From Loxodes magnus (taxonomy: Eukaryota; Ciliophora; Karyorelictea; Loxodida; Loxodidae), in contig CAMPDV010000149.1 in NCBI GenBank assembly GCA_946699065.1, positions 434,001 through 498,000 on the forward strand: a stretch of 64,000 nt of DNA, in the 5' to 3' direction. Positions 1 through 64,000 of this stretch are shown in pieces; position 1 is the stretch's first letter, and the number at the start of each line of letters is the position of its first letter. The notes under the pieces were generated by a model. The model made no database searches. It was given only the letters and a program-made list of their open reading frames with translations, and was not told the DNA's origin. The translations under genes and the position numbers were made by a program.

Positions 1-2623
1 TAGTCTTTAGAAATAGCAGAGGCAAGTGTACAAAAATTAGAAGCAAAGGAAAAAAGGCATGCGGAAAGAATAAAAATACTATAAAATTAATATGAAGAAT
101 AAAAAAGAAGATATTATGTACTTGATGAAGAAAGTAAGCTGAGAATGGTTATTAATACTACTGATAATATGCAAGTGATTTATAAGAAGTTTAAAGCAAA
201 TAAAAAACATATTCAAAATCTTATAAATGATGATCCTTTAATTAATTAGGATCTTTCTGATGTTGATCTAGCAGAAGAAAATACAGAAAACAATTTATTA
301 TAGTATTTAACTTTAATGTACGAGCAGGAAAAGTAATTGTTAAACTTGGATTTTAGAGACTTTGGAACCTCTACCTAAGAATTAGTAAATACAACTGATT
401 AAACTACAATGACTAAGTTCAAAGATTTTTGCTTTCCAGTAGTGGATGTAATGTTTGAAACAAAAGAAGAAAATCTTTCACTTAACAACTAGAAGAAAGT
501 TAATAAGGGAAGTTTATTTCTAGCATAAGGAATGGCAAAGAATATTAAATCAGCTATGAAAGAATAGAATTCATAATAATAGCTCAAATAAGGACTAATT
601 AGATCAATCACCAGTAAATATGAAGACTAAGTATTAATTCTTGAATAAAAAGAAGCTTTAGAGTTTATTAAGGAAATTCTTCAAAGTAAAGAAATTGAAA
701 CTGGGATTTTGTAGCCTAATTTCTTTCAAGTTTAACCTTTAAATTGACCAAATACAAAGAACTTATTAACAGATAATTAAACTAACTAATAAAGGTTAAA
801 GTTGCATATTGAGTCCTAATTTAATAAGTGTAAAATTTTACTTGATCTAGCCTAAAATACTATTGAAAAAATTCTTATTTATATTTGGGAAAATCATAAA
901 GAGGTTTAGTTAAGGCTCGAGCAGCAAGATGATCAAATAAAAAGTTTGCAAATGGCCTTTGAAGAAAAAGATAAAAAGAAAAAAGGCGGCGGCAAGGGAA
1001 AAAAAAAAGGAGAAAAGAAGGTAGAAAAAGATAAAGATATAGATCAGAAGAAGCTTACAAAAGCTGCCGAAGGGCATATTTCCTTTGAAATGATAAAGCA
1101 AGCTTAAAAAAGATTTAAAACATTTAAACCACTAATACCCAAGAGATAGTTAGTGAAAATGATTAGCACGTTTTTAGAAGACAAAATAAAGCTTTCTAAA
1201 GATGATTTAGCAATTAAGCACAAAGAGCTAGTACCTTATACATTTGAGCATACTTTAGCTAAGAGTAGTTCCAAAAAATAAGCGGAGTAGAAATATTTGC
1301 AGTTTACAGTATCTCTAATAAAATATAAAGATGCTCCAAGCATTTATTTATTTGGAAGATTTCTTAAGTTACATGATTAATATGACTAGGAAGATGCTGA
1401 GTTCTACTTAAATATTTACGAATATCTACTTTCAGTGTATTTTTTAATTTTAGAAACTCTTTTAATGAAGTTACCTAAACTGGAGATGACAGTCGAGCTA
1501 TAAGTTCTAGAAGAGCTAATGAATGCATAAAAGATTTTTTCTTAAAGAATTTATTGCCAGAACACTATAAAGATTTGTAAAATGAGGTAATTCTTTACGC
1601 AGACAAAAGAGATAGAAAGAAAGGATTAGCTAAAGTCTATTTAAGTAGTAGATTATGAAAAATGGATCTAAATAATTATGAATTATTTCTAGAAAGTTAA
1701 ATAGCAAGCAAAGGAGCATGTGAGAGATCTGTTTGATGCTGCTGATGTAAGATTTTAATTTTAGCTTAATGGAGATGGCTATCTAGAATTTAGTGAATTT
1801 TAACTACTCTTCCGACATTTTGCACCTAATGTCTACAACAACGAATTTGCAAAAGAAATGTTTTTAAGTTCAGCTGATTTGAGAATAGAAGATAAAGGCA
1901 ATGCTTAAGTTAAAGCAATGTCATTTGAAAAATTCGCTGGCTTAGCAATTCATCATGATTTTTTCAGTTTATAAAACTAAATGATATTCTTAAACATCAT
2001 TCACCAAGAAGGCTTAAGGGGACATATTTAGGAAATCTAAAATAACTTGGATAAAATTTTTGCTGAATTAAGCTGAAGATTCAAATAGGTTGGAGCAATC
2101 GAAGATGAATCAGAAAGATTAATAATCCTTTATGAAAAATTTAAAGAGCAAAACATTGAAAAGTAAACTGTTATCTGAACTGCTTATAGGTTGGTAAGTG
2201 AAGAATCAAAAAGAATGATAATAGAGTAACATTTTTTCCTTTAGAGCTAAAATTGAAAATCTACTACCAATATAATGCTCAAAAATTTCTAAAAGTAGAG
2301 CAGTTTATATTGAAGAAAAATTTAGTTTGAGGATAACAAGTGATAATGGACTTTAAAATAATGTTACATAAAATTTTTTTGATGATAGCAGCGAAACAAA
2401 AGCTTCTCTTTCAAGAATAAAAACAATCAAACAAAAGGAAATATCAAGAAAGCAATCAGAAGATTTTTACGAAGATGAAGAAGAATAACAAGAACTATAG
2501 AAGTAGAAAACTTTGTTTTTGGAATTTCCTTTATATTCACATGGAAATCTAGATGATAAAAAAGATAAATTAAGAGAGAGGAAAAGAAAGCAATCCAGTA
2601 TTTTAAGAAAAGGAAAAAAATGA
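1..2623 (+). CDS. Large charged coiled-coil protein with an EF-hand-like region, 3' part
   Basis: Open from the first base in frame 1 with TAA/TAG as Gln; the true start lies left of the window. About 867 residues are visible. The N-terminal half is Gln/Glu/Lys-rich and coiled-coil-like, with a Lys/Gly-rich linker near residues 318-350. An EF-hand-like stretch follows near residues 575-605 (DGYLEFSEF, preceded by QLNG). In-frame TGA is read as Trp in PLNWP, ELSWRF and VIWTA. A 19-nt intron at 2226-2244 (GTAACA...CTTTAG) is needed to stay in the good frame (MIIEAKIENLL), and the product ends KGKK-TGA. The only known domain type is the EF-hand-like loop, so calcium binding is an inference; a ciliary or cytoskeletal role is only a guess. 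The next gene lies 1.2 kb downstream on the same strand. Confidence 0.8.
2226..2244 (+). other. 19-nt spliceosomal intron
   Basis: GTAACA...CTTTAG. Removing it joins the long upstream frame to the only downstream frame with coding character. Confidence 0.7.
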
Positions 2624-3841
2624 AAAAAAGTTACTATAATTTTTGCAAATTTATAGTTGATTATTTTTATTTAATAAATCACAATTATTTAGCTTTCAAA
2701 TATTTGAAAATTAAAAAGAACAATAATTTGAAGTCTGATAAACTTAATTTACTTGAGGAACATAACAAAATTAGAAATTAAGCTTAAAATAAATAATTTA
2801 GTGATTAATTATTAATTTTATAAGCTATCATTTTAAATTAAAATACTTACTTCTTCTAATAAATTAAATTATTTATATTATCTCCCTAATTTTTCAAGCT
2901 ATAAAAATTAACTATACTAAAATGTATTAAGCTAACCTGTCTTGTTAAATATTAAGGACTTCAATTTTATTATTTCTTAAAAGCAATTTTAGCAATAATT
3001 TAAATCCCCTAATTTTTAATACAAATTCTAGATATTTAATGAAGCTTAAACATTTAATTAAATAATTAATCAGCATAAATTTTGCTAGTTAGTAGCGAGT
3101 GTCTTTTTAGCGTTTTCTGTTTTTAAATTGATTAAATATTTTTTCTATATAATAATCATAGAAAATTTTACATTTTTATTTAAATTTTATTTAATTTAAG
3201 ATTATTTGAATGATATAAAGTTTTAGGCTTTTTTGTTTCTACATGAGTTATTTTTTCTTAATTACTTCATTTACATTTATTCTTAATTTTTTAAAATTTA
3301 AGTTTCAATCTTAGAATTTCGAATACTACAAGCACTTTTCCTTAAATTGTCTAAATCTTTAGCTCTCATAATAACTAATTTTGAATAAAATAAGAGATGA
3401 AAGTATTGAACATAGTGAAGTTTTAATTTATATTAATATCATTAAAGTTCTAATTTATTCTAGAATTAGGTTTAATATTAAAATTAAATATTTCTAGCCA
3501 ATTACTATTTACATATGGTATCTTTTGTTTCTAAGTACTTTAACCCTTTATTTAAAACTTAATAAGAGTTAAGCTAAAATAGCTCATTATTCAAACTACC
3601 ATAGATATTTTAATATCTACTACTTTCTCTATCAAGTGAAGTCTTCATTTAATAAAATAAAATCTACTTTTTTTCCCTTTGATAACACTCTTGGAGCTTA
3701 TAAGAAAGTGAAAATATAGTATAAAGTGATGATTATTAGAAGTAATAGGATAAAGTAGATAATAATTGAAATGGTATAAGTATTGATAGAGGGATTTAAA
3801 AGGATTTAAAATAAATAAATAAGAGTCTTATTAAAAAAATC
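2624..3841. other. AT-rich intergenic stretch
   Basis: I see no recognisable gene. It holds the 3' flank of the EF-hand gene and the 5' flank of the MYND kinase. A frame with low Gln content runs from about 3385 up to the kinase start, but it shows no domain and could be chance. Confidence 0.5.
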
Positions 3842-5278
3842 ATGCAGAACTTAGAAAGTATGTAGAAAATGATTGAGCAAAGATGCAATGGTTGTGATAA
3901 GCCTGATGCTAAGATGAGATGTGGTAATTGCAAAACAGTTTATTACTGTTCAAGTAAATGCTAATAAGAGGATTGGTCGATTCATAAAAGAACCTGCAAG
4001 AAGCAGATAGGAAGAACCATTCATGATTTCAAAATAATTGACTTATTAGGAACTGGATAATTCTCTGAAATTCATTTAGCAAAGGATTTCGTTTAAGGAG
4101 ATTTATATGCATTAAAGATTATTAACAAATAGAGATGCAAATAACTCCATAAAGAAAAAGATGTACTTATGGAAAAGCATGTTCTGAACAAAATGAAGCA
4201 GCATGGTATTGAAGGAGTTTCGCATATTTATGAAACATGAAGAGATGATTTTCAACTTTATATTTTAATGGAATATATTGAAGGTGGAGAATTATGAAAT
4301 CTTTGTAAAGACTTCGGAATGAGAATTGATCTCGCTCTCTATTTGTTTAAAAATATGCTAGAAGTAGTTTAGTCGTTCCATTAAATTGGTATAGCTCATA
4401 GAGATATCAAAGCTGAAAACATTTTACTTAGCAAAAATAAAATGGAAGTTAAGTTTGTAGATTTTGGAACTTCTAAAGACATTTTATAACCTGAAATGGA
4501 AGGAGCGGGCTAAACTATGGGAAAGAAAGTATTTAAAGATTTTGTTGGAACTCCTTAATTTATGCCTCCAGAGTGTATAAATAACAGATATTCTGGAAAA
4601 GAATCAGATATATGATCATTAGCTTGTACTTTATATTATATGATAACTGGTAAATGACTATTTGAAGGCTTATCAGATTATTTAATTTTCAAAAAAACTC
4701 TAAGCTTAGACTATCAAATGATAGATATAGTACCTTAAGAAGTATAAGAGTTAATCAAAAGCTGCTTATAACTTAAGTATGAAGAAAGACCTACCGTAGA
4801 AAACCTGTTGGCTTCTAATTTATTCTAAAACTAGAATTATGAGATTTATCCAGTTAGTTCGCTTTAGGATATATGCATTGAAACAATTGCTAAAGACTAT
4901 AAAAAGATAAAAGAAAATAAAGAAGAGGTTTAATATTAAATAGACAGAGCCATTCATCCAAGATTATAATATGCTTTTGACTGTATTGACTCTACTTTTT
5001 AAAAATAAGATAATCTCCAAGAAAATCCATATTAAGAGCCAAATCTCAGTTAGAATTCTCAAATAGAAGAGGAAAAGAAGACTATAGAAGGTGTAGAGAA
5101 CTTGAATCTATAATAAGAATAAAGCATTAATTAGAATTTTAATTAAACTAAGTTTATTAATTAAACAATTAGTAAGAAAATAGCTATTCTAGCTATAAAC
5201 TCTCATTATACAACCTATAAGTTACATATACTGATTTGTAGGAAGTTGAAACAACTAGAAAGTAAATAAGAAGGTTGA
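3842..5278 (+). CDS. MYND zinc-finger Ser/Thr protein kinase
   Basis: A 478-residue protein starting MQNLESMQK. Residues 15-52 form a MYND zinc finger with the expected order of ligands (C15, C18, C27, C30, C36, C40, H48, C52; YYCSSKC core). A protein kinase domain follows at about 62-335: glycine loop GTGQFSEIHLAK, Lys92 in YALKII, HRDIKAENIL, DFGTSK, FVGTPQFMPPE and SDIWSLACTLYYM. The DFGTSK plus FVGTPQ activation loop resembles PDK1-type AGC kinases. TGA is Trp at sites where kinases carry Trp (DIWSLA, TGKWLF), which is the clearest proof of the code. The C-terminal 140 residues are Gln/Asn-rich. No intron is needed. The stop chosen is TGA at 5276; reading it as Trp would run into the convergent gene 85 bp away. 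The MYND-kinase pairing is unusual. Confidence 0.88.
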
Positions 5279-5363
5279 GATATTAATAATGTTCCTAATA
5301 GAAAATCTATAAAACCTAAAAGTTATTACATTAAAGTTTAAAGATTGATAATCACACTACCTT

Positions 5364-6090
5364 TCATGCTTCCTTTTCATTAATTTTAAGTAAAAGATTT
5401 ATTTTTTCATTCTTTATTGCTATATTTCTTTTATATAGCAATTTATCCAAGCTAGGAGCTAGATGATGATGAGATATTAACATACCATAATGGGCTACAA
5501 CTATTCCAATTACTATGTCAGCACAATAATGGGATTTTAATGAAAGCATAACGATTGCTTAAATAAGTGCAACGAAAAAACCAAAAAAGGCTCATTTATA
5601 TCTTTTCTCGTAAAAATGCTCTAAACCCATTATCATTGCACTCCCAACATGACCTGAAAACATAAAATCATTTGATTCTGCATAAGAAACAAGAAAAGAT
5701 GGAAATCCTGGGTAAAACCAAATATAGCCTGAAGGTCATTATAGTAAAAACATATTCTGCATTAGAACTTACCAGCAAAAATATTCTAATAGAATAAAAT
5801 ATCAAGCCTCCTATAAATGGGCGTGTACTTTTTCCCTTCATTATATAAATTATGCAAAAAGTAATTGCAAGCACATCAGCTAGGAAAGAACTTGAAATCA
5901 ATATGATTTTAACTAAAGTCAAATTCTACTACAAATACTAATTTATAGGTTAAAAAGCATCCTATAATTTATCTTAAACGCACTCAACTTGAATTCCCGT
6001 CATATAGTAAGATGAAAGTACAAATATTAAATCGCCAATAATAAAAATTGACATCATACCCATTTTAACAAGAGTTGAGATATTTTACAT
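5364..6090 (-). CDS. PAP2-superfamily membrane lipid enzyme, sphingomyelin-synthase-like
   Basis: A 236-residue protein with about six membrane segments. Lipid-phosphatase/transferase motifs are in order: NDFMFSGHVG (the SGH motif) and SHYCADIVIGIVVAHY (the His/Asp motif), spaced as in the sphingomyelin synthase and PAP2_C families, which move phosphocholine or phosphoethanolamine head groups between membrane lipids. A 16-nt intron at 5757-5772 (GTAAGT...TGCAG on the minus strand) restores the frame GYIWFYPGFPSF, a loop typical of these enzymes. The start ATG at 6090 gives MQNISTLVKMG just before the first membrane span. The stop TGA follows KINEKEA. It is convergent with the MYND kinase, 85 bp apart. 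The exact substrate cannot be told from sequence. Confidence 0.82.
5757..5772 (-). other. 16-nt spliceosomal intron
   Basis: GTAAGTTCTAATGCAG on the minus strand. Removal joins two well-formed membrane segments of the PAP2-like protein in frame. Confidence 0.8.
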
Positions 6091-7091
6091 TTTTTTACTA
6101 ATTTGATTTGCTTTTTGTGTATTATTCAATTAAATTAACTATAAGACTTATTTATTTAATTCCCATTAACTAAAATCTACTAATTAAAATCTTGCTTATC
6201 TGGCTTTTAATTCTCTTGCATTCTCTTAATTTATTCCATTTTAGTATTTTCACATTAACATATGGCCTTAAATAAAAGATCTTCTTTAATGGACTAAGGG
6301 AAATTAAGTATTTTCTACCTATAAAATTATTTAGTTTAAGAGCCTCTTTATGTGTTAATATTATAGCAGAAATTATCTTCTTAATACTATATTACTTTAT
6401 TTTATCTTCGTATTAACTAGCAAGAGTTAAAGCATAATAGAAAGGTTTAGCTTTCTATAGAAGAGTAGCTTAGTAAATTTTTATTTATATAAAAGCTTTA
6501 AAACTTAAATTCATTAATCTACATTTCTAATTTATTTAGATATATGCAGAAATTAATTATTTAAGCTAGCTTTTATCTTCCAAAATTGATCTCTAAATAT
6601 CATTAAAAATTTATAAATAAAGACAGATTCTTAAACAAAGCAATTTAATAGAAGCAAGTTTAAAAATAAGGAATTATTAAAGTTATTATGAATGGTCTAT
6701 ATTGTTTTTATCTAAGATTTTAGCTAATAATTTAAACTATTTCTTAATTAATATTATTTCAATCTTTATTACATTATTTTAAAAATTGCTGCTTTACTTA
6801 TGAACTGAAGGATCATTTATTTTATCTAAGCATACGTTCTTATTTAAATTTATAAATGAACTTAATTAAGATGCTATAATTTTATTTAGTTGGCATTTAT
6901 TTTTTATTAAAGCATACATTAATTAGTTATCTTTAATTATTAATATCTCTATCTGCTCTATTTTGTTTATGCCTTAACTTTATACAATATATAATAAAAG
7001 CAGAAACTATATGTCTCCTATCCTTCTAATTATGATTAAGATTTTTGTATAATAGACAGCTTTTATAAAATAACTAGATAATAGAATTGAT

Positions 7092-7172
7092 GCAAGCTTA
7101 TTAATAAAGAACTATAAATTTATCTATTTCAAATTTATAGTTTTGCTTATACTTTATTTAATATAAGCTTGT
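7092..7172. repeat. Imperfect long inverted repeat (MITE-like or hairpin)
   Basis: Arms begin GCAAGCTTATTAATAAAG and end with the complement CTTTATTTAATATAAGCTTG. The inner 11 bp of each arm (ACTATAAATTT / AAATTTATAGT, 7111-7121 and 7131-7141) pair perfectly around a 9-nt loop. The right arm carries about 10 extra bases between inner and outer parts. No target-site duplication is obvious. Confidence 0.55.
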
Positions 7173-7557
7173 ATTTTATGGTTGACTATAAAATTAGATT
7201 ATACTTAAATATATTGGAGTTAAGTAATAAGTTTTCAGACATGTATGTATTAGAAGCAAATTAAAATGTTAGATAAATGGAATGAATATTCCTCTCTAAA
7301 AATAAAATAAAATAATAACTGGATAAGTGATATCCTCCAATATGTCTCAGCGATAATTGATTTTTAGACAGAAATAATTATAATGATAATTAACTAAGTA
7401 GTATAAAAATTATTCTTATACTATCTTAAATATTAGGTAGAAAGTTTAATTGCTTATTTATTATCTCTATTTACATTTCTTTCTTTTCTTAATAATCTCA
7501 TTTTTCACCATTAAGGATAAAAATAGTTTAATTTTAAGATAATAAATATTAGTTGGA

Positions 7558-7746
7558 ATGAAAACATCAAAAGAGTATCAACCTTATATTGAGAGAACTG
7601 CTAGCATCATTGAATATCTAAGAATAAAATTTAGACTATTAAAAATTAGAGTAGAAAATGCTAGCATATTAATCAGATTCTCTTTACTTTTGCTATTTTC
7701 AGAATATTTAAAAGCATTAATTAATGAAAGCAGTAATATACCTTGA
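7558..7746 (+). CDS. Possible small ORF, unknown
   Basis: 62 codons from ATG to TGA without any TAA/TAG, which is unusual in this AT-rich context. It starts MKTSKEYQPYIER and has a hydrophobic stretch near the end (LIRFSLLLLF). It ends 75 bp before the convergent stop of the Notch-repeat gene. No family is recognised, no upstream exon is evident, and it may be chance. Confidence 0.22.
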   Translation: MKTSKEYQPYIERTASIIEYLRIKFRLLKIRVENASILIRFSLLLLFSEYLKALINESSNIP

Positions 7747-7821
7747 TATACTTCTTATTTGATTTAATTTCTATAAATTATAAGCAAAAGATTTATAATT
7801 ACTAAAATTAAATATTTTAAA

Positions 7822-9504
7822 TCAATTTTTGTTATTATCATTTCTCAAATTTGATACTTGCTAATCAGGCTATTCCTACTGAAATTAATTTAAAATTGGA
7901 TAAAGATTTCTATCTTATTGAAGCTTTAAATAATCGTAATATTACAATTGATCACTTTAAGGGGGAGTTGGAATATAGATAGGTGAAGATTTTCCATATA
8001 TTTAAGCTTAAGCAATTTTTATTTAATCTGATTGCATATTAAAAGAATTAAGTTCTAAATTCGTCTAGTAATCTTATTGATTGTCTTAAAGTCCTTTTTG
8101 ATCTAAAATTTATTTGATTAAATCATCCTATTTTTCAGCTTCCTTGCTTTAATTAAAAATTGTGATTTCTTTCTTTTAAGAGGATTAAACTAAATTTTGC
8201 TGATTAGAAATATTATTTAATTGCAACTATGCTTAACTTTATTTATTATTTTTTGTAAAGAATATAGTAACCAGTAGCAAGGTCATAAAACCACAAAATA
8301 CTCATAAAGAAATTGCTACCGCTGTATTTGAAGCCATTTCTTTTTTATTATCATTAGTATTTTAATTTATTTTTAAAGGTTTATTATTTTTTAGTTATAG
8401 CAAATCCCAGAAAGAGCTTGAAGCTATTTCCTGATCTTAATTGTTAGTTTAATTTTCATTTATTGGTGAAACTTCTTGGCAGTCAATTCCATCATAGATA
8501 CATGTTCTTTCACTTTTACATTCATAGTCACAGTTTCCATCATTAATCATATAGATCTTGCATCCTAAAACGCATTAATCATTTTTAGTATTAACTTAAC
8601 AATCAATGCCATCATATATACAATTTTAAACATTACAATCTAGATCACAATAGCCATCATTTATTTAAATATATTCGCAGCCTTCATTACATTAGTTTTA
8701 AGTATTTATCTCATTGCAATCGATTCCATCATAAGCACATTCTTAAACATTGCATTCTGGATTACAATAAAAATTGTTTATATCAATTAATTGGCATTTA
8801 TTTGCACAATAATCGTAATCCTAATATTTATTGCAATCGCTTCCATCATACAAACAAGAATCAACTTTACAAACTTCATCGCATCAACCATCATTAATCC
8901 ATTTATAATAGCATCCATCTGCACAAAATTCTTCACTAAGAGCAAGGCAGTCACCATTATCATAATTACATAGACCATTATTGCATTCAAAATTACATTC
9001 TTAATTTCCAATTCAGTCTTCATAACAACTATATGAACATTATTCTTCTCCCTTACCCCATATTTCAACACCACAATCTTCAGCATCTCATCCACATAGC
9101 TAATTTTTACAATTATTTTCACATATTTAGTTATTAATTTAGGAAATAAAGCAATTTTGCTTCATATTACAAAGCTTATCTTCTAAATTGAAGGTATTTT
9201 AAATTTAAGCTTCTAAAGTTGCTCAATATCCGCAGTCGTATCAGTCGAAAAGACATTAATATGTGTAGCATTTTTAATCACAAATACCATCACTTCAATT
9301 TTCTCCACAGTAATCAACACAAGCATCTGAGTCTTCAACACTCCAACATTCCATTTTGTCTCAATAGCATTCTTCTACATTACATTATTCATCACATTAT
9401 TAATTTCCAACCATATCCAAAGAACACCCAGATGCGCAATAATCGGAAGCTAGTTATTGAGAAATTAAAGTGAGAAGCACAGTATAGAGCAGAGCTTGTT
9501 TCAT
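7822..9504 (-). CDS. Type I membrane protein with Lin-12/Notch (LNR) repeats
   Basis: A 560-residue protein. It has a signal peptide (MKQALLYTVLLTLIS), then about eight cysteine-rich repeats at about 23-365. The best are NDGWCDEVCKVDSCLYDGSDC-type units with Cys spacing and Asp residues as in Lin-12/Notch/LNR calcium-binding modules (C..C, N-G-C, DG.DC ends); four carry YDGIDC or YDGSDC. One membrane span follows at about 392-417 (AISLWVFCGFMTLLLV). A 140-residue Gln/Asn-rich cytoplasmic tail holds a short proline stretch (IPTPP) and ends NNKN-TGA. No intron is needed. TGA is Trp in several repeats (YWDKMEC, FDWYDC). LNR modules in other eukaryotes regulate surface proteolysis or adhesion; a surface or receptor role here is inferred. 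Confidence 0.88.
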
Positions 9505-9755
9505 TTTATAATGCAAGCGAAACGTTTAAATTAAATTTTCTTATTTAAAGCTTAGCTGTTCATAAATTGGCCTTTATAAGTAGGAAAATCTGAAATGATT
9601 AAAAACTAAAATAATAAAAAATCAAATATTAGCCTTTAAAGTTTATACGAATCTATTTTTATTTCAGTTAAAACAAAAGCCATATAAATTAACTATTATA
9701 ACTTATTATTTTGAGTATTATTTTAATGCTCTTTAAATAGAAGCAATAGTTTTAA

Positions 9756-10424
9756 ATGGTTACATCCTAATAAATATTTTGCTTCCTTTATAAATATTAA
9801 GGTATTAATATCAAAGGAGATTAAATAAATTTAAAACTTTTATAATTATTTCTTGAGCCAAAGCTTTTTGGTAACACTAAAAAGATTGAAAGATATCAGC
9901 AAAGAGTAACTATTATTAACAAAAACAAGGAGACAAAAATAAAATATTATTTTGCAAGTTAGTGGATTGAAATGTATTTAAAGAATGAATATAAGTAGAT
10001 TTAAAATAAATTAAACGTAAACTTCTAAAATTATCAGATTAAGGAATAAAAGAAGCTATTTTGAAAGAATCATAATATGCTTATAAACCTCTATGATGAA
10101 AATTCTGATAGAAAAATATCTAAAGCACTATCACTGCTTAAGACCCCTTCATTGAATTCCTAAAAAATTAACTCCATTATTTCTTGAAATGCTCCTCGAA
10201 TCCTTATTTTACAAATTTTAGTAGAATTAAAAAACAAAATGCACTTACTCTAAACAATTCTAAAGAAAAGAAATACTAAATATTCTTAAGAAGAATAGTA
10301 TTATATATAATTTAAGATTGAAGTAAATAGAAAATGAGTATAAGATGGGATTTTTACGCATAATATTAATGAGGGAACTATTTGATTAAATAATTAATCT
10401 AAAAAAGGCATAATTGAATGGTGA
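9756..10424 (+). CDS. Hypothetical ORF, possibly a decayed mobile-element gene
   Basis: 222 codons from ATG (MVTSQQIFCFLYKYQG) to TGA. Composition is balanced (QWIEMYLKNEYKQ, VQDGIFTHNINEGTIW). The frame stays open past the TGA (reading GIIEWWVILTPFIRKL) to about 10,900, so the stop is uncertain. The downstream part (LEVLLQVLAQIYQHL) faintly resembles helical segments of large eukaryotic transposases. Four internal TGA in about 200 codons is close to chance. No family is firmly recognised. Confidence 0.3.
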
Positions 10425-11463
10425 GTGATATTGACTCCTTTTATAAGGAAATTAACATTATTACGAAAAATAGCTCTGAAAGTTGGAATTAAAAAATTGA
10501 ATTATCGAAATTACACTAAGTTTAAAAAGTATTTAAAAAGCATAAATTATTTTTATTGTTATCTACTTATTTAAATTTGCTTCACTAAGTTTCTGCATTT
10601 TTAATATTTTAACTTTTATTTAAATTTTATTAACTAAAATATTTTAAGCATTAAGCCAATCTTAACTTTAGAACTATTTTACTTGTTGTTTATTTTAAGC
10701 ATATTTTATTCAAACAATTCGCTTGAAGTATTATTACAAGTTTTAGCATAAATTTACTAGCACTTAGTTTTTAAGTTAAAGTAGATTATTCTGCTTGGTT
10801 GATAATTTAATTAATTATTAAATAATTCATATCAAAGAGAATATTAAAAAGTTGTAAATGTTAATTCCTTATGCTGCTGCTTGAAAAGAAATTCCTTGAA
10901 TATTTAAAAATAATAGCTTAAACTTTAAATTAATACATATATTTCTATATTTTATTTAAACTAAAAATTATACTTTTAAAATAAACCTTTAGCACATACT
11001 AGCAAAATTTAAGCATTTTATAAATTATCGTATCATTATCATATGCTTACATTATTCATCTATTCTTAATATTTTTTAATTATAACTTCTCATTTTTTCA
11101 AAAATAGGCTTTCAGAGAATATTTTATAAATAAGACAAGAAAAAATAAATTTAAAAACGAAAAGAAATAAAGAAATAATAGGAAATACTAGGATAATAAT
11201 AGTTTGATTATGAGATAATAGTTGCAATAGGATTATAAGTATTTAGTGATCTCTAAAGCTAATATTTCTTTGCTATTTTAAACTACTATTTATTAATTCA
11301 ATGTATCTTTATATTTAATTAATTTGCTTTTAAATATATAAATTTTCTATTTATTTATATTCTGATGTAAACATCACTATAGCACTTTAATTTAGAAACT
11401 ATTATTACAGTCAAAGAAAAAATATAAAAATTTAAATTCATAATATAAATTAAAAAGACAGGA

Positions 11464-12525
11464 ATGCATATAATTGCTAAGCTATAGACAAAATTTTCTC
11501 TTGAAAAAGGTATAATTTGAGGAGATGGAACTACTAAAGATCCAAAGATTACATCGAAATATCAGAAACAGTAATAAAGCACCCAATAATATATCTAAAA
11601 TTACAAACCTTCCTGTAATTCTAGTTATTTATTTTTAGTATCATCAAAAGATTTGCATGAAAAGCTTCCTGCTTTATTTTATATTATTTATTTTGTTTCT
11701 AATAATATAGCTAAATTCTATAATTATGGAAGAATTTTTTCATCTAAATAGGATTATGCATTTTCATAATATAAACGAATTTAATAGCCTTTTTAGCATG
11801 AAAATGGAGTAATAAGATACCAAATGAGAAGAAAATTTGGATATTATAAACTTAAATTTATAAAATGAAGCATATAAATTAGATCAGAAGCTTCACACTT
11901 TAACTCTTATATTAAAGTTAATTATTATTAGAGTAATAAGATAAGAAAGTATGGATAATTTTATTATTTCCAGGTAGAATTATTACTTTAGGATTAGTAA
12001 TATTTATATGTATAAATATCTTCTGTAAAATAAGATATTACACTTTAATTTAGATTTCCTTTATAGTCTACTATCAATCATTTTAGCAAAATGTTAAGTG
12101 AAAGGTATTCATTAAAAATTTTATATAAATATCTATTTTTCTGACGAAAATTTATAGAAAGAAATAATAGAAAAGCATAGAATCTTTATATAACTAAATC
12201 AAATATACTTAATTAAATTCAGAATAAAAAACTTACAATTAGTAGAAAGTGAAACTTAGAAATTGATATTACTCAAGAATAAAACTTTCTTAGATATTGA
12301 GATAGAGAAATTTTTTATTAAAATTATACATTAAAGCGAAGCATTTAATTAATTATTAGAAAAAACACTGCAAAAGTTGGAAATAGAGAATTAAAGTGTT
12401 AAAATGTTTATTAATTAACAACATTTTCATATTAATTACTTATTAAATTGCAGATAAAAGTTAAATTAAAATAACCTTATAATTTTATAAAGTGCTAATA
12501 TCAAAAGTAATAAACTTAAAAATGA
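11464..12525 (+). CDS. Hypothetical ORF, weakly like a transposon accessory domain
   Basis: 353 codons, ATG to TGA, with five in-frame TGA, about the chance rate. The middle (ASHFNSYIKV, KYGQFYYFQVEL, YLYVQISSVKQD) resembles the segment found C-terminal to some large plant and fungal DDE transposases, where an Ile/Val-rich strand follows Y-G-x-hydrophobic. This is pattern memory only. No DDE core is visible nearby, so at best it is a remnant; it may be non-coding. Confidence 0.25.
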
Positions 12526-15500
12526 TCTAAAAAATATAAAAAATAGGGATTTTATTTATTAAATAATAATAATTTTAATAATTTTCTTAATAGTTAAATA
12601 GAAAATGGGAAATGTAATTAATATTAAATCAAAAATAAAATTTTCAAAATTTTTCATTAAACAATTAATAAAATAGAAATATAAATTAGGAAATATCTAT
12701 CTTAAACTTATTAATATTACATGTAAAAGTTTTAAAATCTTCTTTAATTTGTTTGTTAATTTTTTTATTTAATAATGGCTGTCAAAAACTGCTTAATAAA
12801 TAAATGTTTTATTAATTTAAGAGATTTAAATTCTTATATCAGATAAATTTCAAAAATAATTTAAAGTTACTTTTAAAATTAGGAAATAATCTATCTAAGA
12901 GAAACAAAAAAGAGCTTTAGATAGATTCAACTAGATAAATATCTTAATGTATTGAAGTGAGAGTTTTGCATATTAAATCTAGTAAATAAATTCTCAATCT
13001 TAAGATTTCAAGCAATGCTAATACAATTTAATGATAAAAGAGAAATCATTAAATAAAAATAAAGTTATAGTGTTAGCTAGAATTTAGGAAAATAATTAAA
13101 ATATGCAGGAATTTATTTTATTTAGATAAAATTTAGAATACATCAAAATAATTAAATTAGTATTAGCATCAAAGCTTTAAATAAATAGTTATTCAGCCGA
13201 AACATTTCAAATTATTTGCTATTCATAAAAGAACTATAAAAAACAGTTTTACACCTTTTCTTTAATTCTACTTAACTGAACTTAGTTCATTAATGCGAAT
13301 TTTTAAGTTTGATTATAAATAGCACACTATTTTAATATTTTGCTTGAATAATTTACAAGCTTAATAGAATCTAATTTTAGCATTATGAATCTTCTAGTGC
13401 AAGTATTTAAACTTATTTTATGAGATATAGCTTAATCTGCAATATTTTTCTTTTAAAATATTTATGAGAAGAAACATTAATTTTTAAGACTTAACAGATA
13501 TAATAAAGTTAAGCATATATAATAATAAAAGATTTATTAAAGAAGGAGAATTTCTCTTAAATTATTTGATATTTTAATAATAATCTTTGAGATAAATAGT
13601 TACTTATTAGATTTAATATTTACATAATGAGAATCTCTGAAAGTGGATTAATTAAATATAGTTTTTATAATTCAAAATTATGGATTATATTAATGGAGTT
13701 AGCTCTCATCACATTAATATAAACAAAATAAATAAATAATTGATTTAATAAAATAATATTATAATTTCATATATTTAAAAAAGGTTAAACTTTAACAATA
13801 TCAAGCTTCTAATTTGAATGAGATTAAATAATTAAAATTTGTTAATCTTGTAAAAGTTTTAATTATTTTCCTACTTTAGAAGATCTCTTTAAGTAAATTA
13901 AAATTTATTTCTTTTATCATTTTATTAAATTAGTTATAGTCTATTTTAATTTTGCTATTTTTAACTATATAATCTCTATCTATTCAAATCTGAAAGTTAA
14001 TAGTTAAAAGTATTTTAAGAATTTTAGACTTAAAAATAACAAAATGTTTATAAAAAATTGCTAAATATGTAAATAAATTTAGAATGTAAACTATAAGATG
14101 TTTTAAGCTCTTAATTAATTTAAAATAAGAATAATATAATTGCATAGAAGTAAATTATGTCAACTACTAATAAAAATTTAAATAAGAATTAAGATAGCTT
14201 TAAAATAAATAACTGATAATGTTATAAAATTATAAAGATATAAATACCTAATTTTCATCTTACTGTAAATTCTTAGTTATTTATAATATATTTATTATTA
14301 TAATCCCTTATTCTAGAACATCTAATCTATTAGTCATTATTATTATTCAGATTCTATATAATAATTTATTTCCAATTATTTAATTAATGTTTTATATTGA
14401 TCACTTCAATATTATAATGCTAAAATCTAAAAGTTTGCTTAATTAAGTCTATATAAATATTATTTAGTTTCTTTTTTATTTAATTTAGCTTAAGCATCAT
14501 ATCTTTACTTCTATACCGTATTTTATAATTATTTTCAGAGTAATTTTTAACTTTTAGATAAAATGTAAACGTTTTTTGCTAATTTTAAGGTTAATATGAT
14601 ATTTCTATCTCTGTTTTAGTTATCTTTTTAATGAAAAGTATAAAACTAAAGAATTTATATTATTAATTAAGCTTAAAATTTAAAAAGAAATATTTATTAA
14701 ATTTATTGATTAAGATGACTAATTAAGTGATCAAATAAAATAAAAGGAAATTAAATTTCTTAATAAATATAATAAAAAGCATAAAAGATAAAATATAAAT
14801 AATAAAGTTAACTTATAATAGCTATTAAATTTCATTGATAAATTATCTAGTCTAATTAAATTAAATATACCTAGTTATATGAAGCTACAGCATCTTACTT
14901 TTTAATATTTTTTATTTAATTGGTAGATATTCCTATTATTTTGTAGTTATATTCAATTAAAATGATTATTGACTTATATTAGTGGTAAAATGTAAAAAGA
15001 TATAAGAAAATTGAAATAAATTAAGGATAGATAAACTAAATAAAGCTTAATTAGTAAATTTAAATAGTGCCTAAAATGAAATAAACATAATTAAATAGAT
15101 AATTACAAGACAAGTAACTAATAAAAGTCTATTAATGAATTTTACCACATTATGAATATTTTAACTGTTTATAAATAATTAAAAATAATCTAAGTTTGAA
15201 TTAGAATAGAATGGAGTTATTGCTTAAAAACTAATAAATTTATAAAAGCTATGAAAATAATTAAAAAATATGCTTTTATTTAATATGCTTTATTTATATA
15301 ATTAATAATATCTATTATGCTTTATTTTTCTATTATTAATCTTAGAATCTGGAAGTGGATAGTCTCTTAGCTGTTTATAATTATTTAAATTCTTTAGATT
15401 TTTCCTTATTTGATTATTACTTAATATAAACATTTTAATGAAAAATAGATGTTTATAATCAAGCATATTTGATAAACCTAAATGAAGTAATGATGATTAT

Positions 15501-15848
15501 CTTTAAATTAAATAAATAGATAATCTTCTATTTATATCTTAAAATAAAGAAACTTAGCTTGCTAAAGATTTAATTAGAAACTATTTTCTATTAACTTTTG
15601 AGATTTACATTTTAGCTTTAATTTTAGTTAGGTAAACTCTTCTGATAAATAATTTAAGAATTAAATTTAAGTAATCATTCCTACTATACTTAAAATATAG
15701 CAAAAATAAATATTCTTCATAATTAAAAAGCACCAAGTGTTATAAATTAATTCTATTTGTTATTATTTTGCATATCACATAACAAATAACGTGGCTTTTA
15801 TTTTTTTAATTTTAATAAATTAGATTATTATAAAAAAATAAACAAAAA

Positions 15849-15877
15849 CTAGTCCAAATTTTTAGAAAATTGGACTA
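15849..15877. repeat. Short inverted repeat (9-bp stem)
   Basis: CTAGTCCAA and TTGGACTAG are separated by 11-12 A/T-rich bases. The stem is isolated in non-coding DNA; it could be a hairpin or the edge of a small element. Confidence 0.5.
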
Positions 15878-16982
15878 GAATATATTAGATATATTTATAT
15901 TTTTATTACTATTATTATTATGCAAATAATAATTCCTAATTTAGACTTATATTATATTTGCTTAATAATAATTGAATGATTCCTTTGATTTAAATCATTT
16001 TTTTAGCTAACTACTTTGTTGCAATTATTATAGATTTTAGATATTTCTGATTTACTTAATCTTTTGTAAATATTTGTTTTTACTATTTTTTAATTTGTTT
16101 CCTACTGTTTAAATTAATATAATTTTAAGCTTAATCTTCTTTTCTCAGAATAGTCATCCATTAGCATTAGGTAACTTTAGCTATCGTTATAAATCTTGTA
16201 GCATTATAACTATTCCATTTTGTAAATATTGATTTGTAGAGTGTTTTCTAGCTAATTTCTAAACTCTTAATTTTCCAACTTCCTAGCATATATTTTTATA
16301 TATTATTCCTGACTTACAAGAATTTCAATTTTATCTGAAGCAATCATTATAACTTTTCTTTACCTTAACAAATATAGTGAACATTTAATATTTTTAAGAG
16401 GATAAAGTTTACTAAAATTATGGAATTTCTCCTTTTAAATAAAATAGATTTAGTATCAAAACAGAATAAAAGATATCTTCCTATTTTAGATGTTTGAACT
16501 TAAATAAAGTCTAAAATGAGTTAAAGAATAGAAAATAGTGAGAAGAATTGAGAGATAAAGGAGATAAATTAAATTTATTCAATTATGCAATTAAGCAATT
16601 AAGCAAACTTCTAAATTATAAAGCCTTTATTTTTATCATTTTGAATCTACAAAAATCTTCTAATGTAAGCTATGTTCACTCTAAGAGAATTACAAACTAA
16701 ATTAAAGTTTTTAGTATTAATAGCTTAAAATAAATAAGAAATTAAAAAAGAAAATCGCAATTGGATATGAGAGAAAATTTTATAGTTGTATGTAAAAGGA
16801 TAGAAAGAATAAACCATCATAATAATCATATTTGTTATCCTTAATATTAAGTATTCTCTATCAATTTAAGCTTAAAACTAAATAATAAGAATAAATTTAA
16901 ATTAAAGTTGATACAGCTTTTTCACATTTTTTAGTAGAATAAAAGGAAATTAATCGTTACTATTCATAGTTTGATTATAAAG

Positions 16983-17603
16983 ATGTCAGCTCATTCTAGA
17001 GGTTTAGGAAGCAATCTAATTAACCCTTCAGGCAGTGTAGAAATACCTTTATTAGGAGAATTCCCAGCTAATATTACAAGCTAAGAGACGGATACAAGTT
17101 ACTTAACAGTCCGAAGTGGCATTAGTATCTTACCAATAAAGCCTAAGCAAAGAATTACTCTACATAAGGCTAGAGAAGGTTATAATACTTCCGGATAGTG
17201 GTATGAGAATTAAAAGCTTAAAGAATAAGAATTTGAAGAAGAAGATAAAAAGATTAAAGATGCAGTTAAAAAAGCAATGAAGCAAAATTCATTTTAAAAA
17301 GTGTTCCCTACTTTCAAAATGGACTTAAATGATCTTCCAAAGGAACAGAAACTGACTGATAGAAGCCTTCGCTATGCCTAAAGTGGACCAAATGCTTTCA
17401 AAACTCATGCTTAGAAATATAAAAACTTTGATAGAAGCTATTACTCAAGTTAAAAGCAATGGTTTCCATAATAACATCCAGAATATGTACCTGTTGATAA
17501 AACTTACAACTACAAAAAGAATTACGAAACAGAGTTTATTGAAGCTATGACAAAGATTAAAAACTTAGGCTTTGGAACTGGTTCACAAAGAAATAAAAAG
17601 TGA
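16983..17603 (+). CDS. Hypothetical basic protein, no known domain
   Basis: A 206-residue protein starting MSAHSRGLGSNLIN and ending SQRNKK-TGA. No introns, no in-frame TGA, two TGG Trp codons. The N-terminus is Ser/Gly-rich, the centre is a charged helix (FEEEDKKIKDAVKKAMK), and the C-terminal half is Tyr/Lys-rich (KTYNYKKNYETEF). No signal peptide or membrane span. The good codon mix (GAA, GGA, GCT) and the isolated clean frame make it a real gene. The Tyr/Lys/Pro-rich style recalls small axonemal proteins, but that is not evidence of function. The surface-protein gene starts 230 bp downstream on the same strand. Confidence 0.75.
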
Positions 17604-17833
17604 TTTTTTATTTTAATCAATTGTAAAAGAGTAATTTACACTAAATAAAGATTTCTTGATATTGCTACTATTACATATATAATCTTTAAAATACGTCTTT
17701 ATCAGTTGAAAGGTAAAGAATGTATGAAAATAAATTTAAAGTAATGATTTTATTATGATTGAAATACAAGTAGCATAGTAGATATCTATAAATTGCTACT
17801 TGATGAATGAAATAATAAAATAATATAATAAAG

Positions 17834-20800
17834 ATGCTTATACATCTAATTCTTATATCTTTTATCTGTCAAGTCCTCACTAAAACCACTGAGATTTTCG
17901 TGGGATAGCCTATTGCTGGCTAGCATATAGAGGGAGTTCAAAATTATTATAAGCTATTTGTGACCTCAACTGATCATCCTCTTGTTATCTCTGTCACGAA
18001 CTTCTTAGATTGGAGCAATCCAGATATATACGTATCAACCACTACTTAGAAGCCTGGACCTGAATCATACGAATGAGCCAGCTGATAATGGGGTTCTGAT
18101 TTTCTTACACTTGATGAGAAAGATCTAAAATTGAACTAATGGTTGTATATTGGAGTTAATTGCTATGACTTCTGCTCTTATACAATTTTAGTTAGCTAAA
18201 CAGAAAATATTATCACTCTCTATGAAGGAGAGCCGTTAGACTAATAACTAAAAGAAGGAAGTGTATAGATTTACTAGATTGAGATACCTTAAGATGATAA
18301 AATAGAATCCATTAATTTCATCATAAGAACAGAAGTTGGATAACTCAATACCAAAATTGGAATAAATTCAGTAAATGATCCTAATAGTTTTGAATATTAT
18401 GATTGGTACGGCTAATAAAGCATGTAGCTTGTTAAATCAAATGGTTGGTTCTGTATTGGATGCAAATATTTCATTTCTATAATGGCGCTCTAAGATTCAT
18501 AGTATAAAATTTAAGCTCAAACTAGTTAATCGATTGCAAAATTATAGCTAAGCAAACCATTTCACGATTAAGTAGCTGAGTAAAAATATAATGCTTATCG
18601 AGTCAGTGTTGATAATCCTTAAGGAACTCTTGAGATTTGGCTTACTGTATTTACAGGAGAACCTAATATCTACGTTTCAAGTCAAGAATATGTAAAAAAA
18701 TACGAAAATCCTTCAAAGGAATTTAACGAATTTAAGGCTGAAGGATATGGAAACTAAAGTTTAATTATAAAAGGAGATTAGAGAGAGCATACAATGGGAG
18801 GTCGGACAGACTAATATTACATAAGTATCTATGGATTTAAATAAAGTACTTTTTAAATCTTGGTATCGCTAAATGATGAAAATATTATATTACTATATCC
18901 TGGCCTACCATAATCAAAGACTCTCAATTATTAAGACGTTTAGCTATATTAGTTCAATGTCCCTTATAATCTTTCTCAAGTAATTAGGTTTACTGTGACG
19001 CAAATGAGCGGAGATACTGATCTATATATTAAAAAATGTGCAGATATGAGCCAGTGTAGCTTTTAAAAAAGAGACTATGAATCTCCAGGAAAAGAAATTT
19101 GGTATTCTTTATAATCTTAAGGATAGGATACAGTGCTGATCTAGCATTTGCCTTAAGAAAAAACTACTATCTATTTGATAGCAGTAAAGGTGAGCACTAA
19201 CTTTGGAAGCTAGTATTAAATTGTAGCCACTTATAATAATTTGAGTTAAGAACTATTAAGAGATGGAGTTGCAGTTGAAGGTAATCTGTAGAAGAATGAA
19301 TTAAGGTATTACAAGTTTTAAGTAATTAATGAATCAGCTTTATAAATAAAATTCCATCTAACACCAATTTCTGGAAATGCTGATTTATTTTCTAGCAGAA
19401 GTGAAGGTCTCCCCAATTTATAGAAGCATGAAAAATCATCTGAAAATAGTGGAATTGATCCTGATAACATAACGTATGTAAAAGGAGATGATGGAAAAAC
19501 TCTTTCTGGAATTTACTATGTAAGTGTATATGGTGCTTTATAATCTTACTATAGGCTTCTTGCCACAGTCGCATATCCTGATAGCAATAATTTAATTATC
19601 CTTCACGAGGGAAAGCCTTAGTAGGACGTATTGTAATAAGATATTGATATTTTTAGAATTTATTCATTCTAAACTTTTATGAATGAAAGTACTTAAAAGG
19701 ATATTCGAATTACCTTAACTCCTCTTTAAGGAACATTCGCTGTATATGTTGGAAACTCATAAAATTCATGAGATAGAGTATATAAGTAATTTAGATATAA
19801 TTGATGCACATGCACCTAAACTGATAATTACGAATATGTAGTTAATATTAAAACAACTTAAGATGATTATGTTTCAAATGGAACTTATTTAATACTTGTA
19901 AAAGGCAAAACGTTCTTAAATGGAAGAAGTGGTTACTCTATCTTATACTCATTTGACAGTAAGCCGATTATGCTTCAAGAAGGAGTTTCATTTTTTGATG
20001 AAGTTAGTTAAGAAAAATACAAATACTTCACTTTTCCAATTACTTACTCTTTCTAAGATTTTTATATTTCTTGTACAGCTGTTACAGGGGATCCTGATTT
20101 GTATGTCTCAGTAGGAAACGAAATTCTCAAACCTACTAAAGAAAGCTATCATTTTAAAACTGAAAGGCATGGATCAGAAGCAATAACAATCGAATGGGAT
20201 GAGAAAATGAAGGAGATATGTCCTGAGCCAAGTTATTATACAGATAATTCTGGTGAGCTTCTACAAAAAAATTGTTTAATTCATGTTGGAGTTTATGGAT
20301 ATTAAGAATCTTCCTTCTATATCGCAGTAAGATCAGTATGGGGGTATCCTGCTCTTTTAATTGAAGGAATTTAAAATTGATAAGAAATGAAAAACGATGA
20401 ATATCGGTATTATTATACAATAAATTATAATGCTGATATTACGTTTTAGTTAATTACTCTTTCAGGAGACCCTGATCTTTACATTAATTTGTATCCGGAA
20501 TATTAACATGATGATCTTGCTGATTGAAAGCGTCCAACCACTTAGGACTATGATTTTAAAAGCATAACTTCATTTTCTTCTGATAAAATTGAAATTTCAA
20601 AATCAGACATGACGAAAAAATGCGGTAATGAACACTGTGCTATTTTATTAGGAGTCCATTGCTATTAAAGTCCTTATTGCGAGTTCAATCTTCTTTATAA
20701 TGCTTAACATGAAATTTTAAATCTTCTCGAAAATGTTCAAGTAGATGGATGGGTTGGGCAAGGAAGTTGGTCTTATTATCAATTTTACAATTAGAGAGAA

Positions 20801-23149
20801 AAGGGAACTATTATCATAACATTTACACCACTATCATATTGCGATTCTTAGATTTTCGTAAAAAAAGGTTCTGCACTTCCAACTTATTAAAATTCTTATA
20901 CATATCCTTTTCCTTTGTATAATGAAAATTACTACCCTGAAGAAAATTCATTTCTTGATTATGAAGAATCTTCTGGCTATACTGAAGAAGATTGGACACG
21001 TCCTTATAAAAATATTTCAGATTTTGAATGGTCTATGTAAACATGGGCAAATGAACATTTATATATTGATAGCTCTGACTAATTCTTCAAAAAATCAAAC
21101 GAGGTATTCAAAGGAACTTATTCAATTGGTGTACTAGGCAACTACCAAGATTGCTAGTATTTTATTTAGTTTGCCACTGAGAAAAATTCACTTCAAAGAT
21201 TAATAGCAGGATAACCCTATAATGGGTATATAGAGCCTAACTAGCAATAGAACTTCTACTTTTATTTGAGTGAAAATAAAGATGTACAATTATCCTTATA
21301 GATTTTGTCGGGAAGTGCATTCATGAAAGTTAATAAACAAAATTTTGATGGAGATATGTACTCTTAAGTTCCTACCAGAACATAGTATTCCGACTTTGAT
21401 ACTCAAAGATCTGAAAGCAATAAAGTTATTCTTATTGAAAGATCCGATTACAGATGGGCTATCAATAGTTATTATCTTATAAGTGTTTTCTCTGAATCAG
21501 GGTCAGTTTCTTTTGTTCTCACTACTACTTATAATTCATCGAATGTAGTACTCTAAAACGGAGTGCCTGTTAGAAACACAGTTAATTAGAATGAATATAA
21601 ATATTATGTTTACTCTGTAACATCTTAAACTGACATTTAGATAAGCTTAACAGTTTTGAGCGGAGATCCTGATATTTATGTTGGTTTAGAACCACATGTT
21701 AGTAAATAAAGTGCTATATGGGAATCAAGTGGAGTGAATTCAAAGGAGTTCATTGTAATTTCTGCATCAGATCCTAACTTTAGAGTTGGCAGTTTTTATT
21801 TATCTGTTTATGGATATGAATATTCAGAATATTCTTTATCAGTAAGTGTGAACAGCTCTTTTATTACTTTACTCGATGGTGTTCCTATGTATTACTCTAT
21901 GAATGCTAATTAATAACTTTACTTCTAATACTGGCTTTAGGATGAAAGCTCAGTAAATGTAACTTGCTAACTTAGTCCAGTCTTATAAAGTTTTAAACCT
22001 AAAGTTTATTCCCTTTTTACAAAAGAAGATGAAGAATAAATGTTTCCTTCTTAGAAAAAAAATGTGTTTGCTCTATATGATAAGGATTATGACTCTTTGC
22101 ACGAAATTCTATTATTTTAGCTAGCTTCTAAGGCTTAAATGGGCCAAGGTAAATGGTCTTTAGGAGTTTATGCTAATTAGTAAGGGTCTTTTGTGTTGCA
22201 ATGCTCTCAATAATCAATGAATAATTTTAAGCTTTTGAGAGAAAATTAGATCACTAAAGATATAATTTACAAATCTTAGAGACATAATTATGAAATAGTA
22301 AGTAATGGGAAAACTAATATTTACTTCGAGATTGAAGTTTGCTAAGGAAACATTATTGCTAGTGCTTCTAGTAACTTTACTGACTTTAAATAGAATTCTC
22401 AATAAACAATCTATAATAAGTATAAGTACAAGCTTATGCAACAGGAACTACCAATATTTATTCAAATTTATACTCTCAAATAAAATACTTCCTATTGGAT
22501 TAGATATTCAACCTTTACCACTCTTTCATATGTAAGAGACGTCGCTGCTGGTGGAAACGGAATCATTTCATGAAATTTTAATGCTTAAACGGGTATATTG
22601 TAAACTAATTGGAAACCTTTAATTGATTTCAACGGAGATACTATTGAAGGAGTTCAATATCATGTTTTCATATAGAACTTAGAAAACTATAAGAATTTGG
22701 CTACATCATGTGCATGCTAAGCAGCTTAAGATAAAGGCTTGATTATTAAATATGATGTAACCAACTCAACACAATGGTCCTATAAATAAACTACTCAAAA
22801 GGAGATATAATATGTTATTAATATAGTTGCACACATATCAAATAAGATTCATATTAGCACAACAGAAGCTTACAATCCTACTATTATCTAAATTTACGAG
22901 CCTTAAATCTTTTAACAATATCCTAGAACTCTTATTGGAATAATAGTATTGATAGTCACCATTTTCTTAATATTAATTTTCATTTTATTAAAAAAATTGA
23001 GAAAATTCCGCGCAAGATTGAAGTACGAGATGCAGGATGTAAGAAATTTAGCAAGTGTTGTCAGCGAGGAAATTCGTGTGCCAAATGAGCAGTAGGTCAA
23101 AGAAAAATATACCCAATTAACGGTTTTTTCTGGAGAAGGATCTACTTGA
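17834..23149 (+). CDS. Giant PPC-repeat type I membrane surface protein
   Basis: A single uninterrupted frame of 1,771 residues. It has a signal peptide (MLIHLILISFICQVLT), then roughly a dozen related modules of 110-140 residues. The modules carry variants of the PPC (bacterial pre-peptidase C-terminal) signature G-D-P-D-L-Y-V: NPDIYVS near 61, EPNIYVS near 276, DTDLYIK near 393, NADLF near 515, GDPDLYVS near 752, GDPDLYIN near 878 and GDPDIYVG near 1277. YYVSVYG or SIGVLG strands close the modules, as PPC beta-sandwiches do. One membrane span lies at about 1698-1721, followed by a basic stop-transfer (KKLRKFRARLK) and a 50-residue tail ending SGEGST-TGA. PPC domains are usually secreted ligand- or substrate-binding modules. 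In a ciliate this suggests a cell-surface adhesion or coat protein (inference). Shadow ORFs at 19.4-22.5 kb are other frames of this gene. Confidence 0.88.
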
Positions 23150-23285
23150 TTTTTACTTTTAATTAAACAGCAATTAAATACTTAAATATATCTCTACTTT
23201 TAAATTTAATTACTTAAAATACTTTAAAGTTTAATAATCAAATTAGGTAAATTTATTAAAATTAAAGAAGTTATTTTCACATTTC

Positions 23286-26200
23286 TCAATGAATCAAATT
23301 TATATTTTTCTATAGTTGTTTTGCATCTTCATCAATATCTTTAAGCGTTCCTAGTGAGTAGTTCACTTCATCCTCTTCTTGAGATTTACAATTAGTACTA
23401 CCATGTTGATCTTAACTAAGATTGAATGTTGGAATTTCATTTTTTTCAGGTTCTGTAATGACTTTTTCTGATTATAATTAATGTAAATGAACGTCTAATT
23501 AATCGTAATCTGGACGATTTTTTTTTGCTTTTTTTTCTAATTTTTTTTCAAATCTTCATTTATATTTCTCAATACCAGACATTGCAAATCCTATTATTTT
23601 GAAGAGTCCAATACTTGCTCCAAGAATTTTAGCGAAAAATATGATATTGTATTCTTTATCATATTGGAAAGTTCTCAAAGCTTCTTATGAAAGTATAAAT
23701 ATCACTGAAGAACTTAATCCATAAGTTACTTAAACTGAACTACTGTCGAATAAACTTCCATCTATTTCTTCTCCTGAGTAAGTTAAATGGAAGCCTGTTT
23801 ATTCTTTCTCATCAATATCTGATTAATATAATGATGCTATAGAGTGAACTATAATTGAAGTAGTGTCTGGACCTCTAAATAATAAAGATGAAGATGGAGA
23901 GTGAGATCTTATAATAGTGGAATATTTCCCAGGAATGCCAGTGCTTGTTGTTATATTATAAATTATTCCTGCAGCGTATGCTTCTTTCTCAATTAATCTA
24001 AACTTTACTTCTCCCTATTTTTCAATTGTACAAGAGTTGCAAGTAACTCTTACACTACATTATGATTAGTTTTTCATGCATTCCAGTTCTGATCATTCTC
24101 CTTTAGATAGATCAAGAATGATTCCTTCATCATGTTCTAAAGTAATTTCCTTTGTACAGTTGCCTCAGGCATACTCTTCTACCGTAGAATCAGTACATTA
24201 TCCTCTGTATTAAATAAAGCGCTATTCAATATAATAATCTCCATATATATGCTAATAAGTTTCCTTAAGAACTAGCAAAGGAATCAAGGTTTTAAATTCT
24301 TATTTATTTCCCTATACATAGATATTTAAAAGAAGGGAAAATAGCATAATTCCGAAAACTATAAAGACTAAGGTAAAAAATCCTCCAAAATAGTTTTTAA
24401 GTAGAATCATTGGCTCTCCTATACTAAAGTTATGATGGGACCAATACAAATCAATTCTACGTAAATACCTTGAACTTCTTTCACTACATGATATTGATAT
24501 TAAGAGAAATCCAAACAAAGAACAAAATGTAATTACGATCGCATTATTAGTATCATTGATTTCATCACATTTAGTTTCATAAATTGCAGGTTATTAAGAT
24601 AATATTCTATCTGAAACCTAATAAATCTAAGGTTCCATAGATCCTATAGGGCATAATTTACTACTTGGACAATTCAAGCATCAAGCCATTCCTTCCTTAG
24701 ATCCATAAGTTTTAGCAGGACAAGGCTCACAAGATTTATAATCTTAAGAGGCTAAATAAGGATTTTGCATTCCCTTTTTACATTTTTAGCAAGTGCCATC
24801 AACATAGTATTCTCCTTACTAGCATTCGATGCATTTAGAGCTTTACCAGATTGTACCTAAACTACAATTTCAACTACAATTATTACATTAAATTTAATAT
24901 GTTCTAAGCTCATTGTTTGAACGTTCTCCCAATGATTCTTGTCCTAAAACCATAACTCCTCCAAATACATAGAAGCTATTTTTTCAATATACTAAACTTT
25001 GTCCAAAAGTTTAATCAGGTTATGCAGGGTTATCTTTTTCAATAGGCCAAATAAAACTAGAGTTCTTATCTAAATCAAACTCATTCATTTCTTATCATGT
25101 CACTGTACTTCATGTTTCCCCTCCAATATAGACTAATTTATTTTTTCACGCTGTTTTAGCTGCTTTTGATCTTTCGAAGCTACTGTCTAGTTCATTATTA
25201 CGCCATATTCCTCACATTTATATTTCCAAACTATAATTATATACTGCACTTGTTGGAACAGTACTTGCTTACTCTCCAATATAAACATAAATAAATTAAT
25301 TATAGCAATGTATTCCACAATAGGCAGTTCCTGGTGGTCCACCTGGATCATCTTTCTTTAAAAGTGTCCATAAGTTAGTTCCAAAATCATACTCTCATAA
25401 GTCATTCATCATTCCAGAATTTGAAAGACCTCCAAATAAAAAGAATTTCATTTCTCTTATAGTTCCACAAGCTCCTATTCTAGCATCTGGAATTTAAGTC
25501 GAATTTGAATTTACTTTTCTTCAAGTATATTTAGTAGTACTGTAAAGCCAAAAATCATTTAGGTAATCCCCTTCTCCCTATCCGCCTCAAATAACTAAGT
25601 AATTTCCATGAACAGTTGAAACATGCCTACTTCTGCTTTGTGGATTTTATCCAACTATTGTCGGTTATTTTCAGGTATTTCTAATTAGATCAAATTCCCA
25701 GAGCTCGTTGTTGAGAATTTAATCTGATTCTCCTCCGAAAACATACATGTAAGTCGAAATTATATTAGCTGTATGAAAGCTTCTAGTACTTGGAGCTAAA
25801 TAATTACTAGAAATTTGATTTCAATGTAGATTAGTTAAGTCTAATCACATCATATCATTTAGAAATCCAACTGAAATGTTATACCCTCCAAATGAATAAA
25901 TTTTATTGTTATAGAGTATAGAAGATTGACTGTCTCTCCTACTGATAAGTGAGTTATCAATATTCAGAATTTTTGAAGTTATTAAAGGCCCTGAAAAATC
26001 TATTTCTCAAACATTTTACTCGTCTATATAAGAGGTATAGTTCCAACCGTTTAATAAATATCATTTTTTTTAATTTTCAATAACAACATCACTTTATAAG
26101 TAGATAAGGTAAGGAATGTTCTAAACATATTACTTCTCCCATTAACCTGAAGTTAAATTGCATCATCAGATATTATAGTCAGCTTTTTAGTCACTATATT

Positions 26201-26837
26201 TTCCTGGTTTCAAGTACATAAGTTCATCTAAAATCATAATATTTGGAGATGTTTAAGGTATTGGCCTTAAACTACCTTAGTAGGTGATTTCTTTCCAGGT
26301 GAAATCTGGGAGAGTTAACTCTCATAGGTCATTTAGTATAGAGTTAAATCCATTTCCACCAAATATTAGGATTTTATTAAATCCTCTTTTTTAATCGAAA
26401 TATTACTTACATGCATGTCTATACCTTGGAAATGGTGTTGGACCTTTAGTAATTATTTGTTCTCAATACTAGTAATCAATGTGAAAAATTCAAACTTCAA
26501 TGGTAGGTCCTAAATTCGTTTTCCCTCCTATTAAAATAAGTTAAGTTTCATCTATATTCTTCCTAAGGCAATGATCAACTCTAGGAAGTGGCTTTACCAC
26601 TGATGTTTATGCTATTTTACTTCACAATTCATCCTTTAAATTGAATTTATATATATCATCAAGTAATTAGTCGTCTTCGCTAAACCCATGAGTTACATAA
26701 AGATTATCTCCCAACAACACGTTTTTATGTTACATTCGCTTAGGTGGTGGTGTATTGGTTTTAGGAATTACTTATCATTTACACTTTACTGATAAAAGAT
26801 AAGCTAAGATCACTATAAATTTCAAAAAGATCAGCAT
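23286..26837 (-). CDS. Kelch-repeat and cysteine-rich multi-pass membrane protein
   Basis: A 1,183-residue protein, one frame. It has a signal peptide (MLIFLKFIVILAYLLSV). Kelch repeats at about 25-620 carry typical units (LILIGG, ILIFGGNG, IYSFGGYN, MYVFGGES, FFLFGGLS, FYVFGGV), each followed by N-D-L-W or N-E-L-W. A GCC2/ephrin-like cysteine-rich segment follows at about 640-730 (CIECQQGEYYVDG, CEPCPAKTYGS, CLNCPSSKLC). Several membrane spans come next (about 765, 815-840, 1072-1095), flanking a Cys-containing extracellular loop, then an acidic Gln/Ser-rich cytoplasmic tail ending NLIH-TGA. Kelch plus GCC2 plus membrane spans is a common ciliate and oomycete surface-protein layout; ligand and function are unknown. 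It is convergent with the PPC-repeat gene, whose stop is only 136 bp away. No intron is needed. Confidence 0.86.
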
Positions 26838-27898
26838 TTTACTAATATTATTATGTTTATAAACAATTGAAAATAAACCTTACATATTATATTCATAAAG
26901 TGTGAGTATCTTAACAAGTTTCTTCTTTATTTATATACCTTTATATTTCTTAAAAGACAATATGGAAGATTTTTAGTACTGTTTTTAGAGTTTGTTTACT
27001 AGTTCTTTTAATCTCTATGATTGTAGCTCTAGTAATTTAAAAGTTTATTATTGATTTTTTACTTATTGCTGTATTAAGTTTATTTCTCTAATATATATGA
27101 TGGTATTTTTAAGGGATCTGCTTCATAATTTACTTCAATAGAGTTTATTTATGTTTTATAAGCAAAGCTAGCAGTAGATTAAGCATTTTTAACTAATAGA
27201 TTTAATGTGTTTTATGAGACTGATAAGATATTTAGTATCCAACTTAGTATCATTATCTGCTAAATCATCAAAGAACCTTTCTTGCTAACCAAGCTGAATT
27301 TATTTTGAATCTTATTAGTCTAAAATTGATTCTTCTGAAAGAATTAAATAATCTAGCTTTTAAGCTTTTCATTTAGCTTTTAATGTTTCCCAACAAACAT
27401 AATATGATGAAATAAGTTAATCCCAATATAATGAGGAATCGAACAAGATATTTAAAAAGAAGGGAATTTTGAAAAGAACTTAACATGCTAGTATGACATA
27501 ATATGCCAGATAAAAACTAAAAAGTTCCTAAATTAAACTGAACTCTTTATTAGTTCTATTTCTAGCATTATATTCCTCTGCTTAAAAAAGCCTTTAACGC
27601 TATAAAATATTTGAACATAATACATTATCAAATATCTTAAATCTTAATCTTAACTTTAATTTAAAATAAGGATTTAACTAGTTTAAAGGGCTCATATATA
27701 TAATTAAAAAATAGGCTTCTATAAAATCTAATAAGTTGCTATTATTCCTTTTTTTATTTTAAAATATTTCGAAAATTAGGTTTTAACAAAATGCTTATAT
27801 AATTAAATAGTTAGAATTTAATCTTAAAATAGAAATTCTTATTATAGACACTCAATTTCCTAGTACTAAAATTATTTATAAAAACAAATATTTTTGAT
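26838..27898. other. AT-rich intergenic stretch
   Basis: It holds the 5' flank of the kelch gene and the 3' flank of the MORN gene. I see no recognisable gene or RNA. Confidence 0.5.
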
Positions 27899-28950
27899 TC
27901 AATTAACTATTTTTCCGTTCTTCCAAAAATTTTCGCTAACTTCACCATTGGGTTTGTAACTTTTCCCTTTTCTATATAAAATTTTACCCATGTCTCTTGC
28001 CATTAAATCATTCTCCTTCATAAACTTTTTTATCTGGTCATGTAAATTTACCGAAACCATTCATTTTTCCTTATTTCCAATTTCCTATGTAAGATTTTCC
28101 ATCTGACCAAACATAAGTGCCTTTTCCATCCATTACGTTATCTTTTCACTCTCCATCATATTTACTTTTATCTTCCCAAATGTAACTTCCTTATCCATGT
28201 TTTTTCCCTGCTTTATAAAATCCCTCATAGCTACTTCCATCAACCCATCTGTTAACTCCATGTCCATCTTATACATCATTTTTTCAAGAACCTTCATATG
28301 TATCTCCATTTGACCAGATCATTTTGCCTTGTCCATCTCTGAATCAATTTAATCATTCTCCTATATACATATTTCCATTTTCATATTTGTGCTATCTTCA
28401 TTCCCTATTTTAACTTTATCTAGGATTTTCTGCAATAGTTTCTTCTTTTTAAAAGTCTAAGGAGTCTCTAGCTTTATCTATCTTAGTAGTGGATGCTGGA
28501 ATAGAGAATTATTCTTTTTAACTAAGCCATGCTATAAATAAAAAAATTACCAAAACCATCATTCTGAAAAACTTCATTCCAATCTCCTTTATATTAATTA
28601 CTTACCCTCAAAAAAGTCTTAATCAGGAAAAGTGAATTTTCCTTTACCAAACGGTTTATTATTTTTTCACATACCTTCATACATTGCCCCATCAGCTCAT
28701 CTTTAAACGCCAAATCCATCTCTTTTACCATAATTTCACTGACCTTAATAAATAGAACCATTGCTAAAAGCATATTCCAGGAGGTTTCTATCTTTAGTGT
28801 GAAAGCTCTTGCACATTGCTTAAATTTCATTCAATTCTTATTCTCCGAAATACTAGCTATTTGGTTATTTTGAACGTAAAATATGATTAATAAGCTTGCG
28901 TTCCAAATATCCTCTTCAAACCGCTTAAATTTTAATTATTTTATCTTCAT
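27899..28950 (-). CDS. MORN-repeat protein, five exons
   Basis: A 326-residue protein after removal of four tiny introns (28837-28853, 28587-28605, 28532-28550, 27972-27987). MORN units (Y-x-G-x-W ... G-x-G) are in two blocks: GSIYQGQWNYGKRDGFG, AMYEGMWKNNKPFGKG and FFEGDWNEVFQNDGF near 85-150; then MYIGEW, TYEGSWKNDVQDGHG, SYEGFYKAGKKHGQG, KYDGEWKDNVMDGKG, SYIGNWKQGKMNGFG and VYEGEWFNGKRHGKG near 205-315. A polar linker separates them. The end is GKIVN-TGA. MORN repeats bind membranes or scaffold proteins at cortical and ciliary structures. The start ATG at 28950 (MKIKQLKFKRFEED) is preceded by an in-frame TGA. A tempting later ATG at 28577 with a signal-peptide-like reading is rejected because the introns give continuous MORN sequence through it. 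Confidence 0.82.
27972..27987 (-). other. 16-nt intron in MORN gene
   Basis: GTAAAATTTTATATAG. Removal joins KRHG to KGKSYKPNGE in frame. Confidence 0.8.
28532..28550 (-). other. 19-nt intron in MORN gene
   Basis: GTAATT...TTATAG. It restores the frame after NEVFQNDGF. Confidence 0.65.
28587..28605 (-). other. 19-nt intron in MORN gene
   Basis: GTAAGT...ATAAAG. Removal gives FFEGDWNEV, a proper MORN unit. Confidence 0.7.
28837..28853 (-). other. 17-nt intron in MORN gene
   Basis: GTATTTCGGAGAATAAG. It joins the N-terminal exon (NNQIA) to KLNEIQAMCKSF. An alternative splice with a 23-nt GTTCAA...CTAG intron is possible. Confidence 0.5.
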
Positions 28951-30810
28951 TGTTAAGAGCTCTTCTCATTTACTCCTGATAGTAGTTCTAGGAATTTAGA
29001 TTAGAAGGTCTACCTAAAGTCTTTTTTTAATATTAGTTCTACATACTAAACTCTTAATATTATTCTTCAGCACAATTACAAGTCTTACAGTCTAATTACT
29101 ACCCCATTTATTTAATTTATTGCTAGTAAATTCAAATCTTTTAATTACCTTTTTAAACTTTTTATAAGCATTCAATTATCTAATCTCTAAACTATTTCAC
29201 TTCTAAAGTACATTATTATGCTTTTAACCCTTCAAATTACTTATAAATGATAAAGATTAATTGCCTAAGGGAGTAGTAAAGGCTATGATAATTTCAAAGT
29301 TATCCTAGGTTCCTATTTCTATTAAGATTAAGGATAATAGTCCTATAATATTTAAGTTATCTATACTTTCTTTCAAGCAATATCAGCTTGTAATAATTAA
29401 AGCTACATATCTTATTTATATCATTAGATAATTTTAATAATTTACAATGTTTAAAGGCTATTTCCCAATTAACTATATTTAATTTATTTAATCCTTATTC
29501 ATCTAAAAGCAGTTATATAATCAATCGTTTTTATTTAAGCAGAAATTAAATGAAACATTTAAATCAAATAAAAGATATTTATTATCCATGAGAAGCCAAT
29601 TATAGTAGAGGCTTTCTTTATATTCAGTAGCAAGATTTAATTTAAATAATGGATTATTATTTTGTAAGCTCAATTCTATTCATTTGAAAATTGAAAAGAG
29701 CATCTAGCAAATATTTTCTTTGGTATACTTGATTTGCATATATTTAATATTAATTGAATATACAGGTAGACTAATATAGCATTTATGTATAATAGCTTAT
29801 AAAAGTATAAATGATGTAATTAATTTAGAAATCTCTAAATGATACTATGCTGTTACTATTTTAAACCACTCTATTTTTATTTTTTGCCCTGCTTTAAATT
29901 AAAGTTTAACTTGCTTTGAATCACTTTGCTTTACTAAGCTTTGATTAAGAGAAAGATTATTATTCCAGTTTTAGATAGAGATCTGCATTTTATAAGAAAA
30001 GTAGCTTATAGTAAGTAAGACAATCCAAATAAATGCATAGTAAGTTGAATTTAAATTTCCTTTTAAGTGATATAAAGCTTTTATATTAAAATTACCTTTT
30101 ATTAAGCATAATAAAAACTATCTAAAGCAGAGACTAAATAATTTTAAGTATAGCAGGTATTTCTATATTAGTTAATAAAAGTATCTTCTCATTTTCAATT
30201 ATAATTAATTGTTTTTTAGCTAAAATTATGTAATTACAATAATGAAGGTTCTAGATCGATCAGAAGGATAAAATTTACTGTTAATCAGATATATAGTTAA
30301 TTAAACAAGTTAAGGTAAAATTTAAAAAGCTTGGCTGTCTATATGTTTATACCTTTTCGAAGATTTCATGTTATAAAATGGCTTAGAATTTAGTTTTGCT
30401 ATGTAAGTATTAATATTTATTGACTAGATTAAATTGCAATATTTCCTTATATGAAGTCTTATGTTCATATGTTATAAGGTAATTTAGTAAAGTTTATTTA
30501 TATTAAATAGTTTATGTAAGCTTTGTAGCTAGTAATATTTTTATCTTCGCATAGATATTTAAATTTTATTCCTAAGGCAATTGCTTATTTAATCTCTTAT
30601 TTACTTTTTAAATTTTCACAGCTCATTTTTTATTTGGATCATGAGTTTGAAAAATCTATTTACCTTTAGTGTCTAATCCATTATAGCTAAGTTCTAGAGT
30701 TCAATCGTAATTTCTCTAAATTTTATATTAAACAAATAAGTAATCAGATTTATTAAATTGTAAAGATACTCTACTTTAAACTCTTTTGCTACTATGTAGA
30801 ACAATATTGC

Positions 30811-30836
30811 TAGTCTCTTAAGAAATTAAGAGACTA
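30811..30836. repeat. Perfect 10-bp inverted repeat with 6-nt loop
   Basis: TAGTCTCTTA, loop AGAAAT, TAAGAGACTA. A strong hairpin for this AT-rich context; it could be a structured RNA element, a terminator-like signal or a mobile-element core. Confidence 0.6.
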
Positions 30837-31682
30837 AAGAATGCAAGAGTGTACTATAGGGTAAACAAATTAAATAGAAAGAAGTTGATTTAATGCATTG
30901 ATGTATAGTGTATCTTCATACCTTCAATACATTATTATTTCAAATAGTATTGCTAAGCAATTTATTTGGTATTAAATCAACTAAATAGAAAGTATTTCAG
31001 CTTCTGCATGCAGATAAATATAGCTTAAAGGTAACATATTTATTATAGGTTTCTTTAATTATTATACTAAGGACTTTATAAAAAGGATTTAAAAATGTTT
31101 GTAAATCCCATATAAGCAAACTAAAGTAAATAAATTCCTTTTATCTTCCTTATTATAATTTAAATTTAATGGGCATATAAAAATCATTATTTTAGAAGAC
31201 TAATCATAGAAAAAAGGATAAAAGAAGTAGAAGTTGATTTATCTATAGTAAGGGAAAGAGAAGGGCTATAATAAATATATGCTAAAATATAAAATTTTAA
31301 ATAATATAATGTGCTAAACACTCAATATAATTATAATCTCCTCACTAATCTTAACGTTCTAAAGATAATTTAAAAATACTATTCCTTCTAACTTTCTATA
31401 ACCCTATCTTTAAATTTATCTTACTATAGCAAAATCACATAATAAGTAGAAATAATCATCCAAGAAAATGTGATAAAATTAGGTAATATATAGCATTTCT
31501 TTTTAGTTATGGGAAGTTACTTTAAGATAAAATAGAAAATTGATAAAATGTACGATTATAACAGTTTAAATTAGCATTCCTTTGAATTTTATTATTTGTT
31601 TAATAATACTAATAAATATAAATATAAATAAAGCATTATTTCCTTTTTACTTTATAAAATAAATTAAAGTTTACTTGTTTTA

Positions 31683-32012
31683 ATGGCTTTAGAAAAGCTA
31701 GTTTAAGATTTAAATAGTATATTATCCCTTAAGAGATTTTATAAAGATAGAACAACTTAAATAAACTTAAATAGAAGAATGCATTGTAGCTATAAAGATA
31801 TCAATTAATAGTAAAAATTAAGCATGTCTTTTAAAATAGATATGGTATTATATATCATTCTTGTCAAACTCACTTTTTTCCTCTTTTTATGTTTTTCTTA
31901 TTTTTAATATAGTATAAAGTTATTTTTTTAATATGCCAAAGTTTACTAAATAAGTTGTTATCGCAAATAATTAAATTAAAAAAGGATTAAAAAGAGGAAA
32001 GCTGGGAGTTGA
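31683..32012 (+). CDS. Possible small ORF
   Basis: 109 codons from ATG (MALEKLVQDLNSILSLKRF) to TGA (KRKAGS). One hydrophobic stretch (MVLYIILVKLTFFLFLCF) could be a membrane span, followed by a basic end (KKRIKKRKAGS in spirit). No TGA inside. No family is recognised; it may be chance. Confidence 0.28.
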
Positions 32013-32026
32013 TTTATTGATAGATA

Positions 32027-32188
32027 ATGCCAAAGGATTACATTTACTACAATAATAACAAAGGGCTATAAGAATTAAAAGCATTGCATACCATGCTCGA
32101 TAATACTAATATTGATAAAATAGACGAATCAATTATACAACATACTTAATAGAAACAATTAAAAAAGCTATTATTGAAGAAACCCTGA
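32027..32188 (+). CDS. Possible 53-codon ORF
   Basis: ATG to TGA, starting MPKDYIYYNNNKGLQELKA, with a balanced acidic/basic composition (DNTNIDKIDESIIQ) that is better than its surroundings. An overlapping frame (GVDLLIDNAKGLHLL) is also protein-like, so the true coding frame, if any, is unclear. Confidence 0.25.
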
Positions 32189-33682
32189 AATTAGTTATAA
32201 TATGAATTTATCCAGAAATATTTATATTTATTAATATTGTAAATAAATAGACTTTATTTAGGAAAAATGCTAAAGGCAAATTTTATATTTTTCTTAGGAA
32301 TTTAGAGTATTCTAAAAAGATATATAAAATATATTTGAAAATTCTAAGATACGTAAATATTAACTTTTTTAGCTTGAAAATATATATCAAATAGTAAAAC
32401 TCACAAGAAATCATAAAAGTTTGATGCTAGTAAACAGAAGGATACACTAATAGCATATGCTTTTAATTAACTAAATGCTAAAGATTTTATATCACATAGG
32501 CAGTGTAATATTAGGCGTTTAATTACTAAGCTATTTAATGAAATAAGAAAATATCCTTAGTTTATTATTTTATAGATGTTTTATTTTATTAATTAGCTTC
32601 GCTATTAGTAATAGTTAAATTGTGTAAGATATATAATTATTTAGACTTTTATTATATTTCCATTGGTTTAAATTAATTCGTGATACAATTAGACTTCTTA
32701 GATGCTTATTAGTTTGGCAATTGATATTCAATATCATCTAGTATTTGAATTTATTAGGGTTAAAAATTAAAAAATGTAAGCAGAACAAGCTACCATAAAG
32801 CAATAATCATAAATAATGAAGAAATTATACATTTAAAATTATAAGGAGGTTAAAAGATAAATTCTTCTAATTATATATCTATACATAATGAAATAAGTTA
32901 TAGAAAAGAAATAATATTAGAATATTAATTTCTTATATAAACAAATTTAATAGCTTAGCTAATTTCCTTGATAGTACATATAGCCATATATAAAGGTTTC
33001 TTATATATATTGGCTAAATCAAAGTACATTTATTAATGATATACTTTATAGCTGTATAGTTATTCCTTTATTATACCTTTTTATTATTTTAGTTTATTCT
33101 TGCATTCATTCAGTATCTTAATTATACTCTTCTTTACACTATTTAAAGTAATAATCTCATTCTGTGTAAAGAACAATAAGATAACATTTATTATAATTTT
33201 GCTTCTTTTGCTTAGAGTTAAGCATAAATATGATTAAGGTGAAAGTAAAAATTTAAAGAGGATATTTAATTAAAGTGTTCATAGAGGCTGATGACCATAA
33301 ATATTTAGTGTATTGTATTATAATAAATAAGTTACCTTAATAAAAATACTTCACAAGAACTTATGTCCTGAAGACTAGAATCATTAGAAATGGAGAAAGC
33401 AAAAAAGGAAGAAAGGAAGAAAAAAGGGAGATTATAACAAGGGTAATTAAATATTGATGAGATAAATATTATAATTAAAAGCATTAAAAACATTTACTAA
33501 TGTTTATAATTGAATTTAGCAATTCTTGCAGTTATAGATTCATAAAACTCTTTTAGTTAAAATTTAAATTTTAGTCGCATTATTGCTTTGAACATTTTTG
33601 GATTCTAAGCAAGTATTGAAATATTTAATTAAAGAAATTATAGTAATTTTATATATATAAGCATTAATACTAAGTATAGAAA

Positions 33683-34795
33683 TTCACATTTAAAAACTAA
33701 ATATTCTATATAAGGGATTTGAAAAGTAGAAGTCCTTTATTAGTGAAATTATACTTTCCTTCACAGCTTAATATCATTCTAGTGAGATACAAGAATCTAA
33801 ATAAAAGATTACTAAATCCAGTAAGACTTTTCAGGTTGCTAAATGTACAGTTCCTTGTAATAATATTAATGATATCAATTTTAAAGATAAATTCTGATTT
33901 CTATCTTTACTTCTTAGATAGTTATGAAATCTTAAAATTTGGTTTTAATCCGAAAGCTAGCAATAAATTCTATTGATTTAAAGCTAAAATTTTAGTGAAG
34001 GAGCAATATAATATATAGGAATTAAATAAAGAATTTATCAAAGAAAATAAAAAGTGCTTAAGAAGATTTCTATTAAAATAAAGAAATATTAAGCATTATT
34101 TGAGCAAATTGCTTATCTAATTATCTTATTAAATTATAAATGGAGTATATAGAATAAGCAGCATTACAAAAATCTTTCACTACAAATTGTTATCTTAACA
34201 ACTTCTATTTATTAAAAGCACGTTTACAATTTTAAGACTGCAAAATTTAGTCTCGTTCGTGAAAAATATCAAAAAAAGCTTCTTACTTTTAAATAATAAA
34301 TTAAGAGATAAAAGAAATTTGAAAATAAAGAAATAAATGATTAAAAGTAATCAAGTTAAAGAAAAAAGGGAAATAGAATATCTTAAATTAGCTATTTAGA
34401 AATATAGAATAAAATAAATGGTTAATAGTATAATTTTTAATTACTATTTCAATTATATCTAAATTAAGTTATTGAATGCTAATTATCTTATGCTTTTAGA
34501 TTCGTTAAAATCTAATTAAAAATTATATCTTGCTAAAAAGTTAGAAAAGGGACTTTTTAAATTTAAAAGAAAGATTTAATTCTCAATTATTAATAGAATA
34601 TTATTAATCTTGATTTAGATGGAAAAATCTATAATGAAGACTATTCTTTTCAATACTAAATAAACATATCATCTTACATATGTTTAAAAAACAATAATTT
34701 TGCTCTTACTTTTAGAATCTTCTTTTTTTAATATTTTTTAGATATAATATATAAATGCATTTTATACTTCAATGTAAAATATTCTTAAACAATGA
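33683..34795 (+). CDS. Possible ORF without known domain
   Basis: A frame open for about 370 codons with only one internal TGA, whereas about six would be expected by chance at this composition. The first 85 codons from 33719 lack any TAA/TAG. Content is Leu/Ile/Lys-rich (EYLKLAIQKYRIKQ, KLYLAKKLEKGLFKFKRK) with no domain. No convincing ATG lies near the beginning. It could be a decayed or lineage-specific gene. Confidence 0.3.
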
Positions 34796-35315
34796 TTCTG
34801 CCAAAAAGATAAAGCTTAAATAATAAATAAAATAAAAAGAAATGAAACAACTACAGAAAATTGAAGTTAATCCATTTTATATGGATGAATAAAATTCTGG
34901 ATTCTATAAAATTAATTTAAACAATATTGATTTAATTTATTCAACATTTGATTTGCTGACCTTATAAAGATATAAACTCAGATTTAGTTTATACTTATCA
35001 ATTCAATTTTTCAATATCTGATTGATAAATTTGTTTCTAATTTTTATTAATAAGCTTAGCTTTCAGAATTCATTTTTATTTAATTCATTTATAGAAAAAT
35101 AGACGATAAAAATGCTTCAAGTTTTTTTTAAATAGTTTAAAGCATAATAATGAATACCTTATAAAAATAAAGAGAAAAGTAATTACTTTAGGGAATATTA
35201 CTATTTAGAATGTTTTGGTATGGATTATATATAATCATTAAAAATGTGAATGAAGGTAAGATAATATTATAGATAGATATTTATTATTATAAATAAAATT
35301 TGATTAAATGGAGTC

Positions 35316-36443
35316 TCAGTTAAACTATCCATAACTAACTTCCTATGCATTCTATTTCTCCTTTAGTTTAGCTCCTGATTGAGATTCTGAAACAGGTCTT
35401 TCTTCTTTGTTATGATAATTTTTATAATAATAGAAACCACCAGCTCCACAACCTGCTATCAATAATATTATAAAAAAGATGAGAAAACCATGGCTTCCAG
35501 ATTAGACAGCAACTCTGGCAAATAAGCTAGTTAATTCAGAAATATCGCTGAATTTTGTTAGACATCTAAGATCATTTTCAACTTCAGAGACAGCTCTGAT
35601 ATAATGGCCTAATTCTACTTGGATAAATTTTTCGCACAATTCTTCTTCATAATCTGGTTCATCTGTTTCTTCACATAAAAATTTCCAAAAATCTTCATAT
35701 ATTTCTTCATAAACTGATGTAGTGCATCTTCCTCTGTTATCAGTGGAAATAACACAATCACAATCGCCTGATGAACATTCATTATCATAGTCACACTTAT
35801 TTCAATTTTATTTTCCATCTTTCTTTTGTAATTTTGATTCTTTGAATGAAGTCCAATCGCATTCATAACATTATTTATTAGATAGTTCTCTTTCCTATCC
35901 TTCTTCCAATTTTCTTCTTTTGTCACATTTTGTTTTTTAAACGCAAAAATTGTCACACTGATTCAAATGCCAAAGATCTTTTCCTTTACATAGTTAATGT
36001 TTCAGTTGATCAGTTAGAATATGCTCTTTTATATTTTTCAATTCTCTTTCTTGTGTAGTTAAAAGCCTACTTCCTCCATTAGATCCATAATCAGAAGCTG
36101 CTACGGCCGCTGCATTTGCATCAGCAGCTTTAGCAGCAGCAACTATGTCTTACCACTAGGATTTTTTTCCTAGAACAGAGTCAATGTCATCTTAGCCTTA
36201 GTAAATGTCAGCTCCAGGCAAAGCTGGACATTTTAAAGTAGTTTCTTCGTTAAAGTATGAAATTATTGAGCATCCTTTTGAGTTTTCTACACACCATGGT
36301 CCTGCTATAATATGATCTTGATCTAAGTAATAACAATATCCTGGAACTTCTATATCATCTTTGCGTGCACAGCGCCAAATGGGGCAAGACATTGCTAGAC
36401 AAATACAAGCAAGAAACAAAAGCAGCTTTGATTGTTAAAGCAT
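35316..36443 (-). CDS. Cysteine-rich type I membrane protein, paralogue A
   Basis: A 375-residue protein in one frame. It has a signal peptide (MLQQSKLLLFLACICLAMS), a conserved N-terminal cysteine block (CPIWRC, GYCYYLD, HIIAGPWC), and an Ala-rich linker (AAAKAADANAAAVAA) near 100. A second cysteine block follows with NECSSGDCDC and RGRCTTSVYEEIY. One membrane span lies near 325-345 (GFLIFFIILLIAGCGAGGFYYY), with a short cytoplasmic tail ending SYGQFN-TGA. It aligns by eye over its full ectodomain with the next gene upstream (36638-37857), so the two are tandem duplicates. CxSGxCDC followed by GRC is a knottin-like spacing. No named family is recognised; a surface role is inferred from topology. 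Confidence 0.83.
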
Positions 36444-36637
36444 ATTTAAATAGTTATAAAGTAGCAGTGATATTTTAATTGTTAAATAAATAGACTTTTT
36501 TGAGCTCATTTTAATTAAATCAGCTTTTAAACTTACTTTTGTTATTATCTTACAATTAATGTCTTTCAATTAATGCTTTTGTTATAATATATACAAAAGA
36601 TGTTAATTTAGCCTTTTATTCAAATATTAATTATCAA

Positions 36638-37857
36638 TCAAAATGTTTCCTCATAATAAGCCAGATTATCTTCATCTAAAGGTTCCATAACGATTATGAT
36701 TACTTTATTCTTTTAAACACATTTAATCATAACATCAGCATAACAACAATAACCATAGAACACTTATTACTGCTACTAAAGTATAAGTCTACCAGACATC
36801 TTCAGCTACTTCCCGAATGATATTGTAAAATTCTTACAAATCTCCATAATAATGAAGGCATTGCAACTAATAAGAACTTTTTGAAATAGCATTAATATAA
36901 TGACTTAAGCGAACTAGAATGTAATAAGCACAAGAATTATCCCAATAATCATGATGACTCTTTCTAGTGCAAGCAAATTAAAAAAATTGCTCGTAAGGTT
37001 TATCTTCATATGAGACAGTGCATCTTCCTAAATTATCTTTCGATGGTACACAATCACAAGTACCTGATTTGCATTCTTCTTCTGATTCACATTCTTCCCA
37101 AGCATCTTTACCTTCAGGCTTATAGTTAAGATCAGTTCCCTTTTTACTTTCTTTAAACTTTGCATAATTACATTCGTAATCTTCAGTAGCAACCAAATCA
37201 CTCATTTTTTCTTTGGCAGCGTCTAACATTCTCACCTTTGGGTGACAAAAATCTTAGCAATTAAGCTATTCAGTTCAATTTTTAGGTTAACCATCTTCTT
37301 TCAAACAATATAAAATCCTAAATTTTTATGAAATGTGACTATCTAAATCCTATGCTGTAGTCTCTGTTTATAAATGTCTTCTTTATGATAGTCCTTCTTC
37401 ATAAGATGTTTGATTAGTTTCTTCAGATGAATTTTAAGGATGTTGTTTCTTCTTAAAGAGTTGTTGCTTCCTTTTAAGGAGTTTTTATTTCTTCTTAAGG
37501 AGTTGTAGCTTCTTGTGACTATTAATTTTAAGTTGCTTCTTAAAATTTCGAATTTTATTCTTAGTTTGATGGAGTTTTTAGATTTTAATTTTCTTCGTCT
37601 TCATCAATAATAGGTAGTGTTTCTTCCCAATCTTCAGGACATTCTAATGATAAACTACCAGATTAATAAAAATCAAATAATGAGCAATCTTCGTTTTTTT
37701 TCCCACAAAATGGTCCAGCATGAATTATTTATAGTTCATCATCTCCGTAGAAGCAGTAACCTTTGAAAATTTCTGTATCTTCTTAACTACATTCCCATAT
37801 GGGACATTATAAAGCAGAAGCAAGATAAACAAAGACAAAAGCAATCAATGTCTTCAT
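36638..37857 (-). CDS. Cysteine-rich type I membrane protein, paralogue B (one-base frame break)
   Basis: About 396 residues. It has a signal peptide (MKTLIAFVFVYLASA) and the same CPIWEC, GYCFYGD and IIHAGPFC block as paralogue A. A Thr/Pro/Gln/Glu repeat follows (ATTPQEE, IKTPQKE, ATTLQEE), then CKSGTCDC with LGRCTVSYEDKPYEQF, and CAYYILVRLSHYINA matching paralogue A. One span (LVAVISVLWLLLLCW) precedes a short acidic tail ending EETF-TGA. A 28-nt intron at 36676-36703 (GTAATC...CTTTAG) is needed for that tail. The frame shifts by one base inside the repeat near 37431-37445, where one unit has an extra base relative to its neighbours. This is likely an assembly indel, otherwise a recent lesion or frameshift. 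Confidence 0.78.
36676..36703 (-). other. 28-nt intron in paralogue B
   Basis: GTAATC...CTTTAG. Splicing yields the acidic tail NEDNLAYYEETF before TGA. Confidence 0.65.
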
Positions 37858-38263
37858 TTAAATAATATAATAAATATGGTATTTCTGCTCTTTTCATGCT
37901 CTACCTGTTTAAAATAATACAACTAGCTCAATTTACCTCATTGCCTAATCTATTTCCGCCTTTTTTATTTGAATCTAAAATTAGTCTTTACATTTTATCT
38001 TTCACTAAGTGAATCTAACCACTAACTTCTCTTATTTTTCTATATGTAATAAATATATCTTTCAAATAGTGCAATAGATATAATATAACTTAAAGAAGCA
38101 GAAGATAGAGTATTCCTTACTGCTAGCAATTGATTTTATTATATACTTGAAAATAGAGGGCTAGTGGTATGAGTTAATGAAGTAACTAAAGAGAATTATA
38201 AAAGATATTTAATAGAAGTTATTTAATCAATTATAATATATCATTAGACAAGGCAATCATTAA
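37858..38263. other. Intergenic stretch between divergent genes
   Basis: It separates paralogue B (-) from the small cysteine-rich gene (+), so it should hold both promoters. No motif is recognised. Confidence 0.5.
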
Positions 38264-38434
38264 ATGTGCTGAGTAATTATCGGCTTCTTCAAGAAAATTT
38301 GCTGCTGCAAAGACGACGAAGAAAAGGAAACCAATAAACTCCAATCCAACTGCAAGGGTACTAACACTCAAAAACCTAAGTAGAAAAAATCTGGAGGTTG
38401 AGGTGATCAAAATCCGTCTTGCTGATCGCAGTGA
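38264..38434 (+). CDS. Small cysteine-rich, probably lipid-anchored protein
   Basis: 56 codons from ATG: MCWVIIGFFKKICCCKDD, then a polar Lys/Gln/Asn-rich part ending GGWGDQNPSCWSQ. Codon use is G/C-richer than the surroundings (TGC, GAC, AAC, ACC), as in an expressed gene. Cys2 and the CCC cluster beside a hydrophobic and basic start look like palmitoylation sites on a peripheral membrane protein (inference). Three in-frame TGA must be Trp if the last TGA (38432, followed directly by TAA) is the stop. Alternatively the TGA at 38423 is the stop, giving a product ending NPSC. No family is recognised. Confidence 0.6.
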
Positions 38435-39645
38435 TAAGAAAAAAGGTTGAAATTGAAAAATCTTCTTAAAAAAGAGGAGGTTTGGAAGAAAGCCTTTAAC
38501 ACTTTATTAATTTCCTTTATACTTAATATATTTCAATAGCACATACTTTTCCAATAAAATCAGTACTAAAATGACGTCACTGAGCTATTAAGTATAGTTT
38601 TAATTAAGAACTTATAAGTAGAGCCTTAAAAAGATAGTAATATATCATCTAAGTTAGGTATTACTCAATTTTAATTATAAAGCAATAAGCATTTTATTCA
38701 GGCTATATAGCAATTTAGTAAAGTTATTTAATATAAGAAATTTAATTTACTCTCATGTAAACATAATATATTAAAAAGCTTTTGAAGTTCATTTTATAGA
38801 TAACCAGAAACTTTATTTCTTAATCTAAGGAATTTTTAATTTGGTAAATAAAGTTTTCGAATTCAATAAATCGAACGAAACGTATACTTTATTTTTAGTA
38901 CAAGATAATTTCATACATGTAAGTAAGAAAGATTACACTTTAAGAAGCATAATAAAACTAAACAGTCCAGAAAGACTAATTCCTTTAATAATAAACATAC
39001 AGTAACGAAAGCAGAATTAGCTTTATTTATGTATTTTATCTTAATTATATCAGTTATTAAAATAATTTAAGAAATGTTACTATATTGGTAAATTTAATAT
39101 GCTATTTATAAATTTTATCGCTTACTCGTTAAAATTTCATATTAAATTTTATTTGATTTCCTTCAAGAAGATATATAGTGATCCAGTAAATAGAAAAGGC
39201 ATCACGAATAGATTAATGTGAGTTTGGAATAGTTTCTTGATAAGAAAATAGAGAAATCAATTAAATGATTCTAATATGATAATAATTTTTTGATTAAAGT
39301 ATTATTGCTATATCTAAATCCTTTTCTATGTGTAATAATGCTTCTACTAATTAATAATCAGTTCACCTAGTAAATTAGATTTTAATATTAAATGCAAGAT
39401 GCTTTTAGTTTTTCCTTTTATAGAATACCATTTATCAACTGTTAAGAAAATATTTCAATTAAAACTGAGTTGATTAAGAAAATCTGCTTTAATGGTTTGC
39501 TTAGATAAATTAGATTTCTTTCTGGTTGATAGTTAGGTATTAAATAATTAAAAAGTTAAGCTGATGAAGAGAAACTTTAATTGAAATAAGTAAGGAAATA
39601 GAAAAGCTTTAAATAAACTCAATCAAGACACAGTTGCTTAAATTA
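38435..39645. other. AT-rich intergenic stretch
   Basis: The first 80 bases are purine-rich and probably the 3' untranslated part of the small cysteine-rich gene. No other gene is recognised. Confidence 0.5.
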
Positions 39646-42600
39646 TCAAAACATATCTAGAATTTCTTGGAACTAATTTTGATTGAATTCGTAAGATTTT
39701 ACTGTCACTTGTAATTTCCTCTTGTCTGCTTTCTGGATTTACTCCTCAAAATAAGTTAAGTCAAAAGGCCCCATTAATTTCATTTCAATTGGAGGTTTAA
39801 CTTGCTTAAGTCAAATAAGTTAGAAATTTATATTTGACTAGTTTTTGAAGAAATAGTGATTTTTAATATCTGCAGCCCCATTTTTTAAATTTCCATACCT
39901 AAGTTTTGGATTTGCTTCCAATAATTTTTCAATTAAATTTTTAGCGTTTTAGTCAAACAAGAAGCTAGGAAATTAGTAAACTCCTTTCTTAATCTTTTCG
40001 TATATTTTCATAGGGTCAGATCCATTAAAAGGAGGATAGCCACACAAAAGTTCGAACAATAAAATTCCTAGAGCTCAATAATCGACTGCTTTATCGTGAG
40101 GCGTGCCTTAAAGAACTTCTGGAGCCATATAATAAGGAGATCCACATACAGTTTAAGTTCTACTTTATTAAAAGAACTTACTTTTCATTAGGCTTAAGAA
40201 TTTTACATAGACCAAAATCAACTAATTTAATATGCCCTTTTGAATCAAGCATAACATTCTCCGGCTTTAAATCTCGATAAATAACACCCTTATTATGAAG
40301 GTATTCTAAAATAAGTAAAACTTCAGCTATATAAAAAGCAGTTATTTGTACATCAAATAACTTCTTAATCTTCAAGTGAGTAAGTAATTCCCCTCCTTAA
40401 GCAAACTCCTAAACTAAATAAATGTTTTCTTGATCCTAAAATATATCCAGAAGCCTGATAATAAAAGGAACATTATTCTTCTTTAACTTTTTCAAAATGG
40501 ATTGCTCTTGCAATACTTTATCTTCTACTTTAAGTTCTTTTATTTTATTTTTATTGTATTGCTTTAATACGATGTACTCACTTGGATCTTATATATATTA
40601 GCATAAAAGCACATTCCCAAGTTTTCCATTTTGAAGAGATTAGCCAAATTAAATCTGTGATTTCTTAAAAGTATCTTCTTAAGTAACATTATTGATTATT
40701 AGTTTATGCTGTTTTTTTTATTTTTTAGCTTTACTCGAATTTCTGTTATTGGAGTTTGAATTAGAATTTTTTTGTGAATATAGCTATTAACTTGTATCTG
40801 CCTCTTTCCTTTTAAGGTTATCTAGCTATATAGATTTCAATTCTTTTGCATTCTTCAGAAAATCTTAATTTTAGATCTATTTTTTCTCAAAAAAGTATTC
40901 AGGTTAAGACATTTATTTTTAATGGTTATTGAAATATTGCCTATTAGTTTAGGGATACTACTGTTCTTTATGCTTGTTATTGTTGTAATTCTTCTGGTTA
41001 ATTTTAACATAAAGTAAATCATTATTCACATTATTAATTGCATTGCTTTCGTCTATAAATTAATTGGAGGGACTTTATTTAAGAGGCTATTTTTTACTAG
41101 TTTAAACTTTTAATGGTGGAAGTTCATTTGAATTCTTTGAAATGGAATCTTGAAAATTCATTGATTCTGAATTTGGATTTCCGTTCTAATAAGCATTAAC
41201 ATCATAGGAAATGTTTTATTTCAAAAGGTGATTTTCATTTCCTTCTTCTGTATTTAAGTGTGATCTTCCTTTAGGACTTTTATTGTTGTTTGATTTTTCT
41301 TAATTAGCTAATTGCTTTTTATTAAACTTAGCCTATTACTAATGCTTAATAAAGCTTTAGTTATTGATTTTCTAATAATTCTAATCTTGATATGATTAAC
41401 TTAAAACTTAATTTTCCACCTTCTTCTTGAATACTCAGTTGTCATCACATTAGGTTTCAAGTAGAAGAAGATTAGTACTATTACCTAGAGCTTTAGAAAT
41501 CTATTAATAGGAGTTCTGAATAATGTCTCCTTAGATATCTACCAATTTTCTATCCAATATTTCATTTTCCTTTTAGTTTATATATTTTATTAAGTTGTTC
41601 TTGCTATTCTCCATCTCATGCATTTTCCAAAAACGACTTTACTCCAATATAATTACTCCAAATTTATTTTGAAAAGATGTTATAACTAGAGACTGAAATT
41701 ACTATACTGTATCTGTTGGACTAACATAGAAATCAAAAAATCCTTTTAAATAAATACCCTTAAAAGATTCTGAAATGCACACTTTTATGATTAGCACTAA
41801 ATGCTTAGCTAGATTAAACTCAATTTCCTCGTTCTTTAAGATTTTTCTCTAAATTATTTGATTTTATTATATAATTCCATATTTTTTGAAAAGAAGTTCT
41901 CATACAAATTCGTTCAATATAACGAAGTCAACATTTTACTGTAAATTTGGTTTTAATTGTCAATTTTTTTTGCTTATATTTTCTTCTTGGTTAGGATCAA
42001 GTAAATCAGAATTATCAATACAAGGAATATCATCCACATTTTGTGATTTAATGAAGTTATTGTATCATTGAGCATTTATTATATACACAAAGTTATAGTT
42101 TTTTAAAGGAGCTTTTTGAAACTCCTAAATCTACTCTACAAATGATTGGGATTTAATTACATTTATTTAGTGCAAAGTTAAAGGTCTCCTTACCTATGTA
42201 TCATTATCTCCATTTTAATTGCTGCTTCTTACTATTTTTTCAAGTTTAAAAGATCCCTTCAAGTTAAATTTTTTATCTGTCTATTACCTTTTTTTTAACC
42301 TATTTGATTGTAATGTTGTCTGAGATTCACCAACATTAATCTTCTTCCTATCAGATTTAGATCTATATTATTGCTTCTTAGCATGATTCTTGATAATTTC
42401 CTATTCTTTTGAGTAATTTGGATAATTCTTTAAAAAATCCTAGACATAGTCTCGTTTTATAGGTCTCATGCTCATAGACTTGAATTAATTGTTTTCAAAT
42501 TTAGAATTAATGAGTGTAATTGGGGTATCTTCTTAAAGTTGCTCTAGGAAATGTATAGAATCATTTAAAATTTCAGATTTTCTAGTAGCTTTTTACATTT

Positions 42601-42685
42601 ATATATAAATATTAAATAATTCATTTAATCCATTACTCAGCTTCTTAATATCTACTTTTAGTTCCTATAAACTTAGGCCTTTCAT
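39646..42685 (-). CDS. DUSP-domain AGC-type Ser/Thr protein kinase
   Basis: About 1,006 residues. A Gln/Lys-rich start is followed near 180-270 by a segment like the DUSP domain of ubiquitin-specific proteases ([53 protein letters not shown]). A 350-residue low-complexity Gln/Asn/Ser linker comes next. The kinase domain lies near 665-935: [17 protein letters not shown] (catalytic Lys), [55 protein letters not shown] and a C-tail ending EILDMF-TGA. The glycine loop is degenerate (QNGKLGNV). A 19-nt intron at 40163-40181 sits in the activation loop and its removal gives NENRTQTVCGSP. The start at 42685 (MKGLSLQELKVD) is one choice; an in-frame ATG at 42889 also exists. The pairing suggests a kinase tethered to ubiquitin machinery (speculation). 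Confidence 0.85.
40163..40181 (-). other. 19-nt intron in AGC kinase gene
   Basis: GTAAGT...AATAAAG. Removal restores the kinase activation loop between LKPNE and RTQTVCGSP. Confidence 0.85.
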
Positions 42686-44901
42686 CTTTAAAAGCTACTA
42701 TGCAATAGCTTTCTTTTAGTTATTCTCTTAGTAGTAATTATACTTTTGATTATCCTATTAATTCTGGATTTATGTGTTTAAAATGTTAAAATTATATTAA
42801 CTAAAGCTAATAATGGTCAAAATTTCTAATCATTGGTTAAGCCTGGAAATAATTAAAATGTTCTTGATAGAAAGGAAGGATTTAATCATAGAGCATATTA
42901 GCTTAAATGATTATGAATAATATTACTGAAAATAGGAGGTCTAACTAAAATAGTAATAGCTTTACTCTTAATTTGCTATTGCTAATAATCTCTTACCAAA
43001 TTAAAATTAATTTTATAGTGTAGTTATTCAAAGCTACTATCTAGCTCAAAAATTTGTAATATTATTGGATTAATTAAAAAAATATTACAATTAGAACTGC
43101 TTACTACTAACTAATACCTTTAATTATTGCTAGACTTAAAATTAGATGAGTTAATAAGTTTAATTTGCAAAATAGTAATCATTAATAGCTCTTTAGCACT
43201 AAAGAAATGCTACTCTAATGAAAGTTAGTAAGCAGATTTAATATATAAATTTAATTTCCTTTAATAATTGTTTATTTTAGAATGTCTAGCTAATTTGCTT
43301 TTCTTTAGCTTTCCCACTTATAAAAGCATATAAACTTTTAATGATACTTTAGCATAATACATTTTTAAAGCTATTTAAATAAGGTATCTAAATAGTCAAC
43401 TAATAACTAAGTTAATAGACTTCATTAAGTCTATAATTCTATTAGTTTAATATGTTCTTACTCCTAATATAAAGTAAGATATTTGATACATTATTTCTAT
43501 CTAACCCTTAATTTGCATGATTTATTTCTGTGTTAATTAATAATTAACTATTTATTTTTTAATCAGCTATTCCATAAAAGCATTAAAGACTCTGGATTAA
43601 ACAGTATATAAATATTCAGTTATAAGTATTAGTGCAAATCTTAATTTTTTGATTAAATTAAAGTATTCAAGTGTATAAAATAGACTAACAATATCTCCTT
43701 TTTTAGCCTCACTTCTTATTGCTTAGTTAATTTATTACCATTTAACATGTTCGAAGTATATAAATTCTTTCAATTTATCAAATTTTCTCTAGGTTTATCA
43801 TTTTAGTTAATGGAGTGATGGAATTTCTCAATTGCTAAGCTAAGTGTTTCACCCTATAAATTTATTAGCAAGCTAATCAATAATTTGACTTTTTAGGTTA
43901 TAATGAAATGATTTAAAACCACTAAATTAACAATTAATCTAAAAATCCTTCAAAAGAGAAACTTAAAAGAATGTTATAGATTATATTTCTTTACTTCTCA
44001 TGAGTATATTAGTTTTTAATCTATTTTCAGTTATTGCTTTACTTTAATTAAGCATCTTAAAATTATTAATCCAATAAATCTTATCTCATCTTCTAGCTTT
44101 TAATTAAGAAGGCTATACTCAATAACATTAGTCATACAGTTCATATTTTAAACTAATAAACAGCAAAAGTTTGTAATTTAAAATATCAGTTAAATTTCCT
44201 TACTCTATTAGAAGTTAATTCAAAATTATTAAAATTGCAAGTACTTATCTGATTATTTCCATCAGTTTTATCTTTGAAAAGATACATATTTTTATCTTCT
44301 TGATCTCAAAATAAAGCAGATTTTGCATTGGAGACTTTATTAATTTACAAATTATACAATTAATTGATTAAAAAATACTTCTTATTACATTAAAATTAGC
44401 TTTAGTTTAATAATTCAAAAATTTACTCATAATCTAGAAAAATTGTTTATAAATAAAAACTTTAGAGTTTCTAACCTTATCTTAAAGCAAGTGATTTATT
44501 ATAAACTGACTTATATATTATCATTTATTAAAATTACATGCTTTTTAGATCTACTAACTTTTTAACAATTTTGCAACTGAAAATATTTCTTGCTATTCAG
44601 TATAAACTTGCGTTTCTGCACTTGCTTCTACAGTATATAAAGATTATACTAATTGGTTTTATGCAACTTTATCCTATTGACAATTAGATTTTTTCTCTTA
44701 TTTGTTTATTTTTATATCCTAACACTTATCTTCATCTAAAGATTAAGATAAAGCAGTTTTTTTCTCTTGTAAGTTACTAATAAAATTTAGTTAATTATCC
44801 TTATTTTAAATATCCATCTTATATTTTTATTCTTCTTACTTCATTTTGATATAACTTTAAGTAATTTTGATTCCTCATTACTAATAAAATTTCTACTTAT
44901 C
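42686..44901. other. AT-rich intergenic stretch
   Basis: No recognisable gene. The kinase gene's possible upstream exon (in-frame ATG at 42889) falls here. Confidence 0.5.
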
Positions 44902-47838
44902 TCATTATTTTAGTTTCTTATTTGCAAATAAGGAAAATAATGGCTTTTTAGTATCTTAAATTTAGTCTTTTTAATTTTCTTTTTTTCTTCCTTCATTGAT
45001 TTTAATAAAAAGTTAACTAATTTGCTTTTTTCCATATTAATTACTTTTTTTTTAAATCAAAATTTTATTTAATTTAGATACTATTCCAACTACTTAATGC
45101 TAGGGAAAAATGGTAGTATCTAAATGCTAACTCAATAAAGAAGCTGCTAAGAATTTTTGATTATGCTTTTTTTTATCATTTTTTATTGATTGTAATTTAT
45201 AAGATTGTATCTATTAGCCGATGCTGTTATTTTCTAAGAGTTGCTCTTAATTTTTATTTGCTCAGCCCATTCCTCTCCAAAAAATGACTGAAAAATTTAA
45301 TTATTCTCTTTATATAATAACTTACTGATCTATTAAATATATAATTTCCAACCTTTGGTTGTGAGTAGCAGGATTAGTCCTATCATAGTCCTGAATATAA
45401 TAAAAAGCATACATTTTAGAAGAAGATACACTGGTTTAAATAATGAAACTTTTCATCATCAAACTTTTTCATTAGCAAGTCCGTAGGACTGCTTAGGTTT
45501 ATTTTCTTTAAGATATATTTAAAGATTTAATTCATAGGAATCAATCTAAAAAGAGCTATTATACCTAAGCCAGCAATCATATATCTTCTAACTATATATT
45601 CTTCGAGCATTGAGTACACATAAATTCCTGCTATGCAATAGCATATTATTATTAAGTCTATTGATATGTACATTTATCATTTAATTCTTCATTCAGCTTA
45701 GGCTGTTTAGAGTACCTTCTAAGAAGTAAACATTTTGAGGTCCAATAATATAATATCATACCTAAAAATCCAGCTAAAATGCTAGAGGGTATATAAAGGA
45801 ATAAATAAAAGAACAAAAAAGTTAAAGCGATAACCTCGCTATAACCAGTAGAAATATTCAAAGTAACTTCTTCTCATAAAGCATTAACCTGCAACTAAGT
45901 ATATTTATTCTTTTTAAAGTTTCTCTTCACTATCATTTTTTTGATTAATTTAACTATTAACTAAGGAGATACTAGTAGAATTAAAGGATTTAGAATTACA
46001 AGCACTCATATTACTGAAAATATACTACTTATTAAATTTTCTTCTTCAAATCACTTCATTGATCATAGCATACTATAAAAATCATCGCAGAACTTATTAA
46101 ATAGGAAAAAGTAATTTTTCATGTTAGAAAGGCATTATAAGAAGTAATAGTCTCGTGTTTCTCAAAAGAATTCAGGAATTACAAAACTACTTTGTTAATT
46201 TAGGAAACTAAAAAACATACAAATCCAGTTAAAAAATTTAAAGCAATAGAAAAATCTACTTTCTGTTGTCAATTACTTACTAAATAGATTAAGAAAAAGC
46301 ATATAAATAGAATTAAAATTGTAGCAACCATACTATAAGCCTATCTTATTTGCTTGTTTTTAAATGAAAGTCTAAGTTTTCTCAATAGATATCTGATGGA
46401 TCGGGAGTTCTTTCTGCTTCTATTTTATCTCATTAATCACTTCCTTATATAGGAGCTTTGAATTTACTACAAAATTTAAAAAGTCCACTTTATTTAAAAT
46501 AATTAACTACAATTCTTGCTTGACTTTAAGTTTTGAATGTTACTAAAGATTATCCAATTCTTTACAGATTACCTTAAATTTGCTAATTATATTAGATGCT
46601 CTTATCTACATATTAAGTATTTTCAATTTGCTATTGGTGCAATATATCAAGTCTGGCTTAATAATAGTTAGAATCTTTAATTTTTTCAAAGCATAAATGA
46701 TTGCTAAGGAAATTTCCCATTATGAGTTTAAATATACTAATTTAGTTTATTTAGTTCTATTAGATTTTATTAATAATCCTTTGCAAACTAAACCTAAGGA
46801 TGTACGTAATATATTTAATTCATTTTTTCTACCTCAACTCTTTGCTCGTCTATGATAAGAGACTCTAAGTATTATTTAAATGAGTCCTAACTGAAGTTAT
46901 GATGTAAATTAGTAAATCATACAGTGTAATCATCAGGAGTGATTTATTCATCATCTATTTTTTATAATTTTTATTGGATATAAATCTTTGAAACTTAGCA
47001 AGCGCATAATTGTATAATTATGTTTATTAAATGTAAAATACCAAATCATTCAAGTACGTCTTTATCTTTAAAGTTTCTAATTGTACTATGTACTTAAAGG
47101 AAACTATAAATATTTTTTGGGTTTGATTCATCAACCTTATCAACATCACTGCAAATTCAGCAATAAAAACACATGGCTAATCCAATTGTAAAAAAGAAAT
47201 TCCTAGAATATATGTTAAGTATTTCATAAATATAAAATAAAGAGTAAATCCTTCTCCTAAATCTGCTAATTCAGATACTTCACAACAAAGTGAATATTTT
47301 TGGCCATTAATAATATTCCCACAGCAGTCACATTTCTCATTGTGATTATCATTACTTTTATCATACTTCTATATCTTTTTAGCTTTTCGATGTTTTTCAG
47401 CTTTATTAATTTAAGCTTCTGCAAAAGCATCAAATTCTTCTGCTTTATCATTATATAAAAATCCTAAATTTTGCTAGACTTAATTCTCATGAAAGTTTAG
47501 TGTCATTTTTCTAACTTTCTTTTGTTTAGTTTTATTGATACTTTTATTTAAATTTCATCTATTATGCTTTTCAAAATTCCAAGTTTCTTATTCTTATTTT
47601 TACTCAACTTGACTATCCATCAAAGAGTTTTCAGAAATGTATACGTTATTTTCGTTATTTTCCGTATTAAACTTAATTTCTATGCTTAAAGTATTTTACT
47701 CAAAAGAAATTGGCTTAAGTCTTCTAATTTGCTTATTTTTTGAATAGAGTTGTTTGTTCATCCTGAGGAATCTGAAAAATTAATAGTTTACAAAGATTCA
47801 TCTAAAGTAGCGTTCTTCGCATCAATTTATATAGACAT
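44902..47838 (-). CDS. OSCA/TMEM63 (CSC1-like) mechanosensitive cation channel
   Basis: About 943 residues after splicing. It has an N-terminal span with a Cys pair (CDCCGN) and a cytosolic RNA-recognition-like loop. The family signature DPSDIYWENL is followed by membrane segments (YSMVATILILFICFFLIYLV, FSVIWVLVILNPLILLVSPQ, YLFLYIPSSILAGFLGMILYYW, YCIAGIYVYSML). SKCLLLRRYSKQPKLNEEL and DYDRTNPAT are also seen in this family. OSCA/TMEM63 proteins are hyperosmolality- or stretch-gated cation channels. Five introns are proposed (47772-47791, 46704-46737, 45658-45671, 45391-45412, 45308-45325). Three one-base deficits at homopolymers (47190-47195, 46357-46361, 46115-46119) break the frame. After these corrections the length is a multiple of three. 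Most likely they are long-read indels, less likely programmed -1 shifts. Confidence 0.8.
45308..45325 (-). other. 18-nt intron in channel gene
   Basis: GTAAGTTATTATATAAAG. It joins YLIDQ to EQLNFSVIFW and the long C-terminal tail. Confidence 0.6.
45391..45412 (-). other. 22-nt intron in channel gene
   Basis: GTATGC...ATTCAG. It joins CIFFQN to the conserved DYDRTNPAT. Confidence 0.75.
45658..45671 (-). other. Possible 14-nt intron in channel gene
   Basis: GTACATATCAATAG. Removal joins NEELNDK to the next membrane span in frame. A one-base indel at the nearby AAA would also explain the shift. Confidence 0.4.
46704..46737 (-). other. 34-nt intron in channel gene
   Basis: GTATAT...CCTTAG. It joins IELNKLN to HLCFEKIKDSNYY in frame. 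A 37-nt alternative is possible. Confidence 0.55.
47772..47791 (-). other. 20-nt intron in channel gene
   Basis: GTAAAC...TTTCAG. It links the first exon (MSIQIDAKNATLDES) to LFLRMNKQLYSKN. Confidence 0.65.
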
Positions 47839-48367
47839 TTATTTTAGAAAATAAAGAACTAATTAACGTTAAGATAATCAATTAAGCTAATAATCGCCCT
47901 AAATATTTTAGTTTAACAAATTTGTAAGTCAAGTATTCTCCCAAAGCTTTGCTCTTTTAGCAATACAAGTTTAATCTAAAAAAGATTAAAATAATAAGAA
48001 GATATAGTTGGAACTAATGGACAGCCTGCTTATTAAATATTAGCCTTCTCTGTATACTATGAAAAACTTTTTATATATGTTAAATAAGTAGATAATTGAA
48101 ATAAGTTTTAGCAGAAATTTGAGATCAAATAAATATTAGTATAGCTTATAAATCTAATAAAATAAAGGTTATCAAAATTAGGCTTTTTTACTAATTGTAT
48201 TATAAGCATTTCGAGTTTTGTATAGTATTAATTAATACTACTTGAAGTAAAATTTCCAAATAATAAAAGTTAATTTAGTAGAAGATAATTAGAGTGTGAT
48301 ATTTATGCTTTTTTTAATTTCCTCATTAAGAAATTTTGTTATACTTGTATTTTATAAATCTCATTTT
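47839..48367. other. Intergenic stretch between divergent genes
   Basis: Shared 5' region of the channel (-) and the dolichyldiphosphatase-like gene (+). No motif is recognised. Confidence 0.5.
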
Positions 48368-48909
48368 ATGTCGAACTGCGATTCTTGCTATTACTTACTT
48401 AAAATTTTTGAAAGCTGTCCAAATGAAGAAAATTTATTGGGATATTCGATGGCATTTATATCTCTTTCAGTTTGACTAATTGCTTTTTATTTAGTCCTTT
48501 AATTATTACTTAAAAGAGATAACTACTAATTAAGTTTGGTAATGATTGCAGGAACTGAAGTAAGAATTAACTTTAGGCGATTGTAAATAGCTTCATCAAA
48601 AATATTATACAGTAGCCTCGTCCTGCAGATGCTTGTACTTCTAGTTATGGAATGCCAAGTAACCATGCTGCCTTTGCTACAATTACTTTAACTTGAATTC
48701 TAATATAGTAATACTAGAGATCTTTGAAGATTGATTATAAGCAAGTAATTTTAAGCCTTTTTCTTATTGCTTTGGTCTCTTACTCTCGAGTTATTCTTAA
48801 ATACCACACCTTATAGCAAACAGTAGGGGGATTTATCTTTGGATTATTTTACACAGCAATATTTTATTATTTTTGGCATAAATTCGAAGAAGTAAAAAAG
48901 GAGAACTGA
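48368..48909 (+). CDS. Dolichyldiphosphatase-like PAP2 phosphatase
   Basis: A 174-residue protein after removal of a 17-nt intron at 48560-48576 (GTAAGA...CTTTAG). The acid-phosphatase motifs are complete and in the DOLPP1/CWH8 arrangement: KNIIQQPRPADAC (K-x6-R-P), YGMPSNHAAFA (P-S-x-H) and YSRVILKYHTLQQTVGG (S-R-x5-H-x3-Q/D). About four membrane segments. DOLPP1 enzymes recycle dolichyl diphosphate at the ER for N-glycosylation; this role is inferred from motif arrangement and small size. The start MSNCDSCYYLL gives a short polar end before the first span. The stop TGA follows VKKEN. Divergent from the channel gene; the C2HC zinc-finger gene follows 144 bp later on the same strand. Confidence 0.87.
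48560..48576 (+). other. 17-nt intron in dolichyldiphosphatase-like gene
   Basis: GTAAGAATTAACTTTAG. Removal joins AGTE to AIVNSFIKN and the PAP2 motif frame. Confidence 0.85.
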
Positions 48910-49053
48910 CAATCTAACTTTATTTAATCTAATTGAACTAAATGACTTAATTAGAATCTTCTTACCCCATTCTATTGCTCTATAGCTGCTACTTTATTAA
49001 AGCTACAATAGCATGAAAGCATAGATTAGTAAGTTTAAATGGTTTAATAATAA

Positions 49054-50304
49054 ATGTTTGTATCTTTAGAAAATTAAAAAAAATCTTATAACCCTCAACT
49101 TAATAAACCCAAGTAGTTCAGAAAACCTAGAACTCTCCTTTGCTAGATGTGTGGTAGGGAATTTGGGACAGCAAGCCTCTAATTTCATCAAAAAGCTTGC
49201 ATTCAAAGATGGGAAACCGAACAAATTTAGTAGCCAACAAAATCGAAGAAGCAAGCTAAAGTAAAGGATCCTAGTACTTAATTTTAGAATGAGTTTATTT
49301 TGAAATCAGGTAAATAAAATTTTAAGAGTTGATAGCAAATAGAAGAGCATAATTAAAAAGCTTAGCAGTTCTTTGAAAATAAATCTTTATCAAGATGTCA
49401 AAATTGTCAAAGAACTTTCTTACCCGATAGACTCCCCATTCATTAGCGAGGATGCAAAAAGTCTAATCCATTTAGAAAAGTTGGAGAAAAAATTGATCTA
49501 AACAAATATAAAAGAGATTTATCCAGGACTAAAAGAACAGGCAAAATTCGTTAAACTTTCTCTTATAAAGAAGAAAAAATGCCTTTAAACAAAAAATGAA
49601 AGTCTTAGCATTAAGAGTTTATTTAGCAAATAAGATATGCCAGAAAACTTAAAAATTATGAAGATGCAGGTATCAACATTTCTTAGCTGGAACCTCCTCC
49701 TCCAGCGCAAGCAATTTATGAGGATTATGTAGAATGCCCTTATTGCTTAAGAAAATACTCTTAATAAGCAGGAGAAAGACATATTCCAAAATGTAAAAAT
49801 ATCATTAACAAACCAAAACCTCCTCCTCATTTAAGAGAGTCAGGTAATTTAGGACGTTCTTCACTAAATTGATAAAATACTTATAAAGTAGAAGAAACTT
49901 CGTAATAGAGAACTAGCTTTGGTTAAACTGAATAAAAAAAGAAAAAGGAAATGATATAGCAGTTTAATCCCTCTAATTAATTTTAACAAATTACTAGCTA
50001 ATTAAAATACAATCAGTATAAAAACCCTAGTTAACAATAAATGCCTTAATAGTCCAATTTAATAATAGATTCAAGAAAATACCATAGCACCTTATAATAG
50101 CCATAAATCTAATAATAAATGACTGGATTGTAGGGAAAAAGTATTTCAAATTATGGAAAAATGAGAATTTAAAATTTGAACATCTAAAATGAAATTAGAA
50201 ACACTTAAAACTAAAGCAGCGTGAAAAAGTGCTCAAGATGCGGATGTGATATCAGTCTTAGAGTAGGAAATTGCGTAAATTGCGCCTTGAAAAAAATGAG
50301 ATGA
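49054..50304 (+). CDS. C2HC-type zinc-finger protein (ZC2HC1/ZNF474-like)
   Basis: A 416-residue protein in one frame. Three zf-C2HC_2 fingers are visible: LCQMCGREF...FHQKAC near 34-56, RCQNCQRTFLPDRLPIHQRGC near 125-148 and ECPYCLRKY...RHIPKC near 240-262. Each has the C-x2-C-x12-H-x3-5-C pattern of the ZC2HC1/ZNF474 family, which is enriched in ciliated cells. A long Gln-rich linker follows. The C-terminal 30 residues hold two further CxxC pairs (CSRCGC, CVNCALKKMR-TGA), possibly another zinc knuckle. The start is ATG at 49054 (MFVSLENQKK); an in-frame ATG at 49039 adds five residues. No introns are needed. Confidence 0.85.
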
Positions 50305-50550
50305 TTTATAATTAAATTATTAGATTAATATTATAAATTTTTATATTAAATACAACAATAACTAACATTTAACCATAGATTGTTGTTTGATATCTAATTG
50401 ACCAGCTTCATTTATATTGTATATTTTAAGTTACATATAATAGTTTTATTTAAATGAGGAGTTTTGGTATCGATGGTAAACTTTAAAATTGTTTATTATT
50501 AAAAGGTAATTAACATCTTTTATAGTTAAAGATTAATCATTAAGAGAAAA

Positions 50551-52572
50551 ATGTCTAAATAATTAGATGTTGAGTTAGCGAGTAGCAGGAAAACGCATTA
50601 TCGATCATCCATAAAAACGGACATTCGAAAATTAACATCAGTGCTATGCAATAAAATAAAATATCCTGTTCATTTAATTTGAAATAACATAAACGCTACT
50701 GCTTTGATAAAAAGCAATGTACTTAATTGTTTCTAGAAAAGCGAAGAATTTCAAATTCTACGTAATATTTCTGGATATGCTGCTCCTGGATAAATGGTTG
50801 CAATAATGGGAGGCTCGGGTGCTGGTAAAACTACTTTACTTAATATTTTAAGCAATAGACAATCTTTTTTAAAAGGCATGAAAACTTCGGGAGAAGTTTC
50901 GGTTAATGGAATTAATATCTAATAAGTTGGATTTTCAACTTTTGCTGGGTATTTAATGCAATTTGATGTTCTATAGTCTTCATTAACTGCAAGAGAATAA
51001 ATAGAAATAGTAGCTAAATTTCGCTTATATCATTTAAGTTAAAAAGAGCGTTAAGCTATAGTTTTAACAATGATTCTAGACATGGGAATATCTCATTGCT
51101 GTGACGAAATAGTTGGAGATCATCTAAATAAAAAAATATCAGGTGGAGAAAAAAAGAGAGTTTCTTTAGGTATAGAGCTGCTAGTTAATCCTTCATTATT
51201 ATTTCTTGATGAACCAACTACCGGTCTTGATAGTTAGAACTCTATTAAAATTTTAAAGAAAGTAAGAAAAGCAGCAGATATGGGGCATACAATACTAGCA
51301 ACTATACATTAGCCAAGTAGCTAAATTTTTAAAATTTTTGATCATTTAATTTTGATGGGTAAAGGATAAATTTTATACTAGGTAGGCTTTTATAATTATA
51401 GGGATCTTCTGAATAAGCTTACTAACACTTTTAGTAAATTGGTTTTGAAGTTCCTGAGTTTACTAATCCAGCTGAATTTTATATTAATATTTTGAGTAAA
51501 GAATGACATGAAGAGAAACTAAGGATAAAAAACTTTCATGTAACAGATTAGGAAATTAAAATTTAATCGGAAAAAGAATATCAAATAGTTTATGACAAAA
51601 TCTATTAAGTTTATACTCCAGTGTCATGTCTGATTTCAAACTTCGGCGAACTCGTTGATCCAAATCAAGAAAAACGACAGAGGATGTCATTTTGTTAAGC
51701 ATTTTGATATTTATTTATATGAACTTCAAGAGCGAGATTTCGCATGTCTCTATTCTGACCGTGACTATTAGGCTAAGCTATTCAAGCATCTATTTATGCT
51801 ATAACTTATTGGCAACTAAGCAATGATTATGAATCTATATAAGATAGAGTTGGATGCTTATTCCTATTATCAATGTTTCCTTTAACTGGAGGAATGTTTT
51901 TAGTATGCCTTGATTGTAAGAATTTTTTTTAATTTATAATTATAGAACTGGCTGATAGAAGAAACTTTTAAAGATCATAAATGTCTCATCAGTTCTCCAT
52001 TCAAGTCTATTTTTTTTCAAGATTAGCTCATTATCTATCGTTTGGTGTATTCTTATGCTTCTTTTTGACAGTACTTATGTATTTTGCTATAGGTTTCAAC
52101 ACAACATCTGCAGAAAGATTTTTCAATTTCGTTGCAATTATGTTTATGGGATTTTTAAATGCAACTGGAAAGTCTATGATATCAACTGGAATGTTTGATA
52201 CTTTAGAGGCAGTATTTGCCTTTTCACCAATACTCTTTGTGCCTTTTTTTATGTTCTCAGGCCTTTTGATAAATAATGATGATTATCCTTCTTATCTTAA
52301 TTGGATGAAATACATTTCAGACACTCAGTTCATCTTTAGCGCTTTTGTTCTTGTAATTTTTAATACAGAATGAATTTGAAGATCTAGATATGGACTGTGA
52401 TGAAGAATCTCTTTCTTAATTTCAGTATTACATTTGCATAGATCCACCAAAAATTCTCAACATAGAATTTTCTTTAGGTGAAAATATTTTAATAGGCTAT
52501 TCTCTTGGAATTATCTGCCTTATTATTGCCTTCTTACTTTACATGAAAAACTTCACTATCTTTAGAAAATGA
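50551..52572 (+). CDS. ABCG-family half ABC transporter
   Basis: A 651-residue protein after splicing, the normal size for an ABCG half-transporter (ATPase first, then six spans). ATPase motifs: Walker A GGSGAGKTTLLN, Q-loop YLMQFDVL, signature ISGGEKKRVS, Walker B LLFLDEPTTGLD and H-loop TIHQPSS. The membrane domain begins at QAFWYLFIWTSRARFRM and contains MFPLTGGMF, FMFSGLLIN and VLNEFEDLD. Introns lie at 51382-51401 (20 nt), 51916-51945 (30 nt) and 52353-52368 (16 nt). The last exactly restores the conserved N-E-F motif. TGA is Trp repeatedly (FWPWLL) and is the stop after NFTIFRK. ABCG proteins export lipids, sterols or xenobiotics as dimers; the substrate is unknown. Confidence 0.92.
51382..51401 (+). 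other. 20-nt intron in ABCG gene
   Basis: GTAGGC...ATTATAG. Removal gives ILYQGSSEQAYQHF, the usual ABCG sequence after the ATPase. Confidence 0.88.
51916..51945 (+). other. 30-nt intron in ABCG gene
   Basis: GTAAGA...ATTATAG. In phase (multiple of three), so it is supported by splice-site form and A/T content rather than by a frame change. Confidence 0.6.
52353..52368 (+). other. 16-nt intron in ABCG gene
   Basis: GTAATTTTTAATACAG. Removal restores AFVLNEFEDLD, a conserved ABCG element. Confidence 0.88.
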
Positions 52573-52666
52573 TACAGACAATTCAATTCTTTAATTGCTA
52601 TTTTCTTTATTTATTCTATTTAAATTAGTCTTTTTATATTTTAAAGCTTAACATTAAATAGGAAAA

Positions 52667-53905
52667 ATGATTCTAGAAATCATCAAGTATCAATGAAAAG
52701 ACTTTAAGCATACTTTCAATCCTAATTTTGAAGAAGGAGATGTACCTAAAGCTTAAAAAATCAATTTGGCTTATTGCTTTATTTGCTTTATTTTAGCTTT
52801 AAAAGTTATATGTGTAATTTCGAGAGCCATTGGTGTAGGATATATCTGCGACGCTGAGATCCATCATTGTGACCTGAATCATCTTTATACAATGTTTATC
52901 TAAGCTCCAGTTACATGGATGGTTGAAATGTATTTGGTAAGATAGATATTTAAGCTACCTAAAAATTAGCCAGCTCCTAAATATCACAGATTTTTCAGGT
53001 TTATTTGCGAATTTGTTGTAGCTTATAGATAATTTGGATGGGGTGCTCATTATGTTGCTAACTTTTTGGAAATGTATGCAACTAACATCCAGGCAAATAG
53101 TGGAAAATTATATGATGCTATATTTTTCTGAGACGAAATTTTTACACATTAGTAAATAATATTTTCTGGCTTCATATATCAAATGCTTTTCACAATTCAC
53201 GATAGAAAAGATAGAGTCGTTTCTCCTAAGTTAGCCATTTTAACAGTAGCTGGATAATCAGCTTCTTAAGGGGCGAGTTTAATAGAAGGGCATTCTTGGT
53301 TTTATATATTCATAATGCCAATATCATTTATAACAGTAGGATTATACAGAGCTTATAAGTACAAATATAATGTATAGCAAGCTTGGAATGACTTTTTCTT
53401 TAGGCATACTTTTTGTGTAGGTTTAATGTTTCCTTTGATTTACATCTTGTTTTTTATATTCTACGGAGGCCTAGTTGAACCTTCTAGAATGCATGGTGAA
53501 AAATACAAAAATAAAGTTCCATTTGTGTTGTTTATAGTATTCTGTGTAGTTCTTTTCATTATGATCTTATTAATAACGGATTGTCTTATTAAAAAATACT
53601 TTAAGAAGAGAAAAATAGTTGAAGTGAATATGGAATAATTGGAAGAATAAGAATAAAACTAAGTAGAAATTTAGTAGCAGTTATAGGAAAATTACGAATC
53701 TGTATAGACTAAACTCTAGTTATGGTATGTTGTTTCTATTAAGTTGGCAGCAAAGTTCAATAAACAAAATTAAATAAAACTTGACAATATTAAATATAAT
53801 AAAGAAGAAAATAGACTGTAGAAGTTTAGTTAACTTAATGAAACTACTATAAGGGAAGTATTAACAAATGAAGTAATGAATAAATTAAAGGATTAGTTAG
53901 AGTGA
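52667..53905 (+). CDS. Multi-pass membrane protein of unknown family
   Basis: A 412-residue protein in one frame. About six membrane spans (FICFILALKVICVIS, HSWFYIFIMPISFITVGLY, FCVGLMFPLIYILFFIFYGG, VPFVLFIVFCVVLFIMILLI and others). It has conserved-looking aromatic and His residues (FGWGAHYVANF, FFWDEIFTHQQ) and a long Gln/Lys-rich cytoplasmic tail ending KDQLE-TGA. TGA is Trp in YQWKDF and FFWDE. Start ATG at 52667 (MILEIIKYQW) lies 94 bp after the ABCG stop on the same strand. No family is recognised. A tetraspan-like or TLC-like fold would be guesses; proximity to the transporter does not imply shared function in a eukaryote. Confidence 0.82.
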
Positions 53906-54092
53906 ACATCAAAATAATTTTATAAACTAATTTCAATTTAATCTTAAATTTTCAGTAATTTACATCAATCCCTATAAATCCTTAAGTTAAATTTATCGTT
54001 AAATTAAATAAAATTGAACAAATAAAAGATAATAAAATAAAATTTTTTAATTAAAATAATTTTAATTTAAAAAAGAACCAAAAGATAAGTAA
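53906..54092. other. Short intergenic spacer
   Basis: A/T-rich 3' flank of the membrane-protein gene; nothing recognised. Confidence 0.5.
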
Positions 54093-54897
54093 ATGGTTTC
54101 TTTCAAAAGAAATCTAGCTAATAAAATATTTATATTTAAGAAAGATTATAAAAAGATAGTAATCCCACATTACTTGCTATTACTTAATTCTTTTATATTA
54201 ACTAAAAAGTATTGATATATTTGTGCTATTATATTTCATAGATAAAATTACTGAGAAAAAATAGAAAAAATGAAAATCCAAACTATATGAACATAATTAA
54301 TTTTTAAGTGAAAATTAGATAAGATAATTAAAATTTAATCTTATTTTATTATTCAAAGACATCCTCAATACTAGCAAAAGTTTTAAAGCGTTTTTTACAG
54401 GAGATACGGTGAGTAATAGCAAAAAAATTTGCATATAAAAGCACTATTTTTATTAAATTTAATGATTTAAGGTGGAGTTAACTTAAAGTCTAACAGAAAG
54501 AAGTAATATAAGTATTTATGGATCATTGCTTTATGGTTAAAATTTTATTTATAAGCATGATAAACTAGGTGTTTTATCAATTAGCAAACGCCTGAATGGA
54601 CGTCATTTTTTATAGCTGTAGTGAAAAAATGAAAAGCATGTTGTAATATGAGAATTTTTCAAGGAATGGGAATAATTAAGGAAATTGAGAGTAAAGTATT
54701 ACAATAGTGTGAAACTAAAACGAAATTAGAGGTTAGTGATTATGGTTTGTTATGATAAAACATAAGAAATTAATTTATCATATAAAGAGAAAAATTTTAA
54801 ATATTAAAATACAATCATATTATTTGATAATGCTAATTAATTGCAAACACCTTTTCTTAAGCAGACGTTCCTTATTCCCTAAACCTTTTTTAATTGA
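54093..54897 (+). CDS. Hypothetical protein with a one-base frame break
   Basis: About 266 residues. It starts MVSFKRNLANKIFIFKKDY and changes frame at an A5 run near 54207 (FILTK joining SIDIFVLLYFIDK). It continues with clearly protein-like composition (KSKLYEHNQFLSENQ, TGDTVSNSKKICIQKHYF, RSNISIYGSLLYGQNF, SKRLNGRHFLQLQWKNEKH, EFFKEWEQLRKLR) to LIPQTFFN-TGA. Removing one A from the run makes the whole length a multiple of three. No domain is recognised. It may be a real divergent gene with an assembly indel, or a recently broken one. Confidence 0.5.
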
Positions 54898-55333
54898 AGC
54901 AAATTATAAATAAATAACCATTATCTTCAATTTATAAACAATTTTTAAATTAAATTTTAAAAATTTAAGCATTTTAATATTATGATATTAAGGTGAAAAT
55001 TGCTTCAAAAGCTTATGTAACTTACATTAAATGATAAATATTTTACTTTAGAAAATAATTATTTACGCTTATAATAAATTTAATTTGATGTAGCAGTAAA
55101 TAATTATGAAAGTTTAATAATAACGAAGATAATTGAGAAAGTTAAAAATATAATTTAATTCATTTATTATAAATAACTCATGTTTTCTAAAATTATTCCA
55201 TAATAAGCAACCATTTATTTAAAAATTTAGCTTATTTTTTATGCAGCTAAGAGCACATAATAAGGCATTCTTTCAGGAGACATATTTAATTAAAACTAAC
55301 TAATTATAAAGATTGATGCTCCTTAAATTTAAA
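54898..55333. other. AT-rich spacer
   Basis: Between two hypothetical plus-strand genes; no feature recognised. Any upstream exon of the next gene would lie here. Confidence 0.4.
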
Positions 55334-55942
55334 ATGAAATTTAAGATTAGAAACTAGTAAATTTGAATTTAGCATCATAATAACTTAATTTTAATAATCA
55401 TAATATAGAAATAGCTATTTAGTTAAATCTTTAAAATTTTATTAAGAAATTATTTTATTCTTTAACTTTTAAATCATAGTAAATTGATAAAATTGGAGAC
55501 TAAATTAATAAAATCTATATTAAAAAACTAAACTGGAAATACAGAGGAAAGATTGCTAGATGAAAATGTTTAAGTCAACTATTCAAATCGCTTTAAAAAG
55601 AGTGAGACAGAATATAAAGAGTATTTATAATCAACATTATTAGAGACCTAGAAAAATTGGTAGAATATGGAAAACGAAAATAAAAATATCTAAAAAATTA
55701 GCTGATAAAATGAAATAGAAGTTTTTATATATAATTCTTAGAGCTATAAAGGAAAAAAAATTGACCAGAAATTTGTAGTTCCTGAACAAAAATTTAAGAA
55801 AATATAAAAATAAAATAGAAATATTAATATAGAAGAGCAAATGAGTTTAATTAAATAATTAAAAGGAGGGGAATTCGAAATTCTTAACCCAATACAAGAA
55901 GATAAAGAATTGATGGAAATTTTTTCTCAAATTTAGAGTTGA
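55334..55942 (+). CDS. Hypothetical charged protein, start uncertain
   Basis: The clearly coding part is about 55480-55942: TGNTEERLLDENVQVNYS, NMENENKNIQK, GKKIDQKFVVPEQKFKK, NIEEQMSLIKQLKGGEFE and DKELMEIFSQIQS-TGA. It is rich in Glu/Lys/Gln, unlike the flanks, and coiled-coil-like. The first upstream in-frame ATG is at 55334, but the intervening 45 codons look poor, so the true start may be an upstream exon or the internal ATG at 55664-55669. No family is recognised. Confidence 0.55.
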
Positions 55943-56415
55943 TCTTCATCTTTAAGATATTTATTATTTAATAAAATATATTAAAAAATAAATAATTTAA
56001 AATATTATGACTATGCTTTATCATATGTTAAATATCTTAGACTTAAAAATATTCTAATTTATAAAATGAACATTATTCTATTATTTTAGTAGTTAGAAGA
56101 AAATTTAATAAAGTAAAATCTAGTTTAAACACAAAGTATTGCATTTAATATTATTTTATTACAATATAACTTTCATTATAGTTAATATTGACTAACTAAA
56201 AATAAGAAATAAATATTGTTTTAAATTATAGAACTATCTTTTAAGATATATAAATTGGAGAATGCTAATAATTATAGTAGATAAAATTTAAAAAATCTTT
56301 TTATTAGAGGGAAAGATGAATGATTGTATTTAAAGAATTTTTAAGTTGGTAATATCCATATATAAGAATATTAATTACTAATTTTATTTACAAGCTTTAA
56401 TGATATTAATATCGA
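55943..56415. other. AT-rich spacer between convergent genes
   Basis: Nothing recognised. Confidence 0.45.
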
Positions 56416-57681
56416 TCACCGCTATAAAATGTTCTTAGTTTCTTCTCTTATCAATCTACATAATATTAATTATAAATACCTGCCTATTCTTATCAAGTTA
56501 TTTTCACTTAAATCTCGATTAAGAGGACTGCGTCAAGCTAGTTTTTGGTAATCTTTGGACTCTGCATATAAAGAGATTAAATTATCTTCATATCCGAAAA
56601 ATTAGTCATGATCATTAGTTTTAATATGATTTCCCAAAGGAATTTTCTTTTTTCTGCACTTTTTTATTCCTATACTTAATATTAAGAAAAAATACGGAGT
56701 CATAATTCTTCCTGGATTATATTGAATAGGATTACAAATTTTAGCCTTCCCTATAGCGGGCTTAACAAGTGTAAAGTCCTTGAATCGCTATGAATAGTAG
56801 GTTTTCTTATTCTTGGTATTTATTTTAAATAATGTATCTAAATAAGTTCGATTATTCACTTAATTTTAGTTTACAATTCCTTAACTTTTATTCAACACAA
56901 AATTTTTCAATATATCGCTATTTGTAAGCCATGTTGAACTCCTTCTATTTTATTTAAAGTTATTTTTAGTTGACTATATTGATAAATTATTTGGATTTCT
57001 ATTTTTCAAAATTAGAAATTCTTAATCAGTAAAAAAAGAATTCAAATTAGAGTTATTAAGTTAACTAGAATGTAATGGATCAGGACTCTAACTTTTTGCC
57101 TCACTTTTATTAATAAAATTTGGTAGAATTTTATTTGATTTACTAAGGTTTTAGGAAAGCATAAACTAAATTTTATCATTAGTAATTTTAATTTGATATG
57201 AAGGTTTTCTTAAGTCCTATTTTTGAATTTACCATTAATTTAGTTATTATTACCTGATTTATTCCTATTGCTATTTCATTTTTTTGTTTAAGTATTTGTT
57301 TTTATCTTATAATTTAATTATGTTGGATCTTTTTCTAAATTAAACTTTCTAAGTTTATACATTTTATCTTGTCCTTTTTTTCTAAATAATCTATAATTGG
57401 GCTTTCTCTTCTTATTCATTTAAAGTAGAAGATTCAGTGCTTTTTGGTTCTTATATATCAGCTATAAAATAATTTTATATATCTTTGTTCATAAGATTCT
57501 AATTATTATAATTCCCTCTATTTTGCAGTCTAGTTTTCTAATTAGTTGCTCCAGAAGATTTAGATGAGAATGAAGAATCTATATTTTATTAGCCATCTTC
57601 TAAATTCAAAACCGCAGAAGCAAAATTATGAAATTAAGCTTTATCAACCAAAGGTCTTTTTTTCTAGAAACTATTTTTCAT
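56416..57681 (-). CDS. Hypothetical protein with disordered Gln/Asn-rich body
   Basis: A 421-residue protein in one clean frame. It starts MKNSFQKKRPLVDKAQF. A Ser/Gln-rich first half (NIDSSFSSKSSGATNQK) has a coiled-coil-like segment near 130-170 (KNKYLNKKMKQQQEQIRQQQ). The more ordered C-terminal third includes FKDFTLVKPAIGKAKICNP, GRIMTPYFFLILSIG and LAWRSPLNRDLSENNLIRIGRYLQ, ending NILQR-TGA. No domain is recognised. Composition and an exact multiple-of-three length support a real gene. Confidence 0.72.
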
Positions 57682-59954
57682 ATTTAATAAAATATTATAA
57701 TCTCTTCAAATCACTTCAACGTAATAACTACTTTTGCTAATTATGCTTTATTACTTACTTAAATACAGTACTTAAATAAAGAGTTAGTAATAATAAAACC
57801 TAATCTTATACAGCATAAACACTGTACTTTTTTATTTAAAGTTGCATTTATTTAAGCTTAAAACTTATTCCTTAATTATAAATTTAATCTTACCTAGCTT
57901 TTAATTACATTTTAAGCTGCTATATCAAAATTGCTTATAACAAATGAAGTAAATTCAAAAAGCTTAGAAAATTAAACAAAATTAAAGTTTAACTTAGTAA
58001 AGTAGTTTTGGTCTTTAATTAGAAATAGTTAATTAAATAATTTCAAATTCTAAATAAGTCCTTTAAAAATTGGATACTTTGTCCTAACCACTTATGATTT
58101 TAAAGAATATAAATAATGAATCTAACTATTTACTTACATAATAATCCCTTTAGTCTATTAAATTTGCTTTTATTGTTTTTTGGTAGAAAATCTCAGCAAA
58201 ATGATTCATTTTTATAAAAATATTATTATTCATAATAAAACCATTTAAATTAAAAATTATGCAATTTAGTAATTATTTCTCTTTTCTTATTTAAGTAAAT
58301 ATCACTAATTACGCTAAATACCTAAATTATTATATTAAGTTTAAGCTATTTCTTATAATATTTAAAATTTATCATCTAATTTAAGTTATAGCATACAATA
58401 CTGGTACTTCACATTTATTTAACTTAATTTATATTCTTTTATTTCTAAGAAATTTAGTTAAAATTTAAGAATTAAGTATATTTTTTATTTTTACTCATAA
58501 CTTACTGTAAAAATAGCTAAATTTTAAATTTATGGATACTATAATTTCTGATCTTTTCTCATGTTTAAAAAATAGTGACTAATATCTCTTAAAATACTTT
58601 TATATTTTATCTATTAGCATGAATATATTTTTCTAGTGATATAATTAATTTTATTTTTAGCATAAAAATTTGAACTTTTATATCCTTAGCCAATCATAAG
58701 AAATGCTTTAATTAAAAATTAAATAGTAATATAACTACTCATATAATATTATTTATATAGATTTTCCCTAATATTAATATTAAACTATGTTAGATTATTT
58801 CTATTTTCCTTTTATACGATATAATAACTTCTACTTTATGCTAAATCATCTAGGCTGCTATAATTGTTAAAGTTATTATAAATTTTTCTATTTATTTTAC
58901 TTATTTATGAAACAGATCTTGCTATAATACAAATTTTATTTTAATAATAGCGCTTGTATAAAAATTGAGATACAAAATTTATAAAAATTAGATAAAAATA
59001 ATTTGAAAAGCATATATCTAATTTGTAGATAGATTACTTTAGATTATTTATAATAAACTAATTAAATCCTCTTACTATAGATATTCATATATATTTACTA
59101 ATATTTAATAATTTATTATTTTAATTAAATAAATAAACTTTAGTTTATTCTTAATGCTTATTTAATTTTATATCTTTAGCTGTTTTTTTGATAAAAATAG
59201 TTCTATTTACTTTATTTTGATTATATTTAAATTATTTTAGATTATTTAAAATATTTATAATAAAGAAAGATTTAATGCTTTAATAGAGTTTTTTAATTTG
59301 TCATAATCGAACTTTTTTTCATTAGATTTTAATTATAATAATTTTTAATATTTCTTAAATTTGTTATATAACTAAGATTTAAAAACAGTGCTTATAAAGA
59401 AAGTTTCTATTTTTAATAATAAAATAGCAATGAAAAATTAGATTTTTTCTTATTAATTCCATTATTTGCTAATATAATCACTTAATTATAAATTCTAAAC
59501 GTTAAGTTTCGTCATTTTAATACTTAAATTTCAGTTTAAGTAGCGATAACAACAGATTATATAATGATTTATTCAGTAGCAAGATAATAATTTATAATAC
59601 GAACTCATTCATTATCCTTTATACTTAATGAGTGCTTCCAAAATTAATGTGTTATTAATGTAAATTATTTAGTTAAAAATTTATAATTATCTATTTAAAT
59701 TTTGATCTAGATCTATTAATTTTACCTTCATTTTTATTTATTTTTTTCTAAGCACTGAGTTAGTGCTTCATGCCATAATTAAAAAAGAATAAAAAAGCTT
59801 AGTAAATATTTCTTTAAAATAAGAGGATTAAGTAGATAGTATGTAGATGCATTATGCCAAATTGATTAAATTCGTAACAAAAGGTATTAGATTTACAAGA
59901 TAGTTATTTTAAACTAAAGAAATACTTAAAATTATAATCAAACTGTATCTTTAT
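57682..59954. other. AT-rich intergenic stretch
   Basis: No recognisable gene; low-complexity A/T with TAA in all frames. Confidence 0.5.
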
Positions 59955-61094
59955 TCAAAAAATTTCACAACCAACACAACTTTATTTACAACATGCCTAG
60001 CCATATTCAACGTTTTTACTTTAGGCACATCATACTCTAATATCTCCATCCTAGTCTCCACTAATCAAACAGTCTTATTTCCATTAAAGAAGACTTTAAA
60101 TAGGCGAGCTATGTCCTTGAATATATTTAAGAGGTTTTAATTATTCATTTTTGTAAATTCAAAAGATGATATTATTATCAGTTCCTCCTGTTACTATAGT
60201 GTTATCTTATAATATTTCTATGGATAAAACACCATGCTGATCTTTTGAAGTTTATTATAATTTAGAACTTTCTTAAACATTCCAAAATGTAAGTTTTTCG
60301 TCAATACTTCCTGATATTAATAAATTGTAATCAAAGCAATACATTTCTGCTAAAGAAGACACATAACTTCCTTTAGTTGGTATTTTCTTTATGCATTTTC
60401 CTTTTATATAATCCCAAATTTTGATACTGTCTCCAGCTGCTGAAGCTAATAAATTCTTTTTATTTAATTTATTTAATTAGGTTATATTTGATTTATGTCT
60501 TCCTTTCAAAATTTATTTTAAACCAACTCCTATTTACCAAATTTTTATTGTTCTGCTAGCACTTGCTATTATGTTTTCTTCGGCTTTAAGTGTTATAAGT
60601 GCAGTAACGGGCCCTTTATGCACATTTTCAACTACTTGCTAAAGAAAATTTTTGGCTTTAATTGAATTTCCAAATGGAGGTAGCTCTTAATTAATATGAT
60701 CCCAGATAGACTAAAGATTTCATATATGGAACTAAGTCCATCCTCCACTTACTATATAATCATCTGTTTTGCAAAGACTTTCTATTCCATCTCTATTTGC
60801 TTTTATTTATAAGGCATGACGAAAATTTTAATTTTTAAATTCTCAGAAATTGACTAATCCGTCATAACCAGCTGAAAGTAACAAATTTTTATTAAGACTT
60901 ATTAAAATTTTTACAGTACCAACATGTCCTTTTAGTTATTAGTAGCACATATTAATGTGACGACCATAACCATAACTAGAAAACATAGCACTGTTGTCTA
61001 TTTCATTGTCGAATTTTTTGATATCTTTTTAACGCTTAGAAAATACTAAATTGTCAGAATCTGCAGTCGATGGTTCAAAGCTTTTTAATTCCAT
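59955..61094 (-). CDS. WD40-repeat protein
   Basis: A 379-residue protein in one frame. At least six WD units end in characteristic strands: LKGHVGTVKILI with YDGLVNFWEF, DYIVSGGWTQFHIWNL, IIASASRTIKIWQI, LLASAAGDSIKIWDY, LLISGSIDEKLTFWNV, TIVTGGTDNNIIFWIY and LISGDQDGDIRVWCA, with GH at several blade starts. This fits one seven-bladed propeller preceded by a 65-residue polar start (MELKSFEPSTADSDN). TGA encodes several of the blade Trp (NFWEF, IIFWIY, RVWCA). The stop TGA follows CEIF. WD40 propellers are general protein-interaction scaffolds; the partner is unknown. Confidence 0.87.
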
Positions 61095-64000
61095 ATTGAA
61101 TATTAGTTGGTTATTAATCTTAATTATTTCAATTCTTTTATTTTATGACTAACATAACTATTTAACTAACTCAGTCTAAACATTGATGCATTAAATAAGT
61201 TGAAGCCTTTGAAATGTAATTATTTAATAATGGTTATAATTTATTACTATGTCACACCTTATCTAAATATGTATCTAAAATAGACTTCCAGAATTAATTA
61301 GATCTTAAAACATTTAAAAGTAACAAGTTTTATAAATATTAAATGGAAACATATAAAGTTTGTTTATACTAATTATAAGCTTAAGCAATGTCTGTTAAAG
61401 AAGCTTATAATTTTCAATGTACTAAGCATCTTAAATTTAAAGGTAAAGCTTATTTAATTTCTCTTATATTATTATCTTATATTTAAAATTATAATTATTT
61501 CTTGATGTTATAAAGGTTATGCTTATTATCAATTATTTTAAAATTTTCTATCTGATTTTTTTAAAAATAATGACTATAAAGAGATTTATTTACTAGAAAA
61601 TAATAATTTAGTCTTACTATAATATCTTATATTTGCTTTTATAAAGACATTATTGCTTAAAATAGTAATTAAAGTTATATATATTTTTTAATTAATTTAA
61701 AGAATTATTTCATTTTCATTTTATATAGTATTTTTCATAAAACTTTAAATTAAGAATCCTTATCTTCATCCTTATTACTAAGATTTAATTAACTTTTTTG
61801 TAACTTTTTTATATGTTTATTAATGCTAAATATTTATAGCATTCGTAGATATTATTTTATAATTAATGTTTGTCTTTCTATTCTATAAAACCTATTTATA
61901 AAATTTAGTTAAAATATAATAAAATCTGGATCACAATTCCCTTATTACCATATGACATGCTTAAATTTTTAAAATTATATAGCTTTTATTTTTCTAATTA
62001 TAAAAATATTTATCTTTGAATTACATACAACTGATGGAACGCTCTTTGCTTTCTTTTATAATAAAATGATATAAAAAGCCATAAAAATAAAAGAAGGATA
62101 AAGGCTTTATATTAAAACTAAAATAAAGTTATAAAGTTTGCTTTTACTTAAATTAAAGCTAACAATTTTAATATTCTCTTTAATATTTCTTAATTATAAA
62201 TAGTTTATTTATTTTATTTAATATTTTGCTAATTGCATTGTTTACAATATAATCCTCCGTATTTAAAAATTATTAATTTATAATATTTAAATTTTAATCT
62301 ATTAAGGTTTATGTGATATTATCATTCTATTCCTTTAAATAAAGTTATATTCTGCCTAAGGTATCTTTACTCTTTATAAAAAATAAAATACTTATTTTAG
62401 AATTTTAAACAGAGATTTTTACTTTTATGAAGCAGAAGTTTTAAAAGCCTTTAAAATTTTGTTTATGCTTACTCTAAAATGAAGTTATATTCTCATAATA
62501 TTAAAAAATTTAGATAAGCTATTTACTTAATAATATGAAAAAAATTTCCAAGAATTAAGTTTAATAAGTTATTATTCAGTTAATTAATTATGGATAAAAG
62601 AATAATATTTTATTAAAAAATAATCAAATTAGCTTAATTATTTTTATTCAAAATCTAAATCTCATACTATTATTACAATTGCTTTAGGCTAATTTTAGGA
62701 ATATTATTTCTAAATCTTATATTATATTAAATAATGGCTAAATCATAATTTTTCAAATTTACTAGGGTAAATTTTTTAATTTTGCAGTGATTTGTGCTAT
62801 TTCTGTAGAGTATATAAGTTGCAAAATGTAAAAATATTTTCATGGTTATAAAGTTTGTTGCTATTTAACTTCTAGATTTTATCTTAAGCTATTACTTAAA
62901 ATAAAAGATTAAATTAATCTTAAAATAATAAATTTTATAATATAAAGATTAATAAGTTTCTATAGTGATTTTAAATAAAATTTACTAGTTATATAATGCA
63001 TAATGTATTTATGATTTATTTACTTAATTAAAATCAATTTTATAACAATTCTTATTTTATTTAGATATTTAGTATCTAGTAAATATTTCAAATATTTTTT
63101 AGTAATTTTAAAGTTAAAATTTGAAATAAATAAAACTTATTTTAGAAAAATAAAATAAAATAGCTTACCCGCTAATAAATATTTAAGAAAATATAAAAAA
63201 TTAATAATATAATATTTATTTAATTACTCTAGCTAATATTTTATAATAAAAATTAAGCATAAGTTATAATTAATAATTAAATAGTATTTTTAATATTTAT
63301 TTAAAGTTATTAATTTAATGAAATTATATTTCAAATTTTACTTTTACATTTTTATCTGCAATCAAATTTTTCAATTACTTAATTAAACATTTATTTATTT
63401 AAATTTTTTTTTTATTTTCGTTTAAAATAAAAAAATTTTATATTTAAGTTAGCAAATAAAAATTTATAAGTAAATAAATTATATTTGAAAATTTATTATT
63501 ATACCTTTTGCAACGTGAAAAACTAAGATAAAATGGAAATAATTTTGAATAAGCAAGATAACTAGCAATTATATTAAAATATTCATCTTATTTTATTACT
63601 TTTTGCTATAATTTTCTATAGATTTTATTCTAATTAATATTTTATAGTTGCTTGTAAAATTAATTTTAGAAAAAGCTAGAAAATGTAATTTACAAAACTT
63701 CTAAGTTTGAAATCTCTATTTTCATAAATACTCAATCTAAAACTACTACAATTTAATATAATTTTTTTTAAAGTATGAATCTTAGTTTGAATTGATCAAT
63801 GTCTGCTAATCAAGTAAAATTAATTGGCTCCTAACGGATTATTTTATTATTAAAAAAATATAGAAATTTATTCAATAAATGCAACTATTTTATCAGTTGA
63901 ACATATTTAAAGTTCTTATTAGCTAAAGTGTTTTAAAACTTTTTTAATTTAAAAAATTATAAATTTAAGGAAATATAATAGATTAATTAAATTTATTAAA
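61095..64000. other. AT-rich region with one long weak frame
   Basis: From ATG at 61388 (MSVKEAYNFQCTKHLKFKGK) a plus-strand frame runs about 500 codons with only three TGA, fewer than the roughly eight expected. Some segments look protein-like (ELHTTDGTLFAFFYNK, SKSKSHTIITIALGQFQEYY). There is no domain. It could be a decayed gene. The last kilobase is low-complexity A/T. Confidence 0.3.

Follow-up and report, generated by a model that had tools for sequence, protein, structure and literature searches.

The window, the whole 64-kb stretch of DNA analysed here, holds no open reading frame of at least 150 amino acids under table 11, and it raises the question of how TAA, TAG and TGA are read inside its genes and which of them ends a gene. 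Once all 64 codons were allowed to be sense, a self-trained coding model yielded 20 gene models in the window, with Pfam domains named in many of them and a coding signal that runs on through in-frame stop codons. The codon model was trained on the window itself, and the bounds of the smaller genes are approximate. The 15 models scoring at least 30 carry 96 TGA (a tally that includes some true stops), 76 TGG, 409 TAA and 172 TAG; the other five of the 20 score below 30 and were excluded from the 64-codon stop test. The genes are as follows.

10..2623, plus strand: gene truncated by the edge of the window, unmatched in Pfam; exons 10-2225 and from 2245, intron of 19 nt; probable stop TGA 2621-2623.
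3842..5113, plus strand: MYND-finger PDK1-like protein kinase; in-frame TGA at 4238, 4295, 4613 (DIWSLA) and 4655.
7822..9450, minus strand: Notch/LNR-repeat protein whose model has 8 TGA in frame; probably ends at TGA 7822-7824.
16983..17603, plus strand: short gene, unmatched in Pfam; probably ends at TGA 17601-17603.
17867..23149, plus strand: long protein, matched weakly as UPF0669/PPC-like; TAA/TAG in frame 115 times and TGA 7 times; probably ends at TGA 23147-23149.
23286..26792, minus strand: Kelch-repeat protein whose model holds 25 TGA and 10 TGG; probably ends at TGA 23286-23288.
27852..29233, minus strand: IQ and MORN-repeat protein; exons 28606-29233, 28551-28586 and 27915-28531, introns of 19 and 19 nt; stop TGA 27942-27944 or 27852-27854.
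35316..36410, minus strand: cysteine-rich protein (CPIW family, named by eye); probable stop TGA 35316-35318.
36633..38040, minus strand: second CPIW-type gene; models 36633-37439 and 37441-38040, probably one gene over two frames.
39646..42589, minus strand: DUSP-domain AGC kinase; exons 40182-42589 and 39652-40159, intron of 22 nt; probable stop TGA 39646-39648.
48466..48909, plus strand: PAP2-like gene, approximate start; stop probably one of TGA 48907, 48934 and 48943.
48950..50304, plus strand: C2HC zinc-finger gene, approximate start, sharing its reading frame with the PAP2-like gene; probable stop TGA 50302-50304.
50566..52572, plus strand: ABCG half transporter; exons 50566-51381, 51402-52352 and from 52369, introns of 20 and 16 nt; TGA 51720 faces W of ABCG2; probable stop TGA 52570-52572.
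52661..53905, plus strand: hydrophobic protein without convincing Pfam match, probably a membrane protein; probable stop TGA 53903-53905, where the interval of the sequence-only reading also ends.
59955..61076, minus strand: WD40 protein; probable stop TGA 59955-59957.

The answer is almost certainly the karyorelict nuclear code, table 27, in which UAA and UAG would be read as Gln, and UGA would specify Trp within a gene and be the main signal that ends it. On this reading the DNA is nuclear and comes from a karyorelict ciliate, and genome size and gene anatomy point to the macronuclear assembly of Loxodes magnus as the most likely source; the source assembly comprises 705,730,643 bases, and the published L. 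magnus MAC assembly 706 Mbp (PMC11441545).

The residues facing the three codons were tallied in PDB homologues of the window genes, with X placed at each TAA, TAG and TGA, over 12 hand-chosen alignment blocks from 35 chains. Of 37 residues aligned with TGA, 16 are W, and 13 of 29 sites have at least one W; the corresponding shares of W are 12/25 for TGG and 18/2050 for all other codons. The sequence-only reading had placed TGA at invariant Trp sites, and this is borne out in two kinases, where TGA 4613 of the DIWSLA motif faces W and TGA 40077 of VDYWALG faces W of PKA. It fails at the ABCG motif FWPWLL, where TGA 51756 and 51762 are aligned with N and Q of ABCG2, and is half right at the WD40 blade ends, where TGA 60032 faces W but TGA 60161 lies opposite K, next to a gap. 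Of the four TGA in the kinase at 3842, one is opposite W, and the other three face F, L and P.

Columns of kinases from the same genome carry the codon assignments further. From 5592 candidates, 136 kinase places were scored, and the first 68 of those listed were used. Their invariant Trp column holds TGG in 38 cases, TGA in 22, Y in 4 and F in 4, and three Trp columns hold 49 of the 66 in-frame TGA of the set; the log-odds for TGA are 135 for W and 16 for the next residue, F. For TAA (328 codons) Q scores +150, K, the next residue, 63 and E -19, and for TAG (155 codons) the corresponding values are +94, 39 and -11, which gives Q a lead over K of 87 and 56 nats, respectively. The claim that TAA and TAG fall at Gln-like positions is thus upheld by these columns, and it is because of them that both codons are assigned to Gln, since the homologues of the window genes, taken by themselves, leave Gln, Glu and Lys unseparated for TAA (E fits best by BLOSUM, at 0.39, with Q at 0.11). 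Run as controls, CAA, GAA and TGG came out best as E, Q and Y, not as their own residues, because each codon was left out of its column, and the method is therefore validated only by its agreement with the Trp columns and by the literature. All three standard stops are sense codons here, with UAA and UAG as Gln and UGA as Trp internally.

Which codon ends genes was addressed in the window by scoring all 64 codons as gene enders over 15 genes. Only TGA was clearly positive (+9.9 nats), with the next-best codon at +0.7, TAG at -4.2 and TAA at -5.8. The statement that all the genes end at TGA, never at TAA or TAG, is not confirmed as it stands. TGA was the best of the three stops in 12 of 14 re-trained window models, but in model 35313-36410 (minus strand) TAG is slightly ahead (3.95 against 2.89 for TGA). 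Nor is a TGA end clear in the kinase at 3842, whose coding signal dies away around TAATAAGAATAA at 5111 (TAA TAA GAA TAA) with no TGA close by; the next one in frame lies at 5276-5278. A cruder stop test on the 20 models ranked TGA third by ratio (2.2), after TCC (3.0) and CGG (2.8), both rare. When 28 genes outside the window were taken alone (L082 having been dropped from this set as a tandem repeat), the stop signal was weak, with TGA at +0.4 nats and all other codons negative, TAG reaching -30.1. In a mixture fit for a second terminator over 42 genes, TAA and TAG both received a weight of 0, a result of low power for TAA because about 6% of non-coding codons are TAA; no codon gained more than the 3.1 nats of TAC, which was taken as noise. 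GC content is 0.31 before the inferred stops and 0.17 after them.

Conserved genes from other parts of this genome were also examined for the codon at their ends. For actins and histones the expected ends were the generally known ones or those on which paralogues agree, and a solved chain served to place the end of a single Arp1 gene; for L157, L158 and three calcium-dependent kinases the end was taken as the first in-frame TGA past the domain, and L148 has no paralogue for comparison. The actin set comprises 23 genes read of 96 actin-family places, and the histone set 29 of 31 places, leaving out C243:303439 and C699:138238, whose scores equal those of places that were read. Among 55 conserved-gene ends outside the window, 50 carry TGA, four TAA and none TAG, and one is unresolved. 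UGA had been called the sole stop; its dominance stands, but "sole" may be slightly too strong because 4 of the 54 resolved ends carry TAA.

These four ends belong to two Arp1-like genes, at C10:669867 and C193:129581 on the minus strand, and two H3 variants, at C327:222034 and C34:504675. In one Arp1-like gene the PDB Arp1 chain ends exactly at the TAA; reading on in frame, the two genes reach a TGA at the 23rd and the 40th codon beyond their TAA. Both H3 variants carry TAA in the column where a paralogue carries TGA, and one of them shows TAATAATAA and then no in-frame TGA across the 113 codons read past the first TAA. One of the four genes has a TGA five codons downstream. Past the four TAA ends GC is 0.20 and the coding log-odds -0.16 per codon, which is UTR-like; past 45 TGA stops the values are 0.23 and -0.09. 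No GT-AG intron of 15-30 nt leading to a TGA within 30 codons was found in the stretches scanned for the two Arp1-like genes and the window kinase, and the intron escape for the H3 variant on C327 was checked by eye only.

The codon meanings and the dominance of TGA at gene ends, both observed here, match the published L. magnus code, and the earlier naming of the karyorelictid code (table 27) is supported. The code itself is already known, because it has been published for L. magnus as table 27 with UGA as the only stop (PMC11441545), and Loxodes transcriptomes likewise gave UGA as stop and UAR as Gln (PMC6935857). What may be added is UAA as a minor stop in Loxodes. We see the chances as evenly balanced that L. 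magnus is not a UGA-only terminator and that UAA, although it very often encodes Gln, also terminates a minority of genes, where it falls close to the end of the transcript, in a code between tables 27 and 28 with UGA as main stop and UAG as no stop. The Arp1-like genes with TAA at the expected end, the H3 variants and the UTR-like sequence beyond all four argue for this, and the kinase at 3842 in the window may be one more example. In L. magnus, moreover, UAA and UGA, and not UAG, are reported as depleted over about 20 codons before stops (PMC11441545), and a minor stop role of UAA would offer a reason for its part in this depletion; in the last 20 codons before 24 inferred stops, a small set, TAA (13/480 against 107/1836 upstream) and TAG (16/480 against 29/1836, not depleted) agree with that report, whereas TGA (4/480 against 10/1836) does not. 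Against a role for UAA stand its zero weight in the mixture fit, the TGA five codons beyond one of the four ends, the fact that only two independent families are involved and that the candidate TAA ends are known from genomic DNA alone, and the naming of UGA as the Loxodes stop in both published accounts. No claim of a UAA stop in Loxodes occurs in the literature searched, which was covered in excerpts and left out the Seah 2022 karyorelict code paper.

The remaining explanations are far less credible. The Condylostoma code is NCBI table 28, and the Blastocrithidia code NCBI table 31. Table 28, under which each of the three codons would be both sense and stop, fits the fact that all three are sense in this genome, but it is very improbable given TAG at 0 of 54 resolved ends and its negative scores inside and outside the window, introns of 16-25 nt where heterotrichs have 15-16 nt (PMC11441545), and an assembly size that agrees with Loxodes. 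Even less can be said for a code of the Blastocrithidia type, with UAR as Glu, UGA as Trp and UAA as stop: the window PDB tally slightly favours E for TAA, but the kinase columns put Q far above E for both TAA and TAG, and TGA ends 50 of the 54 resolved genes. Pseudogenes, faulty assembly or sequencing errors in genes of the standard code deserve equally little credence, as nothing beyond the presence of in-frame stops speaks for them, while TGA falls in Trp columns and TAA/TAG in Gln-like columns over 68 kinases, the coding signal carries on through the stops, and there are 43 full-length actin matches of near-equal score, actins and histones alike carrying in-frame TAA/TAG.

In the karyorelict code no codon is reserved for stop, and termination must therefore be read from position. 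In the scheme that serves as background here, UAR would be read by a putative cognate tRNA-Gln, and the release factor would beat the tRNA only near the mRNA 3' end, where poly(A)-binding protein probably aids it; a role of this protein in termination has been proposed (PMC4967479). A tRNA-Trp(CCA) whose anticodon stem has 4 bp has been reported for Loxodes (PMC13092985). A tRNA search of the genome listed 63 places, given without anticodons, from 42,786 candidates, and Rfam and ARAGORN gave no matches over the window.

A table 27-type code is a known and striking exception. If UAA is a minor stop as well, UGA-only gene models would be wrong for part of the Loxodes genome, UAA and UGA would each mean both an amino acid and stop, and only UAG would be fully captured; Loxodes would then stand halfway between the Condylostoma and karyorelict codes, with the loss of each stop observable separately.

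Thirteen introns were predicted, of 16, 16, 17, 17, 19 (four cases), 20, 20, 22, 23 and 25 nt, under a model that imposed GT-AG and 15-28 nt; those of L. magnus have a mode of 17 and a mean of 19.3 nt, and its 3' UTRs a GC content of 18.6% (PMC11441545). Searches for relatives by exact pattern (viral and prokaryote contigs) and by protein (viral contigs) gave no match, and a phage tblastn with the window kinase returned 25 records, each below 60% identity.

Among known codes, the Condylostoma magnum code shares with the window the use of all stops as sense and a termination read from context (PMC4967479), but no TAG stop occurs in the 54 resolved ends here and the introns are longer than 15-16 nt. 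All three stops are also sense, with UGA as Trp, in Blastocrithidia, which differs in reading UAR as Glu and in using UAA as its stop (PMC12153298). UAR as Gln and UGA as Trp, as here, have been proposed for Amoebophrya sp. ex Karlodinium veneficum, a dinoflagellate parasite, for which the paper leaves the terminating codon open (PMC12005148). The closest systems are the table 27 karyorelicts, L. magnus (PMC11441545), Loxodes spp. (PMC6935857) and Parduczia sp. (PMC4967479), with UAR as Gln, UGA as both Trp and stop, short introns, AT-rich 3' ends and all 64 codons sense. The window shows no clear difference from them, whereas the same genome has TAA at 4 of 54 resolved ends, and in-frame UGA is commoner here (66 of 17,410 kinase codons) than the 0.12% reported for Parduczia (PMC4967479).

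The window was located in the Loxodes magnus genome (G000; 705,730,643 bases in 7843 contigs) at G000:C149:434001-498000. It is AT-rich, with a GC content of 0.16-0.31 in 2-kb steps, and under the standard code no open frame of 150 codons occurred across its 64 kb. In the published description, the macronuclear assembly of L. magnus is given as 706 Mbp, and karyorelicts including Loxodes are assigned table 27, with UGA as the sole stop that is also read as Trp when sufficiently distant from the poly-A tail (PMC11441545). The use of stop codons as sense codons, claimed in the sequence-only reading, is real, and the code is already known for this species; the points on which that reading fails are minor.

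A codon model self-trained on the window, with all 64 codons permitted and GT-AG introns of 15-28 nt added afterwards, yielded 20 gene models with predicted introns of 19, 19, 19, 22, 20 and 16 nt. A Pfam search of these segments, translated with table 27, gave no match for seven of the 20, and segment 52511-54061 matched below the curated cut-off only. The products identified were:

3842..5113, plus strand: PDK1-like MYND kinase (Pfam kinase and MYND domains; PDK1 from PDB matches)
LNR protein (Pfam)
23316-26792: Kelch protein (Pfam)
MORN proteins (Pfam)
DUSP-AGC kinase (Pfam)
PAP2 protein (Pfam)
C2HC zinc fingers (Pfam)
50566..52572, plus strand: ABC transporter (Pfam; ABCG from PDB matches)
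10TM transporter, partial (Pfam)
WD40 protein (Pfam)

The PAP2 and C2HC domains share one frame (48466-50304) and would be fused if the intervening TGA is Trp, an arrangement that is a trap for automatic gene calling under table 27. The PHM7_cyt match of the 10TM transporter (46220-47665) adjoins minus-strand coding segments in other frames, probably reflecting introns that the codon model did not resolve. Adjacent minus-strand genes at 35313-38040 look, by eye, like one cysteine-rich family (CPIW...), and a 42-base tandem repeat lies within this region (37432-37512). TGA:TGG usage varies by gene, from 7:21 in a long protein (17867-23146) to 25:10 in the Kelch protein (heterogeneity p = 0.009, chi-square, 14 window genes, TGA counts including possible stops).

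The meaning of the codons was examined by masking TAA, TAG and TGA as X and aligning the window proteins to PDB chains. In 12 alignment blocks, hand-chosen among the 35 chains shown, W stood opposite TGA in 16 of 37 aligned residues, opposite the control TGG in 12 of 25, and opposite the remaining codons in 18 of 2050. Other residues facing TGA were F (5), Y (3), L, C and K (2 each), and P, S, N, Q, R, V and G (once each). TGA had been placed at invariant Trp sites in the ABCG motif FWPWLL and in WD40 blades; the FWPWLL codons have no Trp opposite, and one WD40 TGA faces Lys next to a gap. BLOSUM fits from the window favored Q for TAG; for TAA, E was best (0.39), followed by K (0.13) and Q (0.11), so that Gln was not singled out. 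Since the window alone was not decisive on this point, an alignment of 68 kinase domains of this genome was made with stops masked. Their invariant Trp column held TGG 38 times, TGA 22 times, and Tyr and Phe four times each, and 49 of 66 kinase TGA codons fell in three Trp columns. Column log-odds were W 135 for TGA (F next, 16), Q 150 for TAA (K next, 63) and Q 94 for TAG (K next, 39), with Glu negative for both UAR codons. CAA, GAA and TGG did not recover their own residue and are poor controls for this method, because each is excluded from its own columns and synonyms are rare or absent.

For gene ends, each of the 64 codons was scored as a marker of where the coding signal stops, with stops weighted zero. 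TGA led in 15 window genes (+9.9 nats; next-best codon +0.7, TAA -5.8, TAG -4.2). With 200 kb from other contigs added, 42 genes gave TGA +15.2, TAA -13.8 and TAG -30.1. The 28 non-window genes alone gave a weak signal (TGA +0.4, every other codon negative), and a cruder earlier version with 20 models ranked TGA third by ratio, below two rare codons. GC fell from 0.31 in the final 60 nt to 0.17 past 24 inferred stops. TGA is the dominant terminal codon overall, but the claim that all these genes end there fails to the extent that some window genes lack a clear terminal TGA. In the kinase at 3842, the coding signal fades around TAA TAA GAA TAA (5111-5122), the following in-frame TGA lies at 5276, no short intron leading to a TGA within 30 codons was found in the stretch scanned, and end scores were 0.17 for TGA, 2.5 for TAA and 2.0 for TAG.

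Genes with a known terminal residue are a stronger test of the stop than composition. Expected ends were those generally known for these proteins or were taken from paralogue agreement, except for one Arp1 end, which was checked by alignment with solved chains. The first TGA past the domain served as the end in two actin-family genes (L157 and L158) and in three calcium-dependent kinases. Among 55 ends, 50 were TGA, four TAA, none TAG and one unresolved. The actin family (23 ends read of 96 places) gave 20 TGA, several from near-identical copies and therefore not independent, two TAA and the unresolved case; histones (29 of 31 places read) gave 27 TGA and two TAA; and the kinases ended at TGA in 3/3.

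The four TAA at expected ends belong to two Arp1-like genes (...HSKTF and ...HYKTC before TAA) and two H3 variants (...GEKHLTDM before TAA). In the HSKTF gene, the one aligned to PDB Arp1 (E 8e-126), the last residue of the chain matches the codon before TAA; in the HSKTF and HYKTC genes the next in-frame TGA is the 23rd and 40th codon past the TAA, respectively. A third H3 paralogue ends in ...QLTDV with TGA in the same alignment column. The H3 variant on contig C327 carries TAATAATAA, with no in-frame TGA among the 113 codons read past the first TAA, and the other has TGA five codons past TAA. Sequence past the four TAA resembles that past 45 TGA ends in GC (0.20 vs 0.23, the latter raised because several actin copies carry a GC-rich 3' flank) and in coding log-odds per codon (-0.16 vs -0.09). 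Given these ends and their UTR-like flanks, the chances that UAA still serves as a minor stop in L. magnus would therefore be about evenly balanced, judging from sequence; the composition mixture, however, assigns TAA zero weight, and the TAA ends come from two families.

During elongation, UAR would be read by cognate tRNA-Gln, as in ciliates. Poly(A) proximity and PABP have been proposed to trigger termination near the transcript end (PMC4967479), and nearness of poly(A)/PABP may likewise set off the stop in Loxodes.

The genome contains 43 full-length actin matches with nearly equal scores (450-460 bits), many clustered on few contigs (C266, C711, C524, C707, C437, C1162, C1812 and others of G000), representing either an amplified family or tandem arrays that the assembly did not resolve; for five of the 43, the 3' end was read. 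Regular arrays of tRNA matches, identical in score, lie at C103:669738-672972, C158:171420-182004 and C78:681122-688206, with spacings of about 527, 1752 and 1753 bases, respectively.
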